The notes beneath the pieces were generated by a model. It was given only the letters and a program-made list of their open reading frames with translations. It did not search any database and was not told the DNA's origin. Shown here piece by piece: positions 1 through 64,000 of a DNA stretch of 64,000 nt (positions are counted from its first letter, which is position 1; each line of letters begins with the position of its first letter). Location of the stretch: the NCBI GenBank assembly GCA_905181815.1, contig CAJIZA010000001.1, forward strand, positions 620,001 to 684,000, read 5' to 3'. Position numbers and translations under genes: made by a program. The DNA is from an uncultured Planktomarina sp. GTDB lineage: Bacteria; Pseudomonadota; Alphaproteobacteria; Rhodobacterales; Rhodobacteraceae.

Positions 1-1370
1 ACCTTTTCGGGCGCGGTGTCGTCGGCAGCTTCGGGCTCCACAGAGGGCAGCGCATCCGTTGCCACCGCTTGGGCTACAGCGGCACTCTCAGACGGCACTT
101 TGACGCTCAGTTCTTCCGGCGCTGTGCCCGCCGCCATCAACTCGGCCAATTCTTCAGCTGCCTCGCGTTTGAACGGCGTTTCAGCGCGTGACACCACATC
201 CCCAGCTGCGTTCAACTCATCAACCCGTAGGGAGTAAATACCTGGCTCAATATCGCTAAGCTCCAAGGCCCAATAGCCATCAGCAGCTATTTTACTTGTG
301 GCAATAGATTGATTATCTAAGTAAATTCGAACGAAATTGCCGGCTTGACCACGCCCTCCTAAAATCACATCTCCATTAGAGCTATAGGAAATTGTATCAA
401 TTGTGACCGCAGGTTTGGCCACACTGGGTGCCCCATCCTGCAAAACCCGCACGCCATCTTCATCAGCGAGAATAACCGTTGCGGGGGCTGCATCCACTTC
501 TGCGTCTGTTGATCCCGCGTCCGCGGGCGCGGTCTCAGTTTCATCAGCAAGAATGACCGTTGCTGAGGCTGCATCCACTTCTGCGTCTGTTGATCTCGCA
601 TCCGTGGGAGCGGTCTCAGTCTCGGTTTCAGCTTCAGTTTCAGTTTCAGTCTCAGTTTCGGTTTTCAGGCCCTCCGATGCTATGACCTCCTTCTTAACAG
701 GCGCGGCAGTGCTGTCTGTGGCAGAGGCGGCAGTCGTCGCAGGCGCGACAAAGACCGTTTGAACCGAGACAACGGGACCGGATCCATCCGCAGCATAGAG
801 ATGTAGCTTCAGGCCCTGCTGATCAGCTGTAGACGGGAGAAAGGCGAAAATGACAAATTGCCCGTTGCCGCTCAAATCTGCACGCGCCTCAGCCTGTTCA
901 ACCCCATCCACGCTTAAAATTACATAGCCACGACCGTCCGCTTGCCCCGCAATGAGCGCAGAGCCGTCATCCTCAATGCGTACAACGTCAAACTTTGGAG
1001 CGGACAGCTTAATGCTCAACGGTTCGGCGGGCGTATCAGTGCTGGCCTCAGCACTTTGGCTCTCACTTTCCGTCTCTTCCGACGCGGCTTCAGGAGTGAC
1101 AGGGTCCGGCGCAGACGCCGCATCCTGAGCGGGCGGGCTGTCGTTTTCTGTGTCAATATCGGCCACTGACCCTGGCTCAGATTCAGCATCGCTCGTTTCG
1201 GGCGCAGGCGCCGCAGTGTCTTCAACGAAGGGGGGCTCGCGCACAGGATCCATAGCAGCGCGAATTTGTGGATAAAACCACCAGAGAAAAACTAGACCTA
1301 TCACCCCAGCCATAATTGCCGAAGTATTGCGCGATGTTGCGGTCACTTTTTTCTTATCGTTCAAACTCAT
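1..1370 (-). CDS. Acidic membrane-anchored Ig-like envelope protein, 3' end outside window
   Basis: The minus-strand frame from the ATG at 1370 stays open to the window edge, so at least 456 residues are present and the C-terminus is missing. The product starts with a short basic stretch and one membrane segment at about residues 18-36 (IMAGVIGLVFLWWF). A long Glu/Asp/Ala/Thr-rich linker follows, then two beta-rich Ig-like segments at about residues 115-190 and 320-380 (for example DGYWALELSDIEPGIYSLRV). Rhodobacteraceae carry proteins of this design that end in a C-terminal LysM peptidoglycan-binding domain; that end would lie beyond base 1 and is not seen. I infer an envelope-spanning protein that may bind the cell wall. 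The linker holds an 81-bp tandem duplication. The gene is divergent from the LOG gene, with an 80-bp shared upstream region. Confidence 0.75.
   Translation of the reverse strand, partial: MSLNDKKKVTATSRNTSAIMAGVIGLVFLWWFYPQIRAAMDPVREPPFVEDTAAPAPETSDAESEPGSVADIDTENDSPPAQDAASAPDPVTPEAASEETESESQSAEASTDTPAEPLSIKLSAPKFDVVRIEDDGSALIAGQADGRGYVILSVDGVEQAEARADLSGNGQFVIFAFLPSTADQQGLKLHLYAADGSGPVVSVQTVFVAPATTAASATDSTAAPVKKEVIASEGLKTETETETETEAETETETAPTDARSTDAEVDAASATVILADETETAPADAGSTDAEVDAAPATVILADEDGVRVLQDGAPSVAKPAVTIDTISYSSNGDVILGGRGQAGNFVRIYLDNQSIATSKIAADGYWALELSDIEPGIYSLRVDELNAAGDVVSRAETPFKREAAEELAELMAAGTAPEELSVKVPSESAAVAQAVATDALPSVEPEAADDTAPEK
460..621. repeat. Two-copy 81-bp tandem repeat inside the acidic envelope gene
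   Basis: Copy 1 spans 460-540 and copy 2 spans 541-621, directly adjacent and nearly identical with a handful of substitutions. Each encodes 27 residues containing the shared string STDAEVDAA followed by ATVILAD. Because 81 is a multiple of three the reading frame is kept. This is a recent in-frame duplication in the disordered linker. Confidence 0.9.
612..662. repeat. Hexanucleotide low-complexity tract encoding Glu-Thr repeats
   Basis: On the plus strand the tract is a run of cagttt/cagtct hexamers. On the coding strand it gives alternating Glu-Thr dipeptides (ETETET...) interrupted by Ala. It abuts the 81-bp tandem repeat. Such slippage-prone repeats often vary in length between strains. 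Confidence 0.8.
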
Positions 1371-1450
1371 TTACCTGCATTCCCCCAGACATTGTCTTAT
1401 GCTATCAGTCACAAATAAGCTGTCCAGCAAGAACTAAGGAATTCCTAAAT

Positions 1451-2011
1451 ATGTCGAAATCAATTTGTGTTTTTTGTGGTGCGCGTATGGGAAATAATCC
1501 TGCTTTTGAACAGGCGGCAAGAGATTTAGGCGACATTTTAGCAAAAAATACCTGGCGCCTCGTCTATGGTGCAGGGGATATCGGCTTAATGGGTGCAGTG
1601 GCCAATCGCGCGCAGGCCTCTGGCGCTGCCACTTTTGGCGTAATGCCAGAGCACCTGATGCAAAAGGAAGTTGGCAAGCGAGATGTAGATCGTTTCATCA
1701 TCACAGATGATATGCACAGCCGCAAAAAATTGATGTTCATCAACAGCGATGCAGTGGTGTTGCTGCCGGGTGGGGCGGGTTCATTGGACGAATTTTTTGA
1801 AGTCCTGACCTGGGCGCAATTGGGCTTGCACAGCCGACCCATCATCGTTGCTAATATTGAAGGCTATTGGCAACCAATGCTCAATATGGTGGATCACGTG
1901 ATTGCCTCAGGATTCGCCGATGCCAGTTTGCGGAACTTATTTTGTGCGACTCAAACGGTGGATGAGATCGAGGCGATTTTGCGCTCTGCCCTAAACACCG
2001 CCAGCCAATAA
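1451..2011 (+). CDS. LOG-family protein (cytokinin riboside 5'-monophosphate phosphoribohydrolase type)
   Basis: The 186-residue product starts MSKSICVFCGARMGNNP, the usual LOG N-terminus. It carries the signature PGGAGSLDEFFEVLTW at about residue 97, the nucleotide-binding and catalytic motif of the family. Characterised members release the base from nucleoside 5'-monophosphates. I chose the ATG at 1451 rather than an upstream in-frame ATG at 1316 because it has an AAGGA Shine-Dalgarno 10 bases ahead and matches family length. The 3' end overlaps the convergent RarD gene by 61 bp. The true cellular substrate cannot be read from the sequence. Confidence 0.88.
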   Translation: MSKSICVFCGARMGNNPAFEQAARDLGDILAKNTWRLVYGAGDIGLMGAVANRAQASGAATFGVMPEHLMQKEVGKRDVDRFIITDDMHSRKKLMFINSDAVVLLPGGAGSLDEFFEVLTWAQLGLHSRPIIVANIEGYWQPMLNMVDHVIASGFADASLRNLFCATQTVDEIEAILRSALNTASQ

Positions 2012-2829
2012 AAGACCAAAGCAATCCAGATTAGGGCAATAGCAATGATATGCCAGCCTGTGATCACCTCACCCAAAATCACAATCGCACAGAAATATTG
2101 CAAGATTGGGTTGAGATATTGCACCAATCCGACAGTCGCCATAGGTACCCGCTGCGTTGCATAGGTCATGAGCACAAGAGGTCCGGCGGTAATCAGCCCG
2201 GAAAACATTAGCGCCAGGAGCATTGTTGGGTCTGGAAGATCGGCGAACCAGTACAGATAGCCCAAAGCAAAAGGCAGCAATAACAATACCTCTAGCGTGA
2301 CGGAGATTACCGAATCTACTTTGATGACCCGCTTGAGCAGGCCATAAATTCCAAAGCTAAAAGAGATCATCAAGGCCAACCAAGGCGCCGCACCCAGGCC
2401 AATGGTCAAAACCAACACAGCCACGCAGGCCAATGCGATCGAGACCCATTGTAACACCGATAGGGTTTCACGAAAGGCCACAAACCCCAACAGAACCATG
2501 ACGAGCGGAAAGATATAATAGCCCAAAGAAGATTCCGTTACCCGTCCCACGCCCACAGAAAAGATGAACACATACCAATTGATGGCGATCATCACCCCAG
2601 CCAAAAGAATAAGACCCATAGTTATGGGCTGTCTGACAACATGCAAAGTTTGTCGGGTCCGGCCCGTTAGTACAAGCAAAGTGACAAAGGTCACAACGGA
2701 CCACAGCGTGCGATGTGCCAAGATCTCCGCTGGGCCGATGGCTTGGAACAGAGCGTAATATACCGGCGAAAGACCCCAGGCGAGACAGGCCAAAACCATC
2801 GCAAGGGTACCTTTTGCGAACTGCGTCAT
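1951..2829 (-). CDS. rarD: RarD-type EamA/DMT permease
   Basis: The 292-residue protein has about ten hydrophobic segments. Its N-terminus (KGTLAMVLACLAWGLSPVYYALF, then ILAHRTLWS) is typical of the RarD branch of the drug/metabolite transporter superfamily. Members export small metabolites or drugs across the inner membrane; the substrate here is unknown. The length is normal for the family, with two EamA halves. Its last 61 bases overlap the end of the convergent LOG gene, so the two C-termini are encoded on opposite strands of the same DNA. Confidence 0.88.
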   Translation of the reverse strand: MTQFAKGTLAMVLACLAWGLSPVYYALFQAIGPAEILAHRTLWSVVTFVTLLVLTGRTRQTLHVVRQPITMGLILLAGVMIAINWYVFIFSVGVGRVTESSLGYYIFPLVMVLLGFVAFRETLSVLQWVSIALACVAVLVLTIGLGAAPWLALMISFSFGIYGLLKRVIKVDSVISVTLEVLLLLPFALGYLYWFADLPDPTMLLALMFSGLITAGPLVLMTYATQRVPMATVGLVQYLNPILQYFCAIVILGEVITGWHIIAIALIWIALVFYWLAVFRAERKIASISSTV

Positions 2830-2929
2830 GGCGCCGTATCCTCATTTGCGGATATCATCCGCACCGCAAAAAAATAGCCTGCTTAAGAAACTTCAGCAGG
2901 CCATTCGCACTCATACTGCCGCCGGGGTC

Positions 2930-3529
2930 TTACATACGACCTGCAACATTTTCCCAATTGACCAAATTGTCGAGGAAGTTTGACAGGTAAACCGGGCGTT
3001 TGTTTCGGAAATCAATGTAGTAGGAATGCTCCCAGACATCACATCCCAACAGCGCGTTTTGACCAAAGCACAATGGGTTCACGCCATTTTCCGTCTTCGT
3101 CACCGCCAAAGACCCATCAGCATTTTTAACGAGCCAACACCAGCCTGAGCCGAATTGACCAGCACCGGCCGCCGAGAACGCCGACTTGAAATCTGGCACT
3201 GAGCCAAAGTTTTCGACCAAAGCGGACTCCAGTGCGCCAGGCATCTTACTCTCGCCCGGGCCCATCATTTCCCAAAACTGGTTGTGATTCCACAATTGGC
3301 TAATATTGTTGAAAATGCCGTTCTGAGCCACAGAGGAGGCATCATATGTACCAACGATGATTTCTTCGAGCGACTTGCCATCCCACTCGGTGCCAGCGAT
3401 AGCGGCGTTGCCATTAGTGACATATGCGTTGTGGTGAAGGTCATGGTGGAATTCCAGTGTCTCAGCGGACATACCTTTGGAAGCCAAAGCGTCGTGCGCA
3501 TAAGGAAGATCAGGTAGTGTGAAAGCCAT
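2930..3529 (-). CDS. sodB: Iron superoxide dismutase
   Basis: The 199-residue enzyme dismutates superoxide in the cytoplasm. It begins MAFTLPDLPYAHDAL. The first metal ligand lies in the FHHDLHHNAYV helix at about residue 28, the second in the LWNHNQFW helix, and the C-terminal ligands in DVWEHSYYIDF. The AGQFGSGWCWLV segment is the type seen in Fe enzymes, so iron is more likely than manganese, although metal choice cannot be settled by sequence alone. An AAAGGA Shine-Dalgarno lies upstream of the ATG at 3529. The gene is monocistronic as far as can be seen. Confidence 0.92.
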   Translation of the reverse strand: MAFTLPDLPYAHDALASKGMSAETLEFHHDLHHNAYVTNGNAAIAGTEWDGKSLEEIIVGTYDASSVAQNGIFNNISQLWNHNQFWEMMGPGESKMPGALESALVENFGSVPDFKSAFSAAGAGQFGSGWCWLVKNADGSLAVTKTENGVNPLCFGQNALLGCDVWEHSYYIDFRNKRPVYLSNFLDNLVNWENVAGRM

Positions 3530-3558
3530 ATCAGCGATCCTTTCAATGATGAATTAGT

Positions 3559-3572
3559 CTGTGCTTACACAG
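3559..3572. promoter_or_regulatory. Short inverted repeat upstream of sodB
   Basis: CTGTG-CTTA-CACAG forms a perfect 5-bp inverted repeat 30 bases upstream of the sodB start, within an AT-rich stretch. It could be an operator or a 5'-UTR hairpin. No regulator is identifiable from the sequence. Confidence 0.3.
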
Positions 3573-3632
3573 GCTATATAAGCAATTTGTACAGAACAAA
3601 ATGCTATTTGAGCCAGATTGGCAAAAATAGGC

Positions 3633-4181
3633 TTAGCTCTGTGCCCTCACTTCCGACCCAGGCTTGGCAGCCCCACACAAAATCCCAAACACATAATCCT
3701 GCACCGATCGGAAGCAAATCAGGTTCAAATGATCCTCTTGCTCTACGAAAATCGCGCCAGCAACTTGGGCGAAACGGGTGCGGGCAAAACCGCCCACCGG
3801 AAACTGCGCAGCCAAGACATCCATCGGCGCCAACTTGGCCACCACCTCGCGGGCCGAACCACCTTCGATGGTGAAGGTCGACCGGGCATCGGACACATCG
3901 GCGAGCAGATAATGCAGGCCGTGCAAAGCCTGCTCCAAAGCGGCAAACGCCACTCCGCCAGACGCTCTTGGCACCATGATCAATAGCTCATCCGGCGACA
4001 TCCAGGCCAGAAGCGTCCCACCGGTCTGTGCATAGGTTCCTCGTTGAGGCACCGCAATGTTCAGGCAAGTTTCCAATGCCGCCTTAACCTTGCTAGAGGC
4101 CAGACTGGCCCGCAGGGTGAACATGCTGTGATCGGTTTTCTGGCGAATGGTGACATAGCCTTGAAATTCACGCTCAGACAT
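3633..4181 (-). CDS. soxG: Sarcosine oxidase gamma subunit
   Basis: The 182-residue protein is the smaller accessory subunit of heterotetrameric sarcosine oxidase. It has a GcvT-like fold fragment (CLNIAVPQRGTYAQTGGTLLAWMSPDELLIMVP, in two adjacent pieces) and the RTRFAQVAGAIF strand near its C-terminus. It starts 8 bases inside the end of soxA, so the two are translationally coupled. It is the last gene of soxB-soxD-soxA-soxG. The length is normal for the family. Confidence 0.85.
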   Translation of the reverse strand: MSEREFQGYVTIRQKTDHSMFTLRASLASSKVKAALETCLNIAVPQRGTYAQTGGTLLAWMSPDELLIMVPRASGGVAFAALEQALHGLHYLLADVSDARSTFTIEGGSAREVVAKLAPMDVLAAQFPVGGFARTRFAQVAGAIFVEQEDHLNLICFRSVQDYVFGILCGAAKPGSEVRAQS

Positions 4182-7100
4182 TTGCTTTCTCCCCCTCTGG
4201 ATCGTAAAATACGGGGCTTACAATTTTTGCCTGCACTGGGCTGGTGCCAATTTTTGTGAAGGAAATTACCTCTCCCATCCGCTCCGGTCCCTTGTGGACC
4301 AGCCCCATGGCAATGCCCTTGCCGAGGTTTGGGGAATAATAGGTCGAAGTGACACGGCCTTGGGTATTGCCTTGTCCATTCGCATTGGTGCCTTCCGCAA
4401 TTGCGTAGGCGCCATCTTCGAGCACCGAGCCGTCCAAAGTCTCCAAACCCACCAATTGCCAACGCTCAGGATTGTCCATGAAGCTGCGCTGTTGCGCGCG
4501 TTTGCCAAGGAAATCATCCTTCTTTTTAGAAATTGCCCAGCTGAGACCCAAATCTTGCGGGATCACAGTTCCGTCGGTCTCATCGCCAATCATGATAAAG
4601 CCTTTTTCAGCCCGCATGATGTGCAAACATTCCGTACCGTAGGGCATTGCGCCAAACTCTGCGCCCGCATTCATGAGCATTTCCCAGAACGCCAGACCTT
4701 GATTGGCGGGTACCGCAATTTCATAGGACAGCTCGCCCGAGAAAGAGATGCGATAAGCACGGCAGTCGATTCCGCCAATCGTACCATCGGCCCAAGCCAT
4801 AAATGGCAGGCGCTCCGCCGAAACATCCATGCCCGCGAGTTTTTCCAAAAGCTTTCGGGCATTGGGGCCGACCACCGCAACCTGAGCCAATTGCTCGGTG
4901 ACATTTACGACCCAAACCTTCCAATCCCACCATTCGGTTTGCAGCCATTCTTCCATATGGGCGTGAATACGATCTGCACCGCCCGAGGTAGTGTGGCACA
5001 GCCAGGTTTGCTCATCAATACGCGCCACCACGCCGTCATCGGACAAAAAGCCATTTTCCGAACACATGAGCCCATAGCGGCAACGTCCCGGCCTAAGGTT
5101 CGACATCGTATTGGTATACATCATGTCGAGGAATTTTCCCGCATCCGGGCCTTTGACAATGATTTTTCCAAGGGTAGAGGCATCCAGAAGCCCCAGCTTC
5201 TCACGGGTATTGATCACCTCCCGCTCAACCGCCTGGGCGACGGTTTCAGTGCCGCGCGGATAGGCATAGGGCCGGCGCCAGTCGCCCACGGGTTCCCAAT
5301 CCGCCCCATGGCTATCATGCCAAGCATGCATCGGCGTTTTGCGAACGGGTTGAAACAACTCTCCCCGCGCTTCGCCAGCGAGAGACGCCATGGAAATCGG
5401 AGTGTAAGGTGGGCGAAAGGTTGTCGTTCCTACATCTGGAATTTGCGCATTGAGCGATTTAGACAGGATCGCAAGTCCGTTGATATTACTTAATTTACCC
5501 TGATCTGTCGCCATGCCAAGCGTGGTGTATCGCTTGGCATGTTCAACGCTTTCAAACCCTTCTTGGGCGGCCAATTGCACATCGCTGACCTTAACATCGT
5601 TTTGGAAATCAAGCCAAGCCTTCGAGCGCAGCGCATAGCTGGCTCCTTGCGGCATTAACCAGACGGGCGACAGCGCCAACTCTTCGGCATCTTCAGCCAC
5701 GGGCACGGCAGCTTTTTTAACCTTGCCGCCAGAAGCGCGCGCCGCCGCCCGCCCCTGCTCGGCGGCATCCTCAAGCACCGGCGCGCTGCGCAAATGCCCA
5801 TTGGCCAGACCTGCCACTTTGACAAAACCAGCACCGTCAGCCCCTAAGGGCGGTTGATTGGCATCGGGGCGGAACATTGCTTGATCGGCATCCCAGATCA
5901 GTTTGCCGCCGCAATGGGACCACAGGTGCACCACTGGCGACCAACCACCAGACATGGCCACCACATCACAAGCGACCTCCTCGAGCACAGAGCCTTCACC
6001 GGCTTGCGCACATATCTGCACCCCGGTCACCCTTTTACCGCCGCTAACTTTGGCAATACCGCGGCCAAGGGCCACGCGGATGCCTGCGGCTTGGGCCGCC
6101 TCCATCAATGCTCCGCCACCTTCGGGGCGTGCATCGACGATAAGCGGCACATCAAGACCTGCCTCCTGCAGGCAAAGCGCAGTTCGATAAGCGTCATCAT
6201 TATTTGTAACAACCACCGTGCGATCTCCAGGAGATACCGCGAAATTCACAACATAATCGCGCACAGCAGAAGCAAGCATGACGCCAGGAATATCATTGCC
6301 AGCAAAAGACAGCGGCCGTTCAATAGCGCCTGTGGTCGTCATAATCTGTTTGCAGCGCACCCGCCACAATCGGTGGCGCGGCCGCCCATCGCCGGGTGTG
6401 TGATCGGCGATACGCTCATAGGCTAAAGCATATCCGTGGTCATAGACCCCAGAGCCTTGGGTGCGATTGCGCATCACAACATTGTCGCGCGCGGCAAGCT
6501 CCGCCAAAGTTTGCGCAACCCAATCTTCCGCCGCCATACCATCAATCATAACCCCATCAACCGGCGCGCGGCCGCCCCAATGGGCGGTTTGCTCGACCAG
6601 TAAAACCCGAACTCCGGTCGCCGCCGCAGAACACGCAGCTTGCAGCCCGGCAATTCCGCCGCCCACGACCATCACCTCACAGTGGTGATAATAGTGCTCA
6701 TAGCTGTCCTGATCCCGCGCCTTTGGCGCTTTGCCCAGACCTGCGGAATGACGAATGATCGGCTCATAAATATGCTTCCAAAAGGAGCGCGGATGAATGA
6801 ACATTTTGTAATAGAAGCCAGCCGGCAGAAAACGCGACAGTTTCGAATTGATCGCACCCAAGTCAAATTCCAACGACGGAAAATGATTTTGTGAGGCGGC
6901 TGTCAAGCCTGCAAACGTCTCAGTGGTTGTGGCGCGCGCATTGGGTTCAAACCCGCTCTCCACACCCAGGTTGATCAAGGCATTGGGCTCTTCGCCTCCT
7001 GACGCCAAAACCCCGCGCGGACGGTGATATTTAAAAGATCGACCCATCAACATTTGATCATTGGCCAAAAGCGAGGCCGCCAAAGTATCGCCCTCAAAGC

Positions 7101-7185
7101 CAGACATAACCTTGCCATTGAAGGTGAAAGAAAGCGCTTTAGCGCGGTTGATCAACCGGCCATGGCTGGCAAGACGGGTGCTCAT
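4174..7185 (-). CDS. soxA: Sarcosine oxidase alpha subunit
   Basis: This is the 1003-residue large subunit of the enzyme that oxidises sarcosine (N-methylglycine) to glycine and passes the methyl carbon to tetrahydrofolate. In order it has an N-terminal ferredoxin-like Fer2_4 region (GDTLAASLLANDQ, MGRSFKYHRPRGV), an NAD-binding Rossmann motif (VVGGGIAGLQAA, about residues 173-185), and a C-terminal folate-binding GcvT region from about residue 600 (LGLLDASTLGKIIVKGPDA, ECLHIMRAEKGFIMIG). It sits 67 bases downstream of soxD and overlaps soxG by 8 bases. Length and order match other alphaproteobacterial operons. Confidence 0.93.
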   Translation of the reverse strand: MSTRLASHGRLINRAKALSFTFNGKVMSGFEGDTLAASLLANDQMLMGRSFKYHRPRGVLASGGEEPNALINLGVESGFEPNARATTTETFAGLTAASQNHFPSLEFDLGAINSKLSRFLPAGFYYKMFIHPRSFWKHIYEPIIRHSAGLGKAPKARDQDSYEHYYHHCEVMVVGGGIAGLQAACSAAATGVRVLLVEQTAHWGGRAPVDGVMIDGMAAEDWVAQTLAELAARDNVVMRNRTQGSGVYDHGYALAYERIADHTPGDGRPRHRLWRVRCKQIMTTTGAIERPLSFAGNDIPGVMLASAVRDYVVNFAVSPGDRTVVVTNNDDAYRTALCLQEAGLDVPLIVDARPEGGGALMEAAQAAGIRVALGRGIAKVSGGKRVTGVQICAQAGEGSVLEEVACDVVAMSGGWSPVVHLWSHCGGKLIWDADQAMFRPDANQPPLGADGAGFVKVAGLANGHLRSAPVLEDAAEQGRAAARASGGKVKKAAVPVAEDAEELALSPVWLMPQGASYALRSKAWLDFQNDVKVSDVQLAAQEGFESVEHAKRYTTLGMATDQGKLSNINGLAILSKSLNAQIPDVGTTTFRPPYTPISMASLAGEARGELFQPVRKTPMHAWHDSHGADWEPVGDWRRPYAYPRGTETVAQAVEREVINTREKLGLLDASTLGKIIVKGPDAGKFLDMMYTNTMSNLRPGRCRYGLMCSENGFLSDDGVVARIDEQTWLCHTTSGGADRIHAHMEEWLQTEWWDWKVWVVNVTEQLAQVAVVGPNARKLLEKLAGMDVSAERLPFMAWADGTIGGIDCRAYRISFSGELSYEIAVPANQGLAFWEMLMNAGAEFGAMPYGTECLHIMRAEKGFIMIGDETDGTVIPQDLGLSWAISKKKDDFLGKRAQQRSFMDNPERWQLVGLETLDGSVLEDGAYAIAEGTNANGQGNTQGRVTSTYYSPNLGKGIAMGLVHKGPERMGEVISFTKIGTSPVQAKIVSPVFYDPEGEKANV

Positions 7186-7252
7186 TGGGACGCTCCATTT
7201 TTGCGGAAATTATGCCGGCTTCGCGCAGGCTTAGGCAGTGAAGAGACGCTAT

Positions 7253-7582
7253 TCATGAGAAATCCCTCCAAGTCCATCCGGGTCGTTTGGCACTAATGGC
7301 ATCCTTAATATCTTGAGGCGGCTCAAGGGTCTGGGCCTTGTAGGTTCCAAAAACCTCCAGCGTGGCGGTGCAGCGGGCGGCATGAAACCATTTTCCGCAA
7401 CCAGAGGCACAGCACCAGCGTTCAAAATGCAACCCCTTAGGGTTTGCCCGGCCAAACAAGTAGCCTTCAAACTCCTCGTCAGAGGCGCCAGGTCCGAAGC
7501 GCTTCAAATGCGCCTCCCCGCCAGCGGACAGCTCCGTTTCATCTTTGTCGTAGCCGCAATACGGGCAATTTAGGATAAGCAT
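7253..7582 (-). CDS. soxD: Sarcosine oxidase delta subunit
   Basis: The 109-residue zinc-binding subunit begins MLILNCPYCGYDKDETEL. It keeps the usual ligands: the CPYCG pair near residues 6-9, then later Cys and His residues in WCCASGCGKWFHAAR. It lies between soxB and soxA in the operon and has the normal family length. It is structural, not catalytic. Confidence 0.92.
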   Translation of the reverse strand: MLILNCPYCGYDKDETELSAGGEAHLKRFGPGASDEEFEGYLFGRANPKGLHFERWCCASGCGKWFHAARCTATLEVFGTYKAQTLEPPQDIKDAISAKRPGWTWRDFS

Positions 7583-7646
7583 GGCAAGGCTCCCTGTGTC
7601 ATATTAAGACGGGTGATGCGGGGGAAGATATCTATTTTGCATGCCA

Positions 7647-8891
7647 TCAATGCGCCACCCCTGCGGCAACGCTTTCGTCAATAAACCGCCCGGCGCGAAA
7701 GCGGTCGAGACCAAATTGATCCGTGAGTGGGCTTTCCCCCTTGGCCATAAGCTCCGCAAAGCCCCAGCCGGACCCCGGAATGGCTTTGAACCCGCCTGTA
7801 CCCCAGCCGCAGTTGATAAAGGTGTTGCCCAATGGAGTTTTGCTTAAAATGGGTGAGCGGTCCCCTGTAACATCCACAATACCGCCCCAATGACGCAGCA
7901 TCTTCAAGCGCGACACCATGGGGAAGGTTTCAATCAAGGCCCGCACAGTCTCTTCAAGATGATGAAATGAGCCGCGTTGTGTATAGGCATTATAGGAATC
8001 TGTGCCGCCGCCGATCACCATCTCGCCCTTGTCTGATTGGCTCATGTAGCCATGAACCGTATTGGCCATGACTACCACATCCATGCAGGGTTTGATCGGC
8101 TCGCTGACCAGAGCCTGCAACGGAACAGATTCAATGGGCAATTGAAAGCCCGCCATATTGGCCACCACAGAAGCGTGTCCCGCCACAACCATCCCCAATT
8201 TTTTACAGGCGATATGGCCAAGTCTGGTCTCAACTCCAGTCACATTTCCCCCAGATTGGGTAATGCCGGTCACTTCAGTTTTTTGCAAAATATGCATGCC
8301 CATATCGGTGCAAGCCCGCGCATAGCCCCAAGCCACCGCGTCATGTCGCGCCGAGCCGCCGCGCGCCTGCCACAAAGCACCTAAAACCGGATAGCGCGGC
8401 CCATCGATGTTCATGATGGGACAAAGTTCTTTGACCCGAGCGGGCGAGATGAATTCTGTCGTCACACCTTGCCGCGAATTGGCATGAGCTGTGCGTTGAT
8501 ATCCGCGCACCTCATGATGGGTTTGCGCCAGCATCATCACACCGCGGGGGCTGAACATCACATTATAGTTGAGATCTTGGCTCATGGTCTCATACAATGA
8601 TCTGGATTTTTCATACAGCGCCGCTGAGGGATCTTGCAGGTAGTTGGAGCGGATGATGGTTGTGTTGCGCCCTGTGTTGCCACCACCCAGCCAGCCTTTT
8701 TCAATTACTGCCACATTGGTTATGCCGAAATTCTTGCCCAGATAATAGGCGGTGGCCAGGCCATGGCCCCCCGCTCCAATAATCACCACATCATAGGCCT
8801 TTTGGGCCTCAGGATTGCCCCAGGTACGTCCCCAACCGCTGTGTTGACGCATCGCCTCACGCGCAACAGCAAAGACAGAATTTCGCTTCAT
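7647..8891 (-). CDS. soxB: Sarcosine oxidase beta subunit
   Basis: The 414-residue flavoprotein is the catalytic subunit that oxidises sarcosine. It has an FAD-binding motif at about residues 34-50 (DVVIIGAGGHGLATAYYLG) and the SARHDAVAWGY segment, whose His183 is where family members bind FMN covalently. It is the first gene of the operon, with a GGGGGA Shine-Dalgarno before the ATG at 8891, and is divergent from ccmI across about 170 bases that must hold both promoters. No folate-handling genes such as glyA follow in this window. Confidence 0.93.
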   Translation of the reverse strand: MKRNSVFAVAREAMRQHSGWGRTWGNPEAQKAYDVVIIGAGGHGLATAYYLGKNFGITNVAVIEKGWLGGGNTGRNTTIIRSNYLQDPSAALYEKSRSLYETMSQDLNYNVMFSPRGVMMLAQTHHEVRGYQRTAHANSRQGVTTEFISPARVKELCPIMNIDGPRYPVLGALWQARGGSARHDAVAWGYARACTDMGMHILQKTEVTGITQSGGNVTGVETRLGHIACKKLGMVVAGHASVVANMAGFQLPIESVPLQALVSEPIKPCMDVVVMANTVHGYMSQSDKGEMVIGGGTDSYNAYTQRGSFHHLEETVRALIETFPMVSRLKMLRHWGGIVDVTGDRSPILSKTPLGNTFINCGWGTGGFKAIPGSGWGFAELMAKGESPLTDQFGLDRFRAGRFIDESVAAGVAH

Positions 8892-9059
8892 ATTAGAATC
8901 CCCCTTGGGTGCTTGCGCATCTTATCTCTTAAAATGCCGCGACACAGCACCTCACCAGCGTCCTTGTGTGAAATTATTGCGACATTGGTCGATCCGATAT
9001 AGAGCGATAGCACCCGCTTTCATTGGGCTAAGGGCGATCGATACTTATTGGAGTGATTT

Positions 9060-10256
9060 ATGATCTTTTCTGCTGCATTATTTGTTTTGGCGGTTTTATT
9101 GATCGGCGGGTTGATACTCTTTCAGGCCCAGCGCGCGGCCTTGCCTGTTATGAGCGATGTCGATGTCTATGCCGAACAATTGCGCGGATTGGAACGCGAC
9201 TTGGCCAAAGGGGTTTTGCAAGATGAGGAATTTGCAGCCATGCGCGCCGAGATTGGCCGCCGCATGATCTCAGCGGCCCGCGCATCGCGCTATCAGCCCA
9301 ATCCGAGTGCACAAGGCCGCGGTTTATGGGCTTTTTTGGGCGGTAGTATACTGGCCTGTCTGTTGGGTGCGGGCCTTTATAGCCAAATCGGCGCGCCCTC
9401 TATGCCCGATAGCCCTATCGCAGAGCGCTATGCCCAGTCTGAAACGCTGCAAGCAGATAGATTAAGCCAAGAGACCGCGGAGGCGCGCGCGCCTGCGAAT
9501 GGCACCGCCACTGACCCTGACTATGTGCAATTGATCACTGAACTGCGCGCGGCTCTAGAGGCGCGGCCAGGCGATATTCAGGGCCATGAGCTCTTGGCAA
9601 AAGCCGAAGCGCGATTGGGAAATTTTGCCAGTGCGCATCAAGCGCAAGCGCGGGTATTGGAGCTCAAGGGCGCTGAGGCGACAGCAGATGAATGGTATGC
9701 CTATGCAGAATTGCTGATTATGGCTGCTGATACCTATATCGCTCGTGAGGCCGAGACTGCTCTGCGCGAGGCCCTGCTGCGCGATCCCAACCATAAGTTG
9801 GCACTATTTCGCATGGGCATGTATTTCGACGCGATTGGCCGGCCTGATCGCACCTTTGGTATTTGGCGCAAATTGCTGGAGGCAGGACCAGAAACCGCCC
9901 CCTATATGCCACTAATCCGGCGCACCATCACAGATTTGGCGCAAATCTCTGGGGTTAATTATGCTCCACCCGCAGTGAAAGGCCCAAGCGCCGAGGATAT
10001 GCAATCTGCCGCTGAGATGAGTGCCGAAGACCGCAGCGCGATGATTGCCTCCATGGTCACGGGCCTTGCTGATCGCCTCTCCACTGAAGGTGGACCAGCC
10101 CCCGACTGGGCACAACTTATCGTGGCCTACGGGGTCTTGGGCGAGACCGAGAGTGCACGCGAGATCTTCAACGAGGCCGTGCAAGTGTTCGCAGCCCGCC
10201 CCGGTGACCTAGAAATCCTGCAAGGCGCGGCGCAATCGGCCGGCATCTGGCCATGA
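9060..10256 (+). CDS. ccmI: Cytochrome c biogenesis protein CcmI
   Basis: The 398-residue inner-membrane protein delivers apocytochrome c to the haem ligation machinery. Two membrane segments are visible, at about residues 3-22 (FSAALFVLAVLLIGGLILF) and 92-110. Between them is a cytoplasmic helical loop (YAEQLRGLERDLAKGVL) and after them a periplasmic TPR region (ELLAKAEARLGNFASAHQAQARVLEL). A GGAG Shine-Dalgarno precedes the start. It overlaps ruvX by 4 bases. No other ccm genes are nearby, which is common in this family. Confidence 0.9.
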   Translation: MIFSAALFVLAVLLIGGLILFQAQRAALPVMSDVDVYAEQLRGLERDLAKGVLQDEEFAAMRAEIGRRMISAARASRYQPNPSAQGRGLWAFLGGSILACLLGAGLYSQIGAPSMPDSPIAERYAQSETLQADRLSQETAEARAPANGTATDPDYVQLITELRAALEARPGDIQGHELLAKAEARLGNFASAHQAQARVLELKGAEATADEWYAYAELLIMAADTYIAREAETALREALLRDPNHKLALFRMGMYFDAIGRPDRTFGIWRKLLEAGPETAPYMPLIRRTITDLAQISGVNYAPPAVKGPSAEDMQSAAEMSAEDRSAMIASMVTGLADRLSTEGGPAPDWAQLIVAYGVLGETESAREIFNEAVQVFAARPGDLEILQGAAQSAGIWP

Positions 10257-10729
10257 TCTGTGATGACATCAGCGATCTTATGACCCAGGCGCGGGCTGGC
10301 AACTCTTGGATGGGGCTGGATCTCGGTACAAAAACGATTGGCGTGGCGGTCTCTGATCGCCTCCTCAGCTCCGCAACCCCTTTGCAAACCATACGGAGGA
10401 TGAAATTTTCCAAAGATGCCGAAGCTTTGCTACAGATTACTGAGAACCGAGAGATGGGTGCGATAATTTTGGGCCTGCCGCGCAATATGGACGGATCAGA
10501 AGGCCCGCGCTGCCAATCCACCCGGGCCTTTGCCCGCAACCTAGCGCGCTTGACTGATCTGCCGATTGGCTTTTGGGATGAACGCTTATCAACTGTAGCA
10601 GCGGAGCGGGCCTTGCTGGAGGCGGATACGTCTCGCAAACGTCGCGCCAAGGTGATAGATCACGTTGCAGCAGGTTATATCTTACAAGGCGCTCTAGATC
10701 GAGCGCGACATATTCGGACGGTGGCATGA
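10253..10729 (+). CDS. ruvX: Holliday junction resolvase-like RuvX (YqgF)
   Basis: The 158-residue RNase H-fold protein has the family motif GLDLGTKTIGVAVSD at about residues 21-35, with an acidic catalytic residue. It also has ILGLPRNMDGSEGP and the FWDERLSTVAAE segment containing a second acidic residue. Family members act in 16S rRNA 5'-end processing and have been proposed as junction resolvases. It starts within the ATGA overlap of ccmI and overlaps the next gene by 4 bases, so the three genes form one operon. Confidence 0.9.
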   Translation: MICDDISDLMTQARAGNSWMGLDLGTKTIGVAVSDRLLSSATPLQTIRRMKFSKDAEALLQITENREMGAIILGLPRNMDGSEGPRCQSTRAFARNLARLTDLPIGFWDERLSTVAAERALLEADTSRKRRAKVIDHVAAGYILQGALDRARHIRTVA

Positions 10730-10974
10730 AAGCGCAAAATATCGAAGATATTTGGAAAAGAGATGAGATTGACAGCCCCTGTATCAAGCTGTGCTCCATT
10801 CACCCAGGTGAGCGGATCTGCATCGGCTGTTACCGCTCAATTGAGGAAATTGGCATCTGGTCGCAGTTGAGCCCCGAGCAACGGCGCAAGATCATGGCTG
10901 ACCTGCTGGACCGCGCGCCCCGCGTACAAAAACGCCGCGGCGGACGCGCCAGCCGCCCGCCCAATCTCGGATGA
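10726..10974 (+). CDS. DUF1289 family small protein
   Basis: The 82-residue protein carries the DUF1289 signature SPCIKLCSIHPGERICIGCYR, here seen as a cysteine pattern C-x3-C...C-x2-C at about residues 18-34, followed by the WSQLSPEQRRKIMADL helix. The cysteines suggest a metal-binding motif. The function is not known. It overlaps the ruvX end by 4 bases and is the last gene of that operon. Confidence 0.88.
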   Translation: MKAQNIEDIWKRDEIDSPCIKLCSIHPGERICIGCYRSIEEIGIWSQLSPEQRRKIMADLLDRAPRVQKRRGGRASRPPNLG

Positions 10975-11041
10975 GTTCAACCAAGCTCCTGTGGTTTATT
11001 AGAAAGACCCCTGCATAAGATTTTCTCTTCTGCCGAGGTCA

Positions 11042-11848
11042 TCAATAGTTACCGTTGAGCCAATCATTCAGATTGGCCTCTGTTTGAGGCCGAAAATACG
11101 CCACGATTCGCCCCTCCGGCGGTGCCTCCGCCCCCAGCTCCCAGGGTGCAATGCCATGCAAAGCCAAGCGGTGTAGCACATAGCACTCCCCCGGCTGGGC
11201 AAGAATACTCTTTCGGGGACAGTGTTCAAAACAGTCTTTGCGGGCTTGATGATAGACCTCCGTCAGATCCACTGAGCCCCATTGCGCCAGCGGTAGACTG
11301 TCCAACACGGATTTAAAAGCCGCGCGGATGATGGTGTGACTGCCTTCCCAAATCACCAGCGGGCTGGCCTCCACGTTGCTTCGGCCCAAGGGAATTCCCA
11401 GCACATATTGATGCGGCTCATGCACCAGACGGCGGCGCTCTGGCCCAGTGGCTAGAAGACCATCCACGTGAGCGGCCGCACGATTGACGCGGTAGCGATG
11501 TGCCGCGGCGCTTTCCTGCCCATCAAAAGCCGGATAGCCGGGATAGGTGACCGAAATTTGACCGCGGTCGAGGGACATTGGCCCATGCAGCGCGGTAAGA
11601 CAGTCCACAACCACCCCGCCGAGCTCCGGTCCCTGCTCTACCCGGCCCTGCGCATCATTGGCCAAAATATTTACCCCTGCGAACCAAGTGCCGCCATGGC
11701 GGAGCCAATCGGCCCGATGCGTCAGATTTTGCGAGAGCGCAGCGGCAATGGGTGCCACATGCGCCACCCAGGCCGCAATATTAGCATCAGCGGAAAATTT
11801 AGCCCAGCCGACCCTCCGGAGTGCCTCTATCTGGGCCACGATCACCAT
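11042..11848 (-). CDS. Phytanoyl-CoA dioxygenase-type 2-oxoglutarate/Fe(II) oxygenase
   Basis: The 268-residue protein carries a plausible facial triad: the H-x-D motif in AAHVDGLL at about residue 148, a distal His in LALHGIAPW, and an Arg in GRIVAYFRP for 2-oxoglutarate. I infer an oxygenase that hydroxylates a small molecule; the substrate is unknown. It overlaps the end of the tauE gene by 7 bases and closes the dus-tauE operon, which gives no clue to its substrate. Confidence 0.7.
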   Translation of the reverse strand: MVIVAQIEALRRVGWAKFSADANIAAWVAHVAPIAAALSQNLTHRADWLRHGGTWFAGVNILANDAQGRVEQGPELGGVVVDCLTALHGPMSLDRGQISVTYPGYPAFDGQESAAAHRYRVNRAAAHVDGLLATGPERRRLVHEPHQYVLGIPLGRSNVEASPLVIWEGSHTIIRAAFKSVLDSLPLAQWGSVDLTEVYHQARKDCFEHCPRKSILAQPGECYVLHRLALHGIAPWELGAEAPPEGRIVAYFRPQTEANLNDWLNGNY

Positions 11849-12657
11849 AGAGCACTAAGCAACATATTAGCTTCTACCAGCAACAAAAAGGCCCAAAACA
11901 AGCGCTTGAGATGCCCCGCATCCGTACGGTGCACCACATTGGCGCCAATTGGCACAAAAATGAAAGTCATCGAAATGATCACGAAGAATGCCAGAAGGTT
12001 CACCGCCCCTAACGTCCAAGGCAGGCGCAGCGCGTCAACCGATACAAACAGCCAAACCAGCGCCGAAGGCACAGCAATGGCAAGTCCAAAGCCCGCCGCC
12101 GTTGCGGCCGCCCGGTGAATAGGCACTCGGTGCAAGGTCATGAACGGCACGCCAAGCGAGCCGCCCCCGATACCAAGCAATACCGAAAACTCGCCCAAAA
12201 GCGGCGCAATTATGATACGCCACCGACCAGTGAGTACGGTCTCGCCAATACTCCAAGATTGCCGGCCCAAAGCCAAATACAACCCAATAGTCGCCCCCAA
12301 GCCCCCAAAGATCAGTTGCAAAATCTGCGATTGCAAATTGGCAGCTAAAGCCACGCCCAATATTGCTCCTATGGCGATACCGGGAGCCCATTGGCTCAAG
12401 ATTAGCCAATCCACTGCGCCTTTCTTATGGTGAATTTGCATCAAGCGGATCGAGGTCGCAGTGATGGTGGCCAAAGAGGCCGCCAAACAGACCTGCATGA
12501 GCTGTGGGCCGTCATATCCTAAAGATTGAAAGGCATAGAAAAACGTTGGCACCAATACAATACCGCCGCCCACGCCTAGAAAACCGGCCAAAAGTCCAGC
12601 AAACCTGCCGATTACGATCAAACTCGCAAGCACAGGTAAAGGGGTGGATATATCCAT
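11842..12657 (-). CDS. TauE/SafE-family sulfite/organic anion exporter
   Basis: The 271-residue membrane protein has about eight hydrophobic segments and the family signature GLLAGFLGVGGGIVLVP in its first membrane helix, repeated in degenerate form in the second half (LLGIGGGSLGVPFM). Members export sulfite, sulfoacetate or other anions across the inner membrane. I placed the start at 12657, where TGATG links it to the dus stop codon; an in-frame upstream extension would run into dus and lacks family similarity. The substrate is unresolved. Confidence 0.85.
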   Translation of the reverse strand: MDISTPLPVLASLIVIGRFAGLLAGFLGVGGGIVLVPTFFYAFQSLGYDGPQLMQVCLAASLATITATSIRLMQIHHKKGAVDWLILSQWAPGIAIGAILGVALAANLQSQILQLIFGGLGATIGLYLALGRQSWSIGETVLTGRWRIIIAPLLGEFSVLLGIGGGSLGVPFMTLHRVPIHRAAATAAGFGLAIAVPSALVWLFVSVDALRLPWTLGAVNLLAFFVIISMTFIFVPIGANVVHRTDAGHLKRLFWAFLLLVEANMLLSALW

Positions 12658-13691
12658 CAATTGAGATTTAATTCTTCTTGATGCTGCGACAGCGCGGCGC
12701 GTTCCTCTAATAATAGCCGATAATCGGTGATCTGCGCATCCTGTTGCGCACCCATCTCCGATAAGCGCCGCCGCCAATGCCGCGCGCCGGGCTGTCCAGA
12801 AAACAGGCCAAACATATGGCGCGTGACCTGATGCAGCCGTCCACCTTGCTGCAAATGGGCTTCCATATAGGGGATCATCTGCTCTGCAATGCTCTGTGCC
12901 TCAGGCGCCGGGCCCTTGCTGCTGAAAAATACGTCACAATCGGCCCGTGATAAGATCTCATAGGGCGTATGATAGGCCGCTCGACCAATCATCACCCCGT
13001 CAAGCCCCGCCTCAAGATGGGCGCTGGCATCTGGCAGATGGGCCACCCCACCATTCAAGCTGAGGTGCAAGCCGGGGAACATCTGCTTCATCCGTAGGAC
13101 CAGATCATAGTCCAGCGGCGGGATATCACGGTTTTCTTTCGGGCTGAGCCCCTGCAGCCAGGCCTTACGGGCATGGATGATCACCCGCGTCACACCAGTG
13201 CGCTCAATCATGGACAAAAACGCCGGCAGGCTGTCTTCAACCACCTGGTCATCCACGCCGATGCGGCATTTCACCGTCACCTCCGCCTCACTGGCCTCCG
13301 CCATCCGCTCGAGACAGGCGCGCACAAGATCTGGATCCGTCATCAACACAGCGCCAAAGCGTCCCGATTGCACGCGATCCGAAGGGCAACCTAAATTGAG
13401 GTTGATCTCCCCGTAACCATGGGCCGCACCCAGCGCCGTTGCCTTCGCCAATTGCTCGGGGTTCGAACCACCAAGCTGCAAAGCGACTGGTTGCTCTTCG
13501 GGACTGAAATCCAACAACCGGATCGCCCCGCCCAGCACCAAAGCCGGTGCCGTCACCATCTCTGTATACAGCAAAACCTTCCGCGAGATCATCCGATGAA
13601 ACACCCGACAATGACGATCTGTCCAAGCCATCATTGGCGCCACCGATAGGCGGGCGGAGGATTTTAAAATATCTGACTTATTTTCAGGCAC
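12657..13691 (-). CDS. dusA: tRNA-dihydrouridine synthase (DusA type)
   Basis: The 344-residue FMN enzyme reduces uridine in the D-loop of tRNA. It has the N-terminal LSVAPMMAWTDRHCRVFHR motif, typical of DusA, and NLNLGCPSDRVQSGRFGAVLM with the catalytic Cys at about residue 100. The FMN-binding region INLNLGCPS and later SLNGGVAHL and GVMIGRAAY are also visible. It shares a 1-base TGATG overlap with the downstream tauE gene. Length is typical. Confidence 0.9.
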   Translation of the reverse strand: MPENKSDILKSSARLSVAPMMAWTDRHCRVFHRMISRKVLLYTEMVTAPALVLGGAIRLLDFSPEEQPVALQLGGSNPEQLAKATALGAAHGYGEINLNLGCPSDRVQSGRFGAVLMTDPDLVRACLERMAEASEAEVTVKCRIGVDDQVVEDSLPAFLSMIERTGVTRVIIHARKAWLQGLSPKENRDIPPLDYDLVLRMKQMFPGLHLSLNGGVAHLPDASAHLEAGLDGVMIGRAAYHTPYEILSRADCDVFFSSKGPAPEAQSIAEQMIPYMEAHLQQGGRLHQVTRHMFGLFSGQPGARHWRRRLSEMGAQQDAQITDYRLLLEERAALSQHQEELNLN

Positions 13692-13865
13692 TTATTTCAC
13701 TTCAAATTGGACGGGTTACCGCGCTGTAAGTTATCTGAACTATGCGTGAACAACAATAGAGCTCTAAGAAACAAGATTTCACCAAGTAGGCGCGGTCCTG
13801 AATTTTGCAGAGCAAGGCATCGCGACGAGATCATAGGGTGACTAAGAGCGCCCCACAATCCTCAC

Positions 13866-14897
13866 CTACCCCACCTTCACCACCATTTTACCGAAGCTCT
13901 TGCCCAGGAGCAGGTCATTAAGCGCTGCGGGGGCGTCTTCTAGGCTGTCAATCATTTGCTCTTTATATTTTACCTCCCCGCTCTTCAGCCATCCGGTCAT
14001 GTCCCGAATGAATTCCTTAAACAGACTGGTTGGAAAGCTGTCGTAGATGATGAAGCCTTGCACTTTCACCTTCATCCGCAGGATCGTACCCATGATCGCC
14101 GGTCCAAAGTCAGGCCCATCAGGCAAACCGGATAGGTTATACCAAGACACCACACCGCAAACTGGCATACGAGCAAAGGCATTCAACAGCGGCAGCACCG
14201 CATAGAGCACCTTGCCACCAACATTTTCGAAGTAAACATCCACGCCCTTCGGGCAGGAGGCTTTAAGCTCAGCTGCGAAGGTTTCAGATTTATGATCCAA
14301 ACAGGCGTCGAAGCCCAAATTCTCAACCACATGGGCGCATTTTTCCGGACCGCCAGCGATTCCGACCACGCGGCAGCCCTTGATCTTGGCGATTTGCCCC
14401 ACAGTTGCTCCCACCGGTCCAGAGGCCGCGGCTACCACAACGGTTTCTCCCGGCTGCGGCGCGCCAATTTCAAGCAAACCCGCATAAGCAGTATAGGCCG
14501 GCATCCCCAAAATACCCAAATACCAAGACGCTTTTTGGGGCGCTTGGCCTAGCTTTCGCAGATCTGTACCATCACTTAGCGCGTAGTCTTGCCAGCCGCT
14601 CCCGGCCAACACATGATCACCAGGCACATAGCCATCGCAATAACTTTGCATGACTTCCGCCACCACTTGCCCTGTCATGACCTCACCCAATTTGACCGGC
14701 TCCGCATAGGATTTCACGTCATTCATTCGCCCGCGCATGTAAGGATCAAGCGACAGGTAACGTGTACGCAACAGCATCTGGCCAGCACCGGGTGTCGGCA
14801 CCTCCTTATGCTCCAGCTGCAAGGTATTGGCGTCCGGCAGGCCATTTGGGCGCTCGGACAGAACCACTCGGCGGTTGGTATCTGCGGTTTGCGGCAT
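13866..14897 (-). CDS. NADPH-dependent medium-chain reductase, CurA-like
   Basis: The 343-residue zinc-less medium-chain dehydrogenase/reductase belongs to the leukotriene B4 dehydrogenase/curcumin reductase group. Seen are the N-terminal LSLDPYMRGRMND segment and the nucleotide-binding stretch VVAAASGPVGATVGQIAKIKG at about residues 150-170. It probably reduces alpha,beta-unsaturated carbonyls with NADPH. It stands alone. It is not the acryloyl-CoA reductase AcuI of DMSP metabolism, which is a different MDR subgroup, although that distinction rests on motif memory only. Confidence 0.85.
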   Translation of the reverse strand: MPQTADTNRRVVLSERPNGLPDANTLQLEHKEVPTPGAGQMLLRTRYLSLDPYMRGRMNDVKSYAEPVKLGEVMTGQVVAEVMQSYCDGYVPGDHVLAGSGWQDYALSDGTDLRKLGQAPQKASWYLGILGMPAYTAYAGLLEIGAPQPGETVVVAAASGPVGATVGQIAKIKGCRVVGIAGGPEKCAHVVENLGFDACLDHKSETFAAELKASCPKGVDVYFENVGGKVLYAVLPLLNAFARMPVCGVVSWYNLSGLPDGPDFGPAIMGTILRMKVKVQGFIIYDSFPTSLFKEFIRDMTGWLKSGEVKYKEQMIDSLEDAPAALNDLLLGKSFGKMVVKVG

Positions 14898-15088
14898 ATC
14901 ACTCTCCCAAATATCACGCCTTCCGGCATTTTTTCCAGAACTTAGAGCTCGGCCCAGGCTTTGGCAATTTGTTTCTGCGCAGGTGCCGCTGGACCCGGCA
15001 GGCTCAATCGCTTAGCCTCATGGAATAACGGCAAAGTTTTTCGCCCATCAGAGGCCCATCACGTAATGAGACATAGGAATATACCCAG

Positions 15089-16300
15089 GTGACAGAGGCA
15101 CACAAACGGCCGTGGTTGGTTCTGGCGGGGCTGGCGCTGGGAGTGACGGTGACTAATGGCTTTGCCCGATTTGCCTATGGGTTGATATTGCCAGCAATGC
15201 AGTCGGATTTGGGGTGGAACTACGCCCAAGCCGGATGGCTCAACACGGCCAATGCGCTGGGCTATATCGCGGGCGCTGTGTTGACTATGCTCATAATCGG
15301 GCGATATTCGGCGACATCTTTATTCTCTTTTGGATTGATTACAACCAACTTGGCGCTGCTGGCGACCGGGTTGATCGCGGACCTTTGGTGGCAAACTCTT
15401 TGGCGCATTTTGGTCGGCTTTTTTGGGGCCATGTCTTTTTCCACCGCCGGCGTTTTGGCAGCTGGCCTATTCCCAAATGATCCGCGCCGCAATGCCCTGG
15501 CCATTGCCATATTATTTGGGACGGGTGGCGGCTTGGCAATTGTTTTATCCGGAGCGAGCCTACCGCTGTTTTTAGAGCATTACGGCGCAGATCACTGGCC
15601 CTTAGCTTGGATTATTATCGCGGCAATTTGCTTTATATTTTTACCGCTGTGCCTATGGTCGGCCGCAAAGCTCAAGCGCCCGGCACCGAAACAAGCGGAC
15701 GCCCCAGCGCCCCTCCCGGTCGCTCAAATCTGGGCACAATTGGCCGGATATGCCGGCTTTGGGTTGGGCTATATCGTGTTTTTGACATTTTTATCAGCGT
15801 GGATGACCCAGCAGGCGGCCAGCGCCAGCTTCATCGCAGCTGTTTGGATATTGCTGGGACTCTGTATCTGTATTTCACCCTTGGTGTGGCGTCCTATCCT
15901 GGCGCGCTACGCTTCAGGCCTGCCATTGGCCATGATCTTAACCTGCATCGCTTTGGGATCCGCGCTGCCTGTGCTGTTTCCTGGAAATCTCTCCTTGTTG
16001 CTCGCTGCGGTTATTTTTGGCCTGTCAGTTTTTATGGCCCCCAGTGCCGTGACCAATTTTGCCCGTCAAAACCTGCCTACGGAAAGCTGGGGCGCGGCCA
16101 TCAGCCTCTTCACCGTCGTCTTTGCTTTGGCCCAGACCCTTGGGCCCTATGCCGCCGGGCTACTGGGGGATCTGGCCGGCGACATTGGTGTAAGCCTCCT
16201 GGGCGCATCCATACTGTTGCTTTTAGGCGCAGTCATCTCCCTAACGCAAAAGCCTCTGACCAATCGCCCCGTGGAGCAGATTGCGAAACCCGTTAGGTAA
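15089..16300 (+). CDS. YbfB/YjiJ-family MFS transporter
   Basis: The 403-residue protein has about twelve hydrophobic segments and the N-terminal signature GVTVTNGFARFAYGLILP of the YbfB/YjiJ group of the major facilitator superfamily. The loop GAMSFSTAGVLAAGLFP follows. The start is GTG at 15089, supported by an AGGA sequence 11-15 bases upstream and by the position of the first helix. The substrate is unknown. It is followed after 126 bases by the sorbitol dehydrogenase gene but no functional link is evident. Confidence 0.87.
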   Translation: MTEAHKRPWLVLAGLALGVTVTNGFARFAYGLILPAMQSDLGWNYAQAGWLNTANALGYIAGAVLTMLIIGRYSATSLFSFGLITTNLALLATGLIADLWWQTLWRILVGFFGAMSFSTAGVLAAGLFPNDPRRNALAIAILFGTGGGLAIVLSGASLPLFLEHYGADHWPLAWIIIAAICFIFLPLCLWSAAKLKRPAPKQADAPAPLPVAQIWAQLAGYAGFGLGYIVFLTFLSAWMTQQAASASFIAAVWILLGLCICISPLVWRPILARYASGLPLAMILTCIALGSALPVLFPGNLSLLLAAVIFGLSVFMAPSAVTNFARQNLPTESWGAAISLFTVVFALAQTLGPYAAGLLGDLAGDIGVSLLGASILLLLGAVISLTQKPLTNRPVEQIAKPVR

Positions 16301-16426
16301 GAGTAACAAATCCCAAAATGAACGCTGCGCTGGCGTTAGGCTCTGGCGGCGCTGAGAATGTCAGCGACAACTGTAAAAGCGAATAGCCCGGCGTCGCAAG
16401 TAGGACCATGAGTAAAGGACAAAGAT

Positions 16427-17200
16427 ATGACGAGGTTGAACGGAAAATCCGCCCTCATCACCGGTGCAGCTCGAGGCATCGGGCGGGGCTTTGCAGAAAA
16501 ATATCTTGAAGAAGGTGCAACGGTAGCCATCGCAGATATCAATCTCGCCGCCGCAGAGGCCACGGCGGCGGAGCTTGGCAAGGGCGCTTATGCGGTGCCA
16601 CTGGATGTGACGGATCAACTCAGCATTGATGCAGCGCTGGCACAGGTCGTGGCCAAAACCGGCAAAATCGACATTCTCTTGAACAATGCAGCACTCTTTG
16701 ATGCGGCAGAAACCGTCGATATCACCCGCGATAGCTATGAGCGGCTCTTTGAAGTCAATGTGGCGGGTACGCTCTTTACCATGCAGGCTACGGCTCGGCA
16801 CATGATTGCACAGGGTCATGGGGGAAAGATCATCAACATGGCATCGCAAGCTGGACGGCGCGGCGAGAGCTTGGTTTTGGTCTATTGTTCCACCAAGGCG
16901 GCGGTGATTTCTATGACCCAATCGGCCGGGCTAAACTTGATCAAATATGGAATCAATGTGAATGCCATCGCCCCCGGCGTGGTGGATGGGGCGCATTGGG
17001 AGCATGTGGATTCTATGTTTGCCAAATTGGAAGGCAAGGCGCTGGGGCAAAAGAAAGCTGAGGTCGAGGCTAGTGTGCCAGCCGGCCGCTTTGCTGTCCC
17101 GGCCGATCTAAGCGGCATTGCGGTTTTCTTAGCTTCCGCCGAAGCAGATTACATTGTATCACAGACCTATAATGTGGACGGTGGCCAGTGGATGAGCTGA
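16427..17200 (+). CDS. smoS: Sorbitol (L-iditol) 2-dehydrogenase, SDR family
   Basis: The 257-residue short-chain dehydrogenase closely resembles the Rhodobacter sphaeroides SmoS enzyme, which oxidises sorbitol to fructose with NAD. Seen are the cofactor motif TGAARGIGRG (residues 12-21), NNAALFD, the catalytic S-Y-K set in MASQAGRRGE...VYCSTKAA, and the conserved end YNVDGGQWMS. An AAGGACAAAG Shine-Dalgarno region precedes the ATG. The polyol ABC transporter and mannitol dehydrogenase that accompany smoS in R. sphaeroides are absent here; the neighbours are an MFS transporter and a monooxygenase. Confidence 0.88.
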   Translation: MTRLNGKSALITGAARGIGRGFAEKYLEEGATVAIADINLAAAEATAAELGKGAYAVPLDVTDQLSIDAALAQVVAKTGKIDILLNNAALFDAAETVDITRDSYERLFEVNVAGTLFTMQATARHMIAQGHGGKIINMASQAGRRGESLVLVYCSTKAAVISMTQSAGLNLIKYGINVNAIAPGVVDGAHWEHVDSMFAKLEGKALGQKKAEVEASVPAGRFAVPADLSGIAVFLASAEADYIVSQTYNVDGGQWMS

Positions 17201-17279
17201 TCCATGGCGCGCGGCAATTAGTACTAAACCAACACCGCGCGGCCCTCAATGCCAGCCCTCAAAGGGAAGGAAGACAACC

Positions 17280-18482
17280 ATGCGCCGGCAGGCCCTAATC
17301 GTCGGAGGCGGCATCGGAGGGTTATGCGCAGCCATCAGCCTGAGCTTGACCGGCTGGGACGTTCAAGTCTTTGAGCAGGCCCCTGAGATCACCGAGATTG
17401 GCGCCGGGCTGCAAATCAGCCCCAACGGGGTTAAAATTCTAGAACATATCGGCGTGATGGAGCGCCTCAATTCTGCGCTATTCGAACCCGAAGCGATCGA
17501 AATTCGAATGGGAGTCTCAGGAAGCCCAATTCTTTATCTGCCAATGAAAAACGTATCAACCCAGCGTTGGGGCGCGCGCTACATACAGGTGCATCGCGCC
17601 GATCTCATCACCGCTTTAAGCGCGAGGCTGGACGCGCTGCAACGCGGCGCCGTACAAACCGGCTGCCCTGTGCGCGGCTATGCACCCTGCAAGGACGGCG
17701 CAGAGGTCATTTTGACCAATGGCAGGCGGATAAAGGCAGATTTAGTGATTGGAGCAGATGGCATTCACTCGAGCATCCGTCATCAAATGCTTGGACAAGA
17801 CGCACCGCGGTTTACCGGAAATTACGCTTGGCGCGCTTTGGTGCCAGCGGCACAGCTCGGCGCACTGGCTCCACCTCCTTCAGGCTGCATCTGGGCCGGG
17901 CCCAAAAAACACGCCGTCACCACCTATGTGCGCGGGGGTTCTGTCGTGAATTTTGTGGGCATTGTCGAGCAAACCATCTGGCGCGAGGAAAGCTGGAGTC
18001 ACACGGGAGATCGGCAAGAAGCCCTGGCGGATTTCGGCGACTGGGCGCCGCCCATCTTGGCTATATTGGAACAGGCTAAGGTGCTGCATAAATGGGCACT
18101 TTTTGATAGAGCCCCTCTGCCAAAATGGCACGAGGGCCATGTGGTGCTTCTTGGCGATGCGGCACATCCAATGCTGCCCTCTATGGCACAAGGTGCGGTG
18201 CAATCGCTTGAGGATGCCTTTCACCTGGCGCGCGCGCTAGGCGCGGCGGAGGGGACTGATATTGCGGCCGCCTGCGCCCAGCACTATGCCCAGCGCATCG
18301 CGCGCACCAGCAGGGTCCAGCGGGTGTCGGCGAAAAACCTAGAGCTGTTTCACAAATCAAGCCGCTTGACGCAGCTGATGGCCTATGCACCAATTTGGCT
18401 GGCCGGACAGCTGGCCCCATCGCTAGTGCACAGGCGCAATGATTGGCTCTATGGCGCGCCTGTGCCACCGCTGAACATCTGA
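17280..18482 (+). CDS. FAD-dependent aromatic-type monooxygenase (salicylate/3-hydroxybenzoate hydroxylase-like)
   Basis: The 400-residue class A flavoprotein monooxygenase has all three family motifs: the N-terminal GGGIGGLCAAISL Rossmann motif, the GADGIHSSIR motif at about residues 157-166, and LLGDAAHPMLPSMAQGA at about residues 287-303. Related enzymes hydroxylate phenolic acids such as salicylate and 3-hydroxybenzoate using NAD(P)H. The exact substrate is not readable. It may belong with aromatic catabolism, but the box cluster is 33 kb away. A GGAAGGAAG Shine-Dalgarno lies before the ATG. Confidence 0.85.
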   Translation: MRRQALIVGGGIGGLCAAISLSLTGWDVQVFEQAPEITEIGAGLQISPNGVKILEHIGVMERLNSALFEPEAIEIRMGVSGSPILYLPMKNVSTQRWGARYIQVHRADLITALSARLDALQRGAVQTGCPVRGYAPCKDGAEVILTNGRRIKADLVIGADGIHSSIRHQMLGQDAPRFTGNYAWRALVPAAQLGALAPPPSGCIWAGPKKHAVTTYVRGGSVVNFVGIVEQTIWREESWSHTGDRQEALADFGDWAPPILAILEQAKVLHKWALFDRAPLPKWHEGHVVLLGDAAHPMLPSMAQGAVQSLEDAFHLARALGAAEGTDIAAACAQHYAQRIARTSRVQRVSAKNLELFHKSSRLTQLMAYAPIWLAGQLAPSLVHRRNDWLYGAPVPPLNI

Positions 18483-18531
18483 CCCAAAAAATCTCAGAGT
18501 GCCACTGGGCGCGGGTGCAGCGCATATCTGG

Positions 18532-18975
18532 TTACTTCGGCAAAGCGCCGGTCATCACATAACGCAGCGCTGCGGCCACTTGTTGCGGGGTTCGCGCCAC
18601 GACCAATGCAGCGGCATCAACTTCTTTCAGAGCATGCTGGTGCTCGTCTTGATGCATAACAATAAGAGGTTTGCCCAGAGCCGCCGCATAGCCTGCATCG
18701 AAAGCAGCGTTCCATTGCTTGTATTTTTCACCAAACCGCACAACAACCACATCGGCTTGCTCGATGCCGGTGCGGGTGCGAATGGCATTGAGCTGCGCAC
18801 CTTTGCGGTCATGCCAAAACTTATCCGGCTCCGCCCCCAAAATTTCAACACCACAATCATCACTGGCGGAATGATCTGTCACCGGCTCATCAAAGGATAG
18901 GTTGAGATCCCCACAGGCCGCAATGATTTGATCGCGCCAATCGGTGTGAATTTCGCCAGAAAGGTAAATACGCAT
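18532..18975 (-). CDS. ytoQ: YtoQ family protein
   Basis: The 147-residue protein begins MRIYLSGEIHTDWRDQI and contains GAEPDKFWHDRKGAQLNAIRT (shown here in part as the family hallmark) and ADVVVVRFGEKYKQWNAAFDAG. It resembles the YtoQ family, which has a nucleoside 2-deoxyribosyltransferase-like fold. No biochemical role is established. It is convergent with the FAD monooxygenase and lies just downstream of the glycerate kinase on the same strand, 47 bases away. Confidence 0.85.
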   Translation of the reverse strand: MRIYLSGEIHTDWRDQIIAACGDLNLSFDEPVTDHSASDDCGVEILGAEPDKFWHDRKGAQLNAIRTRTGIEQADVVVVRFGEKYKQWNAAFDAGYAAALGKPLIVMHQDEHQHALKEVDAAALVVARTPQQVAAALRYVMTGALPK

Positions 18976-19021
18976 GAAAATCTCCTAGTCATTGGTTGAG
19001 TGTTACAGCCAGTCGCAAAGG

Positions 19022-20251
19022 TCAGCTGCGAATTAAGATGCCAAGATCCGCCACATTGGTGCCGGTTGCGCCGGTGATATGTAAACCACCCACCGCCGCA
19101 AGCGCGCGGTAGGCATCATTGTTGTCCAGCAAGCCTGCCGGATCCAGCCCAGCGGCTCGAATTTTAGCCAGCGTGGTTTCACAGACTATCCCGCCCGCCG
19201 CATCCGTGGGGCCATCCCGGCCATCTGTGCCTGCTTGCAGGTAAAGCCAAGGGCCTTGCCAAGCCTCCGCTTCAGCCAAAAGCGCCAGCCGCAGGGCCAA
19301 ATCTTGATTGCGCCCGCCTCGGCCGGTGCCTGTGAGCTTGACGGTTGTCTCGCCGCCAAAGACATGCGCCCCGCGCCCCATATCTGCTACCCTTTGCACC
19401 GCCTTTGTCACATCGCCGATGAGGGGCTGCGGATGCAGCTTTGCCGCCGGATAGGCCGCGCCCATGGCCACAAGGCTCAGACCATTAGAGCCTATCAACA
19501 GATTGCGCGCATCTGGCAAGTCTTGGGGCACATCCACGCTTTGCAAAACCCAGCGCACCGTCTCAGGCAATGTCTCCCAGATATCAAGTTGATGTAAAAT
19601 ATAGCGTGCTTCAGCTTTTGTTCCGATCGGAGAGACCGTGGGACCACTGGCCACAACCCGCAAATCATCTCCAATCACATCCGACAAGATCAGTGCTGTC
19701 ACCGGGCTTGGCGCCGCATAACGCAACATGCCCCCACCCTTCAGCTCGGACAGCTGTTGGCGGATCAGGTTCATCACCTCAATATCCGCCCCGCTTGCCA
19801 AAAGCTGCGCGTTCACCACCATTTTATCTTGAAGCGACAATCCTACGACCGGAGCAGGCAAGAGTGCCGAACCACCGCCAGAGATCAAGCACAGTACCGG
19901 CCGGCCGGCCTGGCTGGCAGCAAGGAGCGCCACTTTCACCGCTTGCGCAGCTTCAAGGCCAACTTGGTCAGGAATGGGATGGGCAGCGGCAAAGATGCGC
20001 GCCTCCGGCATGGGGGGCAGCTCATCGGTCCGTTCGGCATTTTCGGGGTTCGTCACAACCACAAGTGCGGGCAATGAACCCAGGAGAGATCGCGCCATAC
20101 CTACCATGCTTAGAGCGGCTTTTCCCACTGCAATCACGGTTGGTGGCGTGTCAAACTCAGGCAAAGACCGGCGCACCGCCTCCGCGGGATCTGCTGCGCC
20201 AACGCCCGCGTGAAACGCAGCAGACGCCTGTCTGTAGTAGGGATGAATCAT
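19022..20251 (-). CDS. Glycerate 2-kinase (MOFRL family)
   Basis: The 409-residue kinase phosphorylates glycerate to 2-phosphoglycerate. Features seen are GKAALSMVGMARSLLG near the N-terminus, the CLISGGGSALLPAPV motif around residue 118, and the C-terminal MOFRL region (GTDGRDGPTDAAGGIV). I start it at the ATG at 20251 (MIHPYYRQASAAF); an upstream in-frame start would add 22 residues with no family similarity. It fits glyoxylate or tartronate disposal; the ThDP enzyme 2.6 kb away could be related, but that is speculation. It is divergent from the CMD gene. Confidence 0.87.
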   Translation of the reverse strand: MIHPYYRQASAAFHAGVGAADPAEAVRRSLPEFDTPPTVIAVGKAALSMVGMARSLLGSLPALVVVTNPENAERTDELPPMPEARIFAAAHPIPDQVGLEAAQAVKVALLAASQAGRPVLCLISGGGSALLPAPVVGLSLQDKMVVNAQLLASGADIEVMNLIRQQLSELKGGGMLRYAAPSPVTALILSDVIGDDLRVVASGPTVSPIGTKAEARYILHQLDIWETLPETVRWVLQSVDVPQDLPDARNLLIGSNGLSLVAMGAAYPAAKLHPQPLIGDVTKAVQRVADMGRGAHVFGGETTVKLTGTGRGGRNQDLALRLALLAEAEAWQGPWLYLQAGTDGRDGPTDAAGGIVCETTLAKIRAAGLDPAGLLDNNDAYRALAAVGGLHITGATGTNVADLGILIRS

Positions 20252-20410
20252 AACGGCCACTTTCTTTGAAGGCACTTTAATTCCCTGCGGGCCTAAAGAA
20301 CATATCGCGCGCGCCAAACGTTGGAAAGAAAATTAATACAGGCGCCAAAAACACCTGTCGCTTACGGAAAAATAATGCAGACTGCCACAAGGCTATGAAA
20401 AGGATACCAC

Positions 20411-20800
20411 ATGAGCACATTCGACGAAGATCTGTTTGTTAAAGGTTTGGAGCAGCGCAAAGCCACGCTGGGTGCGGATTATGTCACCGACAATTTTGCC
20501 ACTGCAGATGAATTTACCCGACCTTTCCAAACGGCGATGACCGCTTGGTGTTGGGGCTTTGGCTGGGGAGATGATGTGATTGACGCCAAAACGCGCTCTA
20601 TGATGAACCTGTCGATGATCGGCGCTTTGGGTAAAATGCATGAATGGGAATTGCATTGCAAAGGCGCGTTGAACAATGGGGTCACCGTTGAAGAGCTTCG
20701 TGCCATTATTCACGTGATTGGCATCTATTGCGGCGTGCCGCAGGCTTTGGAATGTTTCCGCGCCGCGCGAAAGGTCTTGACGGAAGCCGGCCAGCTCTGA
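20411..20800 (+). CDS. Carboxymuconolactone decarboxylase (CMD) family protein
   Basis: The 129-residue protein has the all-helical CMD fold signature, with WCWGFGWGDDVIDAKTRSMMNL and the motif GALGKMHEWELHCKGALNNG, then GIYCGVPQALECFRAA. Family members include PcaC and AhpD-like peroxidases; the AhpD CxxC pair is absent here, so a decarboxylase or other role is more likely. An AAAAGGA Shine-Dalgarno precedes the ATG. It lies 80 bases upstream of the FadH-like gene on the same strand and may be co-transcribed. Confidence 0.8.
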   Translation: MSTFDEDLFVKGLEQRKATLGADYVTDNFATADEFTRPFQTAMTAWCWGFGWGDDVIDAKTRSMMNLSMIGALGKMHEWELHCKGALNNGVTVEELRAIIHVIGIYCGVPQALECFRAARKVLTEAGQL

Positions 20801-20841
20801 TCCCATTATTCCGCAACGGAACGCTTGCAATCATAGGGTAA

Positions 20842-24557
<3,716 letters not shown>

Positions 24558-24590
24558 GCGCCTGCATCCTTTTGAAGATCTCCAGTCAGT

Positions 24591-24923
24591 TTATGCAGAT
24601 TTGCCCCTAACGACCAGCGGAATATAAGCTATGTGTCGCGCAGATTTTTCATTGGCCACTGCCCAATCACATATCTTGCGCAACGGATACTTCCAAGCCG
24701 CTTTAAGCGCCTGCCATTGCGGGCTTATCCCGTTTGGCACCTGCTGCACGATATGATGTAGCGCACCGTGATTAGCCAAAACTGCCAGCAGGGCATCTGT
24801 GACGTCATCACGATCATTGATATAGACCAACAAATCCGTCACACCGATCGCCCCCATATGCGGCACCCATTCGACGATAAATGGGACCGCGTTTCGCAGG
24901 GTGGTCACTGCAATAATACGCAT
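24591..24923 (-). pseudogene. Truncated family-2 glycosyltransferase-like gene
   Basis: The 110-residue reading frame begins MRIIAVTTLRNAVPFIVEWV and continues TDLLVYINDRDDVTDALL and PQWQALKAAWKYPLRK. These match the N-terminal third of Rhodobacteraceae glycosyltransferase family 2 proteins, which are usually around 300 residues or longer. Similarity stops just after CDWAV, where the D-x-D metal-binding segment should follow, and an unrelated tail ends in a stop at 24591. The rest of the gene is not found in any frame before the ThDP gene at 24557. I read this as a deleted remnant that probably lacks transferase activity. Confidence 0.65.
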
Positions 24924-25062
24924 AAAATAACTTTCTAAAAATCCAAGAGTTGCGCATATTTTGGCAAACTTAAATCACAGAGCGTGTATTTTTTATCAGC
25001 GTGACCGCTGCCCCCTTGCTCTGGTGGCAGTTTATGCCAAGCTGGTGCAAAGTGGAGGATAT

Positions 25063-26724
25063 ATGGAAGCGGATTTTGTCATAATTGGATCGGGCTCGGC
25101 GGGTTCAGCCATGGCGGCCCGGCTGTCTGAGGATGGTCAACATTCCGTGATCGTGCTGGAATATGGCGGCAGTGATGCCGGGCCCTTCATTCAAATGCCC
25201 GGCGCGCTATCCTATCCTATGAATATGCCCCTCTATGATTGGGGGTACCGCTCTGAACCAGAGCCGCATTTGGACGGGCGACAATTGGCCTGCCCCCGCG
25301 GCAAGGTGATCGGTGGGTCTTCCTCTATAAATGGCATGGTCTATGTGCGTGGCCATGCGGGGGATTACGACCATTGGGCAGAAAGTGGCGCCGAAGGGTG
25401 GTCCTACTCGGATGTACTGCCCTATTTTCTGCGCATGGAGAATTGGCACGAGAGCGGCCAGGGCGGCGATCCCGATTGGCGCGGTAAAAACGGACCACTG
25501 CATATCACCCGCGGCAAACGCGACATCCCGCTGCACCAAGCTTTTGTGGAGGCTGGCCGCCAGGCGGGGTTCGAAGTCACCAAAGACTACAACGGCGCGC
25601 AGCAGGAGGGATTTTCCCCGATGGAGCAAACCGTCTGGCGAGGCCGACGCTGGTCGGCGGCCAATGCCTATCTCAAGCCAGCCCTTAAACGACCCAATCT
25701 GAAGCTGCACAAATGTCTTGCGCGCCGCATTGTCCTGAAAGACGGTCGCGCCATTGGGGTGGAAGTCTCTACAGGGCAAAATATCTCTGTGATCCGCGCC
25801 CACCGCGAGGTGATTGTTGCCGCTTCCGCGATCAACTCTCCCAAACTCTTGATGCTTTCAGGCATAGGTCCCGCCGTGCATCTGACGCAAATGGGGATTG
25901 AGGTGCAGGCCGACCGGCCTGGCGTGGGGCAAAACCTGCAAGATCATCTGGAGCTTTACATCCAGCAGGCCTGCCTAAAGCCCATTACGCTTTACAAATA
26001 TTGGAATCTCTTTGGAAAACTGCGCGTGGGTCTAGAATGGATACTCAATAAATCCGGCCCTGGTGCGTCAAATGCTTTTGAATCTTGTGCCTTTTTGCGC
26101 TCAAAACCGGGCGTGCGCTACCCTGATATTCAATATCATTTCTTGCCAATCGCCGTGCGCTATGATGGGCAAGCCGCCTCCGAAGGCCATGGGTTCCAAG
26201 CCCATGTCGGGCCCATGCGGTCTGCCGCGCGTGGGGCGGTGACTCTGCGCTCTAGTGATCCTATTAAAGATCCAAAGATCCTATTTAACTACATGTCCAG
26301 TCCGCAGGACTGGAGTGATTTTCGCCATTGCATCCGCTTGACCCGCAAGATTTTTGGCCAAACTGCTTTTGACCCATTCCGAGGCAAAGAAATTCAACCA
26401 GGCGCATCGCTGCAAAGCGACGCCGAGCTTGACGGGTTTATCTCCGAGCATGTGGAGAGCGCCTACCATCCCTGCGGCACCTGCAAAATGGGTCGCAGAG
26501 AGGATCCTATGGCAGTGGTGGATTCCGAATGTCGGGTGATCGGGGTGGACGCGCTGCGCGTGGTCGACAGCTCCATCTTCCCACGCATCCCCAATGGAAA
26601 CCTGAACGGGCCGTCGATCATGGTGGGAGAAAAAGGCGCCGATCACATCCTGGGCAAGCAACCCCTACCAAAAGACAACCGAGCCCCCTGGATCAATCCA
26701 AGATGGGAAAGCTCCGACAGATAG
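25063..26724 (+). CDS. GMC oxidoreductase, choline dehydrogenase (BetA)-like
   Basis: The 553-residue FAD enzyme starts [24 protein letters not shown]. It has the GMC signature motifs [28 protein letters not shown] and [17 protein letters not shown] (given here as landmarks at about residues 80-110 and 250), and the catalytic His region [13 protein letters not shown] near residue 465. It resembles bacterial choline dehydrogenase, which makes betaine aldehyde, but other alcohol substrates are possible and no betB lies nearby. I chose the ATG at 25063 for its GTGGAGG Shine-Dalgarno; an upstream in-frame start adds 34 residues before the FAD motif. Confidence 0.85.
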
Positions 26725-26894
26725 ACCGGCAGCAAAGCTGGAGGGCCAAACTTGAGAGCCTCTCTCGGGCATTCCATCACAAAACCTATGCGTCAAAGAA
26801 AACGGAACATAGGCCTATCACCCGGCGGCAACACCCAGAAGGTGTTGCCATCATGTCTGCGCGGGAATGACACCTTGCAGAGGTCTCAGCTGTT

Positions 26895-26908
26895 TTGATA
26901 GCTATCAA
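26895..26908. repeat. 14-bp perfect palindrome between the GMC gene and scoB
   Basis: TTGATAGCTATCAA reads the same on both strands and lies 18 bases beyond the scoB stop codon in a 200-bp convergent gap. It could serve as a protein-binding site or a weak hairpin. There is no T-run long enough for me to call a terminator. Confidence 0.35.
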
Positions 26909-26925
26909 GCCGATCGCAAAACGTG

Positions 26926-27570
26926 CTAGGAGACAATCTTCGCCAGCGTGGCAGTGCGAAGATCTTCCTCACTAACGCCCTCTGCGGTCTCCACTATAGC
27001 CAATCCGCCCTCAACCACATCCAGCACCCCAAGGTTGGTGATGATACGGTCCACAACGCCTGCGCCAGTGAGCGGCAGGCTACAGGCCGGCAGCACTTTG
27101 CTTTCACCCCTCTTGTTGGTGTGATCCATGACCACGACAACCCGACCGACGCCAGCCACCAAATCCATGGCGCCGCCCATACCTTTGACCAGCTTGCCGG
27201 GGATCATCCAATTGGCCAAATCGCCATTTTCCGCAACTTCCATCGCGCCGAGGATCGCCATGGCAATCTTGCCGCCTCGAATCATGCCAAACGAAGTGGC
27301 ACTGTCGAAATAGGCAGTTTGCGGCAGTTCGGTAATCGTTTGCTTGCCCGCGTTGATCAGATCAGGATCAACCTCATCTTCGGTCGGAAACGGTCCCATG
27401 CCCAGCATGCCGTTTTCCGATTGCAAGGTCACCTCAACCCCTTCTGGGATATAGTTCGAAACAAGCGTTGGAATACCAATACCCAGATTCACGTAGGTGC
27501 CATCTTCCAGCTCTTGCGCGGCCCGCGCTGCCATTTGGTTGCGGTCCCAGCCTTTTGTCTCTGTGGCCAT
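26926..27570 (-). CDS. scoB: 3-oxoacid CoA-transferase subunit B
   Basis: The 214-residue beta subunit transfers CoA between succinyl-CoA and acetoacetate or another 3-oxoacid. The catalytic Glu lies in [12 protein letters not shown] at about residue 50, and the CoA-binding loops GMGGAMDLV and TNLGVLDV are conserved. Its ATG shares one base with the scoA stop (TAATG), so the pair is translationally coupled. In this family such transferases serve ketone body or 3-oxoadipate breakdown; which applies here is not clear. Confidence 0.9.
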
Positions 27571-28265
27571 TATGATGCCCTCAATGTACGTTGTTCTATC
27601 CGTTTTTCATGGCTGCCTTGAATGAGCCGGTGAACATAGATACCCGGCAAATGAATGTGATCGGGATCCAAACTGCCAGTGGGGACAATCTCTTCAACCT
27701 CCGCAATGCAGACCTCACCACACATGGCTGCGGGCGGGTTAAAGTTCCGCGCAGTCTTGCGGAAAACTAAATTGCCCGTCTCATCAGCCTTCCATGCTTT
27801 TACAATCGACACATCTGCAAAGAGCCCAGTTTCGAGAATATATGTCTCTCCATTAAAATCTTTGTGCTCCTTGCCGTCAGCAATCACCGTGCCAACTCCG
27901 GTTTTGGTATAAAATCCAGGAATGCCGCACCCTGCGGCGCGCATGCGTTCCGCCAAAGTGCCCTGAGGGTTGAATTCAAGCTCCAGCTCGCCAGAGAGAT
28001 ATTGCTTCATAAATGTATCATTCTCGCCCACATAGGAAGAGATCATCTTTTTCACCTGCCGCGTTTGAAGCAAGATGCCAATGCCAAAATCATCCACACC
28101 GGCATTGTTCGAAGCGAAGGTCAAATCCTTGGTGCCAGCGTCTCGAATCGCGGCCAATAGATTTTCTGGCAAACCACACAGACCAAAGCCTCCGGCGGCA
28201 ATAAACATCCCGTCAAACAACAGCCCTTCGAGAGCCTCGCTGGCGGATCCATATAGTTTTTTCAT
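27570..28265 (-). CDS. scoA: 3-oxoacid CoA-transferase subunit A
   Basis: The 231-residue alpha subunit begins [20 protein letters not shown] and carries the CoA-binding [17 protein letters not shown] motif at about residues 21-37, plus [14 protein letters not shown]. The length is typical. It is the first gene of the scoAB pair. The operon is 700 bases away from dmdA in an otherwise gene-poor stretch, so a shared promoter with dmdA is unlikely. Confidence 0.9.
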
Positions 28266-28975
28266 GAGCAGACCGTCCTCTTCGTTCCATTGACCTCAAA
28301 GACCACTGAATAAACTATGGGTCAAGACTTCGTAGCTGTTTTGCCCAAAATCCGCCTGCAAGCAGGCCTGCTCATGAAGAGGCCCTGTCATATCTGCGGA
28401 TGGAGATGGCAAAGACCGAGCATTTCGTTGTGGACCGCCTTGCAAATTACTAAACTTCATTTGAGATCAAACCCAGGATTTAGTAGTATTAGCCTCATTT
28501 GAGCTGAACTTTATTTTTGGACAGGCTCATTGTGAATTAAACAAAAATATCCGGCTTCACTGGCGCGGCGCTCTGCCTGTGCGTCATCGTGCCTTCCGTC
28601 TCTCATGCCTTCCTTATCAGCAAAGATTTTGCATTCTTTGCCTCTCTTTTCCCAGAATTGTTCGGCATCTTCATTGGATTGATCATTTTCCTTATACCGG
28701 CGGCCATATTGCTCTTTCTATCCACATGCTCGCCTGCTTTTGAGAAGGCCTCCTTGATGTATCCGATCATGATCGCGCTTCCTGTTTTGAATGTGTCTTT
28801 GTCGGACGATCCCCTAGCCGCGGGCCTACCTGCAGTTTTGTTATCTGCCCCTTTTGTATTCTTTTTATCCTAGCGTCGAAAAATAAATACCAATCAAGAT
28901 GTTAGAACACTAATCGAAATCAAGAGGCAATGGTATTGCCCCCCACCGTCGCTTCGCCGACCTTCGGAATTTTCA
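28266..28975. other. Gene-poor 700-bp interval upstream of scoA and beyond dmdA's 3' end
   Basis: The stretch holds the scoA promoter region, one possible small membrane-protein frame (28589-28873, listed separately) and AT-rich DNA. I saw no terminator, tRNA or mobile element in it. A tight inverted repeat GCCTGC-aa-GCAGGC occurs at 28354-28367, too tight to fold well. Confidence 0.5.
28589..28873 (+). CDS. Hypothetical small membrane protein
   Basis: The 94-residue frame starts at GTG. It contains two or three hydrophobic stretches (LFGIFIGLIIFLIPAAILLF and an end AVLLSAPFVFFLS). The same frame stays open upstream to a stop at 28538, and the residues there (GFTGAALCLCVIVPSVSHA) look like a signal peptide with an SHA cleavage site, but no ATG, GTG or TTG begins it. 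Either an unusual start is used or the gene has lost its beginning. There is no recognised family and no operon context. Confidence that it is expressed is low. Confidence 0.35.
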   Translation: MPSVSHAFLISKDFAFFASLFPELFGIFIGLIIFLIPAAILLFLSTCSPAFEKASLMYPIMIALPVLNVSLSDDPLAAGLPAVLLSAPFVFFLS

Positions 28976-30082
28976 TTATAAAAACGGCATATCCACCAGC
29001 GTTGCCTCGATTTTGCGACCACCAGATCGGGACAGAGTCACTTTTTCGCCTACCCTGCAGCTGCGTGAGATCAATGCGTATCCAATGTTTTTGTTCATAC
29101 GCGGGGACCAAACACAATTGGTCATATCGCCGACCTTCTGCCCATCAACGGTGATATCTTCCCAAACGAAGTTCAACGGATCGGGCGTTTCGCCGTCCAG
29201 GATCAAACCAAGTTGATGACGCTTGGGGCCTTCCGCATGGATACGGCGCAGCGCTTGAATACCGATCACATCATCGGGCACATCCAAGTCAATATAATTA
29301 CCCAAACGCACCTCATAGGGATTGGTAGTGCCATCGCTATCAGAGCCACAGCTCACCAGACCACTTTCTGTCCGCTCAGCCGAGGTTGGCCCACCATTGC
29401 CGATGTCGAAAGGATCGCCAGCCTCTTTGACGATCTTCCACAGCTCATCGCCGCGTGTACCATCGCGTAGGTAAATCTCAAAACCACCCTGTTTTGACCA
29501 GCCAGAGCGTTGTACTGCAACAGGAATTCCGTTGATTTCAGTTTCTGAGAACCAGAAATACTTCAGATCATGCACCCAATCGCCAAAGATTGACGACACA
29601 ACCGCCCCCGCTTTTGGCCCCTGCACCGCCAAGGGCGAGACATCCGGTTCAGAAATTTTCACATCCAAACCACGCTCTGCGGCGATCGCGCGGGCCCAGA
29701 ACCAAATGTCACTGTCTGCAATCGAGAACCAAAACAGATCTTCGCGCAGTTTGAGTAAGACCGGATCATTGATCAAAATACCTTCGTGATTGCAAAGTGG
29801 CACATATTTTCCCTGCCCGATCTTGCATTTTGATAAATCGCGAGGGCTAAGGATCTGCGCCAATTTGGCTGCATCAGGCCCTTCGAGCTGTACCTGCCGC
29901 TCCGCACCCACATCCCACATGACGACTCCATTCAATAGGTCCCAATATTCCTTGTTCTTATCGCCAAAACTCGCCGGCAAAATCATCCGGTTGTAGACCG
30001 AGGCATCGGTACAGCCCTCGGCAACTACCGAATTTAAAAAGGGCGACGGACGCAAACGCGCTGTGGCATGAACCTGAAACAT
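28976..30082 (-). CDS. dmdA: DMSP demethylase DmdA (GcvT family)
   Basis: The 368-residue folate-binding protein belongs to the GcvT aminomethyltransferase superfamily. It has the features I associate with DmdA rather than GcvT: DASVYNRMILPASF near the N-terminus, VQLEGPDAAKL, EPDVSPLAVQGPKAG at about residues 150-164, and SGWSKQGGFEIYL at about 207. DmdA moves a methyl group from dimethylsulfoniopropionate to tetrahydrofolate, giving methylmercaptopropionate. The usual dmdA neighbours acuI or dmdBC are not here; the gene is divergent from the hyuA operon across 270 bases. A close paralogue with another methylated substrate cannot be excluded. Confidence 0.72.
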   Translation of the reverse strand: MFQVHATARLRPSPFLNSVVAEGCTDASVYNRMILPASFGDKNKEYWDLLNGVVMWDVGAERQVQLEGPDAAKLAQILSPRDLSKCKIGQGKYVPLCNHEGILINDPVLLKLREDLFWFSIADSDIWFWARAIAAERGLDVKISEPDVSPLAVQGPKAGAVVSSIFGDWVHDLKYFWFSETEINGIPVAVQRSGWSKQGGFEIYLRDGTRGDELWKIVKEAGDPFDIGNGGPTSAERTESGLVSCGSDSDGTTNPYEVRLGNYIDLDVPDDVIGIQALRRIHAEGPKRHQLGLILDGETPDPLNFVWEDITVDGQKVGDMTNCVWSPRMNKNIGYALISRSCRVGEKVTLSRSGGRKIEATLVDMPFL

Positions 30083-30354
30083 TTTGAGCTCCTAATCTGA
30101 CGCTAAAACGCGCTTTAGTGCAGGCAAGCCCGGTCTGGCAATCCCCTGAATTGCGCTGGCGATATGACCTTGCGTCATCTATTTTACCAAGAAATTAATC
30201 TGGGCACCCCGATGCGGGTAAATCGCACAGTTTAGCTTGTGCCAGGCAAGGCCAAGAGCTGTTGGATCGCCTTGTGGCTTTATCGCAATAATGGCGCCAA
30301 ATACCTTCCCCTGCTACCGCATTCTGTTAACCTGAGTGCAAATTGGAGGATCAA

Positions 30355-32454
30355 ATGCAAAAGCAAACTGTGCGCCTGGGCGTGGACATCGGCGGTACCT
30401 TCACGGATGTCGTTTTGGAGCGTGGCGTCGCCCTCTTTTCCACCAAAGTCTTAACCACCTATCGCGCCCCAGAAGAGGCCATTGTCGAGGGCATGGCCCG
30501 CGTCTGTGCGCAAGCCCAAATCGATCCCGTTGAGATCAACCAGATCATTCATGGCACCACTCTTGCCACAAATGCTTTGATCGAGCGCCGCGGTGCCAAG
30601 ACCGCTTTGATCACCACCGAGGGCTTCCGCGATGTCATTGAGATGCGAACCGAAAGCCGCTTTGAACAATATGACCTCAACCTCACCCTGCCCCCACCGC
30701 TCCTGCCCCGCAATTTTCGCTACACAATCGAAGAGCGGATGCAGGCCGATGGTCAAGTACTTAAGCCGATCAACCGCGCTGAGATTGAAGCCCTTGTAGA
30801 TGAAATTAAGCAGGCCGGTTTTGAGAGCATCGCGGTGGGATTTCTGCATTCCTACGTCAATGACGCTCATGAGCGCCTTGTGGCTGAAGTTGTTTCTGAG
30901 AAAATACCCGGCGCCATGCTTTCGCTGTCCTGCGAAGTCAGCCCGCAGATGCGCGAATATGAGCGCTTCAACACCACCATCGCCAATGCCTATATTAAAC
31001 CCTTGATGAAAACCTATTTGGGCCGTCTCAAAGGGCGTTTGAACGGTGCAGGAGCTTCATGTCCAATCTTTTTGATGCACTCCGGTGGCGGAATCATCAG
31101 CCTGGAAAATGCCACTGAATTTCCCGTTCGCTTGGTAGAATCCGGCCCGGCTGGCGGAGCGGTTTTTGCGGCCCATATCGCCGCGCGTCACAAGATTGAT
31201 AAGGTGCTCTCTTTCGACATGGGCGGCACCACAGCGAAGATTTGCCTCATCAAAGACCAAACACCAAAAACTGCCCGTGTCTTCGAGATCGCACGCAGCT
31301 ATCGGTTCAAAAAAGGCTCGGGCATGCCCATTTCAATTCCCGTGATCGATATGGTCGAGATCGGCGCCGGTGGGGGCTCCTTAGCCCATGTCGACAGCCT
31401 GCAGCAAATCAGGGTTGGGCCAGAAAGCGCCGGTTCCGAGCCTGGCCCGGCCTGCTATGACCGTGGCGGCACCCGACCGGCGGTGACCGATGCCGATTTA
31501 GTCCTGGGACGGCTGGATCCGGACAACTTTGCGGGCGGACGCATCGCGCTGAAGCCTGCAGCGAGTGCAGCTGCGCTTGCGGCACATTTGGGAGATACGC
31601 TCGATATGGACACCCAAACCGCAGCCTTCGGCCTCTCTGAGGTTGTGGATGAAAATATGGCTAATGCCGCGCGGGTGCATGCCGTGGAAAACGGCGAAGA
31701 CCTCAGCGATTACACGATGATCGCCTTTGGCGGCGCAGCCCCTTTGCACGCTGGGCGCTTATGCGAAAAATTGGGCATTGCCCGTCTCCTCGTGCCCACT
31801 GGAGCCGGGGTCGGATCTGCTATTGGTTTTCTGTGCGCCCCTTTCAGCTTTGAAGCCACCCGCAGCCAGTTCATGCGTCTGGCTGATTTTAGATCTAACG
31901 TGGCGACTGGCTTGCTGGTGGAATTGACACAGGAAGCCACAGCCTTTGTGCGCAGCTGTGACGCGAAAGCCAAAATTGAGGCGCAATACAAAGTCTATAT
32001 GCGCTATTCGGGCCAGGGATGGGAAATTCCCGTGCCCTTTGATGCCGCCCTAGCCCAATCTCCTGATGCGGCGCAGTTTGAAGCGCTGTTTGAGCGCGAA
32101 TACCAAACCCTTTTTGGCCGCAATGTCGCAGGTATGGACATTGAGATCACCGTTTGGTCCGTCAATGCCACAACCACCGCCGCACCCGTAAAATCCCTGG
32201 CGCCCCAGCCGGCTGGCCAGCGCTTGACGGCCACCCATTACCGCAGCCTGTTTGACGCTGCATCCGCGCAAAAAACACAGGCGGCACACTGGCGTCGCGC
32301 GGACTTGGCCATAGGCGCAGAGCTGGACGGGCCTGCGGTAATTGGGGAAGATGAAACCACCATCATCGTGCCCAAATCCCGCCGCGCTCGAGCGATGAGT
32401 GATGGATGTATTGAGCTGACGGCGCGTTCAACACAGAAAGGAGCGGCTCAATGA
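30355..32454 (+). CDS. hyuA: Hydantoinase/5-oxoprolinase subunit A (HyuA)
   Basis: The 699-residue protein starts MQKQTVRLGVDIGGTFTDVVLERG. This is the N-terminal ASKHA ATP-binding motif of the hydantoinase A/oxoprolinase family. It also has IIHGTTLATNALIERRGAKTALITTEGFRD (as a landmark around residues 60-90) and the MGGTTAKICLI motif near residue 290. Such enzymes use ATP to open cyclic amides (hydantoins, 5-oxoproline, N-methylhydantoin) or to carboxylate ketones (acetone and acetophenone carboxylases). A GGAGG Shine-Dalgarno 5 bases before the ATG at 30355 fixes the start. It overlaps hyuB by 4 bases and leads a four-gene operon. Confidence 0.9.
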   Translation: MQKQTVRLGVDIGGTFTDVVLERGVALFSTKVLTTYRAPEEAIVEGMARVCAQAQIDPVEINQIIHGTTLATNALIERRGAKTALITTEGFRDVIEMRTESRFEQYDLNLTLPPPLLPRNFRYTIEERMQADGQVLKPINRAEIEALVDEIKQAGFESIAVGFLHSYVNDAHERLVAEVVSEKIPGAMLSLSCEVSPQMREYERFNTTIANAYIKPLMKTYLGRLKGRLNGAGASCPIFLMHSGGGIISLENATEFPVRLVESGPAGGAVFAAHIAARHKIDKVLSFDMGGTTAKICLIKDQTPKTARVFEIARSYRFKKGSGMPISIPVIDMVEIGAGGGSLAHVDSLQQIRVGPESAGSEPGPACYDRGGTRPAVTDADLVLGRLDPDNFAGGRIALKPAASAAALAAHLGDTLDMDTQTAAFGLSEVVDENMANAARVHAVENGEDLSDYTMIAFGGAAPLHAGRLCEKLGIARLLVPTGAGVGSAIGFLCAPFSFEATRSQFMRLADFRSNVATGLLVELTQEATAFVRSCDAKAKIEAQYKVYMRYSGQGWEIPVPFDAALAQSPDAAQFEALFEREYQTLFGRNVAGMDIEITVWSVNATTTAAPVKSLAPQPAGQRLTATHYRSLFDAASAQKTQAAHWRRADLAIGAELDGPAVIGEDETTIIVPKSRRARAMSDGCIELTARSTQKGAAQ

Positions 32455-34175
32455 TCTCTCCCACGACACCCCGATCCACTTCTGAAGTGCAGTATCAAGT
32501 CATGTGGAACCGCCTGATCTCTGTGGTCGAAGAGCAGGCCCAAGCTCTGGTGCGTACGGCGTTCTCGACCTCCGTGCGCGAGGCCGGGGATCTTTCTGCC
32601 GGGGTCTATGACGCGCAAGGCCACATGCTGGCCCAAGCGGTCACCGGCACCCCAGGCCATGTCAATGCCATGGCCGATGCGGTGGCCCATTTCATACGCC
32701 GGATTGGCCGCGAAAATTTCGCCCCCGGCGATATTTACATCACCAATGATCCTTGGGAGGGCACTGGCCACTTACATGATATAACAATTGTAACCCCGAG
32801 TTACTACAATGAAAATTTTGTTGGATTCTTTGCCTGCACGGCGCATATCGTTGATATCGGTGGCCGGGGATTTGGGGCGGATGCCAATAGTGTCTACGAG
32901 GAAGGTCTCTACATACCCATTATGAAATTGGCCGATCGGGGCATGGTGGATCGGGCCTTGATGCAAATCATCCGCGGCAATGTGCGCGAGCCTGATCAAC
33001 TGGTGGGAGACATCTATGCGCTGGCCAGCTGCAACGAAATTGGGCTCCGGCGCTTGATTGATATGATGGACGAATTTGAGCTTGTGGATTTGTCAGGTAT
33101 TTCAGAGTTTATTCTCTCCAACTCCCGCCGCGCGACGCGCGAGCGGATCAACGCGCTGACGCCCGGCATGGCCCGAGGGGAAATGCGCAGTGACGGCTAT
33201 TCGCAGCCGGTCGATCTAAAAGTGCAGGTCACCATCGAAAAGGACCGCATTTTATGCGATTTTGCCGGCACTTCTGGCCTGGATAAGAAGGGCATCAACT
33301 GCCCACTGGTCTACACCAAAGCCTATGCCTGCTACGCGCTAAAATGCGCCATTGCGCCAGAGATTCCTAATAACGCAGCCAGCCTTGCGCCCTTCGAAAT
33401 CACAGCTCCCGAAAACACCATCGTTAATGCCCTGCATCCCGCCCCTGTGGCGCTGCGTCATATAATTGGCCATATGGTCCCCGATGCGGTCTATGCGGCT
33501 TTGGATCAATTACTGCCCGGACTGGTGCCTGCCGAGGGAGCGGGATGCTTGTGCAATTTCCAAGTCTCCCTTCGCGCCCGCAGCGATGTACCCACCCCAC
33601 CTCATGCCCGGCGCGCAGAGGTTTTGACCTTCAACTCCGGCGGATCTGGTGCTCGACCCGGTTTGGATGGTATGAACGCCACTGCTTTTCCCAGTGGTGT
33701 GATGACCATGCCCATCGAAGCTACCGAGCAGGTCGGTCCAGTTTTAATTTGGCGCAAAGAGCTGCGTCCCGACAGCGGCGGCACAGGCCGACATCGCGGC
33801 GGATTGGGCCAATATATGGAGGTTGGCGCGCAAGAAGGCTATGAATTTGACATCCAAGCAATGTTCGATCGCGTCAACCACCCAGCCAATGGTCGCCAAG
33901 GCGGATCCAAAGGCGGGGCCACGACGATTGCGCTTAACGACGGCACAGCCATGCGTGGGAAAGGCAAGCAATTTGTGCCCCATGGTAAAAAAGTCATGAT
34001 GGCTTTTCCCGGTGGCGCTGGCTATGGGCCAGTCTCTGAGCGGACCACCGAAGAAATCCTCAAAGATCTGGCCGGCGGGTATATCACCGCACAGGCGGCC
34101 GAGGAGCTTTACGGTCTGGCGCCACAACAGATCGCCGATGTGTTGACGCGGGCAAAAAACGGCGAGGAGTTCTAA
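32451..34175 (+). CDS. hyuB: Hydantoinase/5-oxoprolinase subunit B (HyuB)
   Basis: The 574-residue partner subunit has the family N-terminus with NRLISVVEEQAQALVRTAFSTSVREAGD (around residues 18-45), the metal-site region GDIYITNDPWEGTGHLHD at about residues 92-110, and VDIGGRGFGADANSVYEEG. Together with HyuA it forms the catalytic complex. The ATG lies in the 4-base overlap with hyuA and its TAA is immediately followed by the ATG of the FAD oxidoreductase gene. Length is normal. The substrate is not readable from sequence. Confidence 0.9.
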   Translation: MISPTTPRSTSEVQYQVMWNRLISVVEEQAQALVRTAFSTSVREAGDLSAGVYDAQGHMLAQAVTGTPGHVNAMADAVAHFIRRIGRENFAPGDIYITNDPWEGTGHLHDITIVTPSYYNENFVGFFACTAHIVDIGGRGFGADANSVYEEGLYIPIMKLADRGMVDRALMQIIRGNVREPDQLVGDIYALASCNEIGLRRLIDMMDEFELVDLSGISEFILSNSRRATRERINALTPGMARGEMRSDGYSQPVDLKVQVTIEKDRILCDFAGTSGLDKKGINCPLVYTKAYACYALKCAIAPEIPNNAASLAPFEITAPENTIVNALHPAPVALRHIIGHMVPDAVYAALDQLLPGLVPAEGAGCLCNFQVSLRARSDVPTPPHARRAEVLTFNSGGSGARPGLDGMNATAFPSGVMTMPIEATEQVGPVLIWRKELRPDSGGTGRHRGGLGQYMEVGAQEGYEFDIQAMFDRVNHPANGRQGGSKGGATTIALNDGTAMRGKGKQFVPHGKKVMMAFPGGAGYGPVSERTTEEILKDLAGGYITAQAAEELYGLAPQQIADVLTRAKNGEEF

Positions 34176-35384
34176 ATGGCACTGCCGCTGCAAACCCCCA
34201 AAGCGAAAAGCTATGACGTAATCCTCATTGGCGGCGCCATGTATGGTAGCTCCATAGCCTGGTGGCTTAGCCGCAATCCGGGGTTTGACGGCTCTATTCT
34301 TGTGGTGGAGCGGGATCTCAGTTTTGAATTCACTTCCACAAGCCACACCAATTCCTGCATCCGCCAACAGTTTTCGAACTCAACCAATATCCAAATCAGC
34401 CAATTTGGTGCAGAGTTTATCAACAATTTTCAGAGCTATTTTGACCACGACCCCCGTATTCCAAAAATCCATATCCAATCTTTCGGCTATATGTATTTGG
34501 CCAATAGCGCCACTGGGGCCGAAAGCCTGCGTCGCAGTCAAGCGTTGCAGGCACAACTGGGCGCCGGTACGCGACATATGACAGCCTCTGAAATTCAAGC
34601 TGAATATCCATTTTATCATTTGGATGACATTACCGCAGGCAATCACAACACCGTCAACGAAGGCTATTTTGACGGCGGCACAATTTTTGATTGGTGCAAG
34701 CGCGTGGCCCAAGAAAAAGGCACCGAATACGTGCAAAATAGGGTTGTGGCGATTGACCGGCGCGCAGACCGAATTCAGAGCGTTACCCTGGCCTCGGGTG
34801 AAAATCTCACCTGTGGGTTATTGGTCAATTGCACAGGCCCCCGCGCCATACAAACTGCGCGCATGGCCGGGCTCGACTTGCCTGTTGAGCCGCGCAAACG
34901 CTACAGCTTCATCTTTGATGCCGAGCAGCCGTTAGAGCGCGACCTGCCCCTCACCATTGACCCCTCTGGCGTGCATATGCGTTCAGAGGGGCGCTATTAT
35001 CTCGCCGGCTGTCCGCCCGATGATGATGCGTCCGTAGCCTATGACGATTTCACCCAGGACCACAGTATTTGGCAAGAGAAGGTCTGGCCCATTCTCGCCG
35101 CCCGCGTGCCGCAATTTGAAGCGATCAAGCTGATCAACAGCTGGGCGGGACATTACGCCTATAACACCTTCGATCAAAACGCGATCATCGGCCCACATCA
35201 TCAGGTCGAGAACTTCCTCTTTGCAAATGGGTTTTCTGGCCACGGCTTACAACAATCCATGGCAATCGGGCGAGGATTGGCAGAATTTATCACCTACGGC
35301 GCCTATCGCAGCATTGACCTTTCCCCCTTCGCATACAAACGTATCGAAGACGGCAATCCCTTTATCGAAAAGGCAGTAATTTGA
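34176..35384 (+). CDS. FAD-dependent oxidoreductase, DAO (amino acid/sarcosine oxidase-like) family
   Basis: The 402-residue flavoprotein has the dinucleotide motif DVILIGGAMYGSSIAWWL at about residues 14-31. Later segments include TSHTNSCIRQQFSNS, where related enzymes contact the flavin, and the C-terminal GFSGHGLQQSMAIGRGLAE. DAO-family members oxidise C-N bonds of secondary or tertiary amines and amino acids. It follows hyuB with no gap and overlaps the next gene by one base (TGATG), so its substrate is probably made or consumed by the HyuAB step. Note that GGAMYG departs from the common GxGxxG pattern at one position. Confidence 0.8.
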   Translation: MALPLQTPKAKSYDVILIGGAMYGSSIAWWLSRNPGFDGSILVVERDLSFEFTSTSHTNSCIRQQFSNSTNIQISQFGAEFINNFQSYFDHDPRIPKIHIQSFGYMYLANSATGAESLRRSQALQAQLGAGTRHMTASEIQAEYPFYHLDDITAGNHNTVNEGYFDGGTIFDWCKRVAQEKGTEYVQNRVVAIDRRADRIQSVTLASGENLTCGLLVNCTGPRAIQTARMAGLDLPVEPRKRYSFIFDAEQPLERDLPLTIDPSGVHMRSEGRYYLAGCPPDDDASVAYDDFTQDHSIWQEKVWPILAARVPQFEAIKLINSWAGHYAYNTFDQNAIIGPHHQVENFLFANGFSGHGLQQSMAIGRGLAEFITYGAYRSIDLSPFAYKRIEDGNPFIEKAVI

Positions 35385-36220
35385 TGAAAAAACTCGTGTT
35401 AACCGGGGCAGCGGGGCGGCTGGGCTCGTATCTGCGCGAACCCCTGAGCCAGATGTGCGACAGCCTGGTCTCCACCGATTGGACCGATGACATCGGCAAG
35501 CTTTATCCCGGTGAGACCTATGTGAAAGCAGACCTTGGAGATCTGGACGCCATCGAGGCGGTGCTTGATGGCGCGGAAATGGTTATCCATTTTGGCGCTA
35601 TTGGCGATGAGGCCGCCTGGGACAAGATTCTACATTCCAATATCATTGGCGCCTACAACGTGTGGGAAGCTGCCGCTCGCAAGGGGCTGCGCCGCGTGGT
35701 CTATGCCAGCTCCATCCATGCGGTGGGCATGTATCCGAAAACCCAAAGGATCGATACCGAGGTGCCGCACCGCCCGGACACTTACTATGGTTTGGCAAAA
35801 TGTTTCGCAGAGGATCTTGGCAGTCTCTACTGGGACAAAAAGGGCATTGAGAGTGTGCATCTGCGCATCCTTTCCGCCGCTCAGGTCAATAATCCGCGCG
35901 CGCTCGGCTCCTGGCTGTCCTACGACGATCTGATCCATTTGGTTCAGCAGGCCATCACCACACCGATCACAGGCTTTTCAGTAATTTATGGCGTGTCTAA
36001 CAATGACCAATTCACGGTCGACAATCACAAGGTGGCCTTCTTGGGCTATCGTCCCAAAGACAATGCAGAGCAATTTGCCGCTGAGGTCCTAGCTACCGCC
36101 GATCCAGCAGATCCCCATGACCCCGGACAAATGTGCCAAGGCGGGCCCTTCGCCTCAGTGGAGATTGGATTTTCAGGCACGGCCAGCATGAATATCGTGC
36201 AAGACAAAAAAGAAATATAA
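35384..36220 (+). CDS. NAD-dependent epimerase/dehydratase-family SDR, uronate dehydrogenase-like
   Basis: The 278-residue protein starts MKKLVLTGAAGRLGSYLREPL. It has the Rossmann motif TGAAGRLG, the active-site region VYASSIHAVGMYPKTQR and Y-x-x-x-K as YYGLAKCFAEDLG at about residues 134-146, and a C-terminal FLGYRPKDNAEQFA. This pattern resembles bacterial uronate dehydrogenase, which oxidises galacturonate or glucuronate to lactones. No uronate genes are adjacent, so a different alcohol or hemiacetal substrate produced by the operon is more likely. It ends the hyuA-led operon. Confidence 0.78.
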   Translation: MKKLVLTGAAGRLGSYLREPLSQMCDSLVSTDWTDDIGKLYPGETYVKADLGDLDAIEAVLDGAEMVIHFGAIGDEAAWDKILHSNIIGAYNVWEAAARKGLRRVVYASSIHAVGMYPKTQRIDTEVPHRPDTYYGLAKCFAEDLGSLYWDKKGIESVHLRILSAAQVNNPRALGSWLSYDDLIHLVQQAITTPITGFSVIYGVSNNDQFTVDNHKVAFLGYRPKDNAEQFAAEVLATADPADPHDPGQMCQGGPFASVEIGFSGTASMNIVQDKKEI

Positions 36221-36321
36221 ACCCCCCATGGCGGCGGACCCAACCGCTCCCAACTGCTGCGCACCATCCAACCGTTAGGGCGCCACCTCTCGGCGCGAGC
36301 TGCAATCTGCCCCGGGCGCGC

Positions 36322-37167
36322 TCATCGCCAGTAAAGATTGCGCGGCGCGGGGGTGAAGTCCGCCAGCGTTTTGGGCGCATAGATCTCGATCACCAGCGGA
36401 TGGCATTGCGCTGTGTCGCTGGAATGCTCTGCGCCGCAATCGCCGCCCGGGCAGGCAGAGAGGCCGAGTGTGATATCAATCTGCGCCTCAAGCTCAAGGA
36501 AGTCTCCCGGACGCACGGGGCTGGCCTTCATGAAATATTGATGCGTGTCGCAGGTAAACCCCGTCAACATGAAGACATTGAGCACATCATGCACATGCCG
36601 CTCCGCCTCCTCAAGCGGCAGATCAAAGTGATCTGCCACAGCGCGCGTCAGGTTGGAATGGCAGCAATAGTGGTAATCTGTACCACTGAGCAGGCGGCCG
36701 GTATAGGGATCACAGCGTGTGCCAATCACATCATGCACCGAGCCGCCATCGGCGTCATAGTCATACCAGTCAAGCGTGTCACAGGTGATATGCGCCAAGG
36801 GCCGCATGAACGGAAAGCTCGACCAGAGACTGTCACCCGTGCTGACATGGGTGCCGTGCAGGGCACGTGTTTTACCGCTGTAGAACCGCTCGTCGATGTT
36901 GTGGCTGTTCCAAATGTTCAGATCCCCCACCTGCGGCCCCTCCACAGACACAATCCGCGCAAAATGCCCTGCGGGAACATCAATGCAGGCGGCTGTTCGG
37001 GGCGGCACAGAGAGCCGCTGCAGCAATTCTGCGCCCTCCCGCCTTGCAGCTGAAGCCGCCAGATCTACCTGCGGCAGGGTCTCGGTGGGATAGCACACAA
37101 CCACCGGACGCGCCCGCCGCGCCTGCGCATCTGTGGGTTCTGCGTGCGTGGGATGTTGATGTTTCAT
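36322..37167 (-). CDS. DUF1989 / urea carboxylase-associated family protein
   Basis: The 281-residue protein has DUF1989 features. These include VPAGHFARIVSVEGPQVGDLNIWN, the HGTHVSTGDSLWSSFPFM region, TDYHYCCHSNLTRAV with adjacent Cys residues, and a Cys pair in ACPGGDCG near the C-terminus, which suggests a metal site. Family members sit next to urea carboxylase or allophanate genes and act on small amide or guanidine compounds. It lies on the opposite strand between the two plus-strand operons and is divergent from the PLP lyase gene across 100 bases, which suggests shared control. Confidence 0.82.
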   Translation of the reverse strand: MKHQHPTHAEPTDAQARRARPVVVCYPTETLPQVDLAASAARREGAELLQRLSVPPRTAACIDVPAGHFARIVSVEGPQVGDLNIWNSHNIDERFYSGKTRALHGTHVSTGDSLWSSFPFMRPLAHITCDTLDWYDYDADGGSVHDVIGTRCDPYTGRLLSGTDYHYCCHSNLTRAVADHFDLPLEEAERHVHDVLNVFMLTGFTCDTHQYFMKASPVRPGDFLELEAQIDITLGLSACPGGDCGAEHSSDTAQCHPLVIEIYAPKTLADFTPAPRNLYWR

Positions 37168-37267
37168 TTGATCTCTCTATGTGGATGCCCCCATGTTAGT
37201 GGCGCGCGATGAAATTGACAATTCCACGCTGTGACAGGTCGCATATGGGCTTGCTCTTACGAGCGCG

Positions 37268-38332
37268 ATGGGCTCCATTTACGCCATGGATATATTGCAA
37301 AACCCCCACCGCCACACGGGCTTGACCGTCGACATCCTGCGCGACATCCCCGCCCCCTCGACCGATGCTGCCGCTGTGCAAGCCCTTCTGGCCCGTTGCC
37401 CCAATGCCGCTGAAACTGAAATGCTGCAAGCTCCCAGTATTGCCCAAGCTCTCAAGATCGCGCGCCTCAGCGTGAAGGATGAGCGCGGCCGCATGGGCCT
37501 GGGCAGTTTCAAAGCACTTGGCGCCGCCTATGTCATCGCCCATAGCGCCATCATCAAAGGCGAAGTGCAGAGCGCGAAAACCTATGTCACCGCCAGTGCA
37601 GGAAATCACGGGCTTAGCGTGGCGGCCGGCGCAAAGGCCTTTGGCGCCACCTCCGTGATCTTTCTCAGCCAAAGCGTGCCAGAAGCCTTTGCCAAACGAT
37701 TGATCGCGCAAGGCGCAAAAGTCGAGCGCGCCGGCGAGACTTATGAGCAGAGCATGAGCGCGGCGCAAGCCGCGGCCAAGCACAATGGCTGGACGTTGCT
37801 ATCGGACAGCTCTTGGCCTGGCTACAGCGATTTGAGCCATCGTTTGATGGAGGGCTATACAGTCTTTATGGCCGAATCCGAGCGGCAAATTTCTGCTCCT
37901 ACCCATATCTTTTTGCAAGCCGGTGTTGGCGGACTGGCCGGAGCCGCAGCCGCGATGGCCCGCAAAATTTGGGGCGATGCACCGGTGATCGTGGTGGTCG
38001 AACCAATCCACGCCCCCGCTTTGCACGGCTGTATTCACGCCGGTGATTTCGTCGCCGCCAAAGGTCCAGGAAGCGCCATGGGCCGGCTGGATTGCCTCGA
38101 AGCCTCTTTGATCGCCCTTAAGGGGCTGGCCAAGGATGCCGATGTCTTTGCGCTCATCAGCGAAGAAGAAGGCCAAGCCGGCGCCGATTATGCCGCAGCC
38201 CATCAGATGGAGAGCACGCCCTCCGGGGCTGCAGGTCTGGCAGGTCTCTTTGCCTCACCCGCCCATCGTGCGGCGCTCAAACTTGACGCAAACTCTCATG
38301 TGCTCGTGATACTTTCAGAAGGTCCAGAATAA
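37268..38332 (+). CDS. PLP-dependent lyase, diaminopropionate ammonia-lyase-like
   Basis: The 354-residue fold-type II PLP enzyme has the Schiff-base Lys82 in MGLGSFKALGAAYV, the cofactor-cradling SAGNHGLSVAAGA, and the phosphate-binding glycine loop QAGVGGLAGAAAA. It resembles diaminopropionate ammonia-lyase and threonine dehydratase; the ectoine protein EutB belongs to the same superfamily. It would eliminate ammonia from an amino acid. A second in-frame ATG at 37286 (MDILQNPHRHTG) is an equally good start; neither has a strong Shine-Dalgarno. Its TAA shares a base with the ATG of the M24 gene. Confidence 0.82.
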   Translation: MGSIYAMDILQNPHRHTGLTVDILRDIPAPSTDAAAVQALLARCPNAAETEMLQAPSIAQALKIARLSVKDERGRMGLGSFKALGAAYVIAHSAIIKGEVQSAKTYVTASAGNHGLSVAAGAKAFGATSVIFLSQSVPEAFAKRLIAQGAKVERAGETYEQSMSAAQAAAKHNGWTLLSDSSWPGYSDLSHRLMEGYTVFMAESERQISAPTHIFLQAGVGGLAGAAAAMARKIWGDAPVIVVVEPIHAPALHGCIHAGDFVAAKGPGSAMGRLDCLEASLIALKGLAKDADVFALISEEEGQAGADYAAAHQMESTPSGAAGLAGLFASPAHRAALKLDANSHVLVILSEGPE

Positions 38333-39471
38333 TGCCCCAAGGCTTCGAAACCGCAGAATTTAAAGCGCGTCTGACACGGGCACAAAGCCGCATGGATGCG
38401 GCGGATCTGGATGCAATCTTACTGACCACAGAGCCAGATATTCGCTATTTCACCGGCTACCTCACAAGATTCTGGGAAAGCCCGTGCCGGCCTTGGTTCT
38501 TGGTTTTGCCCCGCTCTGGCGATCCCATTGCTGTCATCCCCTCGATTGGGGCGGCGCTAATGGCCCACACATGGATAACAGATATTCGCACATGGCGTGC
38601 GCCAGATCTCGAAGATGATGGCATAAGCCTTTTGGCTGAGACCCTGCGTGCTTTAGGCCCACGCATTGGCACTCCCAGCGGGTTACAGTCACATCTGCGC
38701 ATGCCACTGGGCGATTTTGCCCGGCTCAATGCAACTCTTCCCCAGCCCATTGAAGCCGATGCTGACATTCTACGCAGCCTGCGTTTGGTGAAATCTGAGG
38801 CTGAGATTGAGAAAATCAAGACAGCTTGCCAGATTGCCACCCGCGCCTTTGTACGCGTGCCGGAGATTGCCCGCATTGGCCAGCCTTTGGCACCGGTGTT
38901 TCGTGATTTTCAGCGTCTTTGCCTGGATGAAGGTGCCGATTGGGTGCCCTATCTCGCCGGTGCTGCGGCGCCCGGCGGCTATGGCGATGTGATCTCTCCA
39001 GCCAACGACCGTCCGCTAGAGGCGGGCGATGTCTTGATGCTGGATACTGGCTTGGTGCATGATGGCTATTTTTGCGATTTTGATCGCAACTTTGCCGTTG
39101 GTATCCCATCACCAGATGTTGCCGCAGGACACGGCCGTTTGATTGAGGCCACATATGCCGCTTTTGAGGCCGCGCGACCGGGCAATACCGCCGCAGAGCT
39201 GTTTCACGTCATGGACAAGATTGTCACCGGCGGCGCCGGCGGGTCCGAGGCAGGCCGCTATGGCCATGGGCTTGGTATGAACCTCACGGAATGGCCCAGC
39301 TTGATCCCAACGGATCACACGCCGCTGGTCTCAGGCATGGTCCTCACCTTGGAACCGGGGATCGAACTGGCGCTGGGCCGCACCTTGGTTCATGAGGAAA
39401 ATATCGTCATTCGCGATCATGGCGCCGAGTGGCTCAGCCAACCCTATGGCGCCGAGATGGTTAGGATTTGA
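38332..39471 (+). CDS. M24-family metallohydrolase (Xaa-Pro peptidase type)
   Basis: The 379-residue pita-bread enzyme has a creatinase/prolidase N-terminal domain and keeps the dinuclear metal ligands. These are Asp238 in MLDTGLVHDG, Asp249 in FCDFDRNF, His312 in GHGLGMN, Glu341 in LTLEPGIEL and Glu355/356 in VHEENIV. It therefore looks like a metal-dependent peptidase or amidohydrolase, not a metal-free creatinase. Ectoine hydrolase DoeA/EutD is also M24. It is coupled to the PLP lyase (TAATG) and to the racemase gene 2 bases downstream, so it likely hydrolyses an amide in the same pathway. Confidence 0.83.
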   Translation: MPQGFETAEFKARLTRAQSRMDAADLDAILLTTEPDIRYFTGYLTRFWESPCRPWFLVLPRSGDPIAVIPSIGAALMAHTWITDIRTWRAPDLEDDGISLLAETLRALGPRIGTPSGLQSHLRMPLGDFARLNATLPQPIEADADILRSLRLVKSEAEIEKIKTACQIATRAFVRVPEIARIGQPLAPVFRDFQRLCLDEGADWVPYLAGAAAPGGYGDVISPANDRPLEAGDVLMLDTGLVHDGYFCDFDRNFAVGIPSPDVAAGHGRLIEATYAAFEAARPGNTAAELFHVMDKIVTGGAGGSEAGRYGHGLGMNLTEWPSLIPTDHTPLVSGMVLTLEPGIELALGRTLVHEENIVIRDHGAEWLSQPYGAEMVRI

Positions 39472-39472
39472 C

Positions 39473-40219
39473 ATGAACTTAATGCCATATAACGTTGTTT
39501 CAATTGAAGTGACTAGAATTGGATTTGTGGTGTTACAATCAGATGAAACCATAGAGCGCGATATGATGCAGATGCGCGGCACTGCGGATCTCTTCTTTAG
39601 CCGCGTGCCCAGCGGGCAAGAGGTCACAGCCGAAACGCTGCAATCTATGGCAGGGCATATTAAAGCCTCAGCGGCGCTCTTTCCCCAAACCCTGCGCTTG
39701 AACGCCGTGGGCTATGGCTGCACCTCGGGCACGGCTCAAATTGGTGTGCAGGAAATCGAGCGGCTGGTGAAATCTGGCACAAAAACCCAAGCGGTCAGCC
39801 AGCCCGTATCCGCACTGGTGGCGGCCTGTCAGCATCTCAAGCTCAAACGTATTGCGTTTTTGTCTCCCTACCTCGAACAGGTCAGTGCCAATTTGCGGAA
39901 AGTTCTGCAAGAGAACGGCGTTGAAACCCCAGTTTTCGGCACTTTCGGCGAGGCCGACGAATCTAAGGTTGTACGCATTTCTGGCGTATCGGTACAAGCC
40001 GCGGCCCATCATCTGCTCGCAGACGGTGGGCTTGACGGCATTTTTCTCAGCTGCACCAACCTGCGCACAATGGATTTGATTGCCCCCATGGAAGCTGAGC
40101 TAGGCTTACCAGTGCTCTCTAGCAATCTTGTGTTAGCTTGGCATCTTGCGCAGCTGTCTGGCGATCCACAGGCGTTTCATGGTCCCGGTCGGCTCTTTGC
40201 CTCCCAAGTCACCGACTGA
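39473..40219 (+). CDS. Asp/Glu racemase superfamily protein (maleate isomerase/EutA-like)
   Basis: The 248-residue protein has the two catalytic-type cysteines of the family: Cys83 in VGYGCTSGTAQIG and Cys194 in FLSCTNLRTMDLI. The SCTNLRT motif is shared by maleate cis-trans isomerases, arylmalonate decarboxylases and EutA of ectoine utilisation. I start it at the ATG at 39473, two bases after the M24 stop; an in-frame upstream start would overlap the M24 gene by 80 bases. It is the last gene of this operon, convergent with the ABC transporter. The reaction is unknown. Confidence 0.8.
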   Translation: MNLMPYNVVSIEVTRIGFVVLQSDETIERDMMQMRGTADLFFSRVPSGQEVTAETLQSMAGHIKASAALFPQTLRLNAVGYGCTSGTAQIGVQEIERLVKSGTKTQAVSQPVSALVAACQHLKLKRIAFLSPYLEQVSANLRKVLQENGVETPVFGTFGEADESKVVRISGVSVQAAAHHLLADGGLDGIFLSCTNLRTMDLIAPMEAELGLPVLSSNLVLAWHLAQLSGDPQAFHGPGRLFASQVTD

Positions 40220-40324
40220 GAAACCCTACGCGACACTTAAACCCACTGCAAAAACCCAGAACTGGGCGGGTAAGAAGCCTCTAGTGATTCCAGCAGACCC
40301 AGATGCTTGAGCAAAAAGGAAAAT

Positions 40325-40355
40325 TGCGTCGCTTGTCCTCATGAAAACCGACGCA
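40325..40355. repeat. Inverted repeat in the convergent gap between racemase and permease genes
   Basis: TGCGTCG and CGACGCA are perfect 7-bp arms separated by 17 bases, in the 153-bp gap between convergent operons. No T-run follows on either strand, so I cannot call a terminator, though a bidirectional stop here would make sense. Confidence 0.35.
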
Positions 40356-40372
40356 CGGCGATAAATTTCACT

Positions 40373-41614
40373 TTAGGACGGGCTCACACCGCGCAGGCGC
40401 TCCGATCTGCGGCGCAGCAATTCCACCGTGGTCAAAAGCAAGATCGAGATAATGACCAAAATCGTCGCAACAGCCAAGATGGTGGGCGAAATCTGCTCAC
40501 GAATGCCGCTGAACATCTGTCGCGGAATCGTGCGTTGGCGCACATCCGCCAGTTGCAACACCGCCACAACCTCATCAAAGCTGGTAATAAAGGCAAATAG
40601 CGCCCCGGAAATCACCCCAGGCAGGATCAACGGCATTTGCACCTTGAAGAAGGTGCGGATAGGCCCCGCCCCCATATTCGCACTGGCCCGAGTTAAGGAT
40701 TGATCAAAGCCCGACAAGGTGGCCGTGACCGTGATGATCACAAATGGTGTGCCCAAAGCCGCATGTGCCAGAATGATGCCAAGATAGGTTTTTGCCAATC
40801 CCACACTCGAGAAAAAGAAAAACAGACCCGACGCGGTGATCACCAAGGGCACAATCATGGGTGAAATAAGCAAGGCCATGATTGGGCGGCGCCAGGGCAT
40901 ATCGCTGGAGGACAGACCAACGGCTGCCAGCGTGCCCAGAGCCGTTGAGATCATCGTCGCCCAGAAGCCAATGAAAAAGGAATTGCGAATTGAACGAATC
41001 CATTGCGCATTCGACCACATATCACTCCACCAACCGACAATCGCCGCTGGATCAACCATGCCATTTTGCAAAATATCGATATACCAGCGCATCGAATAGG
41101 CCAGCGGATCAAAGCGCAACATCCCGGGGGTGAAGCTGAAATATGGCTCTTGGTTAAAGCTCAATGGGATCAATACGAAAATCGGCATGATCAAGAAGAC
41201 AAAGATCATCCCGCAAATCACGCGAAAACTGTAGAACCAAAGCACCTGCCGCGCCGTGGCATAGGGCGGCAAGTTCAATCGATAGCGGCCCGAAGCCAGC
41301 CAACAGGTCATGCCACCAGCAATGTAACCCACAATGGCCATCAACACGCCGTAAGCAAAGCCAACCAAGACCGTCCCCGCAGCGAAGAAGAAGGTCATAC
41401 CAAGCCAAGCGGCCAAACGTCCACGATCCTCAAGCCGGGTCATGGCAAAGGAAAAGGCCGCAAAGAGCACCGCACCAATGGCCAGAAAAGGCAGCATGAG
41501 CCCCGTATCGCCTTGGGCTGTCATCAAACCGGCCAAGCCGCCAAAGCCTGCCACAATCCCCACAGTGAACCCAAGCGGCGGTTTGGGTGGAATATAACGG
41601 TATTCACCTGTCAT
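40373..41614 (-). CDS. ABC importer permease, PotC-type, with an extra N-terminal membrane region
   Basis: The 413-residue inner-membrane permease has the usual PotC-like core from about residue 130, including the EAA loop region ANMGAGPIRTFFKVQMPLILPGVISG (around residues 320-345). Before this core lie about 115 extra residues with four hydrophobic segments (FTVGIVAGFGGLAGLM, LMLPFLAIGAVLFAAF and others). Typical PotC proteins are near 260-270 residues. It begins 5 bases after the partner permease gene. It would pair with that permease to import a polyamine-like or opine-like cation. Confidence 0.85.
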   Translation of the reverse strand: MTGEYRYIPPKPPLGFTVGIVAGFGGLAGLMTAQGDTGLMLPFLAIGAVLFAAFSFAMTRLEDRGRLAAWLGMTFFFAAGTVLVGFAYGVLMAIVGYIAGGMTCWLASGRYRLNLPPYATARQVLWFYSFRVICGMIFVFLIMPIFVLIPLSFNQEPYFSFTPGMLRFDPLAYSMRWYIDILQNGMVDPAAIVGWWSDMWSNAQWIRSIRNSFFIGFWATMISTALGTLAAVGLSSSDMPWRRPIMALLISPMIVPLVITASGLFFFFSSVGLAKTYLGIILAHAALGTPFVIITVTATLSGFDQSLTRASANMGAGPIRTFFKVQMPLILPGVISGALFAFITSFDEVVAVLQLADVRQRTIPRQMFSGIREQISPTILAVATILVIISILLLTTVELLRRRSERLRGVSPS

Positions 41615-41619
41615 TGGTC

Positions 41620-42870
41620 TTACCCCAGTTTCATATTGTCTATGCCCACCACACGGTCATAGACCCAGAAGAGGAACATCACGAACACCAGCATCACCAG
41701 CCCGAGGGCCGCCGCAAGGTTCCAGTTAAGTGATTTTCGCATGTGGAAATCGATGATGTTAGAGACCATCTGCCCATCTTGCCCACCAACCAAAGCAGGG
41801 GTGATGTAATAGCCAATGGCCAAAATAAAGACCAACAAGGCCCCTGCCCCAATGCCTGGCACGGATTGCGGAAAATAGACGCGCCAAAAAGCCGTCCAAT
41901 CCGTTGCACCCATCGACTTGGCCGCCCGCACATAGCTTGGTGGAATGGTTTTCATGACAGAAAACAACGGCAAGATCATGAAGGGCAGCAAAATATGGGT
42001 CATGGCAATCAATGTGCCAGTTTTGTTGTAGATCAAACTGAACCGATCCTCATCCGTAGCCAGACCAAAGACCACAAATAGGTCATTCATCACCCCTTGG
42101 GCTTGGAGCATGGCGATCCAGGCCGTGGTGCGCACCAGTAGCGAAGTCCAAAACGGCAAAAGAACCAAAATCAAAAGCAAGTTCGACGTGCGCAGCGGCA
42201 GGGAGGCCATCAGAAACGCAATCGGATACCCAAGGATCAAACAAAATATCGTGACCAGAAAGGAAATTTCCATCGTCCGCGCAAAAAGCTGCACATGAAT
42301 GCGGCGTTCTTCGCTTTGCTGTACGATGGAACCGTCGGCCAGCATTTTGCGGTCCAAAGCCGCCGCGATATAGGCTGGCGTGTAGACTCGGCTGGCGGTT
42401 TTCATCGCATGCCAAGTTTCAATATCGGCCCAATCTTTGTCTTTCTTGATCAAAGCCTCCATGTAGGGGTGCTTCATTTTCTTGGCGTTGCGCGCGGTCT
42501 TGGTAAAGAGGCTACGGGTTCCGCTCAACTCACGATTGACACGCGTGGCCACTTTGCCAATGGTTTTTTCTTTTTTCGCGACCACCAAATCGGCTACCAA
42601 CGCGGCAGCCATCTCTTCGGTCGGTGCAGTGCTACCATCCCAATCGGCAATTGCCTCAGAAGTGGCCGGCATCAGCGTCGCAAACCGTGCATCATAGACA
42701 GATTGACGCAAGAAATCCAAAATTGGGTAGACAAAAACCACGATGATAAACGCCAAAAGCGGAAGGGCCAGGCCAAAGGCTCGTGCGCGGCTTCGAAACA
42801 TCGATTGCGCCAATTTCCGTTTTAGGGGGGTACCATCTACCGCAAGGAGCGGTCCAGAGGAGTCCGTCAT
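41620..42870 (-). CDS. ABC importer permease, PotB-type, with an enlarged periplasmic loop
   Basis: The 416-residue permease has its first membrane segment at about residues 34-53, then roughly 130 polar, Lys/Glu-rich residues, and then the usual five-helix core from about residue 185. The EAA-type loop SMGATDWTAFWRVYFPQSVPGIG is near residue 300. Normal PotB proteins have a much shorter loop at this point and about 280-300 residues in total. I start at MTDSSGPLL (42870) with an AGGA Shine-Dalgarno; an upstream in-frame start overlaps the 3' hairpin of the binding-protein gene. Confidence 0.85.
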   Translation of the reverse strand: MTDSSGPLLAVDGTPLKRKLAQSMFRSRARAFGLALPLLAFIIVVFVYPILDFLRQSVYDARFATLMPATSEAIADWDGSTAPTEEMAAALVADLVVAKKEKTIGKVATRVNRELSGTRSLFTKTARNAKKMKHPYMEALIKKDKDWADIETWHAMKTASRVYTPAYIAAALDRKMLADGSIVQQSEERRIHVQLFARTMEISFLVTIFCLILGYPIAFLMASLPLRTSNLLLILVLLPFWTSLLVRTTAWIAMLQAQGVMNDLFVVFGLATDEDRFSLIYNKTGTLIAMTHILLPFMILPLFSVMKTIPPSYVRAAKSMGATDWTAFWRVYFPQSVPGIGAGALLVFILAIGYYITPALVGGQDGQMVSNIIDFHMRKSLNWNLAAALGLVMLVFVMFLFWVYDRVVGIDNMKLG

Positions 42871-42899
42871 AAGTTTAAAGTCCTGAATTAATGGAAAGA

Positions 42900-42923
42900 A
42901 TGGGGCGCCCAAAGGCGCCCCAT
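42900..42923 (-). terminator. Strong hairpin after the binding-protein gene
   Basis: The arms ATGGGGCGCC and GGCGCCCCAT are perfectly complementary over 10 bp with a 4-base loop, 10 bases after the stop of the binding-protein gene. A short pyrimidine stretch TTCTTTCC follows on the transcribed strand. It is likely a partial terminator or an mRNA-stabilising element that lets the binding protein be made in excess over the permeases. Confidence 0.7.
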
Positions 42924-42933
42924 CAAGATCAAA

Positions 42934-44025
42934 TTAGTTGATCAACCAAGCGTTGAAACGCTCGTTAAGCTCATCTGCATTATCTGCCCAAAACTCAAAG
43001 TCGTTTGGAATAGCTGTTGCCAAGTTTGCTGCAGCAGTTGGCATTTGAGGACCCATTTCTAGGTCAGCGTTACTATGATACGTTGTCACATAGGGTGCTG
43101 ATGATTTTCTGGCTGGGCCGTAAGCGATGTAAGATGCTTGTGCTGCCAACTGCTCTGTCGCTGTTGAGAACTTCAAGAAGTCCATTGCCAATTCCGCATT
43201 TGGTGCGCCTTTGATGATCGCCCACATGTCAACGTCAAGAACTTGTGCGTCCCAAACGATTTCAAAGGATTTACCCTCACCGGCCACTGCGTTGAAAATA
43301 CGTCCGTTATAGGCTGTCGTCATAGCAACTTCGCCATCAGCCAACAATTGTGGAGGCTGCGCGCCAGCTTCCCACCAAACAACTATGTCTTTGATGGTGT
43401 CAAGTTTTGCAAATGCTCGATCAACCCCTTCGTCTGTTGCCAAAACGTCGTAGATGTCTGCGGACGCAACGCCGTCAGCAGCCAAAGCCATTTCCAAGTT
43501 TGCTTTTGGTGACTTGCGCAGACCGCGCTTGCCGGGAAAAGCAGCTGGATTGAAGAAGTCAGCGATTGAGGCTGGTCCTTTAGGCGTTACTGACGAGTCA
43601 TATGCAAAGATTGTGGACCAAACAATATTGGCGACAGCACAATCTGTGAACGAGCCTGGAATAAAGTCCTCGACGGCAGACGATCCATCAGAGCCATTTG
43701 GTAAGGATGTTGGGTCTATTTCCATGAACAAACCTTCGTCACAACCCCGAACTGCATCTGATTTTTCAACGTCGATAATGTCCCAAGTGACGTTACCAGC
43801 TTCCACTTGCGCTTTAACCTCAGCTATACCTCCAGAATAGTCCTCAGATACAACCGTATTGCCAGTCGCTGCAGTCCAAGGTTTATGGTAAGCTTCGACT
43901 TGCGAAACTGTATATGCGCCACCCCACGAAACAGCTGTGATACTGCCTGTATGGCTTCCAGCGAAAGCGCCGGATGCGCCGACAACTAAAGCTGAACTTG
44001 CTAAAAGTATATTTATATTTTTCAT
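42934..44025 (-). CDS. ABC importer periplasmic substrate-binding protein, PotD-type
   Basis: The 363-residue protein has a signal peptide (MKNINILLASSALVVGASGAFAGSH) and the PotD-like start of the mature protein (SITAVSWGGAYTVSQVEAY). Later segments include WDIIDVEKSDAVRGCDEGLF and GEVAMTTAYNGRIF. The family binds polyamines and related cationic or amino compounds, and this subgroup is broad, so the ligand is unknown. Of two closely spaced ATGs (44031, 44025) the second has better Shine-Dalgarno spacing from GGGAG. Its coding sequence is visibly lower in GC than the neighbours. Hairpins flank the gene on both sides. Confidence 0.87.
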   Translation of the reverse strand: MKNINILLASSALVVGASGAFAGSHTGSITAVSWGGAYTVSQVEAYHKPWTAATGNTVVSEDYSGGIAEVKAQVEAGNVTWDIIDVEKSDAVRGCDEGLFMEIDPTSLPNGSDGSSAVEDFIPGSFTDCAVANIVWSTIFAYDSSVTPKGPASIADFFNPAAFPGKRGLRKSPKANLEMALAADGVASADIYDVLATDEGVDRAFAKLDTIKDIVVWWEAGAQPPQLLADGEVAMTTAYNGRIFNAVAGEGKSFEIVWDAQVLDVDMWAIIKGAPNAELAMDFLKFSTATEQLAAQASYIAYGPARKSSAPYVTTYHSNADLEMGPQMPTAAANLATAIPNDFEFWADNADELNERFNAWLIN

Positions 44026-44059
44026 AGTCATAGTCTCCCAGTTAAAATTTAGTTATTTG

Positions 44060-44077
44060 CCCCGATCTACGCCGGGG
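44060..44077 (-). promoter_or_regulatory. Small GC hairpin in the 5' leader of the binding-protein gene
   Basis: CCCCG and CGGGG arms with an 8-base loop lie between the ATPase gene and the binding-protein start, 35 bases upstream of it. With the neighbouring hairpin at 44091-44112 it could act in processing or stabilising the transcript. Confidence 0.5.
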
Positions 44078-44090
44078 GTCTTTGTCCGAC

Positions 44091-44112
44091 TTGGAGGCTA
44101 TTAAGCCTCCAA
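44091..44112 (-). promoter_or_regulatory. Hairpin spanning the stop codon of the ATPase gene
   Basis: TTGGAGGCT and AGCCTCCAA form a perfect 9-bp stem with a 4-base loop that contains the TAA stop of the ATPase gene. No T-run follows, so it is more likely a stabilising or processing hairpin than a terminator. Confidence 0.6.
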
Positions 44113-45198
44113 AGCGCGGCAATCTTCGGGCATCCAGCCAATCTCAATTTGCGTGCCTGGTGTCAGGCGCACTTGATCTGGCGCGTTGCGCGTTTTGATA
44201 ATAAATTCATCATTGCCGGCCACGCGCAACCGCGTGCGGAAGATGTCGCCCATGTAGATAAACTCAAGAACTTCGGCTTGAAGCGTGTGCACACCTTTTT
44301 GCAAACGATCCTTGTTATATTCGACCCGCTCAGGACGAATTGACACACGAGTGCGCTCGCCCGGCTTAGTTACATTAACCGGTTTACAATCAATCAAATC
44401 GCCACTGTCCAACTCAACCAACGCCACACCGTTCTTGATCTCTTTTACCACACCTTCAAGGGTATTATTTTCACCGATAAATTGCGCCACAAAGCTATTT
44501 TCAGGGCTTTCATAAAGCTCATCGGGCGGGGCTATTTGCTGGATAACTCCATCGTTGAACACCGCGACCCGATCCGACATCGTCAGAGCTTCAGTTTGGT
44601 CATGGGTCACATAGACCACTGTGATCCCAAGTTTATGGGCCAGATCTGTGATCTCAAATTGCATCTTTTCCCGCAGTTGTTTGTCGAGAGCTCCCAAGGG
44701 CTCATCCATCAACACCAGTTCCGGTTCAAACACCAAAGCCCGCGCCAATGCGATACGCTGCTGCTGGCCACCAGACAGCTGGGCCGGGCGGCGCGAGATG
44801 AAATCTCCCATCTCAACCATATCCAGCGCGCGCTTCACCTTAGTCTCACGTCTAGATTTTCCGAACTTGCGCACCTCCAAGGGGAACGACAGATTCTCCC
44901 CAACGGTCATGTGAGGGAACAAGGCATAGTTTTGAAACACCATACCAATGCCACGTTTGTGGGGTGGGATATTGTTGATGGGCTTTCCATCAAGCAAAAT
45001 TTCTCCATGGGTGGCGGTCTCAAATCCGGCCAACATCATCAGGCAAGTAGTTTTACCTGAACCCGATGGGCCCAACATGGTTAAGAACTCACCCCGTGGA
45101 ATAGCCAAATTCAGGTCTTTGACCACTAAAACTTCGCCGTCGTAACTCTTTTGCACGCGTTGAAATTCAACAAATGCTTTCGTCTGTGCCTCAGCCAA
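44101..45198 (-). CDS. ABC importer ATPase, PotA-type
   Basis: The 365-residue ATPase has Walker A GPSGSGKTT at about residues 40-48, the Q-loop VFQNYALFPHMTV, the signature LSGGQQQRIALARAL at about residues 142-156, Walker B LVLMDEPLGALD and the H-loop YVTHDQTEALTM. A C-terminal TOBE domain follows from about residue 290. It leads the four-gene operon ATPase, binding protein, permease B, permease C. The 360 bases upstream, shared with the divergent flavin reductase gene, must carry its promoter. Confidence 0.9.
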   Translation of the reverse strand: MAEAQTKAFVEFQRVQKSYDGEVLVVKDLNLAIPRGEFLTMLGPSGSGKTTCLMMLAGFETATHGEILLDGKPINNIPPHKRGIGMVFQNYALFPHMTVGENLSFPLEVRKFGKSRRETKVKRALDMVEMGDFISRRPAQLSGGQQQRIALARALVFEPELVLMDEPLGALDKQLREKMQFEITDLAHKLGITVVYVTHDQTEALTMSDRVAVFNDGVIQQIAPPDELYESPENSFVAQFIGENNTLEGVVKEIKNGVALVELDSGDLIDCKPVNVTKPGERTRVSIRPERVEYNKDRLQKGVHTLQAEVLEFIYMGDIFRTRLRVAGNDEFIIKTRNAPDQVRLTPGTQIEIGWMPEDCRALEA

Positions 45199-45560
45199 AC
45201 CTTGATCCCCGTGCTTCCCAATCTCGGTGGATTGGTATTACTGTGAAGTCAATTAACAAACAAACATTTAGATGACGCAACCGGAAACTTGAAAATATCC
45301 ACAATTTGACCCGTTTTTTTTCGCTACAACCTGTTCAGGCCGTATTACCTTACAAGAGATCTCCGTTTGATCCCCTTTTTAGCAGAAATTTGTCAAGGCA
45401 ACTGGACGGGCTAGGGCCAAACAGAATCAATCACCGCAAAATCCAACGTTAAAATTGCACCATTCAGATTACTTGAGAAAAGACAGATCGCGCCATTGAA
45501 TTGTGCCCCAAAAACGATATGTCTGGTTCGAGAATTTTTGTGGCAGGAACTGGAAAAACC
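45199..45560. other. Divergent intergenic region, ABC operon versus flavin reductase
   Basis: This 360-bp AT-richer stretch lies between two divergent genes and must contain promoters for both. It includes a run of eight T near 45313-45320. I could not pick out a convincing operator or a confident -35/-10 pair. No gene is seen in it. Confidence 0.5.
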
Positions 45561-46049
45561 ATGGTTGACAGCAGCTTATTTATTGAGGCTATGCGCCATG
45601 TGGCGCAATCGGTCACGGTCGTCACCACCCAGGGAGAGGACGGACCCACAGGCGCAACAGTCAGCGCCTTTTCTTCGCTTTCTGCCGATCCGCCCTCCGT
45701 TTTGGTCTGCCTGAGATCAGACAGCCGGATCGGTCTAGCCGTGGGACGGAACCGGGTATTTTGCGTCAATGTTCTGCCCGAAGGTGCCAGCGCTCTAGCT
45801 GGCCACTTTGCGGGTCGATTTGACGCCGAAGAGCCCAATCGTTTTGGCGCCATCGACTGCCGGCACTCCCCCAGCGGGCCAGTTCTAAGCGGCGCCACCG
45901 CCTTCGAATGCACCGTAGATCAAATCATTTCCCATGGAAGCCATGATATCTGCATTGGAAATGTCACAGCGATCACCAATGCCGCCACCCCCCCCTTGGC
46001 CTATATGGACGGCAGCTTTCAAGTCATCCGCCCCGAGGGGGCTTCGTAA
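45561..46049 (+). CDS. Flavin reductase-like FMN-binding protein
   Basis: The 162-residue protein matches the flavin reductase/DIM6/NTAB family: FIEAMRHVAQSVTVVTT near the N-terminus, GATVSAFSSLSADPPSVLVCL at about residues 37-57, then FCVNVLPEGASALAGHFAG. Such proteins supply reduced flavin to two-component monooxygenases. No partner oxygenase is adjacent. I start it at the ATG at 45561, which gives the normal length; in-frame starts at 45519 and 45501 would add 14-20 residues. It is divergent from the ABC operon. Confidence 0.8.
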   Translation: MVDSSLFIEAMRHVAQSVTVVTTQGEDGPTGATVSAFSSLSADPPSVLVCLRSDSRIGLAVGRNRVFCVNVLPEGASALAGHFAGRFDAEEPNRFGAIDCRHSPSGPVLSGATAFECTVDQIISHGSHDICIGNVTAITNAATPPLAYMDGSFQVIRPEGAS

Positions 46050-46880
46050 CCACAGAGCTCGTGCTGATTTCAGCGATGGTCAAATGCCAAGCGATCGAAA
46101 GCTGTATTGCACCACAAGTGATGGCGCGCAGAGCAAGAATACCTCCATATTGACGCACGCTGCACAACAGCATGCCACGCTATAAAAGTGGAAATTTAGC
46201 CAAAAAAAATAGTAATGAGTATCTGAATTGGAAAATTTCTATGAAGCCAAAACATTTTCCATATATGCTAAAATTCGACAGAGATAAGAAACAACGGTTG
46301 GCGCAACGCGGAAAAATAACGCACAAATTTCGAATCCTGTCAGATTACTCCGACAGTGCCGGAACAGTTGAAGCCCATTTTTGATGAACCCACAGGATTT
46401 GCGTCAAACAAATTCTCTGTCTTGTCTGCATGCGATAGAGAATTTTGGCCTAGGACGCTATACGGATCCAATCGTCATAAATGGTCACATCTGAGACTTA
46501 ACAAACCTTGTGGGGCTGGTGTCTGACGGCGGCCGCCAGCACTTCAGCTTTCCAATCGGACAAGCAAACTAGGTACCTTTTAAAGCCCATAGGGTGTTTC
46601 ATGTCAGCTCTATCCTCAATCACCCATCTATTCAGACGCACATGAAGTTATGACGATTTGATTATGTGGATGATACCGGTGATTTGCACCTAAATACCTC
46701 AATGACAGCAGTCGATAAAAACATGAAATACAGCTGCGGAATTTATACTTATGAAGAATTCAAATAAAGCATATTCGGCCTATTTGGTCACCAGTTTTCA
46801 GATATAAAATAATTAATTTCAATAATTTAAAATATATAGATTGCATCCATTATCACAAAGCATGCGCTAGATGTACCAAG
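46050..46880. other. AT-rich 830-bp interval without recognisable genes
   Basis: Base composition falls well below that of the flanks, especially at 46180-46280 and 46730-46860. One basic 70-residue frame (46172-46384) exists but has no Shine-Dalgarno, no family resemblance and no codon bias that convinces me. I found no tRNA-like cloverleaf, repeat array or transposase remnant. Confidence 0.5.
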
Positions 46881-46903
46881 TAAAAAGGGGCCGTGACGCC
46901 CCT
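46881..46903 (-). terminator. Rho-independent terminator of yebC
   Basis: On the minus strand the arms AGGGGC and GCCCCT form a 6-bp GC-rich stem with a 6-base loop, followed at once by TTTTTA. It lies 28 bases beyond the yebC stop codon. Confidence 0.8.
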
Positions 46904-46930
46904 CGTTTATTTACCTAATGTAGAACCCGA

Positions 46931-47671
46931 TTACAACGCCGCCATAACCTCGTCGCTGACCTCGAAATTGGCCGTTACGCGCTGCACGTCGTCGTCATCC
47001 TCCAAAGTATAGATCAGCTTCATCAGCTTTTCCATACCCTCCAGATCTAACTCAGTCGTCGTTTGCGGCTTCCAGATTAACTTGGCGCTTTCAGACTCGC
47101 CCAACTGCGCCTCCAAAGCGTTGGATACCTCATTGAGATCTGTATCAGCACAGAAAATCGCATGGCCGTCTTCGGTAGATTCCACATCTTCCGCACCTGC
47201 TTCCAGCGCAGCCATCATCAAAGTGTCCTCATCGCCCACCTCCAAAGGATAAAGCACCTGACCTTTGCGATCAAACATGAAAGACACAGAGCCAGTTTCG
47301 CCCAAATTTCCGCCGCATTTGGTAAATGTACTGCGGACAGTTGAGGCAGTGCGATTGCGATTATCAGTCATCGCTTCCACTATAACTGCGACCCCGCCAG
47401 GCCCATAGCCCTCATAGCGGATTTCATCATAGCTCTCGGCATCGCCACCCTGGGATTTCTTAATCGCCCGATCGATCACATCTTTCGGAACAGATTGCGA
47501 TTTCGCCTCTTTCACCGCCAAACGTAGCCGTGGGTTTTTATCGGGATCCGGATCGCCCATTTTAGCCGCCACGGTGATCTCCTTGGCCAATTTGGAAAAT
47601 AGTTTTGACCGCGCCGCATCTTGTCGCCCTTTGCGGTGCTGGATATTTGCCCATTTGGAATGGCCTGCCAT
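46931..47671 (-). CDS. yebC: YebC/PmpR family protein
   Basis: The 246-residue protein begins [21 protein letters not shown], the hallmark of the YebC family, and contains [39 protein letters not shown] (around residues 88-110) and the acidic C-terminal domain. Family members have been described as transcriptional regulators and, more recently, as factors that help ribosomes through proline-rich stretches. Full length. It closes a short minus-strand run with the YmdB-EamA gene and a small ORF, and has its own terminator. Confidence 0.92.
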
Positions 47672-47738
47672 GACAGCCCCCTAAGTTTAATGATTTCGAC
47701 CGTTTTTAGGCGGGGCGGCGTGGCAATTCAACCCATCT

Positions 47739-47858
47739 TTAGGTGTAATTCAACCTAATCGCCCACGAGCGCGCAGCGAAGAAATAATAAAACATCACGG
47801 CGACCACCCCAAGCGCAAAAAGCGCTTCGCTGCGATCATTCAAAGTGAGGTTTTCCAT
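47739..47858 (-). CDS. Small single-pass membrane protein, 39 residues
   Basis: The frame encodes MENLTLNDRSEALFALGVVAVMFYYFFAARS and a short tail, given here only to show one clear membrane segment at about residues 12-28. It starts 23 bases inside the end of the YmdB-EamA gene and ends 68 bases before yebC. An AAAGGA Shine-Dalgarno lies 8 bases ahead of the ATG. The hydrophobic segment and the operon-like position support a real gene. The function is unknown. Confidence 0.55.
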   Translation of the reverse strand: MENLTLNDRSEALFALGVVAVMFYYFFAARSWAIRLNYT

Positions 47859-49566
47859 TTTGGGTGTCCTTTAAATTCGGGCTGACCAAATAAATGCCCA
47901 TGAACATCAAAACCAAAGCCAGCCATATCGGTCCTGCGTAGCGTTCGCCTAAAATCAACATCGCCCATCCCAGCCCGGCAGCGGTCACAACATAGCTAAC
48001 CTGCACCGAAAAAACCGGACCAAACTGGCGTACAATCATCACATATAAAGTATAAACAATAGAATGGATCAAGGCCGAGGTGACCACGGCCACATCCGCA
48101 ATGCCCCACACATTCAGAGGATTGATCCACTGCCCACTGCTGTAGGCCAGTGGCCCTGTGATCACCATCCCGACTATAGAAGCGCCCAAAAGCAGCTGCA
48201 AAGGCCCAGCACCCCCCGTACCAAAGCGCGCCACGAAATTGCCCTCAAACGCATACATGAGGCTCGGCACCAACCCCAGTGGAATAAAGACCAGCATGGC
48301 CGCATTTGGTAGGGCCTCAGGCACGCCTATAATCAACAAGACCGCAAACAGCCCCAAAGACAGACCGGCCATGCGTTTGAAACTAAAACGATCCAAGCCC
48401 AGCATCAAAGCAATTGGGAAAGCGATCATAGGAATTAAGGATAATAACAAGGACATGATCCCTACTGGCAGAACCGTATAGGCTTTAAAGGAAGCCGCAT
48501 TTGGAATAACTGTCCCGATCAGGGCAATCGCCAGATAAAATGGAAGCACCCGCCGATTGATCGGCAAAGGTCGACGACGGATCATATTGACCAGTCCCAA
48601 GACCACAGCGCTGATCGACATTTGCCAAAAAATTAGCCCCAGCGGTTGATAGCCGCTGGAAACGGCGATTTTAGCCAAAGGCTGCGTGGCTCCCCAGCTG
48701 ATGCCGATAAACAAAAGCCAACCATAAGGGACCAAACCCCTCATTCCAGATGACGCGCCATCTGATTGGCTCAACACCCCGCCATGGCGGATCATCTGGA
48801 TAGACTTGGCTTTGCCAGTGGTATCCTCTGTTTCCACCAAAAGACCGCAGAGCGTCGCCGGTCCCAGGGCCGGTTCGAACCGCGCCTTGGGCATGCCGGT
48901 GATAAAGCGGCGGAGCGGCTCGGCCTTTTGCATGCCAATCACGGAGTTGTAATCGCCACACATGCCAGCATCGCTTTGAAATCCCGTGCCCCGGTCCAAA
49001 ATCTGCGCATCGGCAGTGGGCACATGGGTATGCGAGCCCACCACCATACTGGCCTTGCCATCGCAAAAATGCCCCATCGCCATTTTTTCAGAGGTGGCCT
49101 CACAATGCATATCCACCACAGTTGCAGCGACCTGCCCGCCCAGGGGGTGCTTCGACAATATCGCATCCACAGCGGAAAACGGATCGTCGAAGGGCCGTTT
49201 CATGAAGACCTGCCCTAGGACTTGTGCCACCAAAACCTTGCGTCCGCGCGTGGCGGTGAAAATCGCAGCCCCGCGCCCGGGAGCGGATTTTGAGAAATTG
49301 AGCGGACGAATGATCCGTGGCTCCGTTTCGATAAATTGCAGCATGTCCTTTTGATCAAAGGCATGATCGCCAAGCGTGATGCAATCGGCGCCAGCCTTTA
49401 AGATCTCCTCGGCATGTTTGCCTGAAAGCCCCATGCCACCTGTGGCATTTTCACCGTTGACCACCACAAAATCAGCATTCAAACGCGCCCGCAAACTGGG
49501 CAGCTCAGTTGAAATTGCCTGCCGCCCGGAGCGGCCCATAACATCGCCAAGATAGAGAATTTTCAT
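47836..49566 (-). CDS. YmdB-type metallophosphoesterase fused in frame to an EamA/DMT transporter
   Basis: The 576-residue frame joins two proteins that are normally separate. Residues 1 to about 268 are a complete YmdB (TIGR00282) phosphodiesterase with metal motifs GDVMG (7-11), NGEN (37-40), GDHAFD (66-71) and GSHTHVPTADAQ (177-188). Residues from about 280 are a ten-helix EamA permease (GWLLFIGISWGATQPLAK onward). At the junction (48741-48744) lies ATGA, whose ATG (Met275) is in frame with the permease and whose TGA would stop the upstream gene if the frame were shifted by one base. It may be a genuine fusion or two overlapping genes merged by a one-base indel. Confidence 0.85.
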   Translation of the reverse strand: MKILYLGDVMGRSGRQAISTELPSLRARLNADFVVVNGENATGGMGLSGKHAEEILKAGADCITLGDHAFDQKDMLQFIETEPRIIRPLNFSKSAPGRGAAIFTATRGRKVLVAQVLGQVFMKRPFDDPFSAVDAILSKHPLGGQVAATVVDMHCEATSEKMAMGHFCDGKASMVVGSHTHVPTADAQILDRGTGFQSDAGMCGDYNSVIGMQKAEPLRRFITGMPKARFEPALGPATLCGLLVETEDTTGKAKSIQMIRHGGVLSQSDGASSGMRGLVPYGWLLFIGISWGATQPLAKIAVSSGYQPLGLIFWQMSISAVVLGLVNMIRRRPLPINRRVLPFYLAIALIGTVIPNAASFKAYTVLPVGIMSLLLSLIPMIAFPIALMLGLDRFSFKRMAGLSLGLFAVLLIIGVPEALPNAAMLVFIPLGLVPSLMYAFEGNFVARFGTGGAGPLQLLLGASIVGMVITGPLAYSSGQWINPLNVWGIADVAVVTSALIHSIVYTLYVMIVRQFGPVFSVQVSYVVTAAGLGWAMLILGERYAGPIWLALVLMFMGIYLVSPNLKDTQNGKPHFE

Positions 49567-49616
49567 GACACCCCCATAGGCCTCAGCTGGCGCTAAAGCA
49601 AGGCGGGCGCCAAATT

Positions 49617-50084
49617 TTAGGCCTCTGAAAAGTCATACTGCGCTACGACGCGAAGGGGAAAGTTGACAGATCTAGCGATAAAACAGACATCATGGATCTT
49701 CTCATGCACCGCATCAGCCACCTGCACATCCATTCCAGGTGCCAACGTAATCTGCGGCCTCAGTGTTGCCGCCAAAAAACGACCCGCCCCAGAGGGCGCG
49801 CTCTCCCCATGCCCGACGGGGCTATCTTCATAGCCCATCACAACGATCCCTGCATTGAAAGACAAATGCAAAAACCACAGCATATGACAGGCGCTCAGCG
49901 CAGTGATCAGCAGATCCTCTGGATTATGCAGCTGCGGATCCCCACCCAAGAGCGGATCATTAGAGCATTCGATGATCGGTTTTCCCGGACTGCACACCTG
50001 CCAGCGCCGATCATAGCCGTCGTAACGTGTATTGCCCTCGCCCCGATTACCGGTCCAACGAACTTGAGATGTAAAGTCATGCAC
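49617..50084 (-). CDS. OsmC family peroxiredoxin-like protein
   Basis: The 155-residue protein has OsmC features: SQVRWTGNRGEGNTRYDGYDRRW, SNDPLLGGDPQLHNPEDLLITALSACHMLWFLHL (around residues 38-70) with one of the two usual cysteines, and CFIARSVNFPL at the C-terminus with the other. Members reduce organic hydroperoxides. After the stop of the upstream dehydrogenase gene no in-frame ATG or TTG exists; the only standard start is GTG at 50084, which gives the family length. An AGGA sequence lies 12 bases before it. Confidence 0.78.
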   Translation of the reverse strand: MHDFTSQVRWTGNRGEGNTRYDGYDRRWQVCSPGKPIIECSNDPLLGGDPQLHNPEDLLITALSACHMLWFLHLSFNAGIVVMGYEDSPVGHGESAPSGAGRFLAATLRPQITLAPGMDVQVADAVHEKIHDVCFIARSVNFPLRVVAQYDFSEA

Positions 50085-50179
50085 AGCAGGTATAGATCCT
50101 AAGTTATTATTTTCATTTATAATTTTTACGAACTCCCCTGCGCTCTGGCAAGTGCGAATTCTTGCATCACGGCCACCGT

Positions 50180-52246
50180 TCAGCGCTTCGGCCGGGCCTC
50201 GGCAAGAGATTGACCGGAAGCTGCGCAGCGACGAAGCAGCGGGGAGACCTTCCAAGCCACGGGGTCCTCTTGCGCCAAAATCTCAAGCTGCGCCACGATT
50301 GCCTCAACCCCAAGACTGTCCGCATAATGCATCAGCCCGCCACGCCAGCGCGGGAAACCATACCCAAAAACCGTTACCAGATCGATATCACAGGCCGATT
50401 GCGCAATGCTTGCGTCCAAAATATCTGCGGCCTCATTGATCATGGCCAGAACAAGCCTTTGGCAGATCTCTTGCCCGGAGTAATCGGTACGGGATACTCC
50501 GGCAAAATGCGCCTCCTCTATGGCCAGGTCCGCCACAATTGGATCCTCTACCTTGCCACCGCCCCCGGGGTAGCGATACCAACCCGCACTTGTCTTGCGG
50601 CCTAATTTTCCCAACTCAATCATTCGGTCGGCAATGAGGATATAGCGCCTGTTTGGATCGCGAGTCGGCGCCTGCCGTTGTCGATTGGCATGGGCAATAT
50701 CCAATCCCGAGAGATCTTGGGCTTCATAGGGCCCCATGGCATAACCAAAATCTACTATGGCTTCATCCACCTCCCAAGGAGTTGAGCCATCCATAAACAC
50801 AGTATCGGCCGCCTCACGATAGCGCGCTAAAATGCGATTGCCGATAAACCCGTCACAGACCCCCGCGAGCACCGGGACCTTGCCCAGGCGTTTTGCCAAA
50901 GCGTAACCCGTGGCAATCGCACGATCGCTGCTCCGTGCCCCTTGGACAATTTCCAACAATTTCATGATATGGGCCGGTGCGAAGAAATGCAGTCCAATGA
51001 CACGCGTAGGATCTATAAGACGCGCGGCCATCTCATTCACGTCCAGATAAGACGTATTGGTGGCCAGCACAGAATCCGCTGGCATCACGGCATCCAATTT
51101 GGCCAAAATTTCGTGTTTAACCGCCATATCTTCAAACGCGGCCTCAATAGCCAATTGCGCAGAGGCCGCTTGACTATACTGCATGCTCAGCGTCAACCGG
51201 CTAAGCTGATCCGTGGCCCGATCGGCATCAATCATACCGCGTTTCACACTGACCTCGGTAATTTTGCCAATATTGTCTTCAGCGCGTTGCAGACCAGCAG
51301 CATCCGCCTCCAAAACCGTGACCTGCAGGCCCGCTGTCAAAAGCGCATAAGCAATCCCCGCGCCCATCGTGCCGCCACCAACCACCACCGCGTGTTGCAC
51401 CTCCAACGCAGAGCCTCGTAAATGCACAGGAGCTTTCGCGGCCCGCTGCGCAAAGAAAAGATGTCTCAAGGCCTTGGCTTGTGGACCGGTCTTTAGCTCC
51501 AAAAACACCCGGCGTTCATGCGTCAACGCGTCATGAAACGGCAGTGAGAGCCCTGCCTCAATCACCTCAAGCGCCCGCACAGGCGCCACTTGTCCCACCA
51601 TTTTTGCTTGTAAATTTTTCCGAGCCATGTGGAACAGTCCCGGGTCATACGCGGGGGCATGAAATTCCCACGTGGGCACAATGCAGCCCAGCTCTTCGCT
51701 GTTCACCATGAAGGCAGCCTCAATGGGATCGCCCTCCACCGCATGGACCAATCCCGTCGAGTGGGCCTCTTGCGCCCCGATGGGCTTGCCCATGGTGATC
51801 ATCTCAACGGCTTTTTGAAGCCCGACCAGACGCGGCAGACGGGCGGTGCCACCGGCTCCAGGAATGACCCCCAAAGTCACCTCCGGCAGGCCAATGCGCG
51901 CACCAGGCGCCATAATACGCATGCGGCAGGCCATGGCAATTTCAGCGCCGCCGCCCAAGGCCACGCCCTCAATAGCAGCAATCCAAGGCACGAAGCTCTC
52001 ATCGATCGCATTTAAAACCTCCGGCAGATGCGGGGCTAGCGGTGGGGTGTCAAATTCCTTTGCATCCGCGCCTGCTGCGAAAATACCCCCGGCACCAGAG
52101 ACAATGACCCGGTCCAACCTGTCCCGCTCCGCCCAGCGCACCGCCTCAAGCAGACCTTGGCGGAGGGCTTGACCAATGGCGTTCACCGGCGGATTGCTCA
52201 AAGTTACATAGCCAACATGATTTTCACTGCGCATGGTCACCTGCAT
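50180..52246 (-). CDS. Bifunctional enoyl-CoA hydratase/3-hydroxyacyl-CoA dehydrogenase (FadB/FadJ-like)
   Basis: The 688-residue enzyme has an N-terminal crotonase domain with the oxyanion region AIEGVALGGGAEIAMACRMR (about residues 90-110) and GVIPGAGGTARLPRLVG. An NAD-binding dehydrogenase domain follows from about residue 290 (VVVGGGTMGAGIAYALL), with C-terminal helical domains (GFIGNRILARYREAA). I start at the ATG at 52246 because AGGAGG lies 6 bases before it. In the box cluster it most likely hydrates and oxidises didehydroadipyl-CoA intermediates, but a general fatty acid role is possible. It begins 40 bases after boxR. Confidence 0.88.
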   Translation of the reverse strand: MQVTMRSENHVGYVTLSNPPVNAIGQALRQGLLEAVRWAERDRLDRVIVSGAGGIFAAGADAKEFDTPPLAPHLPEVLNAIDESFVPWIAAIEGVALGGGAEIAMACRMRIMAPGARIGLPEVTLGVIPGAGGTARLPRLVGLQKAVEMITMGKPIGAQEAHSTGLVHAVEGDPIEAAFMVNSEELGCIVPTWEFHAPAYDPGLFHMARKNLQAKMVGQVAPVRALEVIEAGLSLPFHDALTHERRVFLELKTGPQAKALRHLFFAQRAAKAPVHLRGSALEVQHAVVVGGGTMGAGIAYALLTAGLQVTVLEADAAGLQRAEDNIGKITEVSVKRGMIDADRATDQLSRLTLSMQYSQAASAQLAIEAAFEDMAVKHEILAKLDAVMPADSVLATNTSYLDVNEMAARLIDPTRVIGLHFFAPAHIMKLLEIVQGARSSDRAIATGYALAKRLGKVPVLAGVCDGFIGNRILARYREAADTVFMDGSTPWEVDEAIVDFGYAMGPYEAQDLSGLDIAHANRQRQAPTRDPNRRYILIADRMIELGKLGRKTSAGWYRYPGGGGKVEDPIVADLAIEEAHFAGVSRTDYSGQEICQRLVLAMINEAADILDASIAQSACDIDLVTVFGYGFPRWRGGLMHYADSLGVEAIVAQLEILAQEDPVAWKVSPLLRRCAASGQSLAEARPKR

Positions 52247-52285
52247 CGGAGCCCTCCTCAAGAATATGAAAAAGCGGTGCGGATC

Positions 52286-53233
52286 TTACACAGCCCGTGA
52301 ATTTAGAATTTGGCAGCTCTCAATGAGCTGAGACAAATCGATATGGCTTTGATCCACCGATTTACCACTGGTGTCTAAAACATAATCAGACTGGGTATAG
52401 AGGGCCTCGCGCGACCTCAAAATTTGGCGCAATTGGATCATCGCATGCGGATTATCCTGCATCGGCCGCACGTCGCCTTGCGCTCGCACGCGTTCCATAT
52501 GCTCCGAAGCAGAGGCTTTAAGCCACACCGTGTGGAAGCGCGATAACACATGGTAAAAACTGCCCTCCTCCGACACGATTCCACCCGCCACGGCGACAAC
52601 AGCGCGGCTGTGCCCCTCAATAATACCCGTCAAAGTATCTGCCTCAAGCTGGCGATAGCCCTCTTGTCCGTAAAGCGCGATGATCTCACCAAGCGCCATA
52701 CCGGCGTTCTTTTCAATCTCTCGGTTCAGCTCAATAAACGGCGCGTCGAATACATCGGCCATCCGCGCACCCAAAGTTGATTTCCCAGCCCCCCGCAGGC
52801 CCACCAAACAAAGGCGCTGCGCCTTTTTTAGCCCGATGCGCTCGGGGTCCAGCACCTGCAAGACCCGCGCCCGCACAGCGGCATCTGCGCGCGCATAAAG
52901 CTGCGAAATATGCGGTAAGTCCGAATGAAACATTGCATCCACCATCAAAAAATGCTCAATGGGACGGTCCAGAGCCGTGGCCAGTTTGATCAAGAGGCCA
53001 ATGGAGATATTGCCATCTCCGGCCTCAACTTTGGCCAAATACCGCGGTGACACACCAGAGCGCTCTGACAGGCTGCGTCGACTAAACCCTTGGGATTTTC
53101 GCATCTGCCGCAGGCGGGTGCCCAAACTGCGCAGAAGCGCAGCACTTTGCAGATCGAGGCCCGCCGCAGCGCTTGGGGCAGCAAGAGCCACGCTCTTTTT
53201 AACATTCAAATGATCGTTGCGCTCAAAACTCAT
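52286..53233 (-). CDS. boxR: BoxR/BzdR-type regulator: XRE helix-turn-helix plus shikimate-kinase-like domain
   Basis: The 315-residue protein has an XRE-type helix-turn-helix at about residues 36-95 (LRQMRKSQGFSRRSLSERSG, VSPRYLAKVEAGDGNIS) and a shikimate kinase-like domain from about residue 140 with a P-loop GLRGAGKST (145-153). This two-part design is known in BzdR and BoxR, which bind benzoyl-CoA and repress benzoate genes. Its ATG overlaps the thioesterase stop by 4 bases, so the regulator is made from within the operon it probably controls, giving autoregulation. Confidence 0.9.
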   Translation of the reverse strand: MSFERNDHLNVKKSVALAAPSAAAGLDLQSAALLRSLGTRLRQMRKSQGFSRRSLSERSGVSPRYLAKVEAGDGNISIGLLIKLATALDRPIEHFLMVDAMFHSDLPHISQLYARADAAVRARVLQVLDPERIGLKKAQRLCLVGLRGAGKSTLGARMADVFDAPFIELNREIEKNAGMALGEIIALYGQEGYRQLEADTLTGIIEGHSRAVVAVAGGIVSEEGSFYHVLSRFHTVWLKASASEHMERVRAQGDVRPMQDNPHAMIQLRQILRSREALYTQSDYVLDTSGKSVDQSHIDLSQLIESCQILNSRAV

Positions 53234-53688
53234 CGGGCGGGCTCCGGAATAGCGCTCAGGACAATTTCACGCAAATCCGTGGGCGGGGTAAATTTTTTAA
53301 ACGCGTCTGCCGTTACAAATACATTGACCGACCGGCTGGAAAAACACCGTTTCCCCTCTTGCTCACCATCGACGCGGAAGGTGATGGATGTCTCTCCCAA
53401 ATGTTCTGGCCAAACATAGCACAGCAGCGGATGACGGGGTGTGACCGGGCGGGCAAAATCCATTTCCAGCCGCACGAAAGGCGTTCCTAAATTGCGGTCA
53501 ACTTCCAACTGGAACCAGCCATCACCGCCCAGCTGCACTTCCCACCAGCCATTGATCGCATCCAGTGCAAACCATGGTAGCCGGCCCGTATAGACGATGC
53601 GCGCAGGATCACAATCACCCCATGTCACATTGATTTTGTGACAAATTGCGCCAACAGGGCGCGGTTCCATCTCAGTAGGTTTCGACAT
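53230..53688 (-). CDS. Acyl-CoA thioesterase, 4-hydroxybenzoyl-CoA thioesterase family
   Basis: The 152-residue hot-dog protein has the catalytic motif WGDCDPARIVYTGRLPWF at about residues 23-40, with the Asp that 4-hydroxybenzoyl-CoA thioesterases use. In box clusters such a thioesterase is thought to release CoA from benzoyl-CoA or dead-end products so that CoA is not trapped. It starts 17 bases inside boxA (ATG at 53688) and its stop overlaps boxR by 4 bases. An upstream in-frame start would lie further inside boxA. Confidence 0.85.
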   Translation of the reverse strand: MSKPTEMEPRPVGAICHKINVTWGDCDPARIVYTGRLPWFALDAINGWWEVQLGGDGWFQLEVDRNLGTPFVRLEMDFARPVTPRHPLLCYVWPEHLGETSITFRVDGEQEGKRCFSSRSVNVFVTADAFKKFTPPTDLREIVLSAIPEPAR

Positions 53689-54862
53689 GATAGCGTCCAG
53701 CTTCACGCATAGTGTCGCGCAGATCAGGCCAATTGGCTCCAAAATTTTGGGCAATCTCCTCAAAGGCCGCATCCACGCCCGATTCCATCTCCTTCAAGCC
53801 ACAAACATAAACATGGGTCTGGCCATCTTGCAGCATCCCGGCCACGAGATCCCGCGCCTGCAGCATACGATCTTGCACATACTCCCGCTGCTCGCCCGGA
53901 ACGCGGCTATAGCTGAGGTGCTTTTGCAAAAGAGATTCGGGCAACTTGTTTAGCGGACCGAAATAGGGCAGGCTTTCGGGGGTCCGCGCGCCAAAGAACA
54001 TGACCATGCCGCCGTCTTTGGACCCTACGCGGCGTTGCCGGGCCATAGTGAAGGCCCGCATCGGTGCAGATCCAGTGCCAGTGCAGATCATCAACAACCG
54101 CGCCTCTTGATCTGCGGGCATCAAGAAGGTTGCGCCAAAAGGCCCAGTGACATTCACCCGGTCACCGGGCTGCAAATCACAAATGTAATTGGAGCAGACG
54201 CCCTGGGCCTCGCGTTTTACGGTCAAAGACACATTGTGATAACCCGGCCGCTCCCCGTCCTGAGGGCTCGAAACGGAATACAGCCGCGGCAAATGCGCCT
54301 TGCCCTCAGAATCCTTGCCTGGGGCAAGAATGCCCAAAGATTGCCCCTCAAGAACCGGGAAGGGCCGGCCTTGGAAGTCTAGGATGATATGGCGTACATC
54401 GTGCTCTGGATCTTGGGTCAACGGATAATTGCCCTGCACCACCGCCTCAACCGGATGGCCAAGATTGTAAAGGTTCACGGTTGGTTTTGCGGCAGAGTCC
54501 GGCGCCATCGCCCGACCGCCTGCGCCTTTTTGTGCCTCGGCCAGAAGCGCGGCTATCGGGTCTTGCTCTGCCTCTTGTTCGGCCGCAGGATCCACCGCAA
54601 CGGCCAATTCTTCCTGGTCAGGCAGCTCTTCCCATTCATATTGCGCCTCAAGCGCATAGGGCGTTTCAACCACCCGCCATTCGTCAATGGAGCCAGTGGG
54701 GCACACGGGAATGCAATCCATGCAGAAATTACACAGGTCCGCATTGACCACCACATTGTTGTCATCATGTTCAATCGCCCCAAGCGGGCAGGTCATCTCG
54801 CAGGTGTAGCAGCGGATGCAGATCTCTGGATCGATCAGATGTTGTTTGAGCGGCGTGTTCAT
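53672..54862 (-). CDS. boxA: Benzoyl-CoA 2,3-epoxidase reductase subunit BoxA
   Basis: The 396-residue reductase moves electrons from NADPH to BoxB. It has two 4Fe-4S clusters near the N-terminus: Cys15, 18, 21, 25 in CIRCYTCEMTC and Cys44, 47, 50, 54 in CNFCMDCIPVC. An acidic linker follows, then a ferredoxin-NADP reductase module with the FAD motif RLYSVSSPQ, GPFGATFLMP and the NADPH region CTGTGSAPMRAF and YVCGLKEME. It lies 33 bases after boxB and overlaps the thioesterase gene. The length is a little under characterised BoxA. Confidence 0.93.
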   Translation of the reverse strand: MNTPLKQHLIDPEICIRCYTCEMTCPLGAIEHDDNNVVVNADLCNFCMDCIPVCPTGSIDEWRVVETPYALEAQYEWEELPDQEELAVAVDPAAEQEAEQDPIAALLAEAQKGAGGRAMAPDSAAKPTVNLYNLGHPVEAVVQGNYPLTQDPEHDVRHIILDFQGRPFPVLEGQSLGILAPGKDSEGKAHLPRLYSVSSPQDGERPGYHNVSLTVKREAQGVCSNYICDLQPGDRVNVTGPFGATFLMPADQEARLLMICTGTGSAPMRAFTMARQRRVGSKDGGMVMFFGARTPESLPYFGPLNKLPESLLQKHLSYSRVPGEQREYVQDRMLQARDLVAGMLQDGQTHVYVCGLKEMESGVDAAFEEIAQNFGANWPDLRDTMREAGRYHVETY

Positions 54863-54895
54863 ATCGGTTCCTTCCGTGTCGGTCGCAACCAGGTG

Positions 54896-56347
54896 TTAGG
54901 CCATGTGCAATTTGACATATTCAAAGTCACCGGGCTTGTTGTCGATGCCCACCTTGGGCGCCGCGATCCAAGACGCGAATTTTCCAGGCTCAAAACAAGG
55001 TACCATCAGCGATTGAATATAGGCGCCATCCTCCTTGGTCGGCAGCCATTTTCCCGCCTGCGCCTCCCACTCTGCTTGGGAAATAGCGTCCCCTGCCGGA
55101 TTGGCTTTGATCGCAGCAAAGACGCCGATTTGACGGTGGAAGGCCTCATGCGGCAAAGCCAGTTCAAACTCAACCCCAGTTTTGGCGATGAGTTTGTTCC
55201 ATCGACCAATTCCGCCAGAGGCATCGCGGATATAATCATCCCGCAAACGCATATTTATGGCGGTCAGCGCCGGAACTTCTTGAGCAACAATCTGTCCATC
55301 GACGATGCTACGCACGGTATAACTGTCATGTTTTAGCTGGTGGTCATCTTGAATCCGCTGCTCCATATAGCGACCTTTGATGCCGGAATTGAACGCATTG
55401 GCTGCATTGGTCGAAACTTCTTGACCAAATAGATCAAGCGACAATGAATAATGCAGATTGAGCTTTTTTTGGATGGTCGGCAGGTCAATCACACCCAAAT
55501 CCCGCACCTTGCCGATGTCATAGGGATCTGTGATCCCGGCCTTATTCATCGCCTCACAAGTGGCCTGCACCACACGGCCCACCCCGGTCTCGCCGACGAA
55601 CATGTGATGGGCTTCCTCGGTGAGCATGAAGCGGCAGGTGCGGCTGAGCGGATCAAATCCTGATTGCGCCAGGCTTTCCAGCTGCATCTTGCCATCGCGG
55701 TCAGTGAAATAGGTGAACATGAAAAACGACAGCCAATCTGGAGTCTCCTCATTGAATGCCCCCAGCATGCGTGGCGCTTCCTCCGAACCTGACGAACGGC
55801 GCAGCAAATCGTCCGCTTCTTCGCGCCCGTCTTTACCAAAATATTTTTGTAACAGATAGACCATCGCCCAGAGGTGACGCCCCTCTTCCACATTCACCTG
55901 AAACAGGTTGCGCATGTCATAAAGCGATGGCGCCGTGAGGCCAAGAAATCGTTGTTGTTCCACAGATCCCGGCTCAGTATCGCCTTGAATCACGATCAAA
56001 CGCTTGAGCATATTCCGATACTCACCGGGCACTTCTTGCCAGGCAGGCTGCCCGGCGTGCTCTCCCATCGGGATCACTCGGTCCTCCACTTGCGGCGCCA
56101 AGAGCACACCCCATCGGTATTCCGGCATTTTAACATAATCAAACTTGGCCCAACCCTTTGGGTCCACGCTGACCGCTGTGCGCAAATACACCATGCTGTC
56201 CTGAAAATTCTGTGGGATCAGATCATTCCACCAATTGATATAGCCCGGATGCCATTTTTCCAGCGCTTTAAGCACCTTGCGGTCCTCCGATAGGCCCACG
56301 TTATTGGGAATCATCGTGTCATAATTGACGTTAATTAGATCCAGCAT
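54896..56347 (-). CDS. boxB: Benzoyl-CoA 2,3-epoxidase oxygenase subunit BoxB
   Basis: The 483-residue diiron oxygenase epoxidises benzoyl-CoA at the 2,3 position. A six-ligand carboxylate set is visible with the correct spacing: Glu125 (GDTEPG), Glu155 and His158 (VEEGRHLW), Asp216 (FTDRDGK), Glu245 and His248 (TEEAHHMF). The ATG at 56347 (MLDLINVNYDTMIPNN) is chosen because AGGAGA lies about 6 bases before it; an upstream in-frame start would add 47 residues that overlap boxC and have no family similarity. It lies 64 bases after boxC. Confidence 0.94.
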   Translation of the reverse strand: MLDLINVNYDTMIPNNVGLSEDRKVLKALEKWHPGYINWWNDLIPQNFQDSMVYLRTAVSVDPKGWAKFDYVKMPEYRWGVLLAPQVEDRVIPMGEHAGQPAWQEVPGEYRNMLKRLIVIQGDTEPGSVEQQRFLGLTAPSLYDMRNLFQVNVEEGRHLWAMVYLLQKYFGKDGREEADDLLRRSSGSEEAPRMLGAFNEETPDWLSFFMFTYFTDRDGKMQLESLAQSGFDPLSRTCRFMLTEEAHHMFVGETGVGRVVQATCEAMNKAGITDPYDIGKVRDLGVIDLPTIQKKLNLHYSLSLDLFGQEVSTNAANAFNSGIKGRYMEQRIQDDHQLKHDSYTVRSIVDGQIVAQEVPALTAINMRLRDDYIRDASGGIGRWNKLIAKTGVEFELALPHEAFHRQIGVFAAIKANPAGDAISQAEWEAQAGKWLPTKEDGAYIQSLMVPCFEPGKFASWIAAPKVGIDNKPGDFEYVKLHMA

Positions 56348-56411
56348 TTCTATCTCCTGTTGATGAAACCCAGCAGTGGCGCAAAGCCCTACGGTGAGCA
56401 TCCATGGGCGT

Positions 56412-58067
56412 CTACACCCGTTCCATATCGTAATTTCCGCGCAGGCCCGTGCCATAGCGCTGCAAAGCGCCCTCTTGGCCCACTGCATTTGGACGGTTAA
56501 AGATCCAATTTTGCCAAGCAGTCAGACGACCAAAAATTCGCGTTTCCATCGTCTCGGGACCGGCAAACCGCAAATTGGCCTCCATCCCCGTCATGGCATC
56601 AGGGGAAAAGCTAGCACGTTCTTCCATGAAAATGCGCAGCTCATCATCCCAATCAATATCATCAAGGATCATTGTCATCAGGCCCAACGCATCGGCCTGC
56701 GCCGCGGCGAGTGGCACGCCGATCATGGCCTGCGCCTGCTCGACACGTTCAGGCTCGCCCAGAAACCGCGTTTGCAATCGAGTCAAATCATTACCCATGG
56801 GAAATCCGCCGAAATTGGCAGCCGACAGGCATATTTCAGCCTCGGGTCGTTCATCATCTTCAAACTCCCCCTCCATCATATAGGTCCGATCCGCCGCGAA
56901 GAGTATTTCTGACAAAAGGCCCGCGAAACACGAACCGTTTTCGATAAAGGCCGCCAAAGAGCGAGAGGTCACATCGATCCGCTTGAGCGTGCGTTTCCAG
57001 TAATGACGCATTTCGACCGCCAGCCAGTGATCGCTCGTGGCAATCACCGCCTCATGCGCCAAAAAGGCCGCGCCATCCCCTTGGGATTTAAACACCCAAA
57101 GACCGAGATCCATTTCGTTAAACCGCAGATGCAAAATCGCGTCCTCAAGCTCTCGGCAGAGCTTCAGCATATAGGCTTGATCACCCTGCGCTTGCAGCTC
57201 TGCGATATTGGCCGGAGCTGGGGCGGTCGGGCCTTTCAATGTAATCTCCGCCCGGCGGTGTGCGCGGTCCAAAGTCACATCAATATGCTCATAAACCATG
57301 CCAGCGTCCGTGATCTGCCGCTCAAGCGGGCCAAGCAAAACTCCCGGAGATGCAACGGCTTTGTCCGTGGCGGCTGCAAATTCCAAAGCGCGATCCTGAA
57401 CGGTTTGGTCAAATTTAGAATTGGCAATGACCTCATCGACCAAGCGCCAGTCTTTGGCACGTTTGCCCTTCACACCCTCTTCGATCGAGCAAAAGATATC
57501 AGCCAAATCGCGGCGCATTTTGCGCTTATCCGTGATGCGGGTCAAACCACCCGTACCTGGCAAAACCGCCAGCAATGGCACTTCGGGCAATCCCACAGCC
57601 GAGCTGCTGTCGTCTGTTAACATAATATAGTTGCACGCCAAGGCCAGCTCATAGCCCCCACCCGCACAGGCCCCTCTGATCGCCGCAATATATTTTTGGC
57701 TGCTATCGGCCTCCGCCGCCTCATAGGTGTTGCGGGTTTCATTGGTGAACTTACAGAAATTCACCTTATGGCTGTGGGCCGCTCCGCCCAACATGCGAAT
57801 GTTTGCCCCGGCGCAAAAGACTTTCTCTTTGCCCGATTGCATGACCACAACCTTCACTTCGGGATATTCAAAACGCATCCGCTGGACGATATCATTCAGC
57901 TCAATATCCACCCCGAGATCATAGGAATTCAATTTCAGCTCATAGCCCTCAAACAATCCGGCGGTCTCATCCACATCCATAATCAAATTGGCCACATCAC
58001 CGTGATAAGTTACACGCCAATGGCGATATTTGGCCGGATCAATCCGGAAATCTATGACTTGGGTCAT
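56412..58067 (-). CDS. boxC: 2,3-epoxybenzoyl-CoA dihydrolase BoxC
   Basis: The 551-residue crotonase-superfamily enzyme opens the epoxide and cleaves the ring of 2,3-epoxybenzoyl-CoA to 3,4-didehydroadipyl-CoA semialdehyde and formate. Landmarks are VFCAGANIRMLGG and IRGACAGGGYELALACNYIML (around residues 110-160), GLPEVPLLAVLPGTGGLTRITDKRK near 180, and the second crotonase-like half. The ATG at 58067 (MTQVIDFRIDPAKYRHW) fits known BoxC starts; an upstream in-frame start adds 22 unrelated residues. It is the first gene of the boxC-boxB-boxA segment and has its own upstream regulatory region. Confidence 0.93.
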   Translation of the reverse strand: MTQVIDFRIDPAKYRHWRVTYHGDVANLIMDVDETAGLFEGYELKLNSYDLGVDIELNDIVQRMRFEYPEVKVVVMQSGKEKVFCAGANIRMLGGAAHSHKVNFCKFTNETRNTYEAAEADSSQKYIAAIRGACAGGGYELALACNYIMLTDDSSSAVGLPEVPLLAVLPGTGGLTRITDKRKMRRDLADIFCSIEEGVKGKRAKDWRLVDEVIANSKFDQTVQDRALEFAAATDKAVASPGVLLGPLERQITDAGMVYEHIDVTLDRAHRRAEITLKGPTAPAPANIAELQAQGDQAYMLKLCRELEDAILHLRFNEMDLGLWVFKSQGDGAAFLAHEAVIATSDHWLAVEMRHYWKRTLKRIDVTSRSLAAFIENGSCFAGLLSEILFAADRTYMMEGEFEDDERPEAEICLSAANFGGFPMGNDLTRLQTRFLGEPERVEQAQAMIGVPLAAAQADALGLMTMILDDIDWDDELRIFMEERASFSPDAMTGMEANLRFAGPETMETRIFGRLTAWQNWIFNRPNAVGQEGALQRYGTGLRGNYDMERV

Positions 58068-58212
58068 GCAGGAAGCCCTTTTGTAGTTTATCTTTAGGCT
58101 AGAGAAGAGATCGTGCGAGGTAAACGATCTCATGCATAATAGAACATAAATTTACTCATTATTTTTCAATTACTTTAAAAATACTCAATCTCCGTTCATG
58201 GTAATTTATGCA
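58068..58212 (-). promoter_or_regulatory. Upstream regulatory region of boxC
   Basis: This 145-bp AT-rich gap separates boxC from the DUF309 gene and is the only sizeable gap in the benzoate block, so the boxC promoter must lie here. It has AT-rich blocks at 58141-58200 and TGCA tetramers at 58133 and 58209. I could not assign -35 and -10 with confidence. Confidence 0.6.
58107..58131. promoter_or_regulatory. Perfect inverted repeat upstream of boxC, candidate operator
   Basis: GAGATCGT and ACGATCTC are perfect 8-bp arms separated by 9 bases, ending 40 bases before the boxC start. The arm spacing fits binding of a dimeric helix-turn-helix protein to one face of DNA. BoxR encoded in the same operon is the obvious candidate; a 5'-UTR hairpin is the alternative. 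Confidence 0.6.
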
Positions 58213-58596
58213 CTATAATTCACCATGAATGCAGACCTCCACAGCCTCCAGACGTGCTACAATCCGAGAGATTTCTTGCCCCATAACCCGCGCCCCGGTC
58301 AGCTTTGTCAACAAACCGCGCACCATAATGCACAGGCGTTTCGCGGCCTTGGGACGCTGCATCTTGAGCTTAAGCTGCGCATTGGCGAGCTGGATCAAGG
58401 CCTGTAGAAGATGGCGCTCATCACTGCCTTCCTCCAGCGCCATCCAGACCGGCTCAAACAGCTCGTGAGCTTCCCAAAAATATCCGCACCGCAGAAAAAC
58501 TAGTCCTTTACAAAAGGCCTCGCTTTGCGCCAATTGCTCGGCGCTGCATACCTTTTTGTGCGGTAGCACATATGGGCTCGAACCGCCGCTCCGCAT
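58213..58596 (-). CDS. DUF309 domain protein
   Basis: The 127-residue protein carries the DUF309 signature LRCGYFWEAHELFEPVWMALEEGSDERHLLQALIQLANAQLKL, here spread over about residues 34-75: a helical pair with the EAHE-x4-W pattern. The function is unknown, but the family is small and soluble. It lies 57 bases downstream of the hydrolase gene and directly upstream of the boxC promoter region. The start at 58596 is uncertain; shorter versions beginning further in are possible. Confidence 0.75.
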   Translation of the reverse strand: MRSGGSSPYVLPHKKVCSAEQLAQSEAFCKGLVFLRCGYFWEAHELFEPVWMALEEGSDERHLLQALIQLANAQLKLKMQRPKAAKRLCIMVRGLLTKLTGARVMGQEISRIVARLEAVEVCIHGEL

Positions 58597-58653
58597 GGCG
58601 TGCCGTCAGTCCTGGAACATAGGCATGTTCCGGCAAATCTCGTTCCTCTCCCG

Positions 58654-59472
58654 TCAAGACCCGAGACCCGGAGTGACCCCCGAAGGGTCCAAATCTGCAC
58701 AAAAGCGCATGAGTTCCATCAAAACCCGATCTGGCCTCTCATAGCAGGGATCATGGCCACAACCGGGCAGAACAACCCGCTCAACCGGCGCGGGGCAACG
58801 GCGTTCAACTTCATCAATCTGCGCCAATGTGCCATATTGGTCCTCTGCCCCTTGAATAGCCAAAACAGGCACGCCTATATCCTCAAGCGCTTGTGAAACA
58901 TTCCAATTTTTAAACTCTGGATGCAGCCAGACATCATTCCAGCCACGAAAGCAATTGTCGGGATCGCCGTGATATTTCGCCAATCGTGACCGTAAATCAC
59001 CGCTGTCAAACGCCTGTTGTGCACGCGCGATTTCGCGCAGACCAATTTCTTCGGTGAAAAAATGCGGCGCGATAGTGACAAGGCCGCGCAGCCGCGGATC
59101 TTGCACAGTTCCAGCATAGATCGCCGCAATCGTGGCCCCATCACTATGGCCCATCAAAAGGCCGCGTTCAAACCCGATAGCGTTCAGAACCTCAGGCAGT
59201 ACCACGCGTGCCTCGCGGGTCATGTAGTCCAAAGGGCGCGGCAGAACGGCCAGGTCAGAGCCTCCATAGCCCGCCCGCGAATAGGCGCAGACCCCCCAGC
59301 CCGTCGCGGTACTGAGCCGCGCGGGAAAGTCCCGCCAAAGATCGCGAGACCCCAGCCCCTCATGCAGCAACACCACTGTCGGCGCCTCAGCAGTCGCCGG
59401 TCCTAGGCAGCCATATTCCAGCGCATTGCCCCCTGCCTCCAACAGCCCCAAATCTGCCCATCGGGCACTCAC
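58654..59472 (-). CDS. Alpha/beta hydrolase
   Basis: The 272-residue hydrolase has the oxyanion region VVLLHEGLGSRDLWRDF, the nucleophile elbow GHSDGA at about residue 108-113, and a catalytic Asp/His pair in GAEDQYG and GCGHDP near residues 214 and 244. It starts with GTG in a 4-base GTGA overlap with the bclA stop, which fixes the start and couples it to benzoate activation. It may hydrolyse a ring-cleavage lactone, an ester precursor of benzoate, or a CoA ester. Which one cannot be read from sequence. Confidence 0.82.
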   Translation of the reverse strand: MSARWADLGLLEAGGNALEYGCLGPATAEAPTVVLLHEGLGSRDLWRDFPARLSTATGWGVCAYSRAGYGGSDLAVLPRPLDYMTREARVVLPEVLNAIGFERGLLMGHSDGATIAAIYAGTVQDPRLRGLVTIAPHFFTEEIGLREIARAQQAFDSGDLRSRLAKYHGDPDNCFRGWNDVWLHPEFKNWNVSQALEDIGVPVLAIQGAEDQYGTLAQIDEVERRCPAPVERVVLPGCGHDPCYERPDRVLMELMRFCADLDPSGVTPGLGS

Positions 59473-61004
59473 AGGCGGCTACGCAGTTTGAAGCGTTGGA
59501 TTTTACCCGTGGCCGTTTTCGGCAAATCGTCTATGATCTCGATCCATCGCGGATACTTCCACTTGCCAATTTTGTCTTTGATAAACGCGCGGATGCCCGC
59601 CACCGCCTCCGGTCCATGCCCAGGTTTGAGCACCACAAAGGCCTTGGGCTTTTCCAAGTCATCCTCATCACGATGGGCCACCACAGCGGCCTCCAATACT
59701 GCTGGAAACTCGACCAGGGCCTGCTCAATCTCAAATGGGCTGACCCAGATACCAGAGACCTTGAAAATATCATCAGTGCGCCCACAATAGATAAAGCGGC
59801 CCGCCACACTGCGTTCATATTTATCACCTGTGCGAGTCCATTCCCCTTCGAAGGTTCGGCGAGTTTTGTCGCGTTGGTTCCAGTAATCAGCTGCGGCAGA
59901 TCCGCCTCGCACCAAAAGCTCCCCGACAACGCCAGTGTCGACCTCGGCGCCATCCTCATCGACAAGCCGAACCTCATAGCCCGGAACCGCCGTACCCGAT
60001 GTCCCATAATGTACGTCTCCTGGCCGGTTGGAGAGAAAAATATGCAACATTTCAGTTGATCCAACCCCGTCGATGATATCGAGGCCCATAAGATCACGCC
60101 ACTTGCGGCCAATTTCAGCCGGCAGCGCCTCTCCAGCTGAGGTGCAGCAGCGCAGCGGCACCCTAGGTGGCGCCCCGTCCGTCTCCCACTTATGCAGCAG
60201 AGAGGCAAAGAGCGTCGGCACACCGTAGTAAACTGTGGGCTGATAGGTCTCTAAAATATGGCTCACAGTGTCAGGCGTAGGCCGGCCATTATACAACAAG
60301 CTGGTGGCCCCAACCGACATGGGAAAGGACATGCCATTGCCCAGCCCATACGCAAAAAACAATTTGGCAGCCGAAAACACCTTGTCTTGTTCTTGAATAT
60401 CCAAAACTTGCCGGGCGAATGTGTCGCAGGTCTGGCGCAATGCGGAATGCACGTGCCGTACGCCCTTCGGCGCGCCAGTTGAACCAGATGAATAGAGCCA
60501 AAATGCGATTTCATCGCCAGAGCAATCCAGCGTCTCTGCTGGCGTGGTCCCCGCCACAAACGCCTCCCAAGACAGGGTTCCCGCCGGTGCCTCTGAGCCG
60601 ATTACAACAACCTGGCGCAGATGCGGTGATTCTTGAACCGCTGGCGCAACCACGTCCCAGAGCTCTTGCGAGACAAAGGCAATCGCAGCCCGGCTGTCGC
60701 GGAGAATGGCGCTGTAGGCATCGCTGGATAATAATGTGTTGAGCGCAACCGGCACAACACCCGCCTTCAGCGTACCCCAAAAAATCTGCGGAAACTCGAT
60801 TTGATCAAGCACAAACATCGCCGCGCGCGCTTCGCGGGAAATGCCTGAACGAACCAAGGCATCGGCCACTTGGCCCGCCCCATTGGCCAGCGCCCCATAG
60901 GTCAGCTGCCGCCCACCCTCCCAGGCTTCCTCAAATGCGGTTTTCGCGCCGCGCCCCTCTGCAATGTGCCGATCCACAAACCAATGCGCCGCGTTGCCCG
61001 TCAT
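59469..61004 (-). CDS. bclA: Benzoate-CoA ligase
   Basis: The 511-residue adenylate-forming enzyme converts benzoate, ATP and CoA to benzoyl-CoA, the entry step of the box pathway. It has the AMP-binding signature YSSGSTGAPKGVRHVH at about residues 167-182, GYEVRLVDEDGAEV, the YCGRTDDIFKVSG hinge and the C-terminal catalytic Lys in KTATGKIQRFKLR. The ATG at 61004 is preceded by a strong GGGAGGAG Shine-Dalgarno and sits in an ATGA overlap with the upstream cyclo-ligase frame. The aliphatic N-terminus MTGNAAHWFVDRH is typical of the family. Confidence 0.92.
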   Translation of the reverse strand: MTGNAAHWFVDRHIAEGRGAKTAFEEAWEGGRQLTYGALANGAGQVADALVRSGISREARAAMFVLDQIEFPQIFWGTLKAGVVPVALNTLLSSDAYSAILRDSRAAIAFVSQELWDVVAPAVQESPHLRQVVVIGSEAPAGTLSWEAFVAGTTPAETLDCSGDEIAFWLYSSGSTGAPKGVRHVHSALRQTCDTFARQVLDIQEQDKVFSAAKLFFAYGLGNGMSFPMSVGATSLLYNGRPTPDTVSHILETYQPTVYYGVPTLFASLLHKWETDGAPPRVPLRCCTSAGEALPAEIGRKWRDLMGLDIIDGVGSTEMLHIFLSNRPGDVHYGTSGTAVPGYEVRLVDEDGAEVDTGVVGELLVRGGSAAADYWNQRDKTRRTFEGEWTRTGDKYERSVAGRFIYCGRTDDIFKVSGIWVSPFEIEQALVEFPAVLEAAVVAHRDEDDLEKPKAFVVLKPGHGPEAVAGIRAFIKDKIGKWKYPRWIEIIDDLPKTATGKIQRFKLRSRL

Positions 61005-61810
61005 GATAAGATCTCCTCCCAAAGAGCGTTGAACCGAGCGGTACCGCAAATTGCTGTCCAGCCCGATCTGCCGCCAGGCTTGGGCCAGCTCTTGCCAGGA
61101 CCCTCAGTTTTATAGGAGCATATGAAATTTGGAGCCGCCCGCAACCCAGCTGACCGCCAGCACCGTAAATCCACATTTTGTCCTATGGTTCGCCAGGGGT
61201 GCGGATTGCACAAGAAAGAGACATCCAAAAACCAAGCTGGGCATAAGATTACCCGAGGGAATTGCACGATCCGATCTTCCGTCACGATCATGTCAAGGGG
61301 TTGATCCGTGGGCTCTAAAGGCAGCGCCTCAGCCTGTTGCGCATTGAAGGCAAAGCCAATGGCCAACACCGGACCACGGGCCCGCAGCCCCTCCAGAGTG
61401 CGATCATAAAACCCGCCACCATAGCCAAGACGCCCGCCCTGCGCGTCCCAAGCCACAAGCGGCACAATCACAATCTCTGGCACCATCCATGTGATTTCAG
61501 CCGGAATTAGCGCCTTAAACGCCCCCTCAACCATCGGCATGCCGGGTACATAGAGCGCAAAACGCAAAGGCGCCCCGGCCGCCTCAATCACGGGCAGGCC
61601 GACCGGTCCATGGGCTGAAGCCTCTGCAAAAGCCGGAGATGGGTCAATTTCCGTACCGATGGGTATAAATCCTGCCACCGGCGCGCCACGATAACTGGCC
61701 AAAACATCCGACAGAACACCAGCGCTTGCCCCGCTTTGCGCCGAATGGGCCTGTTTGCGTCGGGCAAAAGCCGCGCGCCTTGCCTCTGTCTTTTGCGTCT
61801 CTAAATTCAC
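61001..61810 (-). CDS. 5-formyltetrahydrofolate cyclo-ligase with an abnormal 80-residue C-terminal extension
   Basis: The first 187 residues of this 269-residue frame are a normal cyclo-ligase, with the ATP/folate-site motifs VPLVAWDAQGGRLGYGGGFYDR (around residues 117-137) and the usual end DMIVTEDRIVQFP. Family proteins stop at about this point. Here the frame continues through about 80 Cys/Trp/Pro-rich residues with no family resemblance, to a TGA that overlaps the bclA ATG. In the +1 frame a TAA lies at 61249-61251, right at the expected end, so a one-base indel would explain the extension. The gene overlaps mgtE by 4 bases. Confidence 0.85.
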   Translation of the reverse strand: MNLETQKTEARRAAFARRKQAHSAQSGASAGVLSDVLASYRGAPVAGFIPIGTEIDPSPAFAEASAHGPVGLPVIEAAGAPLRFALYVPGMPMVEGAFKALIPAEITWMVPEIVIVPLVAWDAQGGRLGYGGGFYDRTLEGLRARGPVLAIGFAFNAQQAEALPLEPTDQPLDMIVTEDRIVQFPRVILCPAWFLDVSFLCNPHPWRTIGQNVDLRCWRSAGLRAAPNFICSYKTEGPGKSWPKPGGRSGWTAICGTARFNALWEEILS

Positions 61811-63180
61811 AATAACATCCAGGCCGCAAGCCCCAGAAAGGCGAAAAAGCCAACCACATCGGTCATAGTGGTCACAAAGGCACCCGAGGCCAAAGCCGGG
61901 TCGATGCCAATTTTCTCCAACGCCACCGGGATCACCGTACCAGCCAGCCCCGCCACGACCATATTAAGCACCATGGCCAGCGCCAGGACCCAACCAATGA
62001 TCGAAGAGCCAAACCAAAAATATCCGATAAAACCCAGAACCAGCGCAAAGATCATGCCATTGAGCAGCCCTACCAGGACTTCACGACGGATAATCCGCCA
62101 GACATTGGAGGTGGTCAAATCTTTGGTCGCAATGGCCCGCACCGCCACGGTGAGCGACTGTGTGCCTGCATTGCCACCCATCGATGCGACAATCGGCATC
62201 AGAACTGCGAGCGCCACGAATTGCGCAATCGTGGCTTCGAACATAGAAATTACCAAAGAGGCGATAATCGCTGTCGCCAGGTTCACCGCCAGCCAAGGCA
62301 AACGGCCGCGTGTCGTTTCCAAAACACGGTCCGACAGTGAGCCTTCCCCAACCCCCGCCAGACGCATCATATCCTCTTCATATTCCTCATCGAGCACGAT
62401 CATTGCGTCGTCAATGGTGATCACCCCAACAAGTCGACCATCGGCGTCCACAACCGGGGCAGAAATGAGATGATATTGATTAAACGCATAGGCCACATCT
62501 TTTTCCGGCTGATCGACTGGAATGGTGCGAAAACTGTCTTCTGAAATCTCAAGCATCGGCGTGGCGCGCTTGGTGCCCAAAAGCTTTCCAAGTGTGACAT
62601 AGCCCGTGGGACGCAGACGTGGGTCGATGAGGATCATATGGTAAAACTGTTCGGGCAAATTTTCTTGTCGGCGCAGGTAGTCAATCGCTTGACCTACGTT
62701 CCAATGCTCTGGCGCCATGACGACTTCGCGCTGCATCAAGCGGCCGGCCGATTCCTCTGGGAAAGACAGGGATTGCTCAACAACAACCCGTTCCGCATCA
62801 TCCAATGCGCCAAGGATGGCCTCTTGTTGTGGCTCGTCGAGATCTTCGAGCAGATCAACCACATCGTCGGAGTCCAGGTCGCGCACCGCAACGGCAAGCT
62901 CTGCAGCGTCCAGCCCATCGATAATATCTTCACGGATGCTATCGTCCAGCTCCGACAGCACATCGCCATCAATGCCATCTTTCCACAGGCGCAAAATACC
63001 CGCACGAATGGAGTCGCTCACCTGCTCTAAAAGGTCAGCAATATCAGCCGGGTGCAAAGGGTCAAGCAGCGTATGGAGCCGCCGCGCATCTTCATGTTCC
63101 ACCGCCCCACGCACATCAGATACCCTTTGGGCATCCAAAACATCGCTCGGCTCGACGGAGGTTTCATAAAGATCTGTCAT
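61807..63180 (-). CDS. mgtE: Magnesium transporter MgtE
   Basis: The 457-residue protein has the MgtE N domain (LLDPLHPADIADLLEQ and acidic helices, residues about 30-130), two CBS domains (about 135-260, including RLVGVITIDDAMIVLDEEYEEDM) and a five-helix membrane domain from about 290 (GRLPWLAVNLATAIIASLVI, then VASMGGNAGTQSLTV). It imports Mg2+ with cytoplasmic gating. It is divergent from guanine deaminase across 71 bases and ends 4 bases inside the cyclo-ligase gene. Confidence 0.92.
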   Translation of the reverse strand: MTDLYETSVEPSDVLDAQRVSDVRGAVEHEDARRLHTLLDPLHPADIADLLEQVSDSIRAGILRLWKDGIDGDVLSELDDSIREDIIDGLDAAELAVAVRDLDSDDVVDLLEDLDEPQQEAILGALDDAERVVVEQSLSFPEESAGRLMQREVVMAPEHWNVGQAIDYLRRQENLPEQFYHMILIDPRLRPTGYVTLGKLLGTKRATPMLEISEDSFRTIPVDQPEKDVAYAFNQYHLISAPVVDADGRLVGVITIDDAMIVLDEEYEEDMMRLAGVGEGSLSDRVLETTRGRLPWLAVNLATAIIASLVISMFEATIAQFVALAVLMPIVASMGGNAGTQSLTVAVRAIATKDLTTSNVWRIIRREVLVGLLNGMIFALVLGFIGYFWFGSSIIGWVLALAMVLNMVVAGLAGTVIPVALEKIGIDPALASGAFVTTMTDVVGFFAFLGLAAWMLL

Positions 63181-63251
63181 ACCTGCCTTTACGAAGTCTC
63201 ATTTCATATGACAAGATAAAGCCATGTAAAAGAATTTTTGGACTGCTTTTC

Positions 63252-64000
63252 ATGACCGACACACTTCTCCTCGGACAAACCCTTTGTTTCACCGGTGATC
63301 CCTTCAAGGCCACCTGGCCGGAGGTCACCTCGCACAGGCGAGATGGCGCTGTTTTGCTGCGGGGCGGAAAAATTGCCAAGGTCGGTACGCGTACGGCGCT
63401 CTGTCAAGCCCATCCGCAGGCCAATATTGTAGATTACGGTACGGATTTAATCGTTCCGGGCTTTGTCGATACCCATGTGCATTACCCTCAAACCGCCATC
63501 ATCGCCAGCTGGGGCAAGCGATTGATTGACTGGCTGAACAGCTATACATTCCCAGAGGAGATACGTCTGGCGGATCCCAATTACGCCACCATAATCGCCA
63601 GACGCTATTTCGACATTGCTCTAAGCCATGGCACGACGACCATGGCCAGCTATTGCACCACCGCTCCTGTTTCTGTCACCGCCTATTTTGAGGAAGCCGA
63701 GGCGCGCGGAATGCGCGTGGTGGGAGGCAAGACCTGTATGGACCGCAATGCGCCAGAAGGTCTGATAGACACAGCACAGTCGGCTTATGATGACAGCAAA
63801 GATTTGATCGATACGTGGCACGGCCGGGGCCGCTTGAGCTATGCCATCACCCCCCGGTTTTCGCCGACTTCAACGCCAGAACAGCTCGCCGCCCTGGGTG
63901 GGTTATGGCAGGAACGCCCGGACTGCTTGATGCAAACTCACCTATCCGAGCAAACCGAAGAAATCGCCTGGGTGCGCAGCCTGTTTCCAGAGGCCCGCGA
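63252..64000 (+). CDS. guaD: Guanine deaminase, 3' end outside window
   Basis: The first 249 residues of an amidohydrolase-superfamily enzyme are present and the frame is open to the edge. Seen are the metal motif VPGFVDTHVHYPQT at about residues 67-80, SWGKRLIDWLNSYTFPEE, the TTTMASYCT strand, ITPRFSPTSTPEQL and MQTHLSEQTEEI. This is the guanine deaminase pattern, which converts guanine to xanthine. The start ATG at 63252 is divergent from mgtE. The catalytic C-terminal Asp/His segment is beyond the window. Confidence 0.9.
   Translation, partial: MTDTLLLGQTLCFTGDPFKATWPEVTSHRRDGAVLLRGGKIAKVGTRTALCQAHPQANIVDYGTDLIVPGFVDTHVHYPQTAIIASWGKRLIDWLNSYTFPEEIRLADPNYATIIARRYFDIALSHGTTTMASYCTTAPVSVTAYFEEAEARGMRVVGGKTCMDRNAPEGLIDTAQSAYDDSKDLIDTWHGRGRLSYAITPRFSPTSTPEQLAALGGLWQERPDCLMQTHLSEQTEEIAWVRSLFPEAR

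Follow-up and report, generated by a model that had tools for sequence, protein, structure and literature searches.

Gene content and organization of the locus

The window analyzed here is a 64,000-nucleotide stretch of DNA from an uncultured Planktomarina sp. (genome completeness 91.7%). Positions 30355–45198 hold 12 genes: 11 in three operons (operon 1, HyuA-HyuB-DAO-SDR; operon 2, a PALP/M24/racemase-like trio; and a four-gene importer), plus one for a DUF1989 protein that diverges from operon 2 (Table 1). This is the gene content that an earlier note had proposed, and it is borne out: each named gene is an open frame, and a profile search gave family matches above the Pfam cut-offs (Hydantoinase_A, Hydantoinase_B, DAO, NAD-dependent epimerase-type SDR, DUF1989, PALP, M24 with Creatinase_N, and Amdase; for the importer, BPD_transp_1 twice, SBP_bac_8, and ABC_tran with TOBE_2). 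The note's count of twelve genes in three operons plus DUF1989 holds for the total, but the operons contain 11. Intergenic spacings are −4, 0 and −1 bases in operon 1, −1 and +1 in operon 2, and 69, 21 and 5 in the importer operon.

Table 1. Genes of the locus, with positions in the window
Feature	Position	Strand	Closest family or structure match
HyuA, ATP-dependent hydantoinase/oxoprolinase A subunit (operon 1)	30355..32454	+	Pfam Hydantoinase_A, Hydant_A_N, Hydant_A_C
HyuB, hydantoinase B subunit (operon 1)	32451..34175	+	Pfam Hydantoinase_B, 470 bits
FAD-dependent DAO-family oxidase/dehydrogenase (operon 1)	34176..35384	+	Pfam DAO
SDR, uronate-dehydrogenase clade (operon 1)	35384..36220	+	best PDB chain 3rft, E 8e-65
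DUF1989 protein	36322..37167	-	Pfam DUF1989
PLP-dependent lyase resembling diaminopropionate ammonia-lyase (operon 2)	37268..38332	+	Pfam PALP; PDB 5ygr
M24 metallohydrolase (operon 2)	38332..39471	+	Pfam Peptidase_M24 and Creatinase_N
EutA/AMDase-type Asp/Glu racemase-superfamily enzyme (operon 2)	39473..40219	+	NCBIfam matches to EutA and AMDase only
Importer permease, PotC-like (413 aa)	40373..41614	-	Pfam BPD_transp_1
Importer permease, PotB position (430 aa)	41620..42912	-	Pfam BPD_transp_1
Importer binding protein, GABA/opine-binding clade	42934..44031	-	8jv1, 44% identity
Importer ATPase, PotA-type	44101..45198	-	TIGR01187, 377 bits (cut-off 355.6)

Two gene starts deserve comment. Firstly, the longest HyuA frame opens with a TTG at 30343, twelve bases upstream of the ATG given in Table 1; in a congener (G045), the gene caller picks the start equivalent to the ATG. 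Secondly, the longest frame of the racemase-like gene begins within the M24 gene, but five aligned homologues begin at residue 28 of that frame, and so the shorter gene in Table 1 is the most likely one. Genes in the loci fetched from other genomes were called with a codon-trained caller, which missed the window's own binding-protein gene. The nearest named Planktomarina loci carry lyases of 92% and 90% identity. The substrates and reactions proposed below are inferred from gene families, conserved motifs, neighborhoods and co-occurrence.

Two conserved gene sets

The earlier note read all twelve genes as a single pathway: import of one compound, followed by ring opening by HyuAB, oxidation, deamination and isomerization. 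The order GCVT-HyuA-HyuB-DAO-SDR-trio is indeed seen in six of seven Planktomarina-type loci, with lyase identity down to 66%; general synteny within the genus could account for such a block. In the preset test of the proposal—co-occurrence of the operons in Rhodobacteraceae genomes—operon 1 separates from the rest. The operon 1 SDR and the operon 2 lyase share 15 genomes against 12.7 expected (p=0.42, n=149), which is chance level. They lie within 25 kb of one another in one of the 19 other genomes with both, namely the congener, and the congener is again the only case among 39 genomes for DAO and lyase. Even there, two unrelated genes (formylglycine-generating-enzyme-like and TPR) stand between operons 1 and 2. 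In one of the seven Planktomarina-type loci (L140), DAO-SDR and the trio are kept but HyuAB was not seen. Looser associations do occur: DAO-SDR lies ~8 kb from the trio in a Loktanella locus (L207), and DAO lies near a match to the importer binding protein in two further genomes, G069 (6.5 kb) and G014 (12.5 kb, 36% match). Counting the congener, DAO is within 25 kb of the importer in 3 of 81 genomes, among the importer matches listed. Distances between DAO, lyase and importer were taken from the best place and some second copies in 90 other genomes with a DAO match. With operon 1 also found elsewhere beside other neighbors and transporters, a single pathway of all twelve genes is quite improbable.

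The remaining parts of the proposed unit fare better: several genera have operon 2, DUF1989 and the importer in company with one another, in varied arrangements. Strong lyase matches are present in 51 of the 149 family genomes, usually with the M24 gene alongside, and 49 of these 51 also have DUF1989. The association of DUF1989 with the lyase (49 genomes against 36.6 expected, p=3e-7) is physical in several cases: the two genes adjoin in L078, L192 and L213, and occur in the same fetched stretch in L075 and L077. Six of the 49 genomes with both lyase and importer have the two within 15 kb, among the importer matches listed (G024, G043, G082, G129, G141 and the congener); they are also close in L192 and in L191, where the contig ends after one permease. 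All Fisher tests, which ignore shared ancestry, counted only strong matches for lyase and SDR (51 of 64 and 37 of 48 matching genomes, respectively) but every listed genome for eutD (97) and DUF1989 (107). Importer proximity counts (15 kb here, 12 kb below) took one place per genome, among the binding-protein matches listed. The locus holds at least two separate sets of conserved genes.

Operon 1 is a module of its own

To characterize operon 1 elsewhere, 20 DAO loci were chosen from the best-scoring and SDR-adjacent ones among 91 genomes with a match. HyuAB stands beside DAO in 14 of these loci, 13 of which also contain the SDR, while the lyase was found in none of the 20. Where genomes have both DAO and SDR, the two lie within 4 kb of each other in 29 of 36. 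A LysR gene is often found upstream of the operon in other genomes, and some carry an aspartate-type aminotransferase and an HpcH aldolase downstream, neither of which is in the window's operon 1. Neighbors and transporters also differ from those of the window; ProU-type transporter genes adjoin DAO in L102 and L207, and G009 has a eutD close to DAO. Operon 1 is conserved as a module in its own right.

HyuA and HyuB have the A and B subunit Pfam domains common to N-methylhydantoinase, caprolactamase and 5-oxoprolinase, from all of which they differ in their linkage to DAO and SDR. The best NCBIfam match of HyuA is caprolactamase alpha, but the scores of the two subunits (483 and 159 bits) fall far below the caprolactamase equivalog cut-offs of 1000. 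By sequence, the best PDB chain for HyuA is 7hk5, an N-methylhydantoinase. Creatinine or N-methylhydantoin was considered as the substrate because of this match and the GCV_T gene adjoining HyuA. These compounds were rejected: the GCV_T gene is DmdA-like (359 bits against a cut-off of 410) and has no match, within the limits used, across the 20 fetched DAO loci.

The SDR, called uronate-dehydrogenase-like in the earlier note, belongs to the uronate dehydrogenase clade and gives a near full-length match to 3rft, a uronate dehydrogenase. Residues S111, H113, Y136, K140, S165 and R173 (numbered from the TTG at 35381) are invariant in 15 of 15 module SDRs. We take the uronate dehydrogenase functional positions to be the catalytic Ser/Tyr/Lys and the substrate contacts S111, N112, H113, S165 and R174. 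All of these are kept in the window SDR except Asn112, which is Ile or Val in all 15 module SDRs.

This clade membership, with the Ser165 and Arg173 positions kept, raises the possibility that operon 1 degrades a sugar-amino acid lactam by way of a HyuAB-like lactamase, a DAO-type opine oxidase and a sugar dehydrogenase. Agropinic acid on Ti plasmids provides a parallel for such a lactamase/opine oxidase route, and the HpcH aldolase present at some loci is similar to aldolases acting on sugar acids. We consider this reading unlikely, given (i) the replacement of Asn112, (ii) the closeness of the DAO enzyme to L-proline dehydrogenase and sarcosine oxidase (sequence and fold both give as best PDB match the P. 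horikoshii chain 1y56_B, whose title is L-proline dehydrogenase), and (iii) the ProU/betaine-type transporter genes that some loci have next to DAO or next to the operon. Literature searches for agropinic acid with hydantoinase, and for hydantoinase with uronate dehydrogenase, found nothing. We infer that the substrates of operon 1 belong to the cyclic amino or imino acids.

Operon 2 encodes a trio with a possible role in ectoine degradation

The operon 2 trio shares with the ectoine/5-hydroxyectoine clusters (eutABCDE with uehABC or ehuABCD) an EutA-like enzyme, a fold-type II PLP enzyme and an M24 hydrolase. The three proteins nevertheless differ from their counterparts. The 'PLP lyase' of the earlier note is a PALP protein that resembles diaminopropionate ammonia-lyase rather than EutB, and it scores under the cut-offs of that family: 232 bits against 276 for PRK08206 (232–260 with relatives included) and 140 against 532 for TIGR03528. 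Its Lys82, in the motif GSFK, is invariant (9 of 9 aligned). The active site of known diaminopropionate ammonia-lyases presumably comprises the PLP lysine and two Asp residues; compared with 5ygr, the window lyase has Lys82 and Asp180, but Ala111 in place of the Asp next to GNHG.

The M24 enzyme of the trio is no EutD: it scores 53 bits against a cut-off of 613 for TIGR02993 (EutD), is closest to prolidases and dipeptidases, and keeps D238, D249, H312, E341 and the HEE motif. The EutD of L075 has E, P, Y and M in the columns of these four residues, and the M24 metal ligands are missing from the EutD of G141. EutD works without metal.

The 'racemase' belongs to the racemase superfamily, but its nearest NCBIfam relatives are EutA and AMDase. 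It scores far below the EutA cut-off of 318 (TIGR02990), at 128 bits, as do four relatives (138–177 bits). Cys110 and Cys221 (long-frame numbering), the two cysteines characteristic of the Asp/Glu racemase superfamily and presumably catalytic, are invariant in 6 of 6 aligned sequences.

Operon 2 could instead have nothing to do with ectoines and degrade 2,3-diaminopropionate derivatives or another beta-substituted amino acid, the M24 enzyme being a dipeptidase, the third protein a racemase and the lyase a true diaminopropionate ammonia-lyase. The nearness of the lyase to the PRK08206 cut-off and the prolidase and dipeptidase likeness of the M24 enzyme are consistent with this. So is the frequent occurrence of the trio without importer or eut neighbors: neither an importer nor a eut gene was found in most of the 60 fetched lyase neighborhoods, eut genes being sought by protein match in part of them (60 loci of 66; the window, G030, G033, G052, G079 and a second G006 copy were left out). 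The eut neighborhoods described below would then be a loose gathering of N-catabolism genes. The missing Asp next to GNHG, the EutA match of the racemase-like protein and the recurring proximity of eutB, eutC, eutD, eutE and importer genes argue against this reading, which we regard as possible but doubtful. A literature search for ectoine and diaminopropionate ammonia-lyase gave matches that look unrelated.

A Pot-like importer whose binding protein resembles GABA- and opine-binding proteins

The importer was described in the earlier note as PotADBC, taking up a cationic N-compound. The first part stands in so far as the system is Pot-like and its ATPase exceeds the PotA cut-off; the PotC-like permease scores 133 bits against an equivalog cut-off of 326. 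The binding protein is far from E. coli PotD (17% identity to 8y5i_E) and from the spermidine-bound 1pot (18%), and is closest, at 44% identity, to a SAR11 PotD with GABA (8jv1). The proposed cationic substrate is therefore not supported, the binding protein resembling GABA- and opine-binding proteins, and a polyamine importer was set aside on account of the match to the GABA-bound protein. SAR11 PotD and the Atu4243/MotA/AgtB binding proteins share the fold of the window protein and are 29–44% identical to it, but their gene contexts are unlike that of the window importer. A literature search on structure entries 8jv1–8jv4 returned nothing related.

Passages of PMC5924519 and PMC13188858 mention transporters of the Ueh, Ehu, Tea, BCCT and ProU types, in contrast to the Pot-type importer of the window; the words polyamine and putrescine are absent from the main text of both papers. 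At least 130 of the 149 genomes have a match to the importer, among the matches listed. The family is thus nearly ubiquitous and may serve several pathways.

Operon 2 and the importer are linked to eut genes in other genera

In four of the five genomes of other genera with the lyase near the importer (G024, G082, G129 and G141), eutD/eutE is also near. The same stretch holds eutB, eutC, an aminotransferase, eutD and eutE in G024, G082 and G141 (in G141, eutB, eutC and eutD are above an NCBIfam cut-off), and eutD, eutE and an aminotransferase in G129. In some genera, then, the trio stands with genes of the ectoine clusters. Related arrangements include M24-EutA-eutE-eutD-aminotransferase-importer (G055), and a eutD over the cut-off with importer, EutA-like and M24 genes and a 34% lyase match (G036). 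Of the 89 genomes with both importer and eutD, 28 have the two within 12 kb of one another, among the matches listed; fewer than one is expected from a rough Poisson estimate that assumes 3-Mb genomes and random placement. Lyase and eutD share 43 genomes against 33.2 expected (p=5e-4).

The window genome (91.7% complete) gave no eutD match at E<=1e-80, and thus the ectoine link is not visible in this genome itself; the seven Planktomarina-type loci, as fetched, have no match to eutB, eutC, eutD or eutE. The congener has a eutD over the cut-off ~0.5 Mb away, and so the trio may have another role. Between trio and importer, the congener carries a luciferase-like monooxygenase, an aldehyde dehydrogenase and an AA_synth gene, for which reason homarine was considered as the substrate. 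It was rejected, since the window has no room for these genes between trio and importer; a literature search showed no homarine-pathway paper among the matches listed.

Proposed functions

Taken together, the locus is best explained as two independent catabolic modules lying side by side (probability about one half): operon 2, DUF1989 and the importer, acting on an ectoine-type zwitterion, and operon 1, a general lactam module. The likeliest substrate of operon 2 and the importer is 5-hydroxyectoine itself or an intermediate formed from it. The zwitterion would be taken up by the Pot-type transporter; the metal-dependent M24 enzyme would hydrolyze the amide of the opened diamino acid, the two-cysteine EutA-like enzyme would invert a carbon centre, and the lyase would perform a PLP-dependent beta-elimination, its substrate being a hydroxy-diamino acid and not diaminopropionate. 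In operon 1, a cyclic imino acid, perhaps N-methylated, may be oxidized at a C–N bond by the DAO enzyme; the SDR may oxidize the cyclic hemiaminal to a lactam, and HyuAB may open this lactam with ATP. Where the aminotransferase and HpcH aldolase follow, 4-hydroxyglutamate as product would suit; such a hydroxyproline-type route is chemistry by analogy only.

A broader and more tentative proposal, which we hold to be rather unlikely as a whole, is that marine Rhodobacteraceae possess an undescribed variant of the catabolism of ectoine-type osmolytes. This would combine the GABA/opine-clade Pot importer and eutD/eutE (in many genera) with the M24 and EutA-like enzymes, and a diaminopropionate-lyase-like enzyme that cleaves the hydroxylated diamino acid directly, with no EutBC reduction. 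Planktomarina, among the most abundant Roseobacter groups of temperate seas, would keep the lyase branch beside a separate, likewise undescribed lactam route ending in an amino acid. With strong lyase matches in about a third of the family genomes (51 of 149), the compound on which it acts would be widely consumed. A tie between Pot-type importer and eutD/eutE would be a warning against calling such operons polyamine transporters. Ligands that could be tested follow from the neighborhoods: for the importer, ectoine, 5-hydroxyectoine and GABA-like zwitterions; for HyuAB-DAO-SDR, cyclic imino acids and the corresponding lactams.

Gene content of the locus

The genes reported in the earlier note are confirmed in the window. 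Both plus-strand operons are as tightly spaced as described, with gaps of -4, 0 and -1 bases in operon 1 (HyuA-HyuB-DAO-SDR) and of -1 and +1 bases in operon 2, a trio of PALP-type lyase, M24 protein and EutA-like (racemase-like) protein; the gaps in the Pot-like importer operon (ATPase, binding protein and two permeases) are 69, 21 and 5 bases. The count of twelve genes stands as a total, with the three operons holding eleven and the divergent DUF1989 gene being the twelfth. The start of the racemase-like gene is most likely that given in the table below, because five of five aligned homologues begin there. The two importer permeases, at 413 and 430 aa, are long proteins in which the BPD domain occupies only the C-terminal half.

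Coordinates of features in the window and in two fetched loci
Feature	Sequence	Position	Strand
GCV_T gene	window	28976-30082	minus
Racemase-like gene, most likely start	window	39473	plus
Importer operon	window	40373-45198	minus
Importer permeases	window	40373-42912	minus
YmdB-like/EamA frame	window	47836-49566	minus
Gene set resembling a box cluster	window	52286-61049	minus
AA_synth, monooxygenase and dehydrogenase genes	L033	13454-16576	
AA_synth, monooxygenase and dehydrogenase genes	L064	11536-16335	

Operon 1 as a probable separate module

Five protein queries (lyase, DAO, SDR, importer binding protein and DUF1989) and the family model for eutD were run against 149 Rhodobacteraceae genomes, and the neighbourhoods of matches were fetched. 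The proposal that the three operons form a single catabolic system did not survive this search: operons 1 and 2 co-occur at chance and rarely adjoin. The lyase and the operon-1 SDR share 15 genomes, where 12.7 are expected (p=0.42; Fisher test on the 149 genomes, ancestry ignored). Among the 39 genomes having both DAO and the lyase, the two genes are 25 kb or less apart in one, that of G045, the sole congener in the set, and the lyase was seen in none of 20 fetched DAO loci. These 20 loci, drawn from the best-scoring and SDR-adjacent among 91 matching genomes, contain HyuA-HyuB-DAO in 14 cases (13 with SDR), DAO-SDR without HyuAB in two, and neither HyuAB nor SDR in four; DAO and SDR are at most 4 kb apart in 29 of the 36 genomes having both. 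A LysR gene lies upstream of HyuA in 9 of the 14 HyuA-HyuB-DAO loci, and in some loci an HpcH/HpaI aldolase, and less often an aspartate-type aminotransferase, is found between DAO and SDR.

A match to the importer binding protein is at most 25 kb from DAO in 3 of the 81 genomes having both: the congener, G014 (12.5 kb, a 36% second copy) and G069 (6.5 kb), with the pairing in G069 speaking for the single-pathway reading. In the G069 locus, at a contig end, DAO is accompanied by neither HyuAB nor SDR, and matches to the importer ATPase (84%) and binding protein (77%) lie some 5-6 kb from it. In a Loktanella locus, DAO-SDR without HyuAB lies ~8 kb from the trio, with gcvT, gcvP and a ProU-type transporter intervening. 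Outside Planktomarina-type loci, operon 1 stands alone.

Planktomarina-type loci comprise six named Planktomarina loci and isolate Rhodobacteraceae bacterium IMCC1909, which was included because its entire block matches at an equal level. The window lyase is 94% identical to that of IMCC1909, 92% and 90% to those of two named loci, and 66-68% to the other four. All three operons were seen together only in the window, the congener and those Planktomarina-type loci that extend far enough. The block is conserved within the genus down to 66% lyase identity, leaving some room for a genus-specific link between the operons, although the adjoining GCV_T gene is likewise conserved. This gene was found in 7 of 7 fetched Planktomarina-type loci, adjoining HyuA in six, and the window protein reaches 359 bits against the model for DMSP demethylase, whose cut-off is 410; it is perhaps a DmdA relative acting on another substrate. 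In one Planktomarina locus (L140), DAO-SDR and the trio are present and HyuAB was undetected.

The trio recurs with the importer and eut genes

Operon 2 is a portable trio: around 58 called lyases, M24 was called 51 times and the EutA-like gene 43 times, and a further 80 loci, some cut by contig ends, gave M24 matches in 70 and EutA-like matches in 54. In G141 (locus L075), eutB, eutC, a class-III aminotransferase, the trio, the importer ATPase, binding protein and two permeases, and a second M24 gene form one run, with eutD and eutE divergent from it and DUF1989 further out. Here, EutB scores 427 bits on PRK07476 (cut-off 413) and 406 on TIGR02991 (cut-off 413), EutC 448 on the cyclodeaminase model PRK08291 (cut-off 408) and 412 on TIGR02992 (cut-off 472), and EutD 622 on TIGR02993 (cut-off 613). 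The same enzyme set occurs in G024 and G082, and in G129 with eutB and eutC undetected. G043 has the trio, importer and second M24, with no eut genes within the fetched stretch; G055 has M24, EutA-like, eutE, eutD, second M24, aminotransferase and importer genes, with the lyase located elsewhere; G036 has eutD (over the cut-off), importer, EutA-like and M24 genes and a distant lyase. DUF1989, lyase, EutA-like and importer genes lie together in a Litoreibacter locus, and an importer permease and second M24 lie upstream of the trio in a Nitratireductor locus. On an Aminobacter plasmid, annotations place an arylmalonate decarboxylase, an Xaa-Pro peptidase, the ehu ectoine transporter and a diaminopropionate ammonia-lyase in one stretch.

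The importer is downstream of the trio, upstream of it or, as correctly described for the window, convergent with it, depending on lineage; this variation argues for repeated gathering. Taking one binding-protein place per genome, 28 of the 89 genomes having both importer and eutD carry the two no more than 12 kb apart; for importer and lyase, 6 of 49 genomes (congener included) carry them no more than 15 kb apart. The random expectation is below 1 in each case (rough Poisson). Genes for an AA_synth protein, a luciferase-like monooxygenase and an aldehyde dehydrogenase lie near the trio in two lineages; in the window, the stretch separating the trio from the importer contains none of them.

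Several results limit an ectoine reading. The window genome has no eutD at E<=1e-80 with the family model, the congener carries a eutD (over the cut-off) ~0.5 Mb away, and importer or eut genes were not seen in most fetched lyase neighbourhoods. The importer family is present in 130 of 149 genomes and so need not serve a single pathway. EutD scores range from about 800 to 300 bits across 97 genomes, 27 of which exceed the cut-off; 25 of the 28 eutD genes near the Pot importer score just below it, which suggests a second EutD clade.

Protein evidence and possible chemistry

The trio M24 protein retains its metal ligands, four of which are missing from the L075 EutD, and is thus not an EutD; it may perform the amide hydrolysis done elsewhere by EutD and EutE. 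The EutA-like protein matches only EutA and AMDase in NCBIfam, far under the EutA cut-off, and retains two cysteines. The lyase retains the PLP lysine but carries Ala in place of the Asp that flanks GNHG in the known enzyme 5ygr. Once the ring of 5-hydroxyectoine is opened to the diamino acid, the carbon bearing the hydroxyl is the beta carbon, and a PLP lyase of fold type II such as that of operon 2 could therefore eliminate at this position.

The binding protein model (mean pLDDT 90) is nearest to a SAR11 PotD with GABA (44% identity). Binding proteins for mannopine, agropinic acid and GABA come next; E. coli PotD shares 17% identity. For operon 1, the structure most similar to the DAO model (mean pLDDT 80) is 1y56_B, an L-proline dehydrogenase; sarcosine oxidase and dimethylglycine dehydrogenase follow. 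The SDR falls in the uronate-dehydrogenase clade and retains the catalytic residues; a substrate-contact position differs from uronate dehydrogenase in 15 of 15 SDRs. A route in which a cyclic amine is oxidised, the hydrated imine is oxidised to a lactam and the lactam is opened in an ATP-dependent step would employ all three activities of operon 1, and 4-hydroxyglutamate would be a fitting compound for the aminotransferase and aldolase seen in other loci.

The enzyme kinds involved are already known. EutABC have been proposed to act on hydroxy forms of N-acetyl-diaminobutyrate and diaminobutyrate according to PMC13188858. The transporters named in the consulted portions of two ectoine papers are of other types, and "polyamine" and "putrescine" are absent from their main texts (PMC5924519, PMC13188858). 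A small literature search on ectoine and diaminopropionate ammonia-lyase returned only seemingly unrelated papers; within it, a Pot importer accompanied by eutDE and by the trio appears undescribed.

Other observations in the window

Beyond the importer, a single open frame of 576 aa joins a YmdB-like phosphoesterase domain to EamA transporter domains, which may be a fusion or an assembly effect. Further along, genes for an HTH-shikimate kinase-like regulator, a ferredoxin/NAD-binding reductase, an enoyl-CoA hydratase-type protein, an alpha/beta hydrolase and an AMP-ligase look like an aerobic benzoyl-CoA (box) cluster.
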